Part shown: positions 1 to 64,000 of the stretch, one piece after another | Layout of the letters: the number at the start of each line of letters is the position of its first letter | Numbering within the stretch: position 1 is the first letter of the stretch | Assembly (NCBI GenBank): GCA_964019135.1 | Contig: OZ025256.1 | Location: 20,281,911 to 20,345,910, forward strand | Direction: 5' to 3' | Length of the DNA: 64,000 bases | From: Arenicola marina | Lineage: Eukaryota; Annelida; Polychaeta; Arenicolidae | The notes under the pieces: model-generated | Told to the model about the DNA's origin: nothing | Seen by the model: the letters and a program-made list of their open reading frames with translations, nothing else | Databases searched by the model: none | Translations under genes and position numbers: made by a program

Positions 1-630
1 AGGGGGGGGGGGGGGGCGACTCCCTCGACACCTTATCCTAGATACACCAGTATCTAGTATATAGTATAGTAGGTGCATTTCAAAATGACATCATATTTGA
101 TAACTAACGTCAGGCAAAACGTTTACAATAGCAAACACAATTCTTATGTATGTTTTTTTTATATATGATTTATTTCCCTAATAGTACAGAGATAATTACA
201 ATATTGAACATAGCCCACAGACGAAAAAAGCGTGACAAGTTTATAACATGTAATCATGTTTTCAGGCTTCTGCGAAAAGCACCTCAATAGGTTTCCATTT
301 CCGCTTTAAAATCTGTTACAAAAAACCTGCAAAACATCTGCAAGCACAATTATACGTCTGGGTGGAACATGACTAGAAGTAAAAGACATAAGGATCGTGG
401 GCTCTTCATTGACTTATAACGATAGTTACGTTGTTCAATATAATATTGAAATATTTATGGGCAACACCATAAATTAATATCAAATACCTTATTTCTCGCA
501 GATCTAATATGACACGAACAACGTTTGGCAGGAAGTACGTTAGCTGCTAACATGACATGAAAAGGAAAGACAAGATATTACTTCATACCTTGCCATCGTT
601 GGGAGTCGAGTAGTGTGCACATAATACTTG
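1..630. other. Non-coding left flank
   Basis: A run of 16 bases, an initial A then G only, opens the window. The rest is AT-rich DNA without a convincing open frame, splice pattern or RNA gene. The opening G run may be a homopolymer tract or a contig-edge artefact. I see nothing else here. Confidence 0.6.
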
Positions 631-3259
631 TCAATGTTCGGCAGTCCATGTTCGGCAGTCAATGTTCGGCAGTCAATGTTTGGCAGTCAATGTTCGGCAG
701 TCAATGTTCGGCAGTCAATGTTTGGCAGTCAATGTTTGGCAGTCAATGTTCGGCAGTCAATGTTCGGCAGTCAATGTACGGCAGTCAATGTACGGCAGTC
801 AATGTTCGGCAGTCAATGTACGGCAGTCAATGTACGGCAGTCAATGTTTGGCAGTCAATGTTCGGCAGTCAATGTTCAGCAGTCAATGTTCGGCAGTCAA
901 TGTTTGGCAGTCAATGTTCGGCAGTCAATGTTTGGCAGTCAATGTTCGGCAGTCAATGTTCGGCAGTCAATGTTTGGCAGTCAATGTTCGGCAGTCAATG
1001 TTCGGCAGTCAATGTACGGCAGTCAATGTACGGCAGTCAATGTTCGGCAGTCAATGTTCGGCAGTCAATGTTCAGCAGTCAATGTTCGGCAGTCAATGTT
1101 TGGCAGTCAATGTTTGGCATTCAATGTTTGGCATTCAATGTTTGGCAGTCAATGTTCGGCAGTCAATGTTCGGCAGTCAATGTTTGGCAGTTAATGTTTG
1201 GCAGTCAATGTTCGGCAGTCAATGTTTGGCAGTCAATGTTCGGCAGTCAATGTTCGGCAGTCAATATTCGGCAGCCAATGTTTGGCAGCCAACGTTCGGC
1301 AGTCAATGTTTGGCAGTCAATGTTTGGCAGTCAATGTTCGGCAGTCAATGTTCGGCAGTCAATGTTTGGCAGTCAATGTTTGGCAGTCAATGTTCGGCAG
1401 TCAATCTTTGACAGTCAATGCTCGGCAGTCAATGCTCGGCAGTCAATACTCGGCAGTCAATGTTTGGCAGTTAATGTTTGGCAGTCAATGTTTGGCAGTC
1501 AATGTTTGGCAGTCAATGTTCGGCAGTCAATGCTCGGCAGTCAATGCTCGGCAGTCAATGCTCGGCAGTCAATGTTCGGCAGTCAATGTTTGGCAGTCAA
1601 TGTTTGGCAGCCAATGTTCGGCAGCCAATGTTCGGCAGTCAATGTTTGGCAGTCAATGTGTGGCAGTCAATGTTTGGCAGTCAATGTTCGGCAGTCAATG
1701 TTCGGCAGCCAATGTTTGGCAGTCAATGTTCGGCAGTCAGTGTTCGGCAGTCAATGCTCGACAGTCAATGTTCGGCAGTCAAGGTTTGGCTGTCAATGTT
1801 TGGCAGTCAATGTTCGGCAGTCAATGTTCGGCAGTCAATGTTTGGCAGTCAATGTTCGGCAGTCAATCTTTGGCAGTCAATGTTTGGCAGTCAATGTTTG
1901 GCAGTCAATGTTTGGCAGTCAATGTTCGGCAGTCAATGTTTGGCAGTCAATGCTCGGCAGTCAATGCTCGGCAGTCAATGCTCGGCAGTCAATGTTTGGC
2001 AGTCAATGTTTGGCAGTCAATGTTTGGCAGTAAATGTTTGGCAGTCAATGTTTGGCAGTCAATGTTCGGCAGTTAATGCTCGGCAGTCAATGCTCGGCAG
2101 TCAATGTTCGGCAGTCAATGTTTGGCAGTCAATGTTTGGCAGCCAATGTTCGGCAGCCAATGTTCGGCAGCCAATGTTTGGCAGTCAATGTTTGGCAGTC
2201 AATGTTCGGCAGTCAATGTTCGGCAGTCAATGTTCGGCAGTCAGTGTTCGGCAGTCAATGCTCGACAGTCAATGTTCGGCAGTCAAGGTTTGGCTGTCAA
2301 TGTTTGGCAGTCAATGTTCGGCAGTCAATGTTTGGCAGTCAATGTTCGGCAGTCAATCTTTGGCAGTCAATGTTCGGCAGTCAATGTTCGGCAGTCAATG
2401 TTCGGCAGTCAATGTTTGGCAGTCAATGTTCGGCAGTCAATGTTCGGCAGTCAATGTTCGGCAGTCAATGTCTGGCAGTCAATGTTCGGCAGTCAATGTA
2501 CGGCAGTCAATGTTTGGCAGTCAATGTTCGGCAGTCAATGTTTGGCAGTCAATGTTCGGCAGTCAATGCTCGGCAGTCAATGTTCAGCAGTCAATGTTCG
2601 GCAGTCAATGTTTGGCAGTCAATGTTTGGCATTCAATGTTTGGCAGTCAATGTTCAGCTGTCAATGTTCGGCAGTCCATGTTCGGCAGCCAATGTTCGGC
2701 AGTCAATGCTCGGCAGTCAATGTTCGGCAGTCAATGTTTGGCAGTCAATGTTTGGCAGTCAATGTTCGGCAGTCAATGTTCAGCAGTCAATGTTTGGCAG
2801 TCAATGTTCGGCAGTCAGTGTTCGGCAGTTAATGCTCGACAGTCAATGTTCGGCAGTTAATGTTTGGCAGTCAATGTTCGGCAGTCAATGTTCAGCAGTC
2901 AATGCTTGGCAGTCAATGTTCGGCAGTCAATGTTTGGCAGTCAATGTTTGGCAGTCAATGTTTGGCAGTCAAAGTTCGGCAATCAATGTTTGGCAGTCAA
3001 TGTTCGGCTGTCAATGTTCGGCAGTCAATGCTCGGCAGTCAATGTTCAGCAGTCAATGTTTGACAGTCAATGTTTGGCAGTCAATGTTCGGCAGTCAATG
3101 TTCGGCTGTCCATGTTCGGCAGCCAATGTTCGGCAGTCAATGTTTGGCACTCAATGTTTGGCAGTCAATGTTCGACAGTCAATGTTTGGCAGTCAATGTT
3201 CGGCAGTCAATGTTCGGCAGTCAGTATTCGGCAGTCCATGTTCGGCAGTCACTGTTCGA
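631..3259 (+). repeat. 14-bp minisatellite, about 188 units
   Basis: The unit is TCAATGTTCGGCAG. Its first copy starts at 631 and a copy at 3249 is still in exact 14-bp register (2618 = 187 x 14), so there is no net insertion or deletion over the array. Units differ by substitutions, mostly TTCGG to TTTGG, TACGG or CTCGG, with rarer CAGTT, CAGCC and GCATT forms. The C-to-T form is the change expected from decay of a methylated CpG. Because 14 is not a multiple of 3, three units make a 42-bp frame and all forward frames read the same 14-residue repeat, which explains several long apparent ORFs. I do not regard these as genes. Confidence 0.97.
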
Positions 3260-3959
3260 CATACAAAATACACCAGCTGGTGTCTTATTCGATCTGTTGC
3301 ACTATACGTTGGTCGGGCATATTTATGCTATCTTGTCTGCTAATTAGGTTTGAAAAAGTATCTAATATATAAACTTATACATATTTCAATTATAAATTTA
3401 AAAAATAAATTTCCCATTTGCCCGTCCTGGAGTCTGTATCTGAAAATATCATCCATTTGTAGACAACAAAAGTGTCATCATATACTAAAAACTTCTAAGC
3501 AATTTATTCTAATCCATTTCCTCTCTCAAGTCTATCTCCCATGACTTCTTTCCGCCTACCTCCCCACGTCCTTGCGACCCCCCCCCCCCCCATTCCACCC
3601 TCCTCCCTCCATGCCTCCGTCCCCCTCTCGATATACACTCCCCGCTCTCTCCCTCACTCCCGTGACCACTTACTCCATGCTGGAGGAGGTAACGCCTGTT
3701 ATTTCGTACCTTCAGGGCACAGGCGGGTCCGGTGGAGCGAGGGGCGGCGGCACACGTTGGTCCCTGGTCAAGCGCATCCTGGTGGGACCCCAGACCAGCC
3801 AGACCAGCGATGACGGAGACCGAGAGGACCCCGTGCCCGGCGGGGCAGGCCCCGGGGCGTTCATGCGCGTCGAGGATATCTGAGAGCGGGAGTCAGAGGT
3901 GGGATACGCACCGCCATCACCGTCAGCGTCCGCACGAGTGATGTTATCCGGGTCATCGA
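3260..3959. other. Non-coding, pyrimidine-rich
   Basis: After the minisatellite comes AT-rich DNA, then from about 3540 a C/T-rich tract with a 14-C run near 3579-3592. Short overlapping open frames on both strands show no recognisable domain and look like composition effects. Confidence 0.5.
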
Positions 3960-4630
3960 CGTCATTAGTGACGTCATTAGCGTTATTAGTGACGCCATTG
4001 GCGTCGTTAGTGACGTCATCGACGTTATTAGTGACGTCATCTGCGTCGTCAGCGCCATCAGTGACGTTTTCAACGTTTGCCCATAGGAGCGTCAAGCTAG
4101 ACTCTGGCCTGTCCAGCCGCAACGGCGTCACTACAACGCCACTAGTGGTATCAACGTCTCAGGCGGCACCATCTACAAAAGTGACGTCATCGACGTCCCC
4201 ACTGACGTCACAGAGGGAGTCAGCGTCACTTGTGACGTCAGAGGTAACATCAGCATAATATTGACGTCAGCGGAGTCATCAGTATCACTAGCGACGTCCT
4301 CGGCGTCATCAGCGTCTCCAATGATGTCACACAGAGGGTGTCAACGTCACTTGTGACGTCAGAGATAGCATCAGCATAATAGTGACGTCAGCGGGGTCAT
4401 CAGTATTACTAGTGACGTCATCGGCGTCATCAGCGTCCCCGCTGACGTCACAGGGGGAGTCAGCGTCACTTGTGACGTCACAGGTAGCATCAGCATTATA
4501 GTGACGTCAGCGGGGTCATCAGTATCACCAGCGACGTCCTCGGCATCATCAGCGTCCCCATTGACGTCACAGAGGGTGTCAGCGTCACTTGTGACGTCAG
4601 AGGTAGCATCAGCATAATAGTGACGTCAGC
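3960..4630. repeat. CRE-palindrome repeat cluster
   Basis: The 8-bp palindrome TGACGTCA occurs 16 times, starting at 3969, 4011, 4032, 4182, 4203, 4233, 4262, 4354, 4383, 4413, 4443, 4473, 4502, 4562, 4592 and 4621. From about 4140 the background is a degenerate repeat of about 120 bp: the phrase TGACGTCAGCG recurs at 4262, 4383, 4502 and 4621. Spacing inside a unit is often 29-30 bp. TGACGTCA is the full cAMP-response element bound by CREB/ATF bZIP dimers (established knowledge). Whether anything binds here is inference. No gene start is recognisable next to it, so it may simply be a satellite whose unit contains the palindrome. Confidence 0.85.
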
Positions 4631-4639
4631 GATATATTA

Positions 4640-7600
4640 TTGATTTAATGGCGTCACATTATCGGCTTCGTCGTAGGATGAAGTGACCCACATCACGAAC
4701 AGTCAGGATTAAGCTCCATGCATATCGACGACTTATGTAAGATAAGTAGTGGGTCATGCCAGGTCTCGTAACTAGACCTTGCAAAAAAATCTCACTAGTC
4801 CCAGGGTCGGATCCAGATATACTGGAAAAGGGGGGCCGGTTTCGAGTAATGGCCTAGCTTTTTGTTTTTCATATGTTAAATGGTATAAATTTCGGCCCTA
4901 AAAGGGATCCGCCCAGAGCCCCAGCCACAAGACTTCATAGGGCGACCACCTTCACCCTTCACCTACATAACCATGTTTGTTCATGAATTGCCATATTTGT
5001 AAATTTATGGAATTTACTGAGGCATATAGACCCTTCTTAATATTATCTCATGAATAATCCAGAACGAGGCTACCATGGCAGCGGTCCTACTGCATGCGGC
5101 GCTATAATATGGCGACTGGCACTAACCTCTCGGGTGTTTCGCATAATCCGTCGGTTACACAGAGCGATCGTGACTTTTAATCGTTCCCGGCTATATATTT
5201 ACATTTGTTGAAGAATATGTCACAAAGTGTAGTAAATCGTCAGGACATAACCACACCAGCAAAGGCTAGTTCAATGTTTCAAGTTCAAAGTTTATATCCA
5301 TAACATGAGAGGCATGTTTGTTTCTTTATGAAACTGTCATGAAAGCAAGTCCTGGCGTATTCCAAAACTTCCCAAGATACCCTTCAGTACACGAGCCTGG
5401 CATTTGAAAAAGTACACTGAGGCTGACGACAACAGCATGATCCAGAAGCTTGTAATGGAACATCTAAAATCTGGGGGTCACTCCACGAATCGTCTAGCTA
5501 TGGCTAATAAATAAATCGGGTTGAGACGATAAAGTGCACTTGATCAATTAATATTCGAATTAAAAATATTACTATTGCAATAATAAAAATGCTTCGTGTC
5601 ACATTATAATTGCATTAATTATTATCGTTCAAGCAGTGGATGCCGGTTGTAGGCATATATTGCAGGAGTCTTTGTAACCTGAAGATGCTGGGCTGACGGT
5701 TCGAGCCACATGGTAACTAGAAAAGCCTGTAACAAAAGATTATCATACCATTGTCAAAATCCAAAACGCCCAATGACGATTTATTTTCTAATCAATTCAA
5801 TGTCTTTGTCCTCTTGAACCAAGTTTGACTGAGGTTCTTGTATTTCTTTCCGGGGAATTGCTTTTCATTTGCACCTGTATCAGATTTCTTCTATCACTTG
5901 AGGCTTCTCTTGGACAGCTTCAGTGGTATATGTGTCGGATGTGTATGGATGTGGGTCCTACAATGTCATGAGAAACACACCTAATCATGTTGATATGTTT
6001 TGTTTATAGCACGATGTCTTTTCTAGCTCCCATATGTTATATAGTGGATAAGAATATATGCGGACGATATAAACCACATATAATTCACTCTATTATGCAC
6101 CCAAACTTGACATGAGTCTGGAGGGAACGGCACCACGTCTTTCTTAAAGCGCTACAATTAAAATCGTCTTTGCTAAATTGCTCCCAGCACATCAGTACTA
6201 GTTGTAATCGGTCAGAAAAAGGAATAGTAAATACATGCAGAATTACATGTATTAACATATCCCCACCAGAGCACTCCATGGGGAAACCCCCCAAGAAAGA
6301 GATGGCCCCAGAGAGGTGACAGTATGGAGGCGGAGACTGCCCCATTAATTTGAGATAAGGCCAACTGACACATAGGACACGCCATTAAATTACGTGTTTC
6401 TCATTTAGTTTTAACCACTTTAAATAATCAAATAATTATTGAACTTCTTCATTTAGCTCTTTTCAAGCTACTGAGTTGTTGTTGTTGAGTAAATCCATGC
6501 GTCATACCTCATTGTTTAGTGTCAAGGGTAAAAAAACAAATCTATCACACAAAGCCAAGAAAAAAAATTGTGCTTATCATTGGCTTTAGGCAAGGCGGGA
6601 TCTGGAAGGGCCATCTGGTTTCAATGTCATTTTCACTAGACCATGCAGGATACCGGTAGGCCTTGCCAAGCGACGACGTGTTACTGGTAGTGACTGTAAT
6701 GTAGGGTCAGTGTTGTAGTCTAAGTAAACTAAATTTTACGCGATACATTCGACTTCAAATAACAGTGGCAATAAGTGAACGAATACCTAAAAATTAGGCC
6801 CACCATCACTTCGGATTATTACCATCCATTCTTGGCGTATTTTTTTGTCCTTGAGCAATTGGTGGAAGCTGTTTTTAGCTGCCATTAACACAGTAGGGAA
6901 CACATCAGTGCGCCATGTTGCCACCGACGCTTCGCGTTGCTGCGCGGGCAGCCTCGTTCTGGTGCCGCATGCATAAATTTTGAGAAGGGCCTATACCAGG
7001 CAAAAGGGGAGAATTATTTACAGGCCTATAATTATAATTATATCAGCTTGAAACGCCTGTGGCTTTAAGCTCACCCGTCTAACCATAACGCAGCAGACTA
7101 AAGCCGCTGACACACGGCTGGCTGTTTAAATTACTAACTGGGGGCAACCGAAAAATACTAGCGGGACCAAATTACGCCATTTTTATTCTTGCAACACTAG
7201 CAGCGATGCTATAGATCTAACAGCTGAAGAAGTTAGCAGCTACTTAGTCTGGAGACCTGGCGGATAGGGATTGGCAATCCATACGTGTTATCCATTGGGC
7301 GATTATCATCTTTAAACAGTTAGCTAGCTCTCTATATAAGGATGGCTTTATTACAGTACGGAAAAAATACGTTGGTGCTCAAGAATGAAAATATGTAATG
7401 CGGGAATTATGTGGCGGCCGTCAGATACAATGTTTTCACCCCTTGGCACCCACGGGTTTCCGTAATAAACTATGGGAGATTCCCATATATCGTAGGCCAC
7501 AGGAACACCCGGATGAACTAAGCTAGGCATGATAAGTCGCGCGAATGCCAGGCCGTGGTAATGTTGTCAATCACCGCAACATTTCAACATTCTTGGGGTC

Positions 7601-8899
7601 CTTTAGATGGAGCGACTGCAACAAGAAGCAGACAAGTTTCACATGCACCACGTGTTTTTTGCACAACGTTTGGACAAACAGGGGTCTGGAATTGGGGGTC
7701 CAGTGACCAGTGTCGATTTTTCAAAATTCTCAGTTTCGAATGTCGAGTTTTCACGACCTTCCGTGTCGCTTCTTGGCCAGGTGCAGTTTTTTTTTGGCTA
7801 AGTTGGGTTTTCAAAAACTCTGTGTCGATGTCGCTTTTTCAGATCCTCAATGTCGGAATTTGGGGGTCAATGTCGAATGTCGATTTTCAAATATGCCTGT
7901 GTCGCGTGTCGCCATTTACCCCTTGCAGACCCCTGTAAACTTGTATTTTTACTGATATTCCCCGTCAATGACGTAAATGTTTTTCCGCAGAATTACACGT
8001 GACTGATATTGCAATGATTTAGCCTACGGTGTGATGGTTACCGGTGGAATTCGATTGATGAATGATGTCTTGCCTCGAAAATATATATAGTGTATTAATA
8101 TTAATGTATGGTCAAAGTTTGACATGACTCTGGCCAGGGTACGACGTTGGCTTTAGCCTTTCTGACAAAGCAAAGACATGTCGAAGAAGGATGCCTGTCT
8201 ACGGAAGCCCGTCGTTACGATATATTACGGTATATTCCCAGACCAAAGAGACGGCGTTAAGAATTAACGGTTACAGGGCTATCCATATGAGCGTGTTACA
8301 TATATATGTAAAACTCTCCCAAATTAATGTGATTGGAAGGCTAATCGGGTTGACCCTTTACCCTGGATCTGGATGTCAGCACTACGTCTAGTCTAGCAGA
8401 GTTAAGATTACACCTAAACAATGCGATATTATCCCTCGTTTCACTGTATATTGAATTGCCATATTAATATTGCCATATGACCTGCGAACATTTATGTGTA
8501 TCGGGCGTGTTGCACAGAAGAATGTTTATAAATGAGGTATTTGGGGTCTATATTCCCTTTTGAAAATTTGTATCCAATGCGTTATATTATGAGGTTTGAA
8601 TGTAGCTAGGTTTCAATCGATTTGTATTTTTATCTTTAATGAATATTGAAAATAAACATAACATTGTCGAACGTTTGGTTTTAATGTAATTCGTTGATCA
8701 TGGCTGACTTCGCAAATATGCTCACGGCATTAAAACTCAGCGCGTGAATGGAATTTATATATTGTTCGTATAATATATCATTTAGTGCAGTGGCAAATAC
8801 AAATTAATTTCCCGTCGAATACCTTATAATTGCTCTAATAGTTTTTAGCACATTCTGTCGACAAATATATTGTATATATTTGCTATTGAGTGAAAGCGA
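4640..8899. other. Long non-coding stretch
   Basis: No protein domain, RNA gene or tandem array is recognisable over these 4.3 kb. Open frames are short (longest 127 codons near 7555, overlapped by antisense frames). Around 7690-7910 the words GTCGA, GTGTCG and TTTTCA recur irregularly, suggesting decayed repeat DNA. Confidence 0.5.
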
Positions 8900-9940
8900 G
8901 TGCGTGTCTCTTCAATAGTGTACTTCATATATGGACTTTTAAACTTGTGCACGGAGAATTTGTACCACCTACCGATCCCCAGCCTTCCTGCAAGCACCTC
9001 TATCTTATCGGGGGAGGGGGGGGGGGGTGTATCCCCTCTGAATCACGAATCCCCAAGAATTAGGGAGAGCAATATCGAATCTCCAATAGTAGAATATTTT
9101 AAAGCTGGGCGTGAAAAAAAACGCCTTAATGATGAAATTGCGAATACCGAGGAATTCGCAGACTGCTATAAGGGATCACGGTAAATAGGCAAAGGATCTT
9201 CGCGTTGAACCAAGAATTGTACGGATGACGATCCCCCGAAAATGCCAATAGCTGATCGCGAATCTCCAAGAATTCCTAGATGCCAAGCGCGGAGATCGGA
9301 AAAGGTATCCCCACCACTATCTTTCCCCATCGTCCTTCCCTCAACCCCTCCCTCTTTGATCGCCCACCACATCTGACCTCCACCCCCACATCGGGCTCTG
9401 TCCGCTCGGGACTATCCCCAGCACATCATGCGATGCCTTTCAAATTTGACTCGTATGTAATAATTTGCCCACTTGTCGCTCCACCCAAGGATAGAATATT
9501 AGTGCGACCTATTTACCACGTGCCCTCCTGCTTAATCCCACGGAATACCTCTTTATCCTCCCTCCCCCCCCTCCCCCACCACCACCACCCTGCCTCCAGC
9601 CCTTCCACCCAACACCCTGCCTCCAGCCGTCCTCCCCAACATCCTGCCTCCAGCCGTCCTCCCAAACACCCTGCCTCGATCCAGCCCTCCCCCAAGTCCA
9701 GCCCCACTCCACCCATACCCACGCTTCTGCCAACCGCCCAACACCATCCCACCCTGTCCCATGCACCACCCCCCCCCCTCCCCCTGCCTCCCCGCGCCTA
9801 CCCCGGTCAGCCCGGCCTGTGTATGTACATGTATTTAGCCCCCGGCCCTGCTTGGGACTATCTTTGGGGATCCTATGACTCCCCGAGGCCAGATCAAAGC
9901 AGATTAGGCGCCTTACACAAACTGGGAGTCCTCTAATGTC
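8900..9940. other. Low-complexity C-rich segment
   Basis: A G-run lies near 9013-9027. From about 9280 the plus strand becomes very C-rich. Between about 9588 and 9680 the phrase CCTGCCTCCAGCC recurs about every 28 bp, three to four times. A 218-codon proline/serine-rich open frame (9280-9936) is opposed by several glycine-rich frames on the other strand, as expected from composition. I see no gene. Confidence 0.55.
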
Positions 9941-11779
9941 CTTTGACAAGCATTATATACGGGCCGACATAGTGACTCCCTCCTCGCCCCACCCCCCGGA
10001 CCCCCGGGAGTGCATTGGGTAGAGGCATGCATGGATGACGAGGTGAGGGGTTCGGGAGGGGGGGGGGTGGGGGAGCTAGGAAGGGGATGCTAGAACGACT
10101 GGGAGACAGTGACCATATTATTATTATTATTATTATTATTATATTAATGTTTATTCACGGAATAACCCTATTGACCTGCACAGTTTATTGACTATCCAAT
10201 GCAGATATATTATTTCCGATGTTTAATATGATGAGTATCGTTTCGTAGCTGCCTACCTAACCCCTTCAAATTATCTTGCATCAGCCGTTGCTTCAGTCAA
10301 TACCATTACCACGCTGGGTGCAGTACTGCTGTTCAATCATTATTAACTATGTGTACTCACGGGCGGATCCTGACTTTAGGGGGTGTTGGGGGGGGGGGGG
10401 GGGCGGGGGGGGGGGTCTTGAATTTCGCGTTACCATGCAAAGGCGGCGGAAGCGCGGCGGGGGGGGGTGGGCGGTGGGCACTGGCCTTTTCTTCAGCATC
10501 AGGTTGCAGCTCCTGGTCAGCGATTGGCTTCTTTATTCTCGGGGCCTAAACCTGCAAATGGGGAGGGGGGGGGGGGGTGCTTCTGCGGCTTGACCAGGGG
10601 GTGGGTGGGGGAGAGTTTAAGTCGCAGTAGCCCCCCCCCCTGCTGGATCTGCCACTGGTACTTTAAGTATATATATAATACATCATAGAATGGATCGGCA
10701 AATACAATAATACTGATATATACAATTATAACGGTAACATTAAATAAATGTTATATGTTAGGCTTCACTTCTTTCGTTGCCTAAAAGAAATCATAATTAA
10801 GCGATTGCAACCACGCGCAAAAAACATATTAATTTTCAGGCACTTGCGAGGCCACTGAATAATGGATGGACGGATGGATGGATGGATAAGTGGATGGATT
10901 CGTTTGAGTCACCAGTAGGGTGAGGAGAACGACATTTTTTGATTCCACTATCTTGATAATGGCATATACCGGAGTTCCCTGATTGAACATAAGAGCGAGG
11001 TTCTGAGAATAAAGCGTACGTGGCTACCTTAAATTATGACGTCATGACGTCATCTTAACGTCCAAGCAGCAAAGCGTAAATCTTTGTATTCTCAACCATG
11101 ACTTTGATTAGGAAAGCGATTAGGAAGTCATACGGACACCCAAAGATCGAAGAAACGTAGAAGGAACACTGAAGCCGAAAGTAAGATGGCAAAAAATGAA
11201 TTTTCTGGAGGTCAGTGCTCCCTTACATGTGAAACAAAGATTTCTGCTTTATTACGTTTTTCTGGTTAACGACGAAGTTTTCAAAAGTGCCCAAATATTC
11301 ATTCACTCACCATAAGCGGCCCGACAAGACGAACGCCCCTCTTAGAATCGCTCTAGTTCCCGGACGTAGCGTCGTACATAGAATCTGAGCTAAGGTCATC
11401 TAACGATGACCCTCGTACACCATATAACGGAACGACTACAGCTCCAGCTTCAACACCCATTTTCGAGGATAAAAAAAATTGTCACACTCCGTATATTTAT
11501 CATGGGGTCAAATGTTTAGTTGCCATGGAAAGATATTGGGGCGTTCTATATCGCTGTATATGTTTTCGGTTATACAGGAGAGCAACTTTACTCGTCGCAA
11601 CATTGTTGGCGATTTGGGTGCCAATTAATCGCCCCAGCCCTGGTCACATAACGTTTATGTCTAAATGTTGTAATGTGCGTAATACTGCACGCCCTCGCCC
11701 CCCCCCCCACACACACAAATTTTTTTGGGCTTTTAACCCCTCAACCATTTAGTAATTAATCCCCCTCCCCCCGTTGCAT
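9941..11779. other. Non-coding with simple repeats and G-runs
   Basis: A (TTA)n/(ATT)n microsatellite occupies about 10113-10141. G-runs of 7 to 15 bases crowd 10378-10620 and can form G-quadruplexes. An ATGG/GATG microsatellite lies at about 10862-10899. Two TGACGTCA palindromes abut at 11037-11052. A C-run lies at about 11699-11708. No coding gene is recognised. Confidence 0.6.
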
Positions 11780-11896
11780 GTATGTATGTTTATTCAGTAC
11801 TTTGGCTGGCCTCCAGCCCTGGTACAAATTACAAAAGCATTCAACACAAAAAAAACAACAACACAACAATCCAAGTCAATAATCATCTCATCCACA

Positions 11897-12670
11897 TTAA
11901 TACCCCTGTTGTTCCCTTCTGCTAAATGCGGCAATAATAAACTTACAGATTCCGTATAGAGTTTTCTCGTCGGTTGCGCACATAAGTCGGATAAAATTTT
12001 CTTTTGATGGGTATTTGTAAAAGCTCTTATTGATATATTTCTCCCTAATATCTGTATAAAACTGACACTTAAACATGAAGTGGAATTGGGTTTCAATTTC
12101 GTCGATACAAAATCTCTGACAATATGGACACAATCTTTCTTCTCTGGGTATATTAAGTTGTCTGCCTCTCTCAATCATAAGTTTACCGCTACTACATCTG
12201 AACCAGCTATACACCTTTCTTAACCTTGCACTCGTTACCACTGATAGATATCTCTCTGGGTTTAAAAGGGTTTTATACAGACAATATTCACCAGCTAGTT
12301 TCATATTTTCACACGCATTTACATACCAATTTTGCGATAAAACATCTGTTAATCTCTGCTTAACTTCCCTCATGAAGTACAGATTGTCCCCAACCTCTTG
12401 ACTTAACCAGACAAAACCAATTCCGTATTTAAAAAGCCAATTCTTCACTTGCGATGCCCAGTTCTTTTTTGTTCTGCCTACACTATCATGGCTACATAAC
12501 ATTGTATAGGTGGCCTTGGTCAGTCTATCTTGTGGCATGTGCAGTAATTTGACCCAATATTTGATGACTTTAATTTCACAGTGAAAGCGTACCGGCAATC
12601 GCCCTAACTCACCAATAACTGCAGCATTTGACGTGGACCTGGTAACTCCCAGTATATATTTACAAAATTA
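11897..12670 (-). pseudogene. LINE C-terminal domain with zinc knuckle
   Basis: Third frame of the broken element, starting with ILGVTRSTSNAAVIGELG and RLPVRFHCEIKVIKYW. Near the end is LCPYC, then 14 residues later HFMFKC, a C-x2-C...H-x4-C pattern like the zinc-knuckle (zf-RVT-type) domain at the C-terminus of many non-LTR polymerases, thought to contact nucleic acid. The stop lies at about 11894. The frame itself is intact for about 255 codons, suggesting a moderately recent insertion. Its role depends on the upstream pieces, which are broken. Confidence 0.8.
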
Positions 12671-13229
12671 ACATGTACATTTTCTATATAGCCGATACAT
12701 TCCAGTCCCCAGATTTCCGCTCCGTACGTAATAATAGGTAGGGTCATGGTATCAAAGAGGTTTAACATTAAACTCGGCTCCAAGCCACCACATTGATAAT
12801 CTAAGCTTTTAATCAATGCCGCCACCTTCACTGCTTGATCTGCTCTGTGCTTCTGTGTGGCAGTCCAAACCATTTTCGGCGTCATTATTATTCCCAGGTA
12901 ATTATAAAACGAGACACTTTGTATAGGTTGTCCAGATAAAGTCCACCTTTCATAATTTCGCAGTGGGCCTCCATTCCTAAACACCATTACTTTGGTTTTG
13001 CTCATATTTACCGCCATGCCCCATTTTTCACAGTATTCCTCTAAGGTATGTATAGTTGCTTGCAGCCTACCGACGGTGTCCGCAAGGTTAGAGAGATCGT
13101 CAGCATACATCAATGCAACCAAGTTCGGGAACGTTTTGTCTACAAATACACCATTACAGTTATTGCGGATCAGCATGTCAAAATACTCATTCACATACAG
13201 GATAAAGAGGAGCGGGCTGAGGCTCAGTC
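12660..13229 (-). pseudogene. LINE reverse transcriptase, catalytic YADD and thumb
   Basis: Continues the polymerase in a second frame: SPLLFILYVNEYF, then ALMYADDLSNL with the catalytic Y-A-D-D of motif C. It is followed by WGMAVNMSKTKVMVF and FYNYLGIIMT, typical of motifs D and E and the thumb in non-LTR elements. The next phrase, LPIITYGAEIWG, is also common in these proteins. The frame fails near 12668: reading one base over restores CKYILGVTRSTSNAAV, as expected from loss of a single base in AAATT. Confidence 0.85.
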
Positions 13230-13660
13230 AGGCGATTGCGGCACTGAACACACGATCTAAGTTTGCCATATAAAGACATAAGCACCCTAAGGGTTCTTCC
13301 ATGTAGGCCTTCTGATATTAATCTGTGCCATAGATGACTATGTGGGACCTGGTCGAAAGCTTTGCTGAAATCTACATATAGGCAATAGAAACGACCCCCT
13401 GGTTTACTTAAATATTTATGAATGACTGCCTGCAAGACATACACTTGATCAATAGTTGATCTCCCGTGCCTGAAGCCAGACTGACACTCTGATAGCTTAT
13501 CGTTAGCTTCGGCCCAGTCAGTTAGTCTAGTGCTTAGGATCTTCATAAAGACTTTGCTTGTGGCCGCTAGTAGAGATATCCCTCTGTAATTACCCGGGTT
13601 TTCACACGGCCCGGTCTTCAGTACTGGGAATATAATAGCATCAGCCCACTGCTGCGGTTA
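13230..13660 (-). pseudogene. LINE reverse transcriptase, fingers and motif A
   Basis: In the same frame as the upstream piece, after the nonsense codon. It shows NYRGISLL, QSGFRHGRSTIDQV and YCLYVDFSKAFDQV. The D of YVDFSKAFD is the first catalytic aspartate of the RT palm (motif A). After LRSCVQCRNRLTE the frame is lost. About ten residues including the usual R-Q-G of motif B are missing, and homology resumes one frame over as SPLLFILYVNEYF. This indicates a short frameshifting deletion near 13225-13240, which alone would abolish polymerase activity. Confidence 0.85.
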
Positions 13661-14658
13661 GTCACCGTTACTCATAATATGGTCAAAAATATCTGCTAAG
13701 ATCGGGCTTACGAATTCACTACTGTGCTTAAGTACCTCAATGGGAAGCCCATCCGGGCCAGGGGTTTTATTACAGGGTAAACTAGCAATGGCGGTTTCCA
13801 CCTCGTCAACCGATATATCGTCGTCAAAAAAGTTGTCATAGCAAGCCGTCGGCCCTCCCACCTTGCACTGTAGACAGGAGTTGATATGGTCCGTCACTTC
13901 AGAATCAACCCTCTTCTGGAAGGTTGCTTTTGGCTGTTGTCCAGTATTGAGTAGAGTCTTAAAGTATTCCTCCCAGTCTTTAGAGCTTATCGGGTCGCGG
14001 GACTGAGATATTCCTCCCTGAAACCTTTTCACCGTTTTCCAGCATGGTCGACTATCGTGCATACTATTTCGTACCTTCTGCTTATTTGCCTCATTAAAGG
14101 CTCTTTCTTTCTCCCTGCGTACCTTAACAAACCTAAGTTTGGCTAACTTATAGTTCTGGAGGTCGGAGTCTTCTCTGGTTTTGCGAAAGTAATTAAGTGA
14201 TTTATTCTTCCCAGCTTTCAGGTTATCTAGCTCCGCGTCCCAAAAAGTGGGATACTGGCAAACGTCTCGTCGTGTAAGGGCAGACTTACTCTTCATATGC
14301 CCGGCTGCATAGTCGTATAGTCGGGTTAAGTCGTTAACTGCGGCGTCCATGTCCCGTCTGTCAATGTCATCATATAAGTTTTCTACAGAGGTCTGTGCAA
14401 CAGAGTCTGTAAGTTTGTGTAGAAAGAAAGCTTTACAGTCATCCCGCCACTTATATCGCTTTCGTTCCTTCAAAAATGCGGCGTCTTCCCCTTGCATCAT
14501 AGCTTTGCATTTAATACTGAAACTCAGAGGAAAATGATCAAACAGGTCATCGGTAAGGACAGTAAACTGGCGAGAAAGGTTATTAAAGAGAGATGTCGAA
14601 CATAGAACATAGTCCACCAGGCTTCTCCCGTTATGTGTAATACAGTTGAATACCCCTT
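13661..14658 (-). pseudogene. LINE endonuclease end and RT N-terminal part
   Basis: Begins with the last third of an AP-type endonuclease. The phrase GRSLVDYVL and then FDHFPLSFSI correspond to the conserved DYVL and S/FDHxPLSF motifs near the end of that domain. A charged linker of about 200 residues follows, rich in K, R and D. The segment ends with KTPGPDGLPIEVLK, the entry motif of non-LTR reverse transcriptases. The product would cut target DNA and prime reverse transcription if intact. It stops at a TAA after DHIMSNGD, but RT homology resumes directly after that stop in the same frame, so it is a nonsense mutation and not a natural end. The usual N-terminal endonuclease residues are missing. 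Confidence 0.85.
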
Positions 14659-14720
14659 CCTTGTCGTTGCGTTACCACAGTAACCGTTATACTCGTTCTT
14701 CACATTCCTACCACACCCAC

Positions 14721-16029
14721 GTTACTGTCAGTTAAGCTCAGCTTTTCCTTTGCGGTGGGTGGACGGCAGCGGCGTTTGGGTTACGAATGGGCTATTCAGG
14801 TTGAATTTGGTATTTTCGATGCAACATTTGCAAGATATGGACACTCCGCTATCATATGATCCCAAAATGAGGCTCCTGATAACAATAATATAATAATAGT
14901 ATAATGACAAGAATAATCACACAGTAAGCGAGGTAAAGTAAACAATGGGGCACTCGTTTTCATTTCTTAATAATTCTAACAGGTAGACTTCACCTTGTTT
15001 ACTTGGAACAGAGGGACGATGACGTCTCGAAGAATGCAAGAAGAATGCCACGTGCGAGATGTGGAAGATATTGGCATTGAAACAGTAGTCCCAATGGTAG
15101 CCACAATAAACAAAATGAAGATCCAGCGAGGATTCACACGACAAACCCAGACCTCTGCGTCGGACCATTCCAGACAATGAAAACCACACCAGAGATAGTG
15201 AGGGGAAACCAAAACCTTAGCAGAGTGGTGGAGAGTAGGCATGGTTGGCGGAAGATCCTTATCAAAGCAGACCACACATACTGGCGGAAAAACCCCCCGA
15301 AAACCCCCAGTAAGGCCTATAAGTATCAGTTGGCAGAGAAAATGTGTCATCCCGGACATCTAGAGAGCATCCAGAGAGCGGAGAAAAGGCCAACGGGTGA
15401 ACGAGCATCGCCGGGATGTTGTTTTTATTTTTTTTTGCATTTGTATCATTGCCAAATCATTCAAAACGTCATGACAACATATAACAAGTAAAGGCTAAAG
15501 GGGATACAGAGAGAGGAGTAGGGGGCGGGGGGGGGAGGAGTAGGGGGTGTTACCCGCAAGGCAGGAACTCCGGAAGCCTCTCAATGCCATATCCGTAGCT
15601 GTAGCCATATAACCAAGGCGTTTTGAGGGATATAAAAGGGGGGGGGGGGCAAGGGGTATTCGTGTTTCATCGGGATTGAGCTTCTAATTGCATCGTGAAC
15701 TGGGAAGGAGGAACACGAGAACAGGACCCCCCCCCAAAAAAAAACATAAAAAAAACGAGGCGAGATGTCGTTTTCGTAATAGGGAGGCGGGGGAAAGTGT
15801 GGGGGTGGGCGTGGGGGGAGGGGGGTATCAATAGAGTCGCACTTTGCCCTTGCGAGCTTTTTTGTTGGGTATTCATTGCCATATTTTGAGCGTTTTTTTT
15901 TCATACGCAGTATTTACTTGGCGAAGGGTTACGAGGTGGCGGGGGGTGGGGCGGGGGGGGGGGGGGCGGTGTTTGATAGGCTGCGCCTTCAACTAACAAC
16001 AACAAAATTAAACGTAAATTAGTCATTTG
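14721..16029. other. Non-coding flank with G/C homopolymers
   Basis: Contains a 127-codon minus-strand frame (14976-15359) with no recognisable domain and several overlapping frames. Long G-runs lie near 15519-15536, 15639-15649 and 15940-15966, and a C9-A9 tract near 15727-15744. I see no supported gene. Confidence 0.5.
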
Positions 16030-16030
16030 G

Positions 16031-19000
16031 TCCATCCGCACCCTTCACACCAATCAGCGAGGTGACTATTCGAACCCTTCACACCCACCAGCGAGGTGAC
16101 TACTCACACCCTCCGAATCCACCAACGAGGTGACTACTCACACCCTCCCCATCCACCAGCGAGGTGACTACTCACACCCTCCCCACCCACCAGCGAGGTG
16201 ACTACTCACACCCTCCCCATCCACCAGCGAGGTGACTACTCACACCCTCCCCGTCCACCAGGGAGGTGACTACTCACACCCTGCCCATCCACCAGCGAGG
16301 TGGCTACTCACACCCTCCCCATCCACCAGCGAGGTGACTACTCACACCCTCCCCATCCACCAGCGAGGTGACTACTCACACCCTCCCCATCCATCAGCGA
16401 GGTGACTACTCACACCCTCCCCATCCACCAGCGAGGTGACTACTCACACCCTCCCCATCCACCAGCGAGGGGACTACTCACACCCTCCCCATCCACCAGC
16501 GAGGTGACTACTCACACCCTCCCCATCCACCAGCGAGGTGACTACTCACACCCTCCCCATCCACCAGCGAGGTGACTACTCACACTCTCCCCATCCACCA
16601 GCGAGGTGACTACTCACACCCTCCCCATCCACCAGCGAGGTGACTACTCACACCCTCCCCATCCACCAGCGAGGTGACTACTCACACCCTCCCCATCCAC
16701 CAGCGAGGTGACTACTCACACCCTCCCCATCCACCAGCGAGGTGACTACTCACACCCTCCCCATCCATCAGCGAGGTGACTACTCAAACCCTCCCCATCC
16801 TCCAGGGAGGTGACTACTCACACCCTCCCCATCCACCAGCGAGGTGACTACTCACACCCTCCCCATCCACCAGCGAGGTGACTACTCACACTCTCCCCAT
16901 CCACCAGCGAGGTGACTACTCACAGCCTCCCCATCCACCAGCGAGGTGACTACTCACACCCTCCCCATCTACCAGCGAGGTGACTACTCACACCCTCCCC
17001 ATCCACCAGCGAGGTGACTACTCACACCCTCTCCATCCACCAGCGAGGTGACTACTCACACCCTCCCCATCCACCAGCGAGGTGACTACTCACACCCTCC
17101 CCATCCACCAGCGAGGTGACTACTCACACCCTCCCCATCCATCAGCGAGGTGACTACTCACACCCTCCCCATCCACCAGGGAGGTGACTACTCACATCCT
17201 CCCCATCCACCAGCGAGGTGACTACTCACACCCTCCCCATCCACCAGCGAGGTGACTACTCACACTCTCCCCATCCACCAGCGGGGTGACTACTCACACC
17301 CTCCCTATCCACCAGCGAGGTGACTACTCACACCCTCCCCATCCACCAGCGAGGTGGCTACTCACACCCTCCCCATCCACCAGCGAGGTGACTACTCACT
17401 ACCTCCCCATCCACCAGCGGGGTGACTACTCCCACCCTCCCAATCCACCAGCGAGGTGACTACTCACACCCTCCCCATCCACCAGCGAGGTGACTACTCA
17501 CACCCTCCCCATCCACCAGCGAGGTGACTACTCACACCCTCCCCATCCACCAGCGAGGTGACTACTCACACCCTCCCCATCCACCAGCGAGGTGACTACT
17601 CACACCCTCCCCATCCACCAGCGAGGTGACTACTCACACCCTCCCCATCCACCAGCGAGGTGACTACTCACACCCTCCCCATCCATCAGCGAGGTGACTA
17701 CTCACACCCTCCCCATCCACCAGCGAGGTGACTACTCACACCCTCCCCATCCACCAGCGAGGGGACTACTCACACCCTCCCCATCCACCAGCGAGGTGAC
17801 TACTCACACCCTCCCCATCCACCAGCGAGGTGACTACTCACACCCTCCCCATCCACCAGCGAGGTGACTACTCACACTCTCCCCATCCACCAGCGAGGTG
17901 ACTACTCACACCCTCCCCATCCACCAGCGAGGTGACTGCTCACAACCTCCCCATCCACCAGCGAGGTGACTACTCACACCTTCCCCATCCACCAGCGAGG
18001 TGACTACTCACACCCTTCCCATTCACCAGCGAGGTGACTACTCACACCCTCCCCATCCACCAGCGAGGTGACTACTCACACCCTCCCCATCCACCAGCGA
18101 GGTGACTACTCACACCCTCCCCATCCACCAGCGAGGTGACTACTCACACCCTCCCCATCCATCAGCGAGGTGACTACTCACACCCTCCCCATCCTCCAGG
18201 GAGGTGACTACTCACACCCGCCCCATCCACCAGCGAAGTGACTACTCACACCCTCCCCATCCACCAGCGAGGTGACTACTCACACTCTCCCCATCCACCA
18301 GCGAGGTGACTACTCACACCCTCCTCATCCACCAGCGAGGTGACTACTCACACCCTCCCCATCCACCAGCGAGGTGACTACTCACACCCTCCCCATCCAC
18401 CAGCGAGGTGACTACTCACACCCTCCCCATCCACCAGCGAGGTGACTACTCATACCCTTCCCATCCATCAGCGAGGTGACTACTCACACCCTCCCCATCC
18501 ACCAGGGAGGTGACTACTCACACCCTCCCCATCCACCAGCGAGGTGACTATTCACACCCTCCCCATCCACCAGCGAGGTGACTACTCACATTCTCCCCAT
18601 CCACCAGCGAGGTGACTACTCACACCCTCCCCATCCACCAGCGAGGTGACTACTCACACCCTCCCCATCCACCAGCGAGGTGGCTACTCCCACCCTCCCC
18701 ATCCACCAGCGAGGTGACTACTCACACCCTCCCCATCCACCAGCGAGGTGAATACTCACACCCTCCCCATCCACCAGCGAGGTGACTACTCACACCCTCC
18801 CCATCCACCAGCGAGGTGACTACTCACACCCTCCCCATCCACCAGCGAGGTGACTACTCACACCCTCCCCATCCACCAGCGAGGTGACTACTCACACCCT
18901 CCCCATCCACCAGCGAGGTGACTACTCACACCCTCCCCATCCACCAGCGTGGTGACTACTCACACCCTCCCCATCCACCAGCGAGGTGACTACTCACACC

Positions 19001-19974
19001 CTCCCCATCCACCAACGAGGTGACTACTCACACCCTCCCCATCCACCAGCGAGGTGACTACTCACACCCTCCCCATCCACCAGCGAGGTGAATACTCACA
19101 CCCTCCCCATCCACCAGCGAGGTGACTACTCACACCCTCCCCATCCACCAGCGAGGTGACTACTCACACCCTCCCCATCCACCAGCGAGGTGACTACTCA
19201 CACCCTCCCCATCCACCAGCGAGGTGACTACTCACACCCTCCCCATCCACCAGCGAGGTGACTACTCACACCCTCCCCATCCCCCAGCGAGGGGACTACT
19301 CACACCCTCCCCATCCACCAGCGAGGTGACTACTCACACCCTCCCCATCCACCAGCGAGGTGACTACTCACACCCTCCCCATCCACCAGCGAGGTGACTA
19401 CTCACACCCTTCCCATCCACCAGCGAGGTGACTACTCACACCCTCCCCAACCACCAGCGAGGTGACTACTCACACCCTCCTCATCCACCAGCGAGGTGAC
19501 TACTCACACCCTCCCCATCCACCAGCGAGGGGACTACTCACACCCTCCCCATCCACCAGCGAGGTGACTACTCACACCCTCCCCATCCACCAGCGAGGTG
19601 ACTACTCACACCCTCCCCATCCACCAGCGAGGTGACTACTCACACCCTTCCCATCCACCAGCGAGGTGACTACTCACACCCTCCACAACCACCAGCGAGG
19701 TGACTACTCACACCCTCCTCATCCACCAGCGAAGGGACTACTCACACCCTCCCCATCCACCAGCGAGGTGATTATTCGAACCCTTCACACCCACCAGCGA
19801 GGTGACCATTCGCACCCGCCAGACCCACCAGCGAGCTCACTAATCAGACCCTCCACTTCCACCAGCAAGGTGACCATTAACACCCTCGAAAATCACTGGC
19901 AAGGAGACTATATGCCGACCCTTCACCGCCACCTACAAGGTGAATATTCGAACCCACCACACCCTGCGGCAAGG
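16031..19974 (+). repeat. 34-bp minisatellite, about 110 units plus edge units
   Basis: Unit of 34 bp built from GTGACTACTCACACCCTCC followed by CCATCCACCAGCGAG. The phrase GAGGTGAC at 16059 and its counterpart at 19765 are 3706 bp apart, exactly 109 x 34, so the array keeps perfect register. Units at both edges (about 16031-16130 and 19765-19974) are diverged, with CTATTCGAACCCTTC in place of CTACTCACACCCTCC, the usual pattern for tandem arrays homogenised at the centre. Scattered one-base variants (GGGGACTAC, CACTCTCC, CATCAGCG, TCCAGGGAG) recur in clusters, indicating local duplication of small blocks. No coding function is suggested. Confidence 0.96.
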
Positions 19975-21840
19975 TGACTGTATTCAGACCCTCCACACCG
20001 ACCGCAAATGTGACTGTATTCAGACCCTCCACACCGACCGGCAATGTGACTATATTCAGACCCTCCACACCGACCGGCAATGTGACTGTATTCAGACCCT
20101 CCACACCGACCGGCAATGTGACTATATTCAGACCCTCCACACCGGCCAGGAAAGTGACTGTATTCAGACCCTCTACACCGACCGACAATGTGACTATATT
20201 CAGACCCTCCACACCGACCGGCAATGTGACTATATTCAGACCCTCCACACCGACCGGCAATGTGACTATATTCAGACCCTCCACACCGACCGGCAATGTG
20301 ACTGTATTCAGACCCTCCACACCGACCGGCAATGTGACTGTATTCAGACCCTCCACACCGACCGGCAATGTGACTGTATTCAGACCCTCCACACCGACCG
20401 GCAATGTGACTATATTCAGACCCTCCACACCGACCGGCAATGTGACTGTATTCAGACCCTCCACACCGACCGGCAATGTGACTATATTCAGACCCGCCAC
20501 ACCGACCGGCAATGTGACTATATTCAGACCCTCCACACCGTCCGGCAATGTGACTGTATTCAGACCCTCCACACCGACCGGCAATGTGACTATATTCAGA
20601 CCCTCCACACCGACCGGCAATGTGACTATATTCAGACCCTCCACACCGACCGGCAATGTGACTATATTCAGACCCTTTACACCGACCGGCAATGTGACTA
20701 TATTCAGACCCTCCACACCGACCGGCAATGTGACTGTATTCAGACCCTCCACACCGACCGGCAATGTGACTGTATTCAGACCCTTTACACCGACCGGCAA
20801 TGTGACTATATTCAGACCCTTTACACCGACCGGCAATGTGACTATATTCAGACCCTCCACACCGACCGGCAATGTGACTATATTGAGACCCTCCACACCG
20901 ACCGGCAATGTGACTATATTCAGACCCTCTACACCGACCGACAATGTGACTGTATTCAGACCCTCCACACCGACCGGCAATGTGACTATATTCAGACCCT
21001 TTACACCGACCGGCAATGTGACTATATTCAGACCCTCCACACCGACCGGCAATGTGACTATATTCAGACCCTTTACACCGACCGGCAATGTGACTATATT
21101 CAGACCCTCTACACCGACCGACAATGTGACTGTATTCAGACCCTCCACACCGACCGGCAATGTGACTATATTCAGACCCTTTACACCGACCGGCAATGTG
21201 ACTATATTCAGACCATTTACACCGACCGGCAATGTGACTGTATTCAGACCCTCCACACCGACCGGCAATGTGACTAAATTCAGACCCTACACACCGACCG
21301 GCAATGTGACTATATTCAGACCCTCCACACCGTCCGGCAATGTGACTATATTCAGACCCTCCACACCGTCCGCCAATGTGACTATATTCAGACCCTCCAC
21401 ACCGTCCGGCAATGTGACTATATTCAGACCCTCCACACCGTCCGCCAATGTGACTATATTCAGACCCTCCACACCGACCGGCAATGTGACTTTATTCAGA
21501 CCCTCCACACCGACCGGCAATGTGACTATATTCAGACCCTCCACACCGACCGGCAATGTGAATATATTGAGACCCTCCACACCGACCGGCAATGTGTCTA
21601 TATTCAGACCCTCCACACCGACCGGCAATGTGACTATATTGAGACCCTCCACACCGACCGGCAATGTGACTGTATTCAGACCCTCCACACCGACCGGCAA
21701 TGTGACTATGTTTAGACCATCTACACCGACCGGCAATGTGACTATGTTTAGACCATCCACACCGACCCGCAATGTGACTGTATTCAGACCCGCCACACCG
21801 ACCCGCAATGTGACTATGTTTAGACCATCCACGGCCAACC
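19975..21840 (+). repeat. 36-bp minisatellite, about 51 units
   Basis: Unit of 36 bp: TGACTATATTCAGACCCTCC followed by ACACCGACCGGCAATG. ATGTGAC at 20008 and at 21808 are exactly 50 x 36 bp apart. The unit is clearly related to the neighbouring 34-bp unit: CTATATTC replaces CTACTC or CTATTC, adding two bases. Since 36 is a multiple of 3 and the unit lacks stops in most frames, a 740-codon forward frame (19974-22196, reading PSTPTGNVTIFR) and a 463-codon reverse frame (19877-21268) both appear. Two long frames opposing each other over the same repeat argue against coding. Main variants are TATA/TGTA and CTCCAC/CTTTAC. Confidence 0.95.
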
Positions 21841-22110
21841 GCAAGGCGACTATTCAGACCCTTCCAAGCCACCTGCAAGGTGACTATTCAGACCCTCCAC
21901 AGCCACCTGCAAGGCGACTTTTCAGACCCTCCACAGCCACCTGCAAGGTGACTATTCAGACCCTCCACAGCCACCTGCAAGGTGACTATTCAGACCCTCC
22001 ACAGCCACCTGCAAGGCGACTATTCAGACCCTCCACAGCTACCGGCAAGGTCACTATATTCAGTCCCTCCACACTGAGCCACGTTCAAGGTGACTATTCA
22101 TGCAGACCCT
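21841..22110 (+). repeat. Degenerate 34-bp units closing the compound array
   Basis: About seven units of GTGACTATTCAGACCCTCC plus ACAGCCACCTGCAAG return to the 34-bp spacing. They share CTATTCAGACCCTCC with the 36-bp unit and CCACC-GC-AG with the 34-bp array, so they look like the ancestral form from which both main arrays expanded. Confidence 0.85.
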
Positions 22111-23439
22111 GCACAACCACCGGCAAGGTCAGTTATAAGTATTACAAAGCTGAACACATCCAAGGTAATTCAGACAAATATGTGGATACCAAGTAATATA
22201 TGAGATTTATGCCACGTTGGCATGAATACCATTCGGGTGTGTTGATACAGGAGCAAGAGCTCTTCACGTAAACGTTATGATCAACTACAGATACCAGCGA
22301 CGACTATCGGAGATTATATAAAGTTCGGAATCCGAAATGTTCCGAAAGCAACCGATCGTAGAATTCGCTTCCGTTCCACGGAGTCGGAGGTAAACAGAAA
22401 CTGTTTCTTCCGCAGTTGGCCACTGGTTTAGGGAAGAAGCAGAAGTTTTGAAAGCCTGACTTGAAGGATCAAGCAAAGTCGAAGCAAGGTAAGCGTGACA
22501 GTGACTTTGTCATGACGTAGCATGAAAACAATTGCATGCCAGCCTGAATCAGGGAAGACGCGAGTGCCGATTCGCTTTTTGTTTGGCCAAGCTTAGCAGA
22601 TCAGCGATGATCAGATGATGATTTTAACCCACCGTTGCAACCCAGGGGCCGTGTTCACAAAGATTCCTTATAAAGTATTCCTTATTTTTACTGAAGCAAA
22701 AAGTTTTGCTTCGTGAAGAAAATTTGTAAGAATCGTTTCTCGAAAAGAGATTAAAGAATTCTTTACAGAGTAAAACGTTGAGAATTCTTCAGGGTGTGAT
22801 TTGTCCTGCCCGCTCTGGACCAATCAAAACAGCCGTATGATAGCGGATATGGCACTGTTATTGTTATTGTCGTCACTCTTGTCATGGTGATAACTATGTC
22901 TTCTGTTTTGTTGCTAAGTGACGTCAAGTGTATTGTGACGAAATGCATCCAAGCAGCAAACTATGCATACACCCCCACCTCGGCAACTGCCCATTCAATT
23001 GCTCTTAAAATTAGCTTGTCAATTCCTCATGGCAATCCATATAAAATACTGAAAGTTTAGTCGAAATTAGTGAATAAATATATGTTAATGTGCATTTAAG
23101 CATAAAAAACTTCAAAAACGTTCAAAGCGATGGTTTTGGCGTTGTAGTGCCTCGAATATGTCACGCTCCATATGTATGAGAACAATAACTGCAGCGTCGA
23201 TTTCTATAATATTGGGCATGTCACTCCTTCGTGGCAATCCCTATAAAGTGCGAAAATTTCCGCGAAATCGATAAGGACAAACAGACCTGCTGGTATGTAT
23301 TACATTTACCAGTATAAAAGTATGAAATACAGTGTATATATGTATTAGAAATATAAATGAATCTGCTGAAGGTATATGAACTCAAGTGTTAAAGCATATA
23401 AATCTGTAAATTTGTTAAATATGGCAGCAATTTCCTGAT
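22111..23439. other. Non-coding stretch, possible short interspersed element
   Basis: No gene recognised. Near 22650 the phrase GGGCCGTGTTCACAAAG begins a segment with internal inverted AAGAATTCTT-like words, of a kind often seen at the ends of small non-autonomous elements in invertebrates, but I cannot define both ends. A TGACGTCA palindrome lies at 22919-22926. Confidence 0.35.
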
Positions 23440-23985
23440 CCATCAACTTAAAAAAATTATTTTTGACATAATAAATGGCGAGCCAACAGAAAAATTTATG
23501 CAATATAAGGTCAAAACAACATTTTAAATTACTAAATGTTCCTATTATTTTGAAAAAGTAAGTGTACAAATAAATATGGCAGTGATGTAAAACACTGAAC
23601 TTAGACACATCAAAATTGTATTAATGTATTACATTTGGATTTAATGTGATTTTAGTGTAATTTGGAAGATGCCAATATCTACTAGCAGATTATAAATGTA
23701 AGATTATAAATGTGTGCCTTAACCACATTTGCTGCTCATATCAAGATATCTAAAAAAAACAATCTTTGACATAATAGTAAAACAGTAAACAGCCAACAGT
23801 AAATTTGATCCAATAAGGTCAAACAATGTTAGATACATTTTTCAGTTACCTATTATTTTGCAATATTAGGTGTAGCAATAAATATGGTAGTGATCGGTGT
23901 AAACCACTGAACTTAGACATCAAACTTGTATTAATGTATTACATTTGGATTTAATGTGTTTTTAGTACAGTATACCATAGAAAGT
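23440..23985. repeat. Diverged 307-bp tandem duplication
   Basis: Two copies of an AT-rich segment lie side by side. AATAAATATGG occurs at 23570 and 23877, 307 bp apart. Around both are TTTGACATAATA, AAGGTCAAA, CCTATTATTTTG, CACTGAACTTAGACA and GTATTAATGTATTACATT in the same order. The copies differ by many substitutions and small gaps, so the duplication is old. Confidence 0.8.
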
Positions 23986-24182
23986 GCCAATTAACATCTT
24001 TTATACCATGCAGATATTAAAGTTGCTGATACAGTAATTTCCACCTGCAACTACACCTATAATGTTTAGTATTTTGGAGATGGCTTCTAAATGTGTGTAT
24101 ATATGTCCTAAATATATATTTTATCATATTTAACAAGACCAAGGAAAGAAGCAATTTATGCCCTAATTTGTTTGATGATGAA

Positions 24183-24604
24183 GTGCACAGCAGAAAGCCA
24201 CACAGTCCCACAAGAGATGCATCAATCAGGCCAACAAAAGTGGCTTAACACCTTATGTCCTGTTATAGTGCACAGCAGAAAGCCACACAGTCCCACAAGA
24301 GATGCATCAATCAGGCCAACAAAAGTGGCTTAACACCATGTCCTGTTATAGTGCACAGCAGAAAGCCACACAGTCCCACAAGAGATGCATCAATCAGGCC
24401 AACAAAAGTGGCTTAACACCATATGTCCTGTTATAGTGCACAGCAGAAAGCCACACAGTCCCACAAGAGATGCATCAATCAGGCCAACAAAAGTGACTTA
24501 ACACCATGTCCTGTTATAGTGCACAGCAGAAAGCCACACAGTCCCACAAGAGATGCATCAATCAGGCCAACAAAAGTGGCTTAACACCATATGTCCTGTT
24601 ATTT
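24183..24604 (+). repeat. Five-copy repeat with alternating 85 and 83 bp spacing
   Basis: The phrase GTGCACAGCAGAAAGCC starts at 24183, 24268, 24351, 24436 and 24519, giving spacings of 85, 83 and 85, 83; the fifth copy, ending at 24603, is again of the 85-bp form. The alternation comes from ACACCATATGTCC or ACACCTTATGTCC versus ACACCATGTCC, a 2-bp difference, so the duplicated block was a 168-bp dimer. Copies are nearly identical, with one G-to-A at about 24496 (AAGTGACTT). Confidence 0.93.
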
Positions 24605-25189
24605 ATTGCATGCAGTATTTTTTTATACAATAAGAACTTAAATAAATCCAATCCATTCAAAATATTGTAAAAGTTTCTCAGTTAAATTGTTTCGGTTCAG
24701 AGGCCCTCAGTATACACCAATAACACCCTACTTGCCAGTTGCGGTCGCTTCCATTTGTTAGGCACCGGTTTGGTTTACCTAGACAAATTAGCATTACTAA
24801 TAAATAAGATTATAATTGTCAGTCAATCAATTGCAGATTTATTATGCATATCTCAAAAGTGGTTTTGAGACACAACAGAGAAGATACAGCGACCAGATAT
24901 TCCAGACCAGATACCAGACTATATATATACCGGATTAAATACCAGACTATATATAGATATATTTTTTATTTCTAACATATTGATACATACATGTACAATA
25001 CAACAACTGATGATACATGTAACTTATAAGCCGTAACTATATCAAAATACAACCAGAGATTTGCATCGAAAGTATGGATATACATATATATATTGCACAC
25101 ACTTAAGACATAACAAGACAGAAGGGAATTGACAATTACCACAATAACAAGACAATACCGACACTTGACCTAACAATTCGCTAGTCAAA

Positions 25190-25610
25190 AATTGCTATGC
25201 ATCGAGTTGGAGGATAAAATCATGAATGTTTGGTTAATCTACTTCCAGTTTTTTCCTAAATATAAAGCGCTTTGCGTGAACTATTATATTGTTGCTTGTT
25301 TTATTTTCTAGATTACAACAATTATTGCCTAATAATATGTGTTTTGGCGTGAGTTTAAATTCTTAATCTAATCGTGTGCACCACCATTCGGACAGTTCAA
25401 GCCAGAAATTTGTCAATGAGAAACATTCTACCAAGCGGTGTTCTATTGTTTCTTTCTGTATCTAGCACAGGTCGCATCTATTTGAACTGGCTAGCCCATT
25501 TTGCATTAATGTTTCATTCATAGGCAAGTACCTGTGCAACATTTTATACTGGAAATCCATGAGTGCACTGTCCTTCGTTACAATCCATGGTAGCTAGTTT
25601 AAACATATTT
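25190..25610 (-). pseudogene. LINE C-terminal fragment, CxxC-HxxxxC type
   Basis: The minus strand reads, in one frame, QYKMLHRYLPMNETLMQN, NRCDLC, a stop, IQKETIEHRLVEC, then NFWLELSEWW and KHILLG. C-D-L-C...H-R-L-V-E-C matches the zinc-knuckle end of L1/Tx1-like non-LTR polymerases. Two in-frame stops (near 25465 and 25365) but no frameshift over about 80 codons. A dead fragment of a family different from the element at 11780-14720. Confidence 0.7.
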
Positions 25611-25739
25611 TATTGGCAATTGGAAAACAGGCACACTGCCTATGTGAATTCCTCTTGCTGAACTTGAATCAATTGCTCATACATACATATATGCATAACA
25701 GTTTCGTACATCACAATGTAGTAGAAATTCCATAATTAA

Positions 25740-26030
25740 TACATTCAGCCATAACATTAAAATACGTGATATTTAAGGGAAACGTTTAGAGGCTGCAAGG
25801 AAGTCGTGAACTGCTTGAAATATACAACGGTTATCGTCAATTGATAGAGACGGATTACCAAAAAGAATGGTGCCAATTGACACTGAGGATAGAACATGAA
25901 TTTTGCGAAATAAAATATCTCAAAAATTCGTGTAGAGTGGGCACCCGAGGAAAAGATGAACACAGTCCTCGTTCTCGGCACCGCAGCGACAACTCGGGCT
26001 GTCTACAATATTCATGTTAAACAAGTGTGG
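25740..26030 (-). pseudogene. LINE C-terminal zinc-knuckle fragment
   Basis: The minus strand reads SPSCRCGAENEDCVHLFLGC followed by PLYTNF, a C-x-C...H-x4-C zinc-knuckle with the conserved G-C-P-L-Y after it, as at the C-terminus of many non-LTR retrotransposon proteins. The frame breaks soon afterwards. Its relation to the fragment just downstream at 25190-25610, which has a second such knuckle, means at least two LINE copies are superimposed here. Confidence 0.65.
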
Positions 26031-26619
26031 TAGCTAGCATGAAGATGAAGCTTTCCATTCCTCTGTGGCTATGTCATACGTGTCTGACTATCGCGTTGGG
26101 CCTATAGATACAGCGTGCATGATCCTGTTCTTTACATAAATTTTATAAACATCTCTTACTTTCATAACTTCAGTATAACCGGTTGCTCATATTCACCTCC
26201 TCGTGAACTGGGATTGCATGGTTAGTGCTAGATCTGGCTTTCATATATTTCTTGCAACTGGTAGGTATGGCTGGTAGCTAGTAGAGCGTACCATTTTAAA
26301 TAACTATTTACATTCAAACCTCTCATGACCAGGTCCTCAAACATATATACATTTCCTATCTCATCGAACATATCTTCCTCAAACCATATATCTGATTCCA
26401 CAAAATGATGTAAATAAATACTTTAAGCGTTAATCTTTATATTTTGATTATGCCACAGAGTAAATGTGTTGTAAGTGGTAGAAATCATGTTCCTTTTGAC
26501 ATTTATCTTGACATATTTGTTCCTTTTGACATTTATCTTGACATATAAAATGTTCGGCATTTCTTTCGGTACATCGTTTGGGGTGAAATCACTTTGGATA
26601 ACAATTAGGATTTTCTTTT

Positions 26620-27035
26620 TACAGGAATAATTGGAAGAATAATTTCCAATATCCGCTTGACAAGTGCAGAAAACGCTTAATCCAAACCACCTTGAGTGCT
26701 TTTATGACGATTTTTACATGTATCATCCTCATTCCCTGTCTTATAGCCCAATATAAAAACGTCTCTTCGGCCGTTATTAATTCGACATAATCCTCGTTCT
26801 GAGTGAGAGATGAATTAAAGTTCCAATAACCTGAACCTCTATTTTGATGACCTAAACATTTGATGTTCAATATTAGTGAGCTATATGATCGGGTGCTTGA
26901 GCTAGTGGTGCAATATCCACCTTTTCTACGTAATCTTGCAGTAATGCTGATATATACCAATAGTCAAGCCTACGCATTATTAATGGATTTGCTTGTCTAA
27001 ACGTGTCTCTTAACATCAGTGTTCACCACTCTCCA
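26620..27035 (-). pseudogene. LINE endonuclease end fused to RT-downstream piece
   Basis: On the minus strand, NPLIMRRLDYWYIS and, one base out of frame, LQDYVEKVDI resemble the last part of an L1/Tx1-type endonuclease (RLDYWLIS). GYWNFNSSL and DEDYVELI-like words follow. Then LKVVWIKRFLHL, which normally lies several hundred residues later in such proteins, appears almost at once. This indicates a large internal deletion of the polymerase. Direct repeats of TTCCTTTTGACATTTATC sit at about 26490 and 26520, just 3' of it. Confidence 0.6.
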
Positions 27036-30000
27036 TATATCTGTTGTGGGTGCAAGCTTCTATGACTAATTAACCCACGGATACGGTGTGATCTTTCGTT
27101 CCTTTATTATTAAATCGCAGTAACCAATGATCCTGAAATATATGAAAACATTCGTAAGATACTCGTGTAAGTAGAAACTCTCCCAATTGTTAACAACAAT
27201 AAATATCCAATTAAAATTACCCCAGACGCTCATCATAGCAACCGTTGGTTAAGCCCCGCTAGTGCGATAGCCAATAAACACGCGCGGAGCCACGGGCTCC
27301 ATGTAGCTCGGGCCGTGACTCCCCGCCCAGCACCCCGGCACTAACACTGACCTCGGCGCACCTGTCCGTACCAGCCCTAACCATGCCTCCACTATCTGGA
27401 GCCAAAAGCCCAGCTTGCGACCCACATACGGTGGGGGATTTAAACGCAGTATAATCCTAGCCGTTACGAGTATTTGAATAACAACGCCCGCCATTAACCT
27501 GGCTCAACCAAATACGTCTAGAATTAAAACAACGTAGTCTCAAATGAGAGCTCTGGCCAGCGTACCAACGTGCCGTGGCCTATCGCATCGTAATACAAAC
27601 ACCGTAACATACATCATTGCAAACTATATTTATATAGAAACACAAGAGATATTCGACCATAGGTCGAGGACGAAACTATATAAGTACATTTGGAAGCTGT
27701 ATTAATGGCGACGTTACGAGTCGTCAGGGCCAATTTTGGCTAAAGGGCCTTATAGGGGCAATTTGGGCTAAATGCTGCCTTCAACAGGCAGTGTGGCACT
27801 GTAGGCGGAGCTTAAATGGACATCCAGTTTGAAGCCAAAAGCGCTTCCCTTGAAGCAATATTAACGGTACTTTCCTACCTATTATTTATTATGTCTTCGT
27901 GACTTAACAAACTTCATTTGACGATAACGACAATATTAGCGAGGGCTTCTATTTTGTTAAATATATCTACTTACAAAATCATGGGTGAACTCATGAACTT
28001 ATGGGTGATGGTAGCTATTGCCAAATTACCTGGACATCAAGCAGGCCCAAACTTTCATAGGAGCACGTAAGCTATGACGTTGACGCACAGTTAGCCCCCT
28101 CGCCATACGGTGTCTCTGAAGACGACGTGTTTAAGTGAACATGAAATTTTGTTCTCAAGAGCGATTGCTTGACTCAGTATGAATGGCGCTACAAATTTAA
28201 CGTTTTATCTAATAATACGTCATCGTGACGTGACATGACGTCATTTGACGTTCGCGAAAATGCTCAAGATGGCTTTTATTTTTTTATGATGCCTACTTAT
28301 CCACTCGGGTTGTGACAGCTATTGCCAAAGTGGCTGAAAATAAAGCAAACCAAACATTTCGTACGAGCACGTTAGCTATGACGTCATTTTTGACGCATAC
28401 TTATCCCCTGCGCCAAAAGAGTTACACACGGCACAAACTGTCCCTGAACACGACCTGCAACGTCAAGCGACCCGAAAGTCGCCATACCTTATAATAGCTG
28501 AGTAATAGCTTACGTAAGAAGTGTGACGTCATGACGTCAGTGACGTTATGACGTGACGCACGACAACGTCCAAGTGGTAATACGCCAAGGTTTACTGCCA
28601 CAACTTATTCGATTAAAGAGCTAGGCGATAAAAGAATAGTCCCTCAGCTATGGCTTGACGAAGTGGCCAAAAGTTGCATTAGTTCATCATTGCGGAGACA
28701 CGGAGACCTATGTCAAGAACAAAGAACACTGCAGGCGAAGTGATCTAGCAACTCATATGTTTCTTTTACTAGTTCTCTGCCGATCAATGGTCCCTACCAT
28801 TTGGCGTAAAGATCGCAGCTCTGGCATGTTTTTCTTAATTTTGACGTTGTTTTCAAGATGGACACAATCCCCATTCACTCATTATTGGTGGCCCTCAAAG
28901 GTGTCGTCCCACTTTGAAGCGCTCTAGCGCCATAACTGAGCAACATTCGCCTGATTGAAGCATTAAGTGATCTGTAGATGCTTATTGGCAACTAGTTGGC
29001 GGAAAGATTGCAATTTTAGCATTTTTATCTGATTTTTGACGATTTTTCTTACAATGGCAAGAATCTGTATGTTTATCATTAGGCCAGTGGCTTCGTTGCC
29101 ATGGAAACAAAAAGTAATACAGAGATCGCCGTGTTTTTCTTATAACTTGCTTTAAGGTGATATTACCTCACTGTGTGGTGAAGGAGACTGAAATAGCTTG
29201 AGCGGAAGTAGGTCACATTCACTCAAGTTCATTTTTCCCCATAGGATCCCATGTTAAACGATTTTCACTATATACCGAAAAGTAATATGACTATGGAACC
29301 ATGTGGACAGATTATGACTCAGCTTAGTATTATCCATCCACAGCTGCAAGCATTGAGTGATGGCTTGAATAGGACGCCTGTGGGAGCCTCTGCTAACACC
29401 AAAAAGCCGTATCTTTCACCATTGGCCAAATTTTAAAAAAATCGTGTGACGTCACTATTTGATCCAATCGCATGCGGTAAGCACTTAGGCTACTATATAT
29501 CATGTTTAACTAAGAAAAATATCCCAGTGTGCCTTGATGGAGGCACTTGTGAAATACACGACAAAACAGTTTTCCCAGCCTGAAGATACAGCGCTTTAAC
29601 ATGGGAAGTCCCATAGAGAAATGTCGTCGGCCCTGGAACCGGAAGTAAGATAGGAACATATTGTTTTTAGCTTGCAGCTATACGAAGAACTACGTTTCCT
29701 ACAATATGATGCTACTTTCAAATTTTTCTGATTTTTTTCTGATTTTTTACGATTTTTTTAAAGTACCAAAAGTGACGTGACGCATCAGAAAACTCTAAGA
29801 TTCGACACAACTCATCTCAATTCATATTTCTATGGCATATTAGAACATCATAGCGATAGCTTGATGGCAAATGTGCCCAAAAGCGAGAAAACTGACAGAG
29901 GTTATTTAGTGCGTTTTCCGCAAAACTTATTACCTCATTTTACTCAAAAATGAGTATTACGCATCAAAAAGTGAACAATACCCGAAAATTGCGCCTTGAA

Positions 30001-30679
30001 TGCTAGCACATCTTGAAACTGACCAGAGATCTCTAGCGTCAATATTAACGGATATATAAGCGTTTTTAGTTATTTTTTCAAAAAATCGCTGACCTTGACC
30101 TTTGATCTTTTAACCTGGGTGACGAGTATGGTGTAGCCCTATAGCCTAGCTATTAGATACTGAAGACTGCGAACCGATGTATGCAGCCGTTATGTCACAA
30201 GAAGACTTCCCGTTTTTTAGTGAAACAGACATACAAAAAAACGAACAAACAAACACGACCAACTGACATATGACGAATTTTCGTCATAATAAAGAAACCC
30301 GCCACTAAATACCTAAAGCTATATTCCCTGAGGCGTGACTACATGACTCGGCTCCCTGTGTGCCGCGGCATACCGACTGACCCAGCGTTAACAAACACAT
30401 TCAAACTGGTAACGGTTTCCAGCCTCTAACAGATAGCCTATAGATACCCTTATAATTACATACGAGTCCCTTAAACACAGTTAAAGCACCAGCGATTCAC
30501 ATCCATCTATAATTCATTGACCGAAAGACGTTAGCGTTAATATAAACCAGTTACAAATGCTCACCGGGAGTGTCGTGACCGGGGATAAACCGTAAGCAAT
30601 TCCAGTATTCAAACAGTGTGTCTGTTCCCTTCGGTTCTTCTGGAGCAAGGCTCATGGGAGTCACGCTCAAATAAAATTA
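27036..30679. other. Non-coding repeat-rich stretch
   Basis: No gene is supported. A CpG-rich patch lies at about 27240-27500. Two diverged copies of a module containing GCTATTGCCAAA, GAGCACGT and AGCTATGACGT occur at about 28010-28130 and 28310-28460. TGACGTCA palindromes occur at 28236, 28378, 28524, 28532 and 29448; those at 28524 and 28532 abut. The words GATTTTTGACGATTTTT and GATTTTTTACGATTTTTTT recur at about 29031 and 29742. The 3' part (about 30210-30290) ends in CAAACAAACACGACC and TTCGTCATAATAAAG, typical of repeat-element tails. Confidence 0.5.
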
Positions 30680-31165
30680 GTATTTCTCTAAATACCGAAA
30701 ACACATTGCCGACCCAGCAACATATCATTAAGTTTATATTTGCTCGTTATGCCGTCAATTTTCTCAACTGATTTTTTTCTAATCTATGTTACTACCATAT
30801 TTGTCCAATGTAATATTCTGAACGACATTTCAATCCCCACCCATTATAATTGCGTCATCTGTACTTACATTTAGATTTTGTAAAACTTTGTCTAAGTCAT
30901 TCAAAAATATCGCTGATCTTTAGGGCGTACGAATTGATAACTATATCTTCTTCCTTTACGACCATCCAACGAACCTTCTTTGATAATCTGTCTTTGACTT
31001 AGTAACTTTGTAATCTAGGCTTTTTCTGAACATGATTTTTGTAGTTTCAATCCGAATGTTTTCTGAAGCAAAGTTACTTCAAAATTGTTCTCAGTTATCC
31101 ACCTAAAGATAGCTCTCCTTTTGCGATATTCGTTTAGGCCCCTAACGTTTATTGATGCCATGTGT
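30680..31165 (-). pseudogene. LINE endonuclease N-terminal fragment
   Basis: Read on the minus strand from an ATG at 31159-31161: MASINVRGLNEYRKRRAIF, then NFEVTLLQKTFG, later EEDIVINSYAPK, and finally IIMGGD-stop-NVV. This is the start of an AP-type endonuclease of a non-LTR element. The catalytic glutamate of the LLQET motif has become lysine, and the tryptophan or phenylalanine position of GGDxN is a TGA stop. Several frameshifts lie between. It represents the part missing from the piece at 26620-27035. Confidence 0.72.
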
Positions 31166-31239
31166 ATATCTAAACTCGCGTCAGGTGTCATAATTTACAG
31201 CATGATATAGTTGCCTTTACATCCAGTCTAAAATGAATG

Positions 31240-31310
31240 TGCGTTTTTTTTCTTTTTTCGGTTGTATTGAATAATTCTACCAGGGCTGGAGGCCAGCCAA
31301 GTACGCAATA
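31240..31310 (+). mobile_element. Short 3'-end fragment of the 11.8-kb LINE family
   Basis: CCAGGGCTGGAGGCCAGCC followed by AA-GTAC--AATAAA matches the minus-strand 3' UTR of the element at 11780-14720, including the preceding T-rich TTGTATTGAATAATT-like stretch. Only about 70 bp are alignable by eye, as expected for an extreme 5' truncation. Confidence 0.6.
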
Positions 31311-32079
31311 AAACCGTTATATTATTAGTTATATTAAAATGAATGTCATACATTGAGAGCTGGTTGTAAATTACTCCAGATACGGACATAGAATACCAAC
31401 AGAAACACATCTTGACAAACACATAAACAAGAACTCAGTGGGTCACTGATTATGACGATTTTGAATCATAGAGCGTGTCTCTAAACCTGTTGATCTAAAC
31501 CGCGATGTTGTACGTTGATTATTAAGAGAAATTAGGGTCATGTGTAGCTTGACTATTATATATGCTGATTCGCCTGGCTTGAACTTTAAATTGAAAACAG
31601 AAGCGTCGCTCAGGCGTCATGGCATAGCTCAGAAATCAGATCAGAGGCAGGGGTGAATGATATTACTAATGACCCTTTATGTATTATTACACCTATGTTA
31701 TAAACTCATAGTGATGGTAGTGGTCGCCTAGTTAGGTGAAAATGAACCAACTGCACTATTTGCTCCAGTCCTGTTAACAGTTTCGACGTAATTTTGATGC
31801 ACACATCGATCGCCCTTCGCAAAAACTGAACGCACGATAGTTGTCGACACGTAAAAAGAACCGGAAGTCACCATAACGTATAGTAACAGAGCAGTAACCT
31901 ACGCAAAACTGGGATGTCATACATTGCGTCATCAGCCGGAAATATGCAAGCTGTAGGCGCTATGTAAGGTTAGGGTTAGGGTTATGGAAGAAAACGCGCA
32001 ATTGTTTTTTTCGGGGAAGTGGCCCATGTTGAAGGATAGGAGAAGGCGGCGGAAAAGCCACCGGGTTGAAGAATAGGAA
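31311..32079. other. Non-coding with a short telomere-like run
   Basis: No gene recognised. GGTTAGGGTTAGGGTTA lies at about 31969-31985, under three TTAGGG units. A phrase near 31850-31940 (CCGGAAGTCACCATAACGTA onwards) resembles 28470-28530 and suggests another copy of the dispersed family there. Confidence 0.45.
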
Positions 32080-32515
32080 GTCAAACTGTCAGTGAGGTAC
32101 TGACAAGACAAACCAGATAGAGAAGAATATAGCCCTCGCCAGTTCCTGACATGACAGGACATGATAAAGTGTCATTCAGACAGTCACTGACCAGACAGGA
32201 CAGGTTTATGATGAACCCATCCCATGCCAGCTTCTGACAGGACGTGACAGGTCAAACTGTCATTCAGACAGTTACTAACAAAACAGGACAGGTCGGGATG
32301 AACCTATCCCATGCCAGCTTCTGACAGGACGTGACAAGTCAAACTGTCATTCAGACAGTTACTCACAGGACAGGTCGGGATGACCCATCCAATGTCAGCT
32401 TCTGACATGACATGACAAGTCAAACTTCATTCATACCGTTACTGACAAGACAGGTCAGGTCGAGATGAACCCAGCCTATTCAGACAGTTACTCACAGGAC
32501 AGGTCGAGATGAACC
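32080..32515 (+). repeat. Degenerate 87-bp tandem repeat upstream of dioxygenase
   Basis: GTCATTCAGACAG occurs at 32171, 32259 and 32346 (88 and 87 bp apart), with weaker copies near 32425 and 32470. Around each lie CAGGACAGGT, GATGAACC and CCAGCTTCTGACA. About four and a half units, increasingly broken toward the 3' end, which lies some 200 bp before the first visible splice acceptor of the dioxygenase gene. Confidence 0.85.
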
Positions 32516-32703
32516 CTATGCAGGGATTAATTAGGTGGTACTTGAAAGATGGTAGGTTAAACTGGCGCGTTATGGCATAACAGGGTCTTGCCTACAGTCT
32601 GTATGAAACCGTCGATATTATCCAACGAGATCTATACGTAATATACTTATCATATAACGTTGTTAGAATATCACCTCGGTGTTGAGATCACGCTAAAATG
32701 CTT

Positions 32704-32808
32704 GCCGTTTTGTTTTGCAGACGGCTGAATATGAAGTGATCACTGGAGATGAAGAACCTCACACGCAATTAATGGATTGATATAATATTAAATATACGGA
32801 AGTTTGAA
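32704..32808 (+). promoter_or_regulatory. Likely splice acceptor and 5' UTR of dioxygenase
   Basis: CCGTTTTGTTTTGCAG ends at 32720, a good pyrimidine tract plus AG, and is followed by 88 bp with no long open frame before the ATG at 32809. This suggests that a non-coding first exon lies further upstream, possibly before the 87-bp repeat. The ATG context GAAATGG has A at -3 and G at +4, a favourable Kozak context. Confidence 0.5.
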
Positions 32809-33199
32809 ATGGCAGCATATGAAGTTACGCCAATAGCCCCATTCTATGGAGAAATCCGAAATCTCGATTTGAGAAATCCGGTTAATGTTCCGGTGGACGT
32901 TATCCAGAGACTGATCCATGATATACACCACTACCGAGTGTTGGTAGTCCGGAATCAAGGCGTCTTACCAGCCGAGACACAGATCCAGATATCCCAATGG
33001 TTCGGAGAGGTAGAAGATGCAGGATTCGAGCAACACGCCAAATCCCCCGATAGACGTATACTCCGGGTATCCAATGATCCCGATCTCGGCTTCCGAGATT
33101 TTGGCACCTCCGGTTTCCATATTGATGGGAGTTTCATGCCAAACCCCAATGCTTACTCAATATACCACATAATCAACTGCCCCACGCAGGGATGCACAG
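32809..33199 (+). CDS. TauD/TfdA-like dioxygenase, first coding exon
   Basis: Encodes the N-terminal 130 residues plus one base of a protein of the TauD/TfdA family: Fe(II)- and 2-oxoglutarate-dependent oxygenases that couple oxidative decarboxylation of 2-oxoglutarate to hydroxylation of a small substrate. Visible family features are the start VTPIAPFYGEIRNLDL, the HYRVLVVRNQG strand, and GFHIDGSFMPNP, in which His104 and Asp106 form the HxD iron-binding pair. INCPTQGCT then leads into the next exon. The exon ends at ACAG with GTTGGT beginning an intron; it closes one base into a codon. Reading through instead gives a stop after 139 codons with no family resemblance. The substrate cannot be told from sequence. 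Codon use is mixed, unlike the repeats around it. Confidence 0.85.
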
Positions 33200-33842
33200 G
33201 TTGGTATTTTTTTGTGCGTCTTTATTAAATTGTATGTTTTCTCATGAAAATAAGTTTTGTAATTACTCTTTTGCGACGGTGGTATGTATTGGCTATTCAT
33301 AACAATGTATACGAATTGATACGTAATTATACATTTATGAATAATTATAAAAATTTTACTGTGTTCAAGAGACACTAGGTAGAAGCACTTCACTCAGCGA
33401 GATACCCAGATCGGGTATCTTACAGATTGGGCTGGCTAGTTCCACGCTAATATATTATAAATGTAGACACGGTAGCAATATAAGTATTTTTGTATTTACA
33501 GCGGACATAATATAGACATTGCCAGATATAGATATAGCCGGTCGCTTGATCGTGCATCGGTCTGTTGATCGTCTCCAATTCTACAACTTTCTTCAATGTT
33601 AGAAAGTCTTGCGATCATTGGCTCTTCCGTGTGAGTGACGTATGAGTTATTCGAATGCGTTTGATCAGTTTGGGGCTGAACAAGCCAGCATATTTTATAT
33701 ACATATAGTACGGTGCGGATATCTATATCATATAGAGTTTCTAATGGCTGACACAAAAAAAAAGTTGTGGTGGTCTGGCGCTATGACGCCATTTGAGAGA
33801 CACTAAATCCTATATCACGAACTTTTTTTTTTTTATTTTCAG

Positions 33843-34063
33843 TCTTTACGCCTTTGAGAGAAGTAATCGAAGGTCTTTGCGACGGGCGCCGGAGAAAGTG
33901 GGAACGTTTGTGGCTTCTGAAGACTTTCAAGAGAATTCGCGGTTACCGAGATAGACCTGGAACGTGTATCCATCCCTTGGTGTACACTCATCCAGTGACT
34001 GGCGCACCGGTCGGTTTCTCATGTGAAGGGAATTTGGCATCGATAAATTATGTCAGGATATAA
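33843..34063 (+). CDS. TauD/TfdA-like dioxygenase, second coding exon
   Basis: Follows a 643-bp intron (33200-33842) ending in a long T tract and TTTTCAG. Its two leading bases complete the split codon, giving TQGCT-V-FTPLREVIEGL, which continues the family pattern without a gap. GTCIHPLVYTHPVTGAP matches the conserved HPLV-THPVTG segment after the iron site. The frame closes at TAA 34061-34063, for about 203 residues in total, whereas family members usually have 270 or more. The distal iron-binding His and the 2-oxoglutarate-binding Arg, which lie near the C-terminus, are not present. Either a further exon is used (a weak GT at 34052 could join an acceptor at 34291) or the gene has lost its 3' end. 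Confidence 0.75.
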
Positions 34064-34171
34064 AATTGTACTATTTTATGGCCTAATTAGTGCAAGAATG
34101 ATCCATTTTTTGTCGCCAAAATCTATTGATGTTATAGTCTGAGCAAGAGTATGCGACGTATAAGCTAACTT

Positions 34172-34190
34172 GGCACGTGGTTCACGTGCC
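34172..34190. other. Perfect hairpin with two CACGTG boxes
   Basis: GGCACGTG, three bases, then CACGTGCC: an 8-bp perfect stem with a 3-nt loop. Each arm contains CACGTG, the E-box/G-box hexamer. It sits about 110 bp after the dioxygenase stop. Function unknown; it could be chance or part of a repeat end. Confidence 0.5.
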
Positions 34191-34291
34191 TTGCAACTTC
34201 TGTCAAGCAAAAAACATATTGTTCATATGTGCCAATAAATTTGAATTACATGTTAGTCATGTTAACTATGTATTTTCGATCTTCATTGCAG

Positions 34292-34339
34292 AATATAATG
34301 CCGAACTGTATTCATTGGCAGGAGATACTGGAGAAGTAA
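34292..34339 (+). other. Candidate third dioxygenase exon (weak)
   Basis: TTTTCGATCTTCATTGCAG ending at 34291 is a good acceptor. If joined in phase to a GT at 34052, it would add 15 residues (NIMPNCIHWQEILEK) and a stop. The added residues do not supply the missing iron-binding His, and the donor TAT/GTCAGG is poor, so this is only a possibility. Confidence 0.2.
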
Positions 34340-34349
34340 ATTAATTGTC

Positions 34350-34582
34350 GTTCGTTCGTGATATTCGATTCGGTCTCCGCCTAGTAGCCTGAAAGTGCCA
34401 GGCCGCCACACGTGGTCTGCCAAGATGCTATTCGGGTAGCACGAATATATTCGGATTCCATTTGGGTTGCGACGTGCGCCGACAACACTGCAGGTTTTAA
34501 CGCATACCGCCATGAATGAAGTCCATGGCCGAAAACCACTGATGAAAAACTCGTGGTTGGATTAATAAATCTCTCAGTACTT
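34350..34582 (+). repeat. Dispersed repeat copy without the tRNA half
   Basis: Matches the spacer of the downstream tRNA array in order: CGTGATATTCGATT, GTCTCCG, GCCACACGTG, CCAAGATGCT, GCACGAATATATTCGGATTC, CATTTGGGTTG, CGCATACCG and CGTGGTTG-ATTAAT. Between GCCACACGTG and CCAAGAT it has only a few bases, whereas array units hold about 50 bp there that include a truncated tRNA-Asn. It therefore looks like an 'empty' form of the element. Confidence 0.7.
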
Positions 34583-34935
34583 GAATTAATATATCTCTGT
34601 GTTTGGCTCTACATGAGCTGGGCGAAATATTGTGTTCGGCCTAATTCATTCGAGCGCGCGAATCTATTCTGCTCAACTTTTACAAGACGTGGGCTTAACT
34701 TCGGCTGTTAAATGCATATCGCCACCTGCACTACAGGCCACATATAGTTTTTGACTTGCTTGTAAATAAAACCTACATGCAGACGAGTAATCAGTTGTCT
34801 CTCTGGCGCTTCCTCTACTTTTTTTCTTCCCTCCTCCCCGCCCCCCTTTAACAGCCGATTGTTTGCCAGCTTTAGCTCAGCCGGTTAGTGGTCTCATAGC
34901 GCCAGACTGCCATACGTGTTGGAGTGTAATCAGTT

Positions 34936-34969
34936 GCCTCTGTGGCCCAATCGGTTAACGCACCGCTGT
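34936..34969 (+). pseudogene. Outermost truncated tRNA-Asn 5' half
   Basis: GCCTCTGTGGCCCAATCGG then TTAACGCACCGCTGT resembles the first 36 bases of tRNA-Asn with several changes and a 2-base gap. It keeps the G at tRNA position 10 that all later truncated copies have changed to T, so it may be closest to the founding insertion. No full tRNA precedes it. Confidence 0.65.
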
Positions 34970-35311
34970 GTCAAGATCCTGTTCAGGTGGCACGAATATA
35001 TCCGGATCCCATTTGGGTTGTGCAACGCGCCGGCCAACTTCAGGTTTTGACGCATACCGAATGAATGATTTCCTCTGCCGGAAACCATTGACGAAAACGT
35101 GGTGGTTGATTAATATATCTCGCTCGTGTGGCCAGAGTGTTCTCACTTAATATCCAGAGCACAAATCAACTGAACAATAAAACCACGTATTAGATGACAT
35201 GTCCCGTTTTGGTCCATCTGCTTGCCTACTGGACTGGGAGGTTGCCATTGTACCAAGATTATACCTGTCGTGCGTGACGAGAGGTTCCTGCCTGTTGAGG
35301 TGTTATCAGTT

Positions 35312-35317
35312 GTGTCT

Positions 35318-35367
<50 letters not shown>

Positions 35368-35385
35368 AAAGCCCACCCAGGGACG
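35312..35385 (+). pseudogene. tRNA-Asn(GUU) copy 1, damaged
   Basis: Leftmost full-length copy. C3 is G, breaking an acceptor pair, and the invariant C56 of the T-loop is A, which also damages the B box. A T5 terminator follows. Probably not functional. Confidence 0.85.
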
Positions 35386-35954
35386 AATGATGTTTTTACT
35401 TGGTCGCCTCGCGTCAAGTAGATCATTCGTGATATAGGATTTAGTCTCTGTCAAGTGTCTTCATAGCGCCAGACTGCCACACGTGTTGAGGTGTAATCAG
35501 TTGTCTCTGTGTCGCAATCGCTTAGCGCGTTCGGCTGTGTCAAGATCCTGCACGAGTGGCACGAATATATCCGGATTCCATGTGGGTAGTGCAATGCGCC
35601 GGCCAACTTCAGGTTTTGAAGCATACCGAAGGAATGATTTCCTCTGCCGGAAACCATTGACTAAAATGTGGTGGTTGATTATACTCGTGTGGGGAGAGTG
35701 TTCTCACTTGATATCCAGAGCACAAATCGACTGATAAATAAATCACGTATCTGATGAAACGTTCCGTTTTGGGCGATCTGCTTGCCTACTGAACTGGGAG
35801 GCTACCATTGTACATACAACCAGTGCAACAGGTTGACCTTTGTGAGAAAGGCGTCGTGAGATTGCTGATCGGAAAATTACACTTCGAGAGGAGCCCGTAG
35901 ATGATACCTGTCGTGCGTGACGAGAGATTCCTGCCTGTTGAGGTGTTATCAGTT

Positions 35955-35962
35955 GTCTCTTC

Positions 35963-35996
<34 letters not shown>

Positions 35997-36028
35997 GAAG
36001 GTTGGTGGTTCAAGCCCACCCAGGGACG
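35955..36028 (+). pseudogene. tRNA-Asn(GUU) copy 2, damaged
   Basis: G7 to T and U8 to C in the acceptor/A-box region, and A42 to G in the anticodon stem. The downstream T-run is only TTT (CTGTTTAC), so Pol III termination would also be weak. Probably a pseudogene. Confidence 0.8.
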
Positions 36029-36600
36029 AAAGATCTGTTTACTTGGTCGCCTCGCGTCAAGTAGCTCGTTCCCGATATAGGATTTCGTATCTGCCAAGTG
36101 TCTTCATAGCGCCAAACTGCCACACGTGTTGAGGTGTAGTCAGTTATCTCTGTGTCACAATCGCTTAGCGCGTTCGGCTGTGTCGAGATCCTGCTCGGGT
36201 GGCACGAATATATCCCGATTTCATGTGGGTTGTGCAATGCGCTGGCCAATTTCAGGTTTTGAAGCATACCGAAGGAATGATTTCCTCTGCCGGAAACGCG
36301 GTGGTTGATTAATATCTCTCCGGCGAGTGGCGAGAATGTTCTCACTTAATATCCAGAGCACAAATCGACTGAACAAAAAAACACGTATGTGATGACCCAT
36401 TCCGTTTTGGTCCGTCTGCTTGCCTACTGAACTGAAAGACCGCCATTGTACCAGCTACCAGTACAACCGGTTGACCTCTGAGAAAGGCGTCGTGCCGCGT
36501 CGTGAGACTGCTGATCGGAAAATTACATTTCGAGAGGAGCCCGTAGATGATACCTGTCGTGCGTGACGAGAGTTTCCTACCTGTTGAGGTGTTAACAGTT

Positions 36601-36606
36601 GTCTCT

Positions 36607-36667
<61 letters not shown>

Positions 36668-36674
36668 AGGGACG
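36601..36674 (+). tRNA. tRNA-Asn(GUU) copy 3, unit A, reference copy
   Basis: 74 bases that fold as a complete cloverleaf. Acceptor GTCTCTG pairs with CAGGGAC (one G-U). The D stem is GCGC/GCGC, the anticodon stem TTCGG/CCGAA with loop CTGTTAA (anticodon GUU, reading AAC/AAU), the variable loop AGGTT, and the T stem GGTGG/CCACC with loop TTCAAGC. The discriminator base is G, as in eukaryotic tRNA-Asn. There is no intron and no encoded CCA. The A box TGGCGCAATCGG and B box GGTTCAAGCCC are the internal Pol III promoter. CTTTTTAC, starting 7 bp downstream, is the terminator. First copy with the consensus shared by 33 of 44 copies. Confidence 0.98.
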
Positions 36675-36829
36675 AATGATCTTTTTACTTGGTCGCCTCG
36701 CGTCAAGTAGCTCGTTCCTGATATAGGAGTGGCCTAAAACACCAACATTCCATTCCTGATATAGGATTAAGTCTCCGTCAAGTGTCCTCTTAGCGCCAGA
36801 CTGCCACACATGTTGAGGTGTAATCAGCG

Positions 36830-36865
36830 GTCTCTGTGTCGCAATCGGTTAGCGCGTTCGGCTGT
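36830..36865 (+). pseudogene. Truncated tRNA-Asn (5' half), repeated in every unit
   Basis: Type example of a second tRNA-related segment. GTCTCTGTGTCGCAATCGG and the following bases match tRNA-Asn positions 1-36 with one change (G10 to T), then switch to unrelated sequence (CAAGATCTTG) inside the anticodon, after G34-U35. The 15-18 bp before it (TTGAGGTGTAATCAG) match the 5' flank of the full gene (TTGAGGTGTTAACAG), so this is a DNA copy of a gene front end and not a retroposed RNA. It lies 229 bp after the tRNA start in A units and 191 bp after it in B units; B copies also have GCTTAG for GGTTAG. Left-edge copies are at 35503-35538 and 36146-36181. The G10 change falls in the A box, and the B box is absent, so transcription by Pol III is unlikely. 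Confidence 0.9.
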
Positions 36866-37276
36866 CAAGATCTTGTTAGGACGGCACGAATATATCCGGA
36901 TTCCATGTGGGTTGTGCAATGCGCCGGCCAACTTAGGTTTAGACGCATACCGAAGGAATGATTTCCTCTGCCGGAAACCACTGACCAAAATGTGGTGGTT
37001 GATTATACTCGTGTGGGGAGTGTTCTCACTTGATATCCAAAGCACAAATCGACTGATAAATGAACCACGTATGTGATGGCACGTTCTGTTTTGGTCCATC
37101 TGCTTGCCTACTGAACTGGGAGGCTGCCATTTTACCAACAACCAGTACAACCGGTTGACCTTTGTGAGAATGGCGTCGTGAGATTGCTGATCGGAAAATT
37201 ACACTTCGAGAGGAGCCCGTAGATGATACCTGTCGTGCGTAACGAGAGATTCCTAGCTGTTGAGGTGTTAACAGTT

Positions 37277-37282
37277 GTCTCT

Positions 37283-37342
<60 letters not shown>

Positions 37343-37350
37343 TAGGGATG
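37277..37350 (+). tRNA. tRNA-Asn(GUU) copy 4, unit B, two acceptor changes
   Basis: The 3' acceptor strand reads TAGGGAT instead of CAGGGAC, turning two G-C pairs into G-U pairs. Folding is still possible but weaker. The unit is 640 bp because one A is missing in its truncated tRNA half (37468-37502). Confidence 0.85.
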
Positions 37351-37916
37351 AAAGATGTTTTTACTTGGTCGCCTCGCGTCAAGTAGATCATTCGTGATAT
37401 AGGATTTAGTCTCTGTCAAGTTTCTTCATAGCGCCAGACTGCCACACGTGTTGAGATGTAATCAGTTGTCTCTGTGTCGCATCGCTTAGCGCGTTCGGCT
37501 GTGTCACGATCCTGTTCGGATGGCACAAATATATCCTGATTCCATTTGGGTTGTGCATTGCGCCGGCCAACTTCAGGTTTTGACGCATACCGAAGGAATG
37601 ATTTCCTCTGCCGGAAACCACGGACTAAAATGTGGTGGTTGATTATACTCGTGTGGGGAGTGTTCTCACTTGATATCCAAAGCACAAATCGACTGATAAA
37701 TAAACCGCGTATGTGATGACACGTTCCGTTTTGGTCCATCTGCTTGCCTACTGAACTGGGAGGCTGCCATTTTACCAACAACCAGTACAACTCGTTGACC
37801 TTGGTGAGAAAGGCGTCGTGAGATTGCTGATCGGAAAATTACACTTCGAGAGGAGCCCGTAGATAATACCTGTCGTGCGTAACGAGAGATTCCTAGCTGT
37901 TGAGGTGTTAACAGTT

Positions 37917-37946
37917 GTCTCTGTGGCGCAATCGGTTAGCGCGTTT

Positions 37947-37983
<37 letters not shown>

Positions 37984-37990
37984 AGGGACG
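37917..37990 (+). tRNA. tRNA-Asn(GUU) copy 5, unit A, one change
   Basis: C29 to T in the anticodon stem gives a U-G pair. The same change occurs in copy 42 (62300). Terminator T5 intact. Confidence 0.92.
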
Positions 37991-38592
37991 AATGATCTTT
38001 TTACTTGGTCGCCTCGCGTCAAGTAGCTCGTTCCTGATATAGGAGTGGCCTAAAACACCAACATTCCATTCCTGATATAGGATTAAGTCTCCGTCAAGTG
38101 TCCTCTTAGCGCCAGACTGCCACACATGTTGAGGTGTAATCAGCGGTCTCTGTGTCGCAATCGGTTAGCGCGTTCGGCTGTCAAGATCTTGTTAGGACGG
38201 CACGAATATATCCGGATTCCATGTGGGTTGTGCAATGCGCCGGCCAACTTAGGTTTAGACGCATACCGAAGGAATGATTTCCTCTGCCGGAAACCACTGA
38301 CCAAAATGTGGTGGTTGATTATACTCGTGTGGGGAGTGTTCACACTTGATATCCAAAGCACAAATCGACTGATAAATGAACCACGTATGTGATGGCACGT
38401 TCTGTTTTGGTCCATCTGCTTGCCTACTGAACTGGGAGGCTGCCATTTTACCAACAACCAGTACAACCGGTTGACCTTTGTGAGAATGGCGTCGTGAGAT
38501 TGCTGATCGGAAAATTACACTTCGAGAGGAGCCCGTAGATGATACCTGTCGTGCGTAACGAGAGATTCCTAGCTGTTGAGGTGTTAACAGTT

Positions 38593-38598
38593 GTCTCT

Positions 38599-38659
<61 letters not shown>

Positions 38660-38666
38660 AGGGACG
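38593..38666 (+). tRNA. tRNA-Asn(GUU) copy 6, unit B
   Basis: Identical to the reference copy. Followed by AAAGATGTTTTTAC, the B-type terminator context. Confidence 0.97.
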
Positions 38667-39233
38667 AAAGATGTTTTTACTTGGTCGCCTCGCGTCAAGT
38701 AGATCATTCGTGATATAGGATTTAGTCTCTGTCAAGTTTCTTCATAGCGCCAGACTGCCACACGTGTTGAGATGTAATCAGTTGTCTCTGTGTCGCAATC
38801 GCTTAGCGCGTTCGGCTGTGTCACGATCCTGTTCGGATGGCACAAATATATCCTGATTCCATTTGGGTAGTGCATTGCGCCGGCCAACTTCAGGTTTTGA
38901 CGCATACCGAAGGAATGATTTCCTCTGCCGGAAACCACGGACTAAAATGTGGTGGTTGATTATACTCGTGTGGGGAGTGTTCTCACTTGATATCCAAAGC
39001 ACAAATCGACTGATAAATAAACCGCGTATGTGATGACACGTTCCGTTTTGGTCCATCTGCTTGCCTACTGAACTGGGAGGCTGCCATTTTACCAACAACC
39101 AGTACAACTCGTTGACCTTGGTGAGAAAGGCGTCGTGAGATTGCTGATCGGAAAATTACACTTCGAGAGGAGCCCGTAGATAATACCTGTCGTGCGTAAC
39201 GAGAGATTCCTAGCTGTTGAGGTGTTAACAGTT

Positions 39234-39239
39234 GTCTCT

Positions 39240-39300
<61 letters not shown>

Positions 39301-39307
39301 AGGGACG
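39234..39307 (+). tRNA. tRNA-Asn(GUU) copy 7, unit A
   Basis: Identical to the reference copy, with the A-type flank AATGATCTTTTTAC. Confidence 0.97.
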
Positions 39308-39909
39308 AATGATCTTTTTACTTGGTCGCCTCGCGTCAAGTAGCTCGTTCCTGATATAGGAGTGGCCTAAAACACCAACATTCCATTCCTGATATAGGAT
39401 TAAGTCTCCGTCAAGTGTCCTCTTAGCGCCAGACTGCCACACATGTTGAGGTGTAATCAGCGGTCTCTGTGTCGCAATCGGTTAGCGCGTTCGGCTGTCA
39501 AGATCTTGTTAGGACGGCACGAATATATCCGGATTCCATGTGGGTTGTGCAATGCGCCGGCCAACTTAGGTTTAGACGCATACCGAAGGAATGATTTCCT
39601 CTGCCGGAAACCACTGACCAAAATGTGGTGGTTGATTATACTCGTGTGGGGAGTGTTCTCACTTGATATCCAAAGCACAAATCGACTGATAAATGAACCA
39701 CGTATGTGATGGCACGTTCTGTTTTGGTCCATCTGCTTGCCTACTGAACTGGGAGGCTGCCATTTTACCAACAACCAGTACAACCGGTTGACCTTTGTGA
39801 GAATGGCGTCGTGAGATTGCTGATCGGAAAATTACACTTCGAGAGGAGCCCGTAGATGATACCTGTCGTGCGTACCGAGAGATTCCTAGCTGTTGAGGTG
39901 TTAACAGTT

Positions 39910-39915
39910 GTCTCT

Positions 39916-39976
<61 letters not shown>

Positions 39977-39983
39977 AGGGACG
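39910..39983 (+). tRNA. tRNA-Asn(GUU) copy 8, unit B
   Basis: Identical to the reference. Leader variant CGTACCGAGAG upstream; the truncated half of this unit reads CTCTGCGTCGC, a variant also seen after copies 14, 20, 29 and 39. Confidence 0.97.
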
Positions 39984-40550
39984 AAAGATGTTTTTACTTG
40001 GTCGCCTCGCGTCAAGTAGATCATTCGTGATATAGGATTTAGTCTCTGTCAAGTTTCTTCATAGCGCCAGACTGCCACACGTGTTGAGATGTAATCAGTT
40101 GTCTCTGCGTCGCAATCGCTTAGCGCGTTCGGCTGTGTCACGATCCTGTTCGGATGGCACAAATATATCCTGATTCCATTTGGGTTGTGCATTGCGCCGG
40201 CCAACTTCAGGTTTTGACGCATACCGAAGGAATGATTTCCTCTGCCGGAAACCACGGACTAAAATGTGGTGGTTGATTATACTCGTGTGGGGAGTGTTCT
40301 CACTTGATATCCAAAGCACAAATCGACTGATAAATAAACCGCGTATGTGATGACACGTTCCGTTTTGGTCCATCGGCTTGCCTACTGAACTGGGAGGCTG
40401 CCATTTTACCAACAACCAGGACAACTCGTTGACCTTGGTGAGAAAGGCGTCGTGAGATTGCTGATCGGAAAATTACACTTCGAGAGGAGCCCGTAGATAA
40501 TACCTGTCGTGCGTAACGAGAGATTCCTAGCTGTTGAGGTGTTAACAGTT

Positions 40551-40556
40551 GTCTCT

Positions 40557-40617
<61 letters not shown>

Positions 40618-40624
40618 AGGGACG
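40551..40624 (+). tRNA. tRNA-Asn(GUU) copy 9, unit A
   Basis: Identical to the reference. The unit before it carries AACCAGGACAACTCG, shared with the unit before copy 15. Confidence 0.97.
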
Positions 40625-41226
40625 AATGATCTTTTTACTTGGTCGCCTCGCGTCAAGTAGCTCGTTCCTGATATAGGAGTGGCCTAAAACACCAACATTC
40701 CATTCCTGATATAGGATTAAGTCTCCGTCAAGTGTCCTCTTAGCGCCAGACTGCCACACATGTTGAGGTGTAATCAGCGGTCTCTGTGTCGCAATCGGTT
40801 AGCGCGTTCGGCTGTCAAGATCTTGTTAGGACGGCACGAATATATCCGGATTCCATGTGGGTTGTGCAATGCGCCGGCCAACTTAGGTTTAGACGCATAC
40901 CGAAGGAATGATTTCCTCTGCCGGAAACCACTGACCAAAATGTGGTGGTTGATTATACTCGTGTGGGGAGTGTTCTCACTTGATATCCAAAGCACAAATC
41001 GACTGATAAATGAACCACGTATGTGATGGCACGTTCCGTTTTGGTCCATCTGCTTGCCTACTGAACTGGGAGGCTGCCATTTTACCAACAACCAGTACAA
41101 CCGGTTGACCTTTGTGAGAATGGCGTCGTGAGATTGCTGATCGGAAAATTACACTTCGAGAGGAGCCCGTAGATGATACCTGTCGTGCGTAACGAAAGAT
41201 TCCTAGCTGTTGAGGTGTTAACAGTT

Positions 41227-41232
41227 GTCTCT

Positions 41233-41293
<61 letters not shown>

Positions 41294-41300
41294 AGGGACG
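41227..41300 (+). tRNA. tRNA-Asn(GUU) copy 10, unit B
   Basis: Identical to the reference. Leader variant AACGAAAGATTCC is shared with copy 16, 3951 bp away; GCGCTGGCC in its spacer is shared with units of copies 16 and 25. Confidence 0.97.
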
Positions 41301-41867
41301 AAAGATGTTTTTACTTGGTCGCCTCGCGTCAAGTAGATCATTCGTGATATAGGATTTAGTCTCTGTCAAGTTTCTTCATAGCGCCAGACTGCCACACGTG
41401 TTGAGATGTAATCAGTTGTCTCTGTGTCGCAATCGCTTAGCGCGTTCGGCTGTGTCACGATCCTGTTCGGATGGCACAAATATATCCTGATTCCATTTGG
41501 GTTGTGCATTGCGCTGGCCAACTTCAGGTTTTGACGCATACCGAAGGAATGATTTCCTCTGCCGGAAACCACGGACTAAAATGTGGTGGTTGATTATACT
41601 CGTGTGGGGAGTGTTCTCACTTGATATCCAAAACACAAATCGACTGATAAATAAACCGCGTATGTGATGACACGTTCCGTTTTGGTCCATCTGCTTACCT
41701 ACTGAACTGGGAGGCTGCCATTTTACCAACAACCAGTACAACTCGTTGACCTTGGTGAGAAAGGCGTCGTGAGATTGCTGATCGGAAAATTACACTTCGA
41801 GAGGAGCCCGTAGATAATACCTGTCGTGCGTAACGAGAGATTCCTAGCTGTTGAGGTGTTAAAAGTT

Positions 41868-41873
41868 GTCTCT

Positions 41874-41934
<61 letters not shown>

Positions 41935-41941
41935 AGGGACG
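41868..41941 (+). tRNA. tRNA-Asn(GUU) copy 11, unit A
   Basis: Identical to the reference. Immediate leader GTTAAAAGTT differs from the usual GTTAACAGTT. Confidence 0.97.
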
Positions 41942-42543
41942 AATGATCTTTTTACTTGGTCGCCTCGCGTCAAGTAGCTCGTTCCTGATATAGGAGTGGC
42001 CTAAAACACCAACATTCCATTCCTGATATAGGATTAAGTCTCCGTCAAGTGTCCTCTTAGCGCCAGACTGCCACACATGTTGAGGTGTAATCAGCGGTCT
42101 CTGTGTCGCAATCGGTTAGCGCGTTCGGCTGTCAAGATCTTGTTAGGACGGCACGAATATATCCCGATTCCATGTGGGTTGTGCAATGCGCCGGCCAACT
42201 TAGGTTTAGACGCATACCGAAGGAATGATTTCCTTTGCCGGAAACCACTGACCAAAATGTGGTGGTTGATTATACTCGTGTGGGGAGTGCTCTCACTTGA
42301 TATCCAAAGCACAAATCGACTGATAAATGAACCACGTATGTGATGGCACGTTCCGTTTTGGTCCATCTGCTTACCTACTGAACTGGGAGGCTGCCATTTT
42401 ACCAACAACCAGTACAACCGGTTGACCTTTGTGAGAATGGCGTCGTGAGATTGCTGATCGGAAAATTACACTTCGAGAGGAGCCCGTAGATGATACCTGT
42501 CGTGCGTAACGAGAGATTCCTAGCTGTTGAGGTGTTAACAGTT

Positions 42544-42549
42544 GTCTCT

Positions 42550-42610
<61 letters not shown>

Positions 42611-42617
42611 AGGGACG
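42544..42617 (+). tRNA. tRNA-Asn(GUU) copy 12, unit B
   Basis: Identical to the reference, with consensus flanks. Confidence 0.97.
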
Positions 42618-43184
42618 AAAGATGTTTTTACTTGGTCGCCTCGCGTCAAGTAGATCATTCGTGATATAGGATTTAGTCTCTGTCAAGTTTCTTCATAGCG
42701 CCAGACTGCCACACGTGTTGAGATGTAATCAGTTGTCTCTGTGTCGCAATCGCTTAGCGCGTTCGGCTGTGTCACGATCCTGTTCGGATGGCACAAATAT
42801 ATCCTGATTCCATTTGGGTTGTGCATTGCGCCGGCCAACTTCAGGTTTTGACGCATACCGAAGGAATGATTTCCTCTGCCGGAAACCACGGACTAAAATG
42901 TGGTGGTTGATTATACTCGTGTGGGGAGTGTTCTCACTTGATATCCAAAGCACAAATCGACTGATAAATAAACCGCGTATGTGATGACACGTTCCGTTTT
43001 GGTCCATCTGCTTGCCTACTGAACTGGGAGGCTGCCATTTTACCAACAACCAGTACAACTCGTTGACCTTGGTGAGAAAGGCGTCGTGAGATTGCTGATC
43101 GGAAAATTACACTTCGAGAGGAGCCCGTAGATAATACCTGTCGTGCGTAACGAGATATTCCTAGCTGTTGAGGTGTTAACAGTT

Positions 43185-43190
43185 GTCTCT

Positions 43191-43251
<61 letters not shown>

Positions 43252-43258
43252 AGGGACG
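43185..43258 (+). tRNA. tRNA-Asn(GUU) copy 13, unit A
   Basis: Identical to the reference. Leader CGAGATATTCC and spacer GCGCCGGACTGCC are private markers shared with copies 19 and 28. Confidence 0.97.
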
Positions 43259-43860
43259 AATGATCTTTTTACTTGGTCGCCTCGCGTCAAGTAGCTCGTT
43301 CCTGATATAGGAGTGGCCTAAAACACCAACATTCCATTCCTGATATAGGATTAAGTCTCCGTCAAGTGTCCTCTTAGCGCCGGACTGCCACACATGTTGA
43401 GGTGTAATCAGCGGTCTCTGTGTCGCAATCGGTTAGCGCGTTCGGCTGTCAAGATCTTGTTAGGACGGCACGAATATATCCGGATTCCATGTGGGTTGTG
43501 CAATGCGCCGGCCAACTTAGGTTTAGACGCATACCGAAGGAATGATTTCCTCTGCCGGAAACCACTGACCAAAATGTGGTGGTTGATTATACTCGTGTGG
43601 GGAGTGTTCTCACTTGATATCCAAAGCACAAATCGACTGATAAATGAACCACGTATGTGATGGCACGTTCCGTTTTGGTCCATCTGCTTGCCTACTGAAC
43701 TGGGAGGGTGCCATTTTACCAACAACCAGTACAACCGGTTGACCTTTGTGAGAATGGCGTCGTGAGATTGCTGATCGGAAAATTATACTTCGAGAGGAGC
43801 CCGTAGATGATACCTGTCGTGCGTAACGAGAGATTCCTAGCTGTTGAGGTGTTAACAGTT

Positions 43861-43866
43861 GTCTCT

Positions 43867-43922
<56 letters not shown>

Positions 43923-43934
43923 GACCCAGGGACG
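43861..43934 (+). tRNA. tRNA-Asn(GUU) copy 14, unit B, T-stem change
   Basis: T-stem 3' strand CGACC instead of CCACC, giving one G-G mismatch and altering the end of the B-box region. Copy 20 has the same change 3951 bp away, so the variant was duplicated. Confidence 0.85.
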
Positions 43935-44501
43935 AAAGATGTTTTTACTTGGTCGCCTCGCGTCAAGTAGATCATTCGTGATATAGGATTTAGTCTCTGT
44001 CAAGTTTCTTCATAGCGCCAGACTGCCACACGTGTTGAGATGTAATCAGTTGTCTCTGCGTCGCAATCGCTTAGCGCGTTCGGCTGTGTCACGATCCTGT
44101 TCGGATGGCACAAATATATCCTGATTCCATTTGGGTTGTGCATTGCGCCGGCCAACTTCAGGTTTTGACGCATACCGAAGGAATGATTTCCTCTGCCGGA
44201 AACCACGGACTAAAATGTGGTGGTTGATTATACTCGTGTGGGGAGTGTTCTCACTTGATATCCAAAGCACAAATCGACTGATAAATAAACCGCGTATGTG
44301 ATGACACGTTCCGTTTTGGTCCATCTGCTTGCCTACTGAACTGGGAGGCTGCCATTTTACCAACAACCAGGACAACTCGTTGACCTTGGTGAGAAAGGCG
44401 TCGTGAGATTGCTGATCGGAAAATTACACTTCGAGAGGAGCCCGTAGATAATACCTGTCGTGCGTAACGAGAGATTCCTAGCTGTTGAGGTGTTAACAGT
44501 T

Positions 44502-44507
44502 GTCTCT

Positions 44508-44568
<61 letters not shown>

Positions 44569-44575
44569 AGGGACG
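44502..44575 (+). tRNA. tRNA-Asn(GUU) copy 15, unit A
   Basis: Identical to the reference. Its truncated half has TTAGTTCGTTC, a marker shared with the unit of copy 24, 5944 bp away. Confidence 0.97.
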
Positions 44576-45177
44576 AATGATCTTTTTACTTGGTCGCCTC
44601 GCGTCAAGTAGCTCGTTCCTGATATAGGAGTGGCCTAAAACACCAACATTCCATTCCTGATATAGGATTAAGTCTCCGTCAAGTGTCCTCTTAGCGCCAG
44701 ACTGCCACACATGTTGAGGTGTACTCAGCGGTCTCTGTGTCGCAATCGGTTAGTTCGTTCGGCTGTCAAGATCTTGTTAGGACGGCACGAATATATCCGG
44801 ATTCCATGTGGGTTGTGCAATGCGCCGGCCAACTTAGGTTTAGACGCATACCGAAGGAATGATTTCCTCTGCCGGAAACCACTGACCAAAATGTGGTGGT
44901 TGATTATACTCGTGTGGGGAGTGTTCTCACTTGATATCCAAAGCACAAATCGACTGATAAATGAACCACGTATGTGATGGCACGTTCCGTTTTGGTCCAT
45001 CTGCTTGCCTACTGAACTGGGAGGCTGCCATTTTACCAACAACCAGTACAACCGGTTGACCTTTGTGAGAATGGCGTCGTGAGATTGCTGATCGGAAAAT
45101 TACACTTCGAGAGGAGCCCGTAGATGATACCTGTCGTGCGTAACGAAAGATTCCTAGCTGTTGAGGTGTTAACAGTT

Positions 45178-45183
45178 GTCTCT

Positions 45184-45244
<61 letters not shown>

Positions 45245-45251
45245 AGGGACG
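45178..45251 (+). tRNA. tRNA-Asn(GUU) copy 16, unit B
   Basis: Identical to the reference. Spacer markers GCGCTGGCC and CCAAAACACAAATCG match units of copies 10 and 25. Confidence 0.97.
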
Positions 45252-45818
45252 AAAGATGTTTTTACTTGGTCGCCTCGCGTCAAGTAGATCATTCGTGATA
45301 TAGGATTTAGTCTCTGTCAAGTTTCTTCATAGCGCCAGACTGCCACACGTGTTGAGATGTAATCAGTTGTCTCTGTGTCGCAATCGCTTAGCGCGTTCGG
45401 CTGTGTCACGATCCTGTTCGGATGGCACAAATATATCCTGATTCCATTTGGGTTGTGCATTGCGCTGGCCAACTTCAGGTTTTGACGCATACCGAAGGAA
45501 TGATTTCCTCTGCCGGAAACCACGGACTAAAATGTGGTGGTTGATTATACTCGTGTGGGGAGTGTTCTCACTTGATATCCAAAACACAAATCGACTGATA
45601 AATAAACCGCGTATGTGATGACACGTTCCGTTTTGGTCCATCTGCTTACCTACTGAACTGGGAGGCTGCCATTTTACCAACAACCAGTACAACTCGTTGA
45701 CCTTGGTGAGAAAGGCGTCGTGAGATTGCTGATCGGAAAATTACACTTCGAGAGGAGCCCGTAGATAATACCTGTCGTGCGTAACGAGAGATTCCTAGCT
45801 GTTGAGGTGTTAATAGTT

Positions 45819-45824
45819 GTCTCT

Positions 45825-45885
<61 letters not shown>

Positions 45886-45892
45886 AGGGACG
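45819..45892 (+). tRNA. tRNA-Asn(GUU) copy 17, unit A
   Basis: Identical to the reference. Immediate leader GTTAATAGTT is shared only with copy 26. Confidence 0.97.
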
Positions 45893-46494
45893 AATGATCT
45901 TTTTACTTGGTCGCCTCGCGTCAAGTAGCTCGTTCCTGATATAGGAGTGGCCTAAAACACCAACATTCCATTCCTGATATAGGATTAAGTCTCCGTCAAG
46001 TGTCCTCTTAGCGCCAGACTGCCACACATGTTGAGGTGTAATCAGCGGTCTCTGTGTCGCAATCGGTTAGCGCGTTCGGCTGTCAAGATCTTGTTAGGAC
46101 GGCACGAATATATCCCGATTCCATGTGGGTTGTGCAATGCGCCGGCCAACTTAGGTTTAGACGCATACCGAAGGAATGATTTCCTTTGCCGGAAACCACT
46201 GACCAAAATGTGGTGGTTGATTATACTCGTGTGGGGAGTGCTCTCACTTGATATCCAAAGCACAAATCGACTGATAAATGAACCACGTATGTGATGGCAC
46301 GTTCCGTTTTGGTCCATCTGCTTGCCTACTGAACTGGGAGGCTGCCATTTTACCAACAACCAGTACAACCGGTTGACCTTTGTGAGAATGGCGTCGTGAG
46401 ATTGCTGATCGGAAAATTACACTTCGAGAGGAGCCCGTAGATGATACCTGTCGTGCGTAACGAGAGATTCCTAGCTGTTGAGGTGTTAACAGTT

Positions 46495-46500
46495 GTCTCT

Positions 46501-46561
<61 letters not shown>

Positions 46562-46568
46562 AGGGACG
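46495..46568 (+). tRNA. tRNA-Asn(GUU) copy 18, unit B
   Basis: Identical to the reference, consensus flanks. Confidence 0.97.
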
Positions 46569-47135
46569 AAAGATGTTTTTACTTGGTCGCCTCGCGTCAA
46601 GTAGATCATTCGTGATATAGGATTTAGTCTCTGTCAAGTTTCTTCATAGCGCCAGACTGCCACACGTGTTGAGATGTAATCAGTTGTCTCTGTGTCGCAA
46701 TCGCTTAGCGCGTTCGGCTGTGTCACGATCCTGTTCGGATGGCACAAATATATCCTGATTCCATTTGGGTTGTGCATTGCGCCGGCCAACTTCAGGTTTT
46801 GACGCATACCGAAGGAATGATTTCCTCTGCCGGAAACCACGGACTAAAATGTGGTGGTTGATTATACTCGTGTGGGGAGTGTTCTCACTTGATATCCAAA
46901 GCACAAATCGACTGATAAATAAACCGCGTATGTGATGACACGTTCCGTTTTGGTCCATCTGCTTGCCTACTGAACTGGGAGGCTGCCATTTTACCAACAA
47001 CCAGTACAACTCGTTGACCTTGGTGAGAAAGGCGTCGTGAGATTGCTGATCGGAAAATTACACTTCGAGAGGAGCCCGTAGATAATACCTGTCGTGCGTA
47101 ACGAGATATTCCTAGCTGTTGAGGTGTTAACAGTT

Positions 47136-47141
47136 GTCTCT

Positions 47142-47202
<61 letters not shown>

Positions 47203-47209
47203 AGGGACG
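47136..47209 (+). tRNA. tRNA-Asn(GUU) copy 19, unit A
   Basis: Identical to the reference. Carries the CGAGATATTCC leader of copies 13 and 28. Confidence 0.97.
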
Positions 47210-47811
47210 AATGATCTTTTTACTTGGTCGCCTCGCGTCAAGTAGCTCGTTCCTGATATAGGAGTGGCCTAAAACACCAACATTCCATTCCTGATATAGG
47301 ATTAAGTCTCCGTCAAGTGTCCTCTTAGCGCCGGACTGCCACACATGTTGAGGTGTAATCAGCGGTCTCTGTGTCGCAATCGGTTAGCGCGTTCGGCTGT
47401 CAAGATCTTGTTAGGACGGCACGAATATATCCGGATTCCATGTGGGTTGTGCAATGCGCCGGCCAACTTAGGTTTAGACGCATACCGAAGGAATGATTTC
47501 CTCTGCCGGAAACCACTGACCAAAATGTGGTGGTTGATTATACTCGTGTGGGGAGTGTTCTCACTTGATATCCAAAGCACAAATCGACTGATAAATGAAC
47601 CACGTATGTGATGGCACGTTCCGTTTTGGTCCATCTGCTTGCCTACTGAACTGGGAGGGTGCCATTTTACCAACAACCAGTACAACCGGTTGACCTTTGT
47701 GAGAATGGCGTCGTGAGATTGCTGATCGGAAAATTATACTTCGAGAGGAGCCCGTAGATGATACCTGTCGTGCGTAACGAGAGATTCCTAGCTGTTGAGG
47801 TGTTAACAGTT

Positions 47812-47817
47812 GTCTCT

Positions 47818-47873
<56 letters not shown>

Positions 47874-47885
47874 GACCCAGGGACG
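47812..47885 (+). tRNA. tRNA-Asn(GUU) copy 20, unit B, T-stem change
   Basis: Same CGACC T-stem defect as copy 14. The later relative at copy 29 shares the surrounding spacer markers (AAATTATACTTCG) but has the normal T stem. Confidence 0.85.
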
Positions 47886-48452
47886 AAAGATGTTTTTACT
47901 TGGTCGCCTCGCGTCAAGTAGATCATTCGTGATATAGGATTTAGTCTCTGTCAAGTTTCTTCATAGCGCCAGACTGCCACACGTGTTGAGATGTAATCAG
48001 TTGTCTCTGCGTCGCAATCGCTTAGCGCGTTCGGCTGTGTCACGATCCTGTTCGGATGGCACAAATATATCCTGATTCCATTTGGGTTGTGCATTGCGCC
48101 GGCCAACTTCAGGTTTTGACGCATACCGAAGGAATGATTTCCTCTGCCGGAAACCACGGACTAAAATGTGGTGGTTGATTATACTCGTGTGGGGAGTGTT
48201 CTCACTTGATATCCAAAGCACAAATCGACTGATAAATAAACCGCGTATGTGATGACACGTTCCGTTTTGGTCCATCTGCTTGCCTACTGAACTGGGAGGC
48301 TGCCATTTTACCAACAACCAGTACAACTCGTTGACCTTGGTGAGAAAGGCGTCGTGAGATTGCTGATCGGAAAATTACACTTTGAGAGGAGCCCGTAGAT
48401 AATACCTGTCGTGCGTAACGAGAGATTCCTAGCTGTTGAGGTGTTAACAGTT

Positions 48453-48458
48453 GTCTCT

Positions 48459-48519
<61 letters not shown>

Positions 48520-48526
48520 AGGGACG
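48453..48526 (+). tRNA. tRNA-Asn(GUU) copy 21, unit A
   Basis: Identical to the reference. Leader marker ACTTTGAGAGG is shared with copies 30 and 32; spacer marker GGGTTTTGCAATG is shared with copy 30. Confidence 0.97.
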
Positions 48527-49128
48527 AATGATCTTTTTACTTGGTCGCCTCGCGTCAAGTAGCTCGTTCCTGATATAGGAGTGGCCTAAAACACCAACAT
48601 TCCATTCCTGATATAGGATTAAGTCTCCGTCAAGTGTCCTCTTAGCGCCAGACTGCCACACATGTTGAGGTGTAATCAGCGGTCTCTGTGTCGCAATCGG
48701 TTAGCGCGTTCGGCTGTCAAGATCTTGTTAGGACGGCACGAATATATCCGGATTCCATGTGGGTTTTGCAATGCGCCGGCCAACTTAGGTTTAGACGCAT
48801 ACCGAAGGAATGATTTCCTCTGCCGGAAACCACTGACCAAAATGTGGTGGTTGATTATACTCGTGTGGGGAGTGTTCTCACTTGATATCCAAAGCACAAA
48901 TCGACTGATAAATGAACCACGTATGTGATGGCACGTTCCGTTTTGGTCCATCTGCTTGCCTACTGAACTGGGAGGTAGCCATTTTACCAACAACCAGTAC
49001 AACCGGTTGACCTTTGTGAGAATGGCGTCGTGAGATTGCTGATCGGAAAATTACACTTCGAGAGGAGCCCGTAGATGATACCTGTCGTGCGTAACGAGAG
49101 ATTCCTAGCTGTTGAGGTGTTAACAGTT

Positions 49129-49134
49129 GTCTCT

Positions 49135-49195
<61 letters not shown>

Positions 49196-49202
49196 AGGGA
49201 CG
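49129..49202 (+). tRNA. tRNA-Asn(GUU) copy 22, unit B
   Basis: Identical to the reference, consensus flanks. Confidence 0.97.
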
Positions 49203-49769
49203 AAAGATGTTTTTACTTGGTCGCCTCGCGTCAAGTAGATCATTCGTGATATAGGATTTAGTCTCTGTCAAGTTTCTTCATAGCGCCAGACTGCCACACG
49301 TGTTGAGATGTAATCAGTTGTCTCTGTGTCGCAATCGCTTAGCGCGTTCGGCTGTGTCACGATCCTGTTCGGATGGCACAAATATATCCTGATTCCATTT
49401 GGGTTGTGCATTGCGCCGGCCAACTTCAGGTTTTGACGCATACCGAAGGAATGATTTCCTCTGCCGGAAACCACGGACTAAAATGTGGTGGTTGATTATA
49501 CTCGTGTGGGGAGTGTTCTCACTTGATATCCAAAGCACAAATCGACTGATAAATAAACCGCGTATGTGATGACACGTTCCGTTTTGGTCCATCTGCTTGC
49601 CTACTGAACTGGGAGGCTGCCATTTTACCAACAACCAGTACAACTCGTTGACCTTGGTGAGAAAGGCGTCGTGAGATTGCTGATCGGAAAATTACACTTC
49701 GAGAGGAGCCCGTAGATAATACCTGTCGTGCGTAACGAGAGATTCCTAGCTGTTGAGGTGTTAACAGTT

Positions 49770-49775
49770 GTCTCT

Positions 49776-49836
<61 letters not shown>

Positions 49837-49843
49837 AGGGACG
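49770..49843 (+). tRNA. tRNA-Asn(GUU) copy 23, unit A before the A-A junction
   Basis: Identical to the reference. Its unit starts as A but ends as B (CAGTACAACTCGTTGACC and GATAATACC), marking the recombination point near 50270-50325. Confidence 0.97.
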
Positions 49844-50445
49844 AATGATCTTTTTACTTGGTCGCCTCGCGTCAAGTAGCTCGTTCCTGATATAGGAGTG
49901 GCCTAAAACACCAACATTCCATTCCTGATATAGGATTAAGTCTCCGTCAAGTGTCCTCTTAGCGCCAGACTGCCACACATTTTGAGGTGTAATCAGCGGT
50001 CTCTGTGTCGCAATCGGTTAGCGCGTTCGGCTGTCAAGATCTTGTTAGGACGGCACGAATATATCCGGATTCCATGTGGGTTGTGCAATGCGCCGGCCAA
50101 CTTAGGTTTAGACGCATACCGAAGGAATGATTTCCTCTGCCGGAAACCACTGACCAAAATGTGGTGGTTGATTATACTCGTGTGGGGAGTGTTCTCACTT
50201 GATATCCAAAGCACAAATCGACTGATAAATGAACCACGTATGTGATGGCACGTTCTGTTTTGGTCCATCTGCTTGCCTACTGAACTGGGAGGCTGCCATT
50301 TTACCAACAACCAGTACAACTCGTTGACCTTGGTGAGAAAGGCGTCGTGAGATTGCTGATCGGAAAATTACACTTCGAGAGGAGCCCGTAGATAATACCT
50401 GTCGTGCGTAACGAGAGATTCCTAGCTGTTGAGGTGTTAACAGTT

Positions 50446-50451
50446 GTCTCT

Positions 50452-50512
<61 letters not shown>

Positions 50513-50519
50513 AGGGACG
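50446..50519 (+). tRNA. tRNA-Asn(GUU) copy 24, unit A after the A-A junction
   Basis: Identical to the reference; flank AATCATCTTTTTAC has one private change. The only body unit where A follows A. Confidence 0.97.
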
Positions 50520-51121
50520 AATCATCTTTTTACTTGGTCGCCTCGCGTCAAGTAGCTCGTTCCTGATATAGGAGTGGCCTAAAACACCAACATTCCATTC
50601 CTGATATAGGATTAAGTCTCCGTCAAGTGTCCTCTTAGCGCCAGACTGCCACACATGTTGAGGTGTAATCAGCGGTCTCTGTGTCGCAATCGGTTAGTTC
50701 GTTCGGCTGTCAAGATCTTGTTAGGACGGCACGAATATATCCGGATTCCATGTGGGTTGTGCAATGCGCCGGCCAACTTAGGTTTAGACGCATACCGAAG
50801 GAATGATTTCCTCTGCCGGAAACCACTGACCAAAATGTGGTGGTTGATTATACTCGTGTGGGGAGTGTTCTCACTTGATATCCAAAGCACAAATCGACTG
50901 ATAAATGAACCACGTATGTGATGGCACGTTCCGTTTTGGTCCATCTGCTTGCCTACTGAACTGGGAGGCTGCCATTTTACCAACAACCAGTACAACCGGT
51001 TGACCTTTGTGAGAATGGCGTCGTGAGATTGCTGATCGGAAAATTACACTTCGAGAGGAGCCCGTAGATGATACCTGTCGTGCGTAACGAGAGATTCCTA
51101 GCTGTTGAGGTGTTAACAGTT

Positions 51122-51127
51122 GTCTCT

Positions 51128-51188
<61 letters not shown>

Positions 51189-51195
51189 AGGGACG
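51122..51195 (+). tRNA. tRNA-Asn(GUU) copy 25, unit B
   Basis: Identical to the reference. Spacer matches that of copy 16 with the GCGCTGGCC marker. Confidence 0.97.
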
Positions 51196-51762
51196 AAAGA
51201 TGTTTTTACTTGGTCGCCTCGCGTCAAGTAGATCATTCGTGATATAGGATTTAGTCTCTGTCAAGTTTCTTCATAGCGCCAGACTGCCACACGTGTTGAG
51301 ATGTAATCAGTTGTCTCTGTGTCGCAATCGCTTAGCGCGTTCGGCTGTGTCACGATCCTGTTCGGATGGCACAAATATATCCTGATTCCATTTGGGTTGT
51401 GCATTGCGCTGGCCAACTTCAGGTTTTGACGCATACCGAAGGAATGATTTCCTCTGCCGGAAACCACGGACTAAAATGTGGTGGTTGATTATACTCGTGT
51501 GGGGAGTGTTCTCACTTGATATCCAAAACACAAATCGACTGATAAATAAACCGCGTATGTGATGACACGTTCCGTTTTGGTCCATCTGCTTACCTACTGA
51601 ACTGGGAGGCTGCCATTTTACCAACAACCAGTACAACTCGTTGACCTTGGTGAGAAAGGCGTCGTGAGATTGCTGATCGGAAAATTACACTTCGAGAGGA
51701 GCCCGTAGATAATACCTGTCGTGCGTAACGAGAGATTCCTAGCTGTTGAGGTGTTAATAGTT

Positions 51763-51768
51763 GTCTCT

Positions 51769-51829
<61 letters not shown>

Positions 51830-51836
51830 AGGGACG
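51763..51836 (+). tRNA. tRNA-Asn(GUU) copy 26, unit A
   Basis: Identical to the reference. Leader GTTAATAGTT as in copy 17, 5944 bp upstream. Confidence 0.97.
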
Positions 51837-52438
51837 AATGATCTTTTTACTTGGTCGCCTCGCGTCAAGTAGCTCGTTCCTGATATAGGAGTGGCCTAAA
51901 ACACCAACATTCCATTCCTGATATAGGATTAAGTCTCCGTCAAGTGTCCTCTTAGCGCCAGACTGCCACACATGTTGAGGTGTAATCAGCGGTCTCTGTG
52001 TCGCAATCGGTTAGCGCGTTCGGCTGTCAAGATCTTGTTAGGACGGCACGAATATATCCGGATTCCATGTGGGTTGTGCAATGCGCCGGCCAACTTAGGT
52101 TTAGACGCATACCGAAGGAATGATTTCCTTTGCCGGAAACCACTGACCAAAATGTGGTGGTTGATTATACTCGTGTGGGGAGTGCTCTCACTTGATATCC
52201 AAAGCACAAATCGACTGATAAATGAACCACGTATGTGATGGCACGTTCCGATTTGGTCCATCTGCTTGCCTACTGATCTGGGAGGCTGCCATTTTACCAA
52301 CAACCAGTACAACCGGTTGACCTTTGTGAGAATGGCGTCGTGAGATTGCTGATCGGAAAATTACACTTCGAGAGGAGCCCGTAGATGATACCTGTCGTGC
52401 GTAACGAGAGATTCCTAGCTGTTGAGGTGTTAACAGTT

Positions 52439-52444
52439 GTCTCT

Positions 52445-52505
<61 letters not shown>

Positions 52506-52512
52506 AGGGACG
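52439..52512 (+). tRNA. tRNA-Asn(GUU) copy 27, unit B
   Basis: Identical to the reference, consensus flanks. Confidence 0.97.
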
Positions 52513-53079
52513 AAAGATGTTTTTACTTGGTCGCCTCGCGTCAAGTAGATCATTCGTGATATAGGATTTAGTCTCTGTCAAGTTTCTTCATAGCGCCAGA
52601 CTGCCACACGTGTTGAGATGTAATCAGTTGTCTCTGTGTCGCAATCGCTTAGCGCGTTCGGCTGTGTCACGATCCTGTTCGGATGGCACAAATATATCCT
52701 GATTCCATTTGGGTTGTGCATTGCGCCGGCCAACTTCAGGTTTTGACGCATACCGAAGGAATGATTTCCTCTGCCGGAAACCACGGACTAAAATGTGGTG
52801 GTTGATTATACTCGTGTGGGGAGTGTTCTCACTTGATATCCAAAGCACAAATCGACTGATAAATAAACCGCGTATGTGATGACACGTTCCGTTTTGGTCC
52901 ATCTGCTTGCCTACTGAACTGGGAGGCTGCCATTTTACCAACAACCAGTACAACTCGTTGACCTTGGTGAGAAAGGCGTCGTGAGATTGCTGATCGGAAA
53001 ATTACACTTCGAGAGGAGCCCGTAGATAATACCTGTCGTGCGTAACGAGATATTCCTAGCTGTTGAGGTGTTAACAGTT

Positions 53080-53085
53080 GTCTCT

Positions 53086-53146
<61 letters not shown>

Positions 53147-53153
53147 AGGGACG
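53080..53153 (+). tRNA. tRNA-Asn(GUU) copy 28, unit A
   Basis: Identical to the reference. CGAGATATTCC leader as in copies 13 and 19. Confidence 0.97.
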
Positions 53154-53755
53154 AATGATCTTTTTACTTGGTCGCCTCGCGTCAAGTAGCTCGTTCCTGA
53201 TATAGGAGTGGCCTAAAACACCAACATTCCATTCCTGATATAGGATTAAGTCTCCGTCAAGTGTCCTCTTAGCGCCGGACTGCCACACATGTTGAGGTGT
53301 AATCAGCGGTCTCTGTGTCGCAATCGGTTAGCGCGTTCGGCTGTCAAGATCTTGTTAGGACGGCACGAATATATCCGGATTCCATGTGGGTTGTGCAATG
53401 CGCCGGCCAACTTAGGTTTAGACGCATACCGAAGGAATGATTTCCTCTGCCGGAAACCACTGACCAAAATGTGGTGGTTGATTATACTCGTGTGGGGAGT
53501 GTTCTCACTTGATATCCAAAGCACAAATCGACTGATAAATGAACCACGTATGTGATGGCACGTTCCGTTTTGGTCCATCTGCTTGCCTACTGAACTGGGA
53601 GGGTGCCATTTTACCAACAACCAGTACAACCGGTTGACCTTTGTGAGAATGGCGTCGTGAGATTGCTGATCGGAAAATTATACTTCGAGAGGAGCCCGTA
53701 GATGATACCTGTCGTGCGTAACGAGAGATTCCTAGCTGTTGAGGTGTTAACAGTT

Positions 53756-53761
53756 GTCTCT

Positions 53762-53822
<61 letters not shown>

Positions 53823-53829
53823 AGGGACG
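53756..53829 (+). tRNA. tRNA-Asn(GUU) copy 29, unit B
   Basis: Identical to the reference although its neighbours by descent (copies 14 and 20) carry a T-stem defect; the defect arose after this lineage split, or was repaired by gene conversion. Confidence 0.97.
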
Positions 53830-54396
53830 AAAGATGTTTTTACTTGGTCGCCTCGCGTCAAGTAGATCATTCGTGATATAGGATTTAGTCTCTGTCAAGT
53901 TTCTTCATAGCGCCAGACTGCCACACGTGTTGAGATGTAATCAGTTGTCTCTGCGTCGCAATCGCTTAGCGCGTTCGGCTGTGTCACGATCCTGTTCGGA
54001 TGGCACAAATATATCCTGATTCCATTTGGGTTGTGCATTGCGCCGGCCAACTTCAGGTTTTGACGCATACCGAAGGAATGATTTCCTCTGCCGGAAACCA
54101 CGGACTAAAATGTGGTGGTTGATTATACTCGTGTGGGGAGTGTTCTCACTTGATATCCAAAGCACAAATCGACTGATAAATAAACCGCGTATGTGATGAC
54201 ACGTTCCGTTTTGGTCCATCTGCTTGCCTACTGAACTGGGAGGCTGCCATTTTACCAACAACCAGTACAACTCGTTGACCTTGGTGAGAAAGGCGTCGTG
54301 AGATTGCTGATCGGAAAATTACACTTTGAGAGGAGCCCGTAGATAATACCTGTCGTGCGTAACGAGAGATTCCTAGCTGTTGAGGTGTTAACAGTT

Positions 54397-54402
54397 GTCT
54401 CT

Positions 54403-54463
<61 letters not shown>

Positions 54464-54470
54464 AGGGACG
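54397..54470 (+). tRNA. tRNA-Asn(GUU) copy 30, unit A
   Basis: Identical to the reference. Shares ACTTTGAGAGG leader and GGGTTTTGCAATG spacer with copy 21. Confidence 0.97.
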
Positions 54471-55072
54471 AATGATCTTTTTACTTGGTCGCCTCGCGTC
54501 AAGTAGCTCGTTCCTGATATAGGAGTGGCCTAAAACACCAACATTCCATTCCTGATATAGGATTAAGTCTCCGTCAAGTGTCCTCTTAGCGCCAGACTGC
54601 CACACATGTTGAGGTGTAATCAGCGGTCTCTGTGTCGCAATCGGTTAGCGCGTTCGGCTGTCAAGATCTTGTTAGGACGGCACGAATATATCCGGATTCC
54701 ATGTGGGTTTTGCAATGCGCCGGCCAACTTAGGTTTAGACGCATACCGAAGGAATGATTTCCTCTGCCGGAAACCACTGACCAAAATGTGGTGGTTGATT
54801 ATACTCGTGTGGGGAGTGTTCTCACTTGATATCCAAAGCACAAATCGACTGATAAATGAACCACGTATGTGATGGCACGTTCCGTTTTGGTCCATCTGCT
54901 TGCCTACTGAACTGGGAGGCTGCCATTTTACCAACAACCAGTACAACCGGTTGACCTTTGTGAGAATGGCGTCGTGAGATTGCTGATCGGAAAATTACAC
55001 TTCGAGAGGAGCCCGTAGATGATACCTGTCGTGCGTAACGAGAGATTCCTAGCTGTTGAGGTGTTAACAGTT

Positions 55073-55079
55073 GTCTCTC

Positions 55080-55139
<60 letters not shown>

Positions 55140-55146
55140 AGGGACG
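55073..55146 (+). tRNA. tRNA-Asn(GUU) copy 31, unit B, one acceptor change
   Basis: G7 to C breaks the last acceptor pair (C-C). Downstream flank has a private GATGATTCG. Function uncertain. Confidence 0.85.
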
Positions 55147-55713
55147 AAAGATGTTTTTACTTGGTCGCCTCGCGTCAAGTAGATGATTCGTGATATAGGA
55201 TTTAGTCTCTGTCAAGTTTCTTCATAGCGCCAGACTGCCACACGTGTTGAGATGTAATCAGTTGTCTCTGTGTCGCAATCGCTTAGCGCGTTCGGCTGTG
55301 TCACGATCCTGTTCGGATGGCACAAATATATCCTGATTCCATTTGGGTTGTGCATTGCGCCGGCCAACTTCAGGTTTTGACGCATACCGAAGGAATGATT
55401 TCCTCTGCCGGAAACCACGGACTAAAATGTGGTGGTTGATTATACTCGTGTGGGGAGTGTTCTCACTTGATATCCAAAGCACAAATCGACTGATAAATAA
55501 ACCGCGTATGTGATGACACGTTCCGTTTTGGTCCATCTGCTTGCCTACTGAACTGGGAGGCTGCCATTTTACCAACAACCAGTACAACTCGTTGACCTTG
55601 GTGAGAAAGGCGTCGTGAGATTGCTGATCGGAAAATTACACTTTGAGAGGAGCCCGTAGATAATACCTGTCGGGCGTAACGAGAGATTCCTAGCTGTTGA
55701 GGTGTTAACAGTT

Positions 55714-55719
55714 GTCTCT

Positions 55720-55780
<61 letters not shown>

Positions 55781-55787
55781 AGGGACG
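55714..55787 (+). tRNA. tRNA-Asn(GUU) copy 32, unit A
   Basis: Identical to the reference; leader has private GTCGGGCGTAACG. Confidence 0.97.
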
Positions 55788-56389
55788 AATGATCTTTTTA
55801 CTTGGTCGCCTCGCGTCAAGTAGCTCGTTCCTGATATAGGAGTGGCCTAAAACACCAACATTCCATTCCTGATATAGGATTAAGTCTCCGTCAAGTGTCC
55901 TCTTAGCGCCAGACTGCCACACATGTTGAGGTGTAATCAGCGGTCTCTGTGTCGCAATCGGTTAGCGCGTTCGGCTGTCAAGATCTTGTTAGGACGGCAC
56001 GAATATATCCGGATTCCATGTGGGTTGTGCAATGCGCCGGCCAACTTAGGTTTAGACGCATACCGAAGGAATGATTTCCTCTGCCGGAAACCACTGACCA
56101 AAATGTGGTGGTTGATTATACTCGTGTGGGGAGTGTTCTCACTTGATATCCAAAGCACAAATCGACTGATAAATGAACCACGTATGTGATGGAACGTTCC
56201 GTTTTGGTCCATCTGCTTGCCTACTGAACTGGGAGGCTGCCATTTTACCAACAACCAGTACAACCGGTTGACCTTTGTGAGAATGGCGTCGTGAGATTGC
56301 TGATCGGAAAATTACACTTCGAGAGGAGCCCGTAGATGATACCTGTCGTGCGTAACGAGAGATTCCTAGCTGTTGAGGTGTTAACAGTT

Positions 56390-56395
56390 GTCTCT

Positions 56396-56456
<61 letters not shown>

Positions 56457-56463
56457 AGGGACG
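56390..56463 (+). tRNA. tRNA-Asn(GUU) copy 33, unit B
   Basis: Identical to the reference. Spacer CATAGCACCAGAC is private; CCAAAACACAAATCG is shared with copies 35 and 37. Confidence 0.97.
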
Positions 56464-57030
56464 AAAGATGTTTTTACTTGGTCGCCTCGCGTCAAGTAGA
56501 TCATTCGTGATATAGGATTTAGTCTCTGTCAAGTTTCTTCATAGCACCAGACTGCCACACGTGTTGAGATGTAATCAGTTGTCTCTGTGTCGCAATCGCT
56601 TAGCGCGTTCGGCTGTGTCACGATCCTGTTCGGATGGCACAAATATATCCTGATTCCATTTGGGTTGTGCATTGCGCCGGCCAACTTCAGGTTTTGACGC
56701 ATACCGAAGGAATGATTTCCTCTGCCGGAAACCACGGACTAAAATGTGGTGGTTGATTATACTCGTGTGGGGAGTGTTCTCACTTGATATCCAAAACACA
56801 AATCGACTGATAAATAAACCGCGTATGTGATGACACGTTCCGTTTTGGTCCATCTGCTTACCTACTGAACTGGGAGGCTGCCATTTTACCAACAACCAGT
56901 ACAACTCGTTGACCTTGGTGAGAAAGGCGTCGTGAGATTGCTGATCGGAAAATTACACTTCGAGAGGAGCCCGTAGATAATACCTGTCGTGCGTAACGAG
57001 AGATTCCTAGCTGTTGAGGTGTTAACAGTT

Positions 57031-57036
57031 GTCTCT

Positions 57037-57097
<61 letters not shown>

Positions 57098-57104
57098 AGG
57101 GACG
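57031..57104 (+). tRNA. tRNA-Asn(GUU) copy 34, unit A
   Basis: Identical to the reference. Spacer GATGGAACGTTCC is shared with the units of copies 32 and 36, showing a recent local 1317-bp expansion. Confidence 0.97.
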
Positions 57105-57706
57105 AATGATCTTTTTACTTGGTCGCCTCGCGTCAAGTAGCTCGTTCCTGATATAGGAGTGGCCTAAAACACCAACATTCCATTCCTGATATAGGATTAA
57201 GTCTCCGTCAAGTGTCCTCTTAGCGCCAGACTGCCACACATGTTGAGGTGTAATCAGCGGTCTCTGTGTCGCAATCGGTTAGCGCGTTCGGCTGTCAAGA
57301 TCTTGTTAGGACGGCACGAATATATCCGGATTCCATGTGGGTTGTGCAATGCGCCGGCCAACTTAGGTTTAGACGCATACCGAAGGAATGATTTCCTCTG
57401 CCGGAAACCACTGACCAAAATGTGGTGGTTGATTATACTCGTGTGGGGAGTGTTCTCACTTGATATCCAAAGCACAAATCGACTGATAAATGAACCACGT
57501 ATGTGATGGAACGTTCCGTTTTGGTCCATCTGCTTGCCTACTGAACTGGGAGGCTGCCATTTTACCAACAACCAGTACAACCGGTTGACCTTTGTGAGAA
57601 TGGCGTCGTGAGATTGCTGATCGGAAAATTACACTTCGAGAGGAGCCCGTAGATGATACCTGTCGTGCGTAACGAGAGATTCCTAGCTGTTGAGGTGTTA
57701 ACAGTT

Positions 57707-57712
57707 GTCTCT

Positions 57713-57773
<61 letters not shown>

Positions 57774-57780
57774 AGGGACG
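57707..57780 (+). tRNA. tRNA-Asn(GUU) copy 35, unit B
   Basis: Identical to the reference. Spacer TTTTACAAACAACC is shared only with copy 37. Confidence 0.97.
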
Positions 57781-58347
57781 AAAGATGTTTTTACTTGGTC
57801 GCCTCGCGTCAAGTAGATCATTCGTGATATAGGATTTAGTCTCTGTCAAGTTTCTTCATAGCGCCAGACTGCCACACGTGTTGAGATGTAATCAGTTGTC
57901 TCTGTGTCGCAATCGCTTAGCGCGTTCGGCTGTGTCACGATCCTGTTCGGATGGCACAAATATATCCTGATTCCATTTGGGTTGTGCATTGCGCCGGCCA
58001 ACTTCAGGTTTTGACGCATACCGAAGGAATGATTTCCTCTGCCGGAAACCACGGACTAAAATGTGGTGGTTGATTATACTCGTGTGGGGAGTGTTCTCAC
58101 TTGATATCCAAAACACAAATCGACTGATAAATAAACCGCGTATGTGATGACACGTTCCGTTTTGGTCCATCTGCTTACCTACTGAACTGGGAGGCTGCCA
58201 TTTTACAAACAACCAGTACAACTCGTTGACCTTGGTGAGAAAGGCGTCGTGAGATTGCTGATCGGAAAATTACACTTCGAGAGGAGCCCGTAGATAATAC
58301 CTGTCGTGCGTAACGAGCGATTCCTAGCTGTTGAGGTGTTAACAGTT

Positions 58348-58353
58348 GTCTCT

Positions 58354-58414
<61 letters not shown>

Positions 58415-58421
58415 AGGGACG
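58348..58421 (+). tRNA. tRNA-Asn(GUU) copy 36, unit A
   Basis: Identical to the reference; leader has private CGAGCGATTCC. Confidence 0.97.
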
Positions 58422-59023
58422 AATGATCTTTTTACTTGGTCGCCTCGCGTCAAGTAGCTCGTTCCTGATATAGGAGTGGCCTAAAACACCAACATTCCAT
58501 TCCTGATATAGGATTAAGTCTCCGTCAAGTGTCCTCTTAGCGCCAGACTGCCACACATGTTGAGGTGTAATCAGCGGTCTCTGTGTCGCAATCGGTTAGC
58601 GCGTTCGGCTGTCAAGATCTTGTTAGGACGGCACGAATATATCCGGATTCCATGTGGGTTGTGCAATGCGCCGGCCAACTTAGGTTTAGACGCATACCGA
58701 AGGAATGATTTCCTCTGCCGGAAACCACTGACCAAAATGTGGTGGTTGATTATACTCGTGTGGGGAGTGTTCTCACTTGATATCCAAAGCACAAATCGAC
58801 TGATAAATGAACCACGTATGTGATGGAACGTTCCGTTTTGGTCCATCTGCTTGCCTACTGAACTGGGAGGCTGCCATTTTACCAACAACCAGTACAACCG
58901 GTTGACCTTTGTGAGAATGGCGTCGTGAGATTGCTGATCGGAAAATTACACTTCGAGAGGAGCCCGTAGATGATACCTGTCGTGCGTAACGAGAGATTCC
59001 TAGCTGTTGAGGTTTTAACAGTT

Positions 59024-59029
59024 GTCTCT

Positions 59030-59090
<61 letters not shown>

Positions 59091-59097
59091 AGGGACG
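59024..59097 (+). tRNA. tRNA-Asn(GUU) copy 37, unit B
   Basis: Identical to the reference; leader GGTTTTAACAG and downstream TTTTTACGTGG are private. Confidence 0.97.
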
Positions 59098-59664
59098 AAA
59101 GATGTTTTTACGTGGTCGCCTCGCGTCAAGTAGATCATTCGTGATATAGGATTTAGTCTCTGTCAAGTTTCTTCATAGCGCCAGACTGCCACACGTGTTG
59201 AGATGTAATCAGTTGTCTCTGTGTCGCAATCGCTTAGCGCGTTCGGCTGTGTCACGATCCTGTTCGGATGGCACAAATATATCCTGATTCCATTTGGGTT
59301 GTGCATTGCGCCGGCCAACTTCAGGTTTTGACGCATACCGAAGGAATGATTTCCTCTGCCGGAAACCACGGACTAAAATGTGGTGGTTGATTATACTCGT
59401 GTGGGGAGTGTTCTCACTTGATATCCAAAACACAAATCGACTGATAAATAAACCGCGTATGTGATGACACGTTCCGTTTTGGTCCATCTGCTTACCTACT
59501 GAACTGGGAGGCTGCCATTTTACAAACAACCAGTACAACTCGTTGACCTTGGTGAGAAAGGCGTCGTGAGATTGCTGATCGGAAAATTACACTTCGAGAG
59601 GAGCCCGTAGATAATACCTGTCGTGCGTAACGAGAGATTCCTAGCTGTTGAGGTGTTAACAGTT

Positions 59665-59670
59665 GTCTCT

Positions 59671-59731
<61 letters not shown>

Positions 59732-59738
59732 AGGGACG
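59665..59738 (+). tRNA. tRNA-Asn(GUU) copy 38, unit A, weakened terminator
   Basis: Gene identical to the reference, but the T5 terminator has become CTCTTTAC (three T). The unit is 677 bp because of an extra C in ACACCCAACATTCC. Confidence 0.95.
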
Positions 59739-60341
59739 AATGATCTCTTTACTTGGTCGCCTCGCGTCAAGTAGCTCGTTCCTGATATAGGAGTGGCCTA
59801 AAACACCCAACATTCCATTCCTGATATAGGATTAAGTCTCCGTCAAGTGTCCTCTTAGCGCCAGACTGCCACACATGTTGAGGTGTAATCAGCGGTCTCT
59901 GTGTCGCAATCGGTTAGCGCGTTCGGCTGTCAAGATCTTGTTAGGACGGCACGAATATATCCGGATTCCATGTGGGTTGTGCAATGCGCCGGCCAACTTA
60001 GGTTTAGACGCATACCGAAGGAATGATTTCCTTTGCCGGAAACCACTGACCAAAATGTGGTGGTTGATTATACTCGTGTGGGGAGTGTTCTCACTTGATA
60101 TCCAAAGCACAAATCGACTGATAAATGAATCACGTATGTGATGGCACGTTCCGTTTTGGTCCATCTGCTTGCCTACTGAACTGGGAGGCTGCCATTTTAC
60201 CAACAACCAGTACAACCGGTTGACCTTTGTGAGAATGGCGTCGTGAGATTGCTGATCGGAAAATTACACTTCGAGAGGAGCCCGTAGATGATACCTGTCG
60301 TGCGTAACGAGAGATTCCTAGCTGTTGAGGTGTTAACAGTT

Positions 60342-60366
60342 GTCTCTGTGGCGCAATCGGTTAGCA

Positions 60367-60408
<42 letters not shown>

Positions 60409-60415
60409 AGGGACG
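60342..60415 (+). tRNA. tRNA-Asn(GUU) copy 39, unit B, D-stem change
   Basis: D-stem 3' strand GCAC instead of GCGC, one C-A mismatch. Boxes A and B intact. Confidence 0.87.
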
Positions 60416-60982
60416 AAAGATGTTTTTACTTGGTCGCCTCGCGTCAAGTAGATCATTCGTGATATAGGATTTAGTCTCTGTCAAGTTTCTTCATAGCGCC
60501 AGACTGCCACACGTGTTGAGATGTAATCAGTTGTCTCTGCGTCGCAATCGCTTAGCGCGTTCGGCTGTGTCACGATCCTGTTCGGATGGCACAAATATAT
60601 CCTGATTCCATTTGGGTTGTGCATTGCGCCGGCCAACTTCAGGTTTTGACGCATACCGAAGGAATGATTTCCTCTGCCGGAAACCACGGACTAAAATGTG
60701 GTGGTTGATTATACTCGTGTGGGGAGTGTTCTCACTTGATATCCAAAGCACAAATCGACTGATAAATAAACCGCGTATGTGATGACACGTTCCGTTTTGG
60801 TCCATCTGCTTGCCTACTGAACTGGGAGGCTGCCATTTTACCAACAACCAGTACAACTCGTTGACTTTGGTGAGAAAGGCGTCGTGAGATTGCTGATCGG
60901 AAAATTACACTTCGAGAGGAGCCCGTAGATAATACCTGTCGTGCGTAACGAGAGATTCCTAGCTGTTGAGCTGTTAACAGTT

Positions 60983-60988
60983 GTCTCT

Positions 60989-61049
<61 letters not shown>

Positions 61050-61056
61050 AGGGACG
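60983..61056 (+). tRNA. tRNA-Asn(GUU) copy 40, unit A
   Basis: Identical to the reference; leader has private GAGCTGTTAACAG. Confidence 0.97.
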
Positions 61057-61658
61057 AATGATCTTTTTACTTGGTCGCCTCGCGTCAAGTAGCTCGTTCC
61101 TGATATAGGAGTGGCCTAAAACACCAACATTCCATTCCTGATATAGGATTAAGTCTCCGTCAAGTGTCTTCTTAGCGCCAGACTGCCACACATGTTGAGG
61201 TGTAATCAGCGGTCTCTGTGTCGCAATCGGTTAGCGCGTTCGGCTGTCAAGATCTTGTTAGGACGGCACGAATATATCCGGATTCCATGTGGGTTGTGCA
61301 ATGCGCCGGCCAACTTAGGTTTAGACGCATACCGAAGGAATGATTTCCTCTGCCGGAAACCACTGACCAAAATGTGGTGGTTGATTATACTCGTGTGGGG
61401 AGTGTTCTCACTTGATATCCAAAGCACAAATCGACTGATAAATGAACCACGTATGTGATGGCACGTTCTGTTTTGGTCCATCTGCTTGCCTACTGAACTG
61501 GGAGGCTGCCATTTTACCAACAACCAGTACAACCGGTTGACCTTTGTGAGAATGGCGTCGTGAGATTGCTGATCGGAAAATTACACTTCGAGAGGAGCCC
61601 GTAGATGATACCTGTCGTGCGTAACGAGAGATTCCTAGCTGTTGAGGTATTAACAGTT

Positions 61659-61683
61659 GTCTCTGTGGCGCAATCGGTTAGCC

Positions 61684-61725
<42 letters not shown>

Positions 61726-61732
61726 AGGAACG
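61659..61732 (+). pseudogene. tRNA-Asn(GUU) copy 41, unit B, two stem mismatches
   Basis: D-stem GCCC for GCGC, and acceptor CAGGAAC for CAGGGAC, each adding a mismatch. Leader GGTATTAACAG. Likely impaired. Confidence 0.7.
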
Positions 61733-62299
61733 AAAGATGTTTTTACTTGGTCGCCTCGCGTCAAGTAGATCATTCGTGATATAGGATTTAGTCTCTGTCA
61801 AGTTTCTTCATAGCGCCAGACTGCCACACGTGTTGAGATGTAATCAGTTGTCTCTGTGTCGCAATCGCTTAGCGCGTTCGGCTGTGTCACGATCCTGTTC
61901 GGATGGCACAAATATATCCTGATTCCATTTGGGTTGTGCATTGCGCCGGCCAACTTCAGGTTTTGACGCATACCGAAGGAATGATTTCCTCTGCCGGAAA
62001 CCACGGACTAAAATGTGGTGGTTGATTATACTCGTGTGGGGAGTGTTCTCACTTGATATCCAAAGCACAAATCGACTGATAAATAAACCGCGTATGTGAT
62101 GACACGTTCCGTTTTGGTCCATCTGCTTGCCTACTGAACTGGGAGGCTGCCATTTTACCAACAACCAGTACAACTCGTTGACCTTGGTGAGAAAGGCGTC
62201 GTGAGATTGCTGATCGGAAAATTACACTTCGAGAGGAGCCCGTAGATAATACCTGTCGTGCGTAACGAGAGATTCCTAGCTGTTGAGGTGTTAACAGTT

Positions 62300-62329
62300 G
62301 TCTCTGTGGCGCAATCGGTTAGCGCGTTT

Positions 62330-62366
<37 letters not shown>

Positions 62367-62373
62367 AGGGACG
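62300..62373 (+). tRNA. tRNA-Asn(GUU) copy 42, unit A, one change
   Basis: C29 to T (TTTGG) as in copy 5, leaving a U-G pair. The truncated half in this unit has TTAGTGCG. Confidence 0.92.
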
Positions 62374-62975
62374 AATGATCTTTTTACTTGGTCGCCTCGC
62401 GTCAAGTAGCTCGTTCCTGATATAGGAGTGGCCTAAAACACCAACATTCCATTCCTGATATAGGATTAAGTCTCCGTCAAGTGTCCTCTTAGCGCCAGAC
62501 TGCCACACATGTTGAGGTGTAATCAGCGGTCTCTGTGTCGCAATCGGTTAGTGCGTTCGGCTGTCAAGATCTTGTTAGGACGGCACGAATATATCCGGAT
62601 TCCATGTGGGTTGTGCAATGCGCCGGCCAACTTAGGTTTAGACGCATACCGAAGGAATGATTTCCTCTGCCGGAAACCACTGACCAAAATGTGGTGGTTG
62701 ATTATACTCGTGTGGGGAGTGTTCTCACTTGATATCCAAAGCACAAATCGACTGATAAATGAACCACGTATGTGATGGCACGTTCTGTTTTGGTCCATCT
62801 GCTTGCCTACTGAACTGGGAGGCTGCCATTTTACCAACAACCAGTACAACCGGTTGACCTTTGTGAGAATGGCGTCGTGAGATTGCTGATCGGAAAATTA
62901 CACTTCGAGAGGAGCCCGTAGATGATACCTGTCGTGCGTAACGAGAGATTCCTAGCTGTTGAGGTGTTAACAGTT

Positions 62976-62981
62976 GCCTAT

Positions 62982-63042
<61 letters not shown>

Positions 63043-63049
63043 AGGGACG
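62976..63049 (+). pseudogene. tRNA-Asn(GUU) copy 43, unit B, acceptor damage
   Basis: Acceptor 5' strand GCCTATG for GTCTCTG gives two mismatches (positions 2 and 5). Probably impaired. Confidence 0.7.
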
Positions 63050-63616
63050 AAAGATGTTTTTACTTGGTCGCCTCGCGTCAAGTAGATCATTCGTGATATA
63101 GGATTTAGTCTCTGTCAAGTTTCTTCATAGCGCCAGACTGCCACACGTGTTGAGATGTAATCAGTTGTCTCTGTGTCGCAATCGCTTAGCGCGTTCGGCT
63201 GTGTCACGATCCTGTTCGGATGGCACAAATATATCCTGATTCCATTTGGGTTGTGCATTGCGCCGGCCAACTTCAGGTTTTGACGCATACCGAAGGAATG
63301 ATTTCCTCTGCCGGAAACCACGGACTAAAATGTGGTGGTTGATTATACTCGTGTGGGGAGTGTTCTCACTTGATATCCAAAGCACAAATCGACTGATCAA
63401 TAAACCGCGTATGTGATGACACGTTCCGTTTTGGTCCATCTGCTTGCCTACTGAACTGGGAGGCTGCCATTTTACCAACAACCAGTACAACTCGTTGACC
63501 TTGGTGAGAAAGGCGTCGTGAGATTGCTGATCGGAAAATTACACTTCGAGAGGAGCCCGTAGATAATACCTGTCGTGCGTAACGAGAGATTCCTAGCTGT
63601 TGAGGTGTTAACAGTT

Positions 63617-63622
63617 GTCTCT

Positions 63623-63683
<61 letters not shown>

Positions 63684-63690
63684 AGGGACG
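63617..63690 (+). tRNA. tRNA-Asn(GUU) copy 44, unit A, last in window
   Basis: Identical to the reference. Its unit is cut by the window end at 64000, so the array continues to the right. Confidence 0.97.
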
Positions 63691-64000
63691 AATGATCTTT
63701 TTACTTGGTCGCCTCGCGTCAAGTAGCTCGTTCCTGATATAGGAGTGGCCTAAAACACCAACATTCCATTCCTGATATAGGATTAAGTCTCCGTCAAGTG
63801 TCCTCTTAGCGCCAGACTGCCACACATGTTGAGGTGTAACCAGCGGTCTCTGTGTCGCAATCGGTTAGCGCGTTCGGCTGTCAAGATCTTGTTAGGACGG
63901 CACGAATATATCCGGATTCCATGTGGGTTGTGCAATGCGCCGGCCAACTTAGGTTTAGACGCATACCGAAGGAATGATTTCCTCTGCCGGAAACCACTGA

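What the first reader, a model, noticed from the sequence alone, without database searches (positions are those of the whole stretch)
34890..64000. Very high-copy, single-isotype tRNA-Asn array
44 full-length tRNA-Asn(GUU) genes lie head to tail in 29 kb, 33 of them identical, and the array leaves the window. Tandem tRNA repeats are known (for example the Xenopus tDNA repeat and Entamoeba tRNA arrays), but a long array of one isoacceptor on a 676/641-bp unit is unusual. Possible roles (inference): extra asparagine tRNA supply, a Pol III-rich insulator or nuclear-position element, or a selfish satellite that carries a Pol III promoter.
Basis: partly seen in the sequence, partly recalled or inferred. 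Interest (0 to 1): 0.82.

Follow-up and report, generated by a model that had tools for sequence, protein, structure and literature searches.

The report
Giant tandem tRNA-Asn array in annelid
One chromosome of an annelid worm carries a 113-kb block of 173 back-to-back copies of its ordinary asparagine tRNA gene; it is real and large, but tandem arrays hold most copies of the other tRNA genes that were checked in this genome, and similar single-tRNA arrays are already known in other eukaryotes.

Summary
The window holds 44 head-to-tail tRNA-Asn(GUU) genes, 33 identical, all above the Rfam cut-off. The array continues to 173 regularly spaced genes over 113 kb, plus one solitary copy beyond; 144 of these 174 are identical. 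Its body repeats a 1317-bp dimer: A (641 bp) and B (676 bp), B being an A unit with a truncated SINE-like tail flanked by a 14-bp direct repeat. The host is an annelid.

The tRNA equals that of a separate mixed cluster with unrelated flanks, so it is the species' ordinary tRNA-Asn. The array is not exceptional here: most iMet, Ser(GCU), Lys and Glu copies found also lie in tandem arrays. Single copies show no detectable constraint.

Best reading: a redundant Pol III gene array, amplified and homogenised by unequal exchange, supplying ordinary tRNA-Asn; transcription is untested. Closest published parallel: a Phytophthora infestans tRNA-Cys array, 271 copies of 513 nt. New member of a known kind.

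The parts
34352..35310 (+). Decayed left edge of the array: unit spacer remnants (73-89% identity) with a degenerate tRNA 5' half near 34917-34961 and no intact tRNA
   Evidence: blastn of unit consensus against the left flank
33766..33821 (-). Small inverted remnant of the unit spacer outside the array (56 bp, 86%)
35311..63691 (+). 44 tRNA-Asn(GTT) genes, head to tail; first part of the 113-kb array (scaffold C9:20317221-20430559)
38592..39232 (+). Example A unit (641 bp): tRNA at 38592-38667, T5 terminator just downstream, half-tRNA, spacer
39233..39908 (+). Example B unit (676 bp): as A, with a 38-bp insertion (net length difference 35 bp)
38783..38819 (+). Truncated tRNA-Asn 5' half inside the unit (unit positions 192-228 of A; 95% identical to tRNA positions 1-37), preceded by an 18-nt copy of the tRNA's 5' flank (83%); remnant of an internal duplication
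   Evidence: self-comparison of the A consensus
36729..36752 (+). 5'-truncated SINE-like tail inserted in a B unit; a 21-nt probe from this tail has 2933 places in the genome, the B units of this array included
36715..36728 (+). Left copy of the 14-bp direct repeat TTCCTGATATAGGA flanking the tail (read as a target-site duplication); right copy at 36753-36766; A units have one copy with one base different
   Evidence: read directly

Best explanation
A tandem array of ordinary RNA polymerase III tRNA-Asn(GUU) genes in an annelid nuclear genome. Shown: 174 copies; the tRNA body is the same as in an unrelated mixed tRNA cluster; a T4-5 terminator in most copies; A/B units that differ by a tail insertion with direct repeats; large-block duplications; decayed edges; no detectable constraint on single copies; tandem organisation of most copies of the other isotypes probed. 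Inferred: each intact unit can be transcribed from its internal A and B boxes; the array grows, shrinks and homogenises by unequal exchange of dimers and of blocks of about 18 dimers; selection sees at most the total supply of tRNA-Asn, so any one copy is expendable; an unknown fraction of copies is silent. The odds given for this and the rivals overlap, because a partly silent array or a stage-specific one is a sub-case.
For: 174 copies, 144 identical. 9 of 11 ARAGORN-called tRNA-Asn genes sampled in the C3 mixed cluster have exactly the same 74-nt body, with unrelated flanks. 213 tRNA-Asn cores in the genome, of which the 174 here must be part since none differs at more than 3 positions. T run of 4 or more within 25 nt downstream in 156 of 174. 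Block exchange: at lag 36 units, 23 of 136 comparisons are exactly identical, with a longest run of 6 against a maximum of 3 in 20 shuffles. Edges 73-89% identical, interior about 99%. B = A plus a dispersed tail with direct repeats. Variable sites 14/152 in tRNA and 113/1165 in spacer, Fisher p = 1.0; 14 of 22 distinct tRNA changes break a stem pair against 104 of 222 possible. Other isotypes: Lys 33 of 33 probe hits on C19, mostly in three clusters; Glu 82 of 97 in one C12 array (counted by hand from its listing); Ser-GCT 47 of 53 hits with up to 2 mismatches in the C3 cluster or the C17 array; iMet 211 hits, every listed place on C11; Cys-Arg repeats on C3.
Against: No expression, Pol III occupancy or methylation data. 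tRNA variants are at lower frequency (at most 5 of 83 A units, 3 of 84 B units) than some spacer variants (up to 38 of 83), and A and B differ at 0 of 76 tRNA sites against 33 of 562 spacer sites (binomial P = 0.010), so weak constraint on the tRNA is not excluded; but the flanks next to the tRNA are also little diverged, so this is not a clean test. 18 of 174 copies lack a run of 4 T within 25 nt. Arrays are not universal: 6 of 53 Ser-GCT hits (C2, C3 at 43.5 Mb, C9, C12) and 4 of 97 Glu hits (C6, C10, C11, C13) lie outside them, and the RF00005 search also listed single places on C2 and C12 and two on C7. Copy number rests on the assembly.
Confidence: 0.77

Rival explanations
1. Selfish or neutral satellite: the array is a satellite that happens to carry a tRNA gene; most copies are silent and the worm's tRNA-Asn comes mainly from the C3 cluster.
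For: No detectable constraint per copy: equal density of variable sites and no shortage of stem-breaking changes. 39 other tRNA-Asn cores exist outside the 174 (minus). Satellite-like edge decay and block exchange. Arabidopsis tRNA clusters are reported as methylated and repressed (cited in PMC11700998, passages seen).
Against: The consensus tRNA remains identical to the independent C3 gene despite unrelated flanks; most copies of the other isotypes probed are also in arrays, so much of the probed tRNA gene supply lies in arrays; every listed hit of the spacer probe is in this array, so the unit is not seen to spread.
Confidence: 0.3
2. Stage-specific reserve: the large Asn and iMet arrays are used in oocytes or embryos and the mixed clusters in somatic cells, as recalled for Xenopus 5S and tDNA repeats.
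For: Two genomic sets of tRNA-Asn with the same body and different flanks; large arrays for Asn and iMet.
Against: No expression data; the Xenopus parallel is recalled, not tested; the sizes of other arrays or clusters (18, 33, 82 copies) do not suggest a special class.
Confidence: 0.12
3. Chromatin insulator or nuclear-organisation element.
For: A human tRNA tandem repeat at 1q23.3 binds CTCF (PMC4041453, abstract). C9 and C3 arrays lie near the scaffold middle (0.47 and 0.49).
Against: Other arrays or clusters lie at 0.15 to 0.85 of their scaffolds; no second element above its cut-off found in the unit by Rfam; no binding motif tested; no spacer sequence shared with the samples of other arrays apart from the SINE-like tail (the C19 and C4 samples were only 300 bp).
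Confidence: 0.07
4. Assembly artefact that inflated the copy number.
For: Long near-identical repeats are hard to assemble; no reads were available.
Against: Units carry distinct variants (47 distinct A and 47 distinct B sequences among 86 each), the array has two unique decayed edges on one scaffold, and the arrangement recurs for other isotypes.
Confidence: 0.05

Closest known systems
Phytophthora infestans single-isotype tRNA arrays (PMC9584435; passages seen)
   Same: [quoted passage not shown] all 271 tRNA-Cys(GCA) on one chromosome as a 513-nt repeat; about two-thirds of tRNA families on a single chromosome; near-identical monomeric units with variants often near one edge; growth by unequal crossing-over proposed; assembly copy numbers concordant with read depth there
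   Different: Oomycete rather than animal; the Asn array here is an A/B dimer with a SINE-like tail insertion and an internal half-tRNA
Entamoeba tRNA gene arrays (PMC2652664; abstract, passages and Function section seen)
   Same: Tandem arrays as the usual arrangement of tRNA genes; concerted evolution proposed; function of high copy number unknown; two Asn-Lys arrays in E. histolytica that differ completely in intergenic sequence
   Different: Entamoeba units hold up to 5 tRNA genes, with short tandem repeats between genes in E. histolytica and E. dispar; no clear evidence of pseudogene copies there, whereas 23 of 174 here break a stem pair
Arabidopsis tRNA-Pro (25-27) and maize tRNA-Ile (28) tandem clusters (PMC11700998; passages seen)
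   Same: Single-isotype tandem clusters in a nuclear genome
   Different: Several-fold fewer copies
Large tDNA clusters of Nematostella, zebrafish and stickleback (PMC2888827; abstract, passages and section 6 seen)
   Same: Animal genomes with most tRNA genes clustered; clusters of 50 or more members in Nematostella and teleosts
   Different: Nematostella and zebrafish adjacent pairs are mostly of different isotypes; here the C9 array is one isotype
Human 1q23.3 tRNA tandem repeat (PMC4041453; abstract and section list seen)
   Same: Tandem tRNA repeat in an animal, copy number variable, evidence of instability
   Different: 7.3-kb unit, 9-43 units, CTCF-binding

Membership tests
Functional tRNA gene (Rfam RF00005) | Score above the family cut-off with full cloverleaf | tested here: met
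   44 of 44 window copies at 50.1-68.4 bits against 29; copies beyond the window were tested with ARAGORN only
Functional tRNA gene (Rfam RF00005) | Consensus body equal to tRNA-Asn genes in an independent context | tested here: met
   9 of 11 ARAGORN-called C3 tRNA-Asn genes identical over 74 nt, 2 with one change; flanks unrelated; at least three further C3 matches over tRNA positions 6-75 only (98.6%) were not called by ARAGORN
Functional tRNA gene (Rfam RF00005) | Pol III terminator downstream | tested here: met
   T run of 4 or more within 25 nt in 156 of 174 copies; 18 lack it
Functional tRNA gene (Rfam RF00005) | Transcribed, processed and charged | not testable with these tools
   needs RNA data
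Tandem tRNA gene array under concerted evolution | Head-to-tail near-identical units of one locus | tested here: met
   173 regularly spaced genes, one strand; spacer probe 173 hits, every listed place on C9
Tandem tRNA gene array under concerted evolution | Homogenised interior with decayed edges and block exchange | tested here: met
Tandem tRNA gene array under concerted evolution | Arrayed arrangement of several isotypes in the genome | tested here: met
   Lys, Ser-GCT, iMet, Glu-Asp, Cys-Arg, with some copies outside arrays
tRNA-derived SINE | Dispersed copies with shared tail and target-site duplications | tested here: not met
   The spacer probe has 173 hits, all on one strand and every listed place in this array; the tail in B units is a separate insertion
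Satellite DNA without gene function | No selection on the contained gene sequence | tested here: inconclusive
   No constraint per copy within the array, but the consensus equals the independent C3 gene
Insulator or CTCF-type boundary repeat | Bound architectural protein or contact-domain boundary | not testable with these tools
   needs ChIP or Hi-C

The most novel reading that the evidence does not exclude
In this annelid, tRNA genes are organised like rDNA: isotypes or small isotype groups have their own homogenised arrays on particular chromosomes, single copies are under no measurable selection, and dosage is set by how many units are open rather than by how many genes exist, with the Asn and iMet arrays as stage-specific reserves.
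Probability: 0.15. Interest if true: 0.62.

Novelty: new member of a known kind. Interest (0 to 1): 0.36.

Why it matters
It is a cleanly assembled animal case of a single-isotype tRNA array, with enough copies to measure constraint, homogenisation and block exchange inside one locus and with an independent copy set of the same tRNA for comparison. It shows that an animal genome can keep several tRNA groups in rDNA-like arrays, which bears on how tRNA gene dosage, silencing and copy-number variation work. It does not by itself reveal a new mechanism.

Tried and rejected
Searching for a second gene in the unit: Rfam at permissive threshold on 1.5 kb gave only the tRNAs and one match below its family's gathering score, JPX_1, 16.1 bits, E 4.9. 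SINE-type spread of the unit: rejected by the spacer count. A common spacer element across arrays: the only shared piece found in the samples was the SINE-like tail. Centromere-like position: C9, C3 and C17 arrays lie at 0.43-0.49 of their scaffolds but others at 0.15-0.85, so dropped. Common period near 650-668 bp across arrays: C9 641/676, C17 666 and C3 about 1335 suggested it, but others are 514/647, 1028, 1962 and 2486, so dropped as coincidence. The metazoan T-loop form of this core (GGTTCGANYCC, recalled) has no match in the genome, so the array is not a deviant version of a standard gene here. The family search with RF00005 in the whole genome scored only 63 of 81695 candidates, so a total tRNA count was not obtained. 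Species was not identified; the phylum rests on mtDNA gene order (recalled as the Lumbricus-type annelid order; gene names partly read by eye from translations) and on erythrocruorin linker hits (PF16915, recalled as an annelid family). A taxonomy look-up found nothing, and a COX1 comparison with solved structures did not help to place the species. Literature searches with annelid or polychaete terms (the last gave 0 papers) and general ones: no listed title or shown abstract start reports such an array in an annelid, but only the open-licence library was searched and the listed annelid genome papers (for example on Enchytraeus, Hirudo, Lamellibrachia and Riftia) were not opened. Passages of PMC3341644 had nothing on tandem tRNA arrays.
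Full report
Observation. ARAGORN reports 44 tRNA-Asn(GTT) genes on + between 35311 and 63691 and Rfam RF00005 confirms 44 of 44 well above threshold. 33 of 44 are identical over 76 nt. The window is scaffold C9:20281911-20345910 of an 867-Mb assembly in 762 contigs. I fetched the next 100 kb. The array continues without a break to region position 148649 (window numbering; C9:20430559): 173 regularly spaced genes over 113,339 bp, then one solitary tRNA-Asn 3.6 kb further with different flanks, and tRNA-Ala, -Ser and -Ala on the other strand. Of all 174 tRNA-Asn, 144 are identical and none differs at more than 3 positions. The 10-kb pieces fetched at C9:20271911-20281910 and C9:20445911-20455910 have no tRNA genes by ARAGORN.

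Anatomy. The 172 complete units between successive regular genes are 86 of A type (641 bp in 83 of them) and 86 of B type (676 bp in 71, 677 in 11, 672 in 4), alternating with a few A-A and B-B neighbours. A and B consensus spacers differ at 33 of 562 aligned sites plus 41 gap columns, and at 0 of 76 tRNA sites. The main indel is a 38-bp insertion in B: a 24-bp tail piece plus one extra copy of a 14-bp direct repeat, TTCCTGATATAGGA, that A has once with one base different. A 21-nt probe from this tail has 2933 places genome-wide with up to 1 mismatch, the B units included. In the right flank (L018 near 5739) a similar tail ends a longer element with a tRNA-like B box, as expected of a tRNA-derived SINE (the reading as a SINE is mine). 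So B is most simply an A unit that took a 5'-truncated SINE-like insertion, after which the A-B pair was amplified together. The A consensus also holds a truncated 5' half of the tRNA gene (37 nt, 95% identity) with 18 nt of matching 5' flank, about 115 bp downstream of the full gene, and the B consensus holds the same half: a remnant of an internal DNA duplication. Both array edges are decayed: left homology 73-89% from about 34352, right about 87-88% over 565 bp. Within a type, units differ by about 0.8-1.1% and the distance rises only slightly with separation. At a lag of 36 units, 23 of 136 comparisons are exactly identical with a longest run of 6; 20 shuffles never exceeded 3. I read this as block-wise unequal exchange.

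Is the tRNA functional? The body is a canonical tRNA-Asn. The same 74-nt body is found in 9 of 11 ARAGORN-called tRNA-Asn genes sampled from a mixed Asn-Ser(GCU)-Ser(AGA) cluster on C3, with no similarity in the flanks; the other 2 have one change each. At least three further C3 matches cover only tRNA positions 6-75 at 98.6% and were not called by ARAGORN. 156 of 174 array copies have a T run of 4 or more within 25 nt downstream; 17 of the 18 lacking it share one T-to-C variant and one has another change. So the array encodes the species' ordinary tRNA-Asn with the usual Pol III signals. But single copies look expendable: variable sites are as dense in the tRNA (14 of 152, pooled over 83 A and 84 B units, with 3 A and 2 B edge units left out) as in the spacer (113 of 1165), Fisher p = 1.0. 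Of 22 distinct tRNA changes in all 174 copies, 14 break a stem pair, against 104 of 222 possible changes (p = 0.14). Results the other way: tRNA variants stay at lower frequency than some spacer variants, and the 0 of 76 A-B difference has P = 0.010 under the spacer rate, though the flanks next to the tRNA are also little diverged.

Genome context. A core probe with up to 3 mismatches counts 213 tRNA-Asn cores (194 forward, 19 reverse); 31 exact ones listed lie on C3:29.74-29.95 Mb, and 8 beyond these and the 174 on C9 were not placed because the listing is capped. A spacer probe has 173 hits, all forward, with every listed place on C9 (capped list). Other isotypes: Lys 33 of 33 hits on C19, mostly in three clusters. 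Ser-GCT 76 hits, of which 53 have at most 2 mismatches and the other 23, at 3 mismatches, carry the AGA anticodon; of the 53, 29 lie in the C3 cluster, 18 form a C17 array with a mostly 666-bp period and 6 lie elsewhere. iMet 211 hits (15 forward, 196 reverse), every listed place on C11, with a 1.2-kb sample holding three tRNA-Met and no other tRNA. Glu 97 hits, 82 in one C12 array of about 1028-bp period whose sampled unit also has tRNA-Asp, 11 on C4 and 4 elsewhere. On C3 also Cys and Arg genes at a period of about 1336 bp, with a third gene that ARAGORN leaves unnamed (anticodon gtag) and that I read as Tyr with an intron. So tandem arrays, some single-isotype, hold most copies of the tRNA genes probed here, and the Asn array is a large example rather than a singular event.

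Organism. Contig C762 is a 15,942-bp mitochondrial genome; the order of its tRNA and protein genes on one strand matches what I recall as the Lumbricus-type annelid order (two ARAGORN calls on the other strand, and extra Ser calls, were set aside as spurious). The nuclear genome has 4 erythrocruorin linker matches on C14 (PF16915, best E 1.6e-20; 0 of 14 prokaryote controls). I call it an annelid; the species is unknown.

Mechanism. I commit to a redundant Pol III gene array maintained by unequal exchange. Shown: structure, homogeneity, block duplication, insertion history, lack of detectable per-copy constraint, identity with an independent gene. Inferred: transcription, the fraction of active units, and selection on total dosage only. 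A mostly silent satellite with the C3 cluster doing the work is the main rival and needs RNA or chromatin data to separate.

Known relatives. Phytophthora infestans has the closest parallel, including 271 tRNA-Cys genes as a 513-nt repeat on one chromosome, in a genome whose tRNA copy numbers were found concordant with read depth (PMC9584435, passages). Entamoeba arrays (PMC2652664, abstract, passages and one section), plant single-isotype clusters (PMC11700998, passages), large animal clusters (PMC2888827, abstract, passages and one section) and the human 1q23.3 repeat (PMC4041453, abstract) are further members. The Xenopus tDNA repeat is recalled only. In the listings of my ten paper searches I saw no report of such an array in an annelid, but the library is partial and the listed annelid genome papers were not opened. 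Verdict: real, larger than first seen, a new member of a known kind; interest moderate.

Noticed in passing
C11:11937964-12062552 (L058): Large tRNA-iMet array, 211 genome-wide probe hits with every listed place here, spacing about 514/647 bp.
   Followed up: partly
C17:16565504-16578870 (L057): tRNA-Ser(GCU) array, 18 copies, mostly 666-bp period; the one 788-bp interval carries the same SINE-like tail as C9 B units.
   Followed up: partly
C3:29739926-30002768 (L001-L008, L054-L056): About 260-kb stretch of mixed tRNA repeats: Asn-Ser-Ser on both strands, then Cys-Arg and a Tyr-like gene with a roughly 1336-bp period.
   Followed up: partly
C12:6256151-6354144 (L059): Glu-Asp tRNA array, 82 Glu copies, period about 1028 bp, with a further Asp-like copy in the sampled unit that ARAGORN did not call.
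   Followed up: partly
window 630-3258: 14-bp satellite, about 188 copies, which leaves several frames open for hundreds of codons.
   Followed up: no
window 16055-22129: Two adjoining minisatellites (34 and 36 bp) about 6 kb long, with strong GC skew.
   Followed up: no
window 11900-14671 (-): Fragments of a LINE-like element in several frames; one piece of three searched matches a reverse transcriptase domain (RVT_1).
   Followed up: partly
window 32773-33225 (+): Open frame matching a TauD/TfdA-family dioxygenase, likely an exon of a gene just left of the array.
   Followed up: no
L018:5739-5759 and surroundings: SINE-like element with a tRNA-like B box and a tail like that found in B units.
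   Followed up: partly
units of the array, e.g. 38783-38819: The half-tRNA in the unit ends inside the anticodon loop, where 5' tRNA halves are recalled to end; it carries matching 5' flank, so a DNA duplication is the simpler reading.
   Followed up: partly
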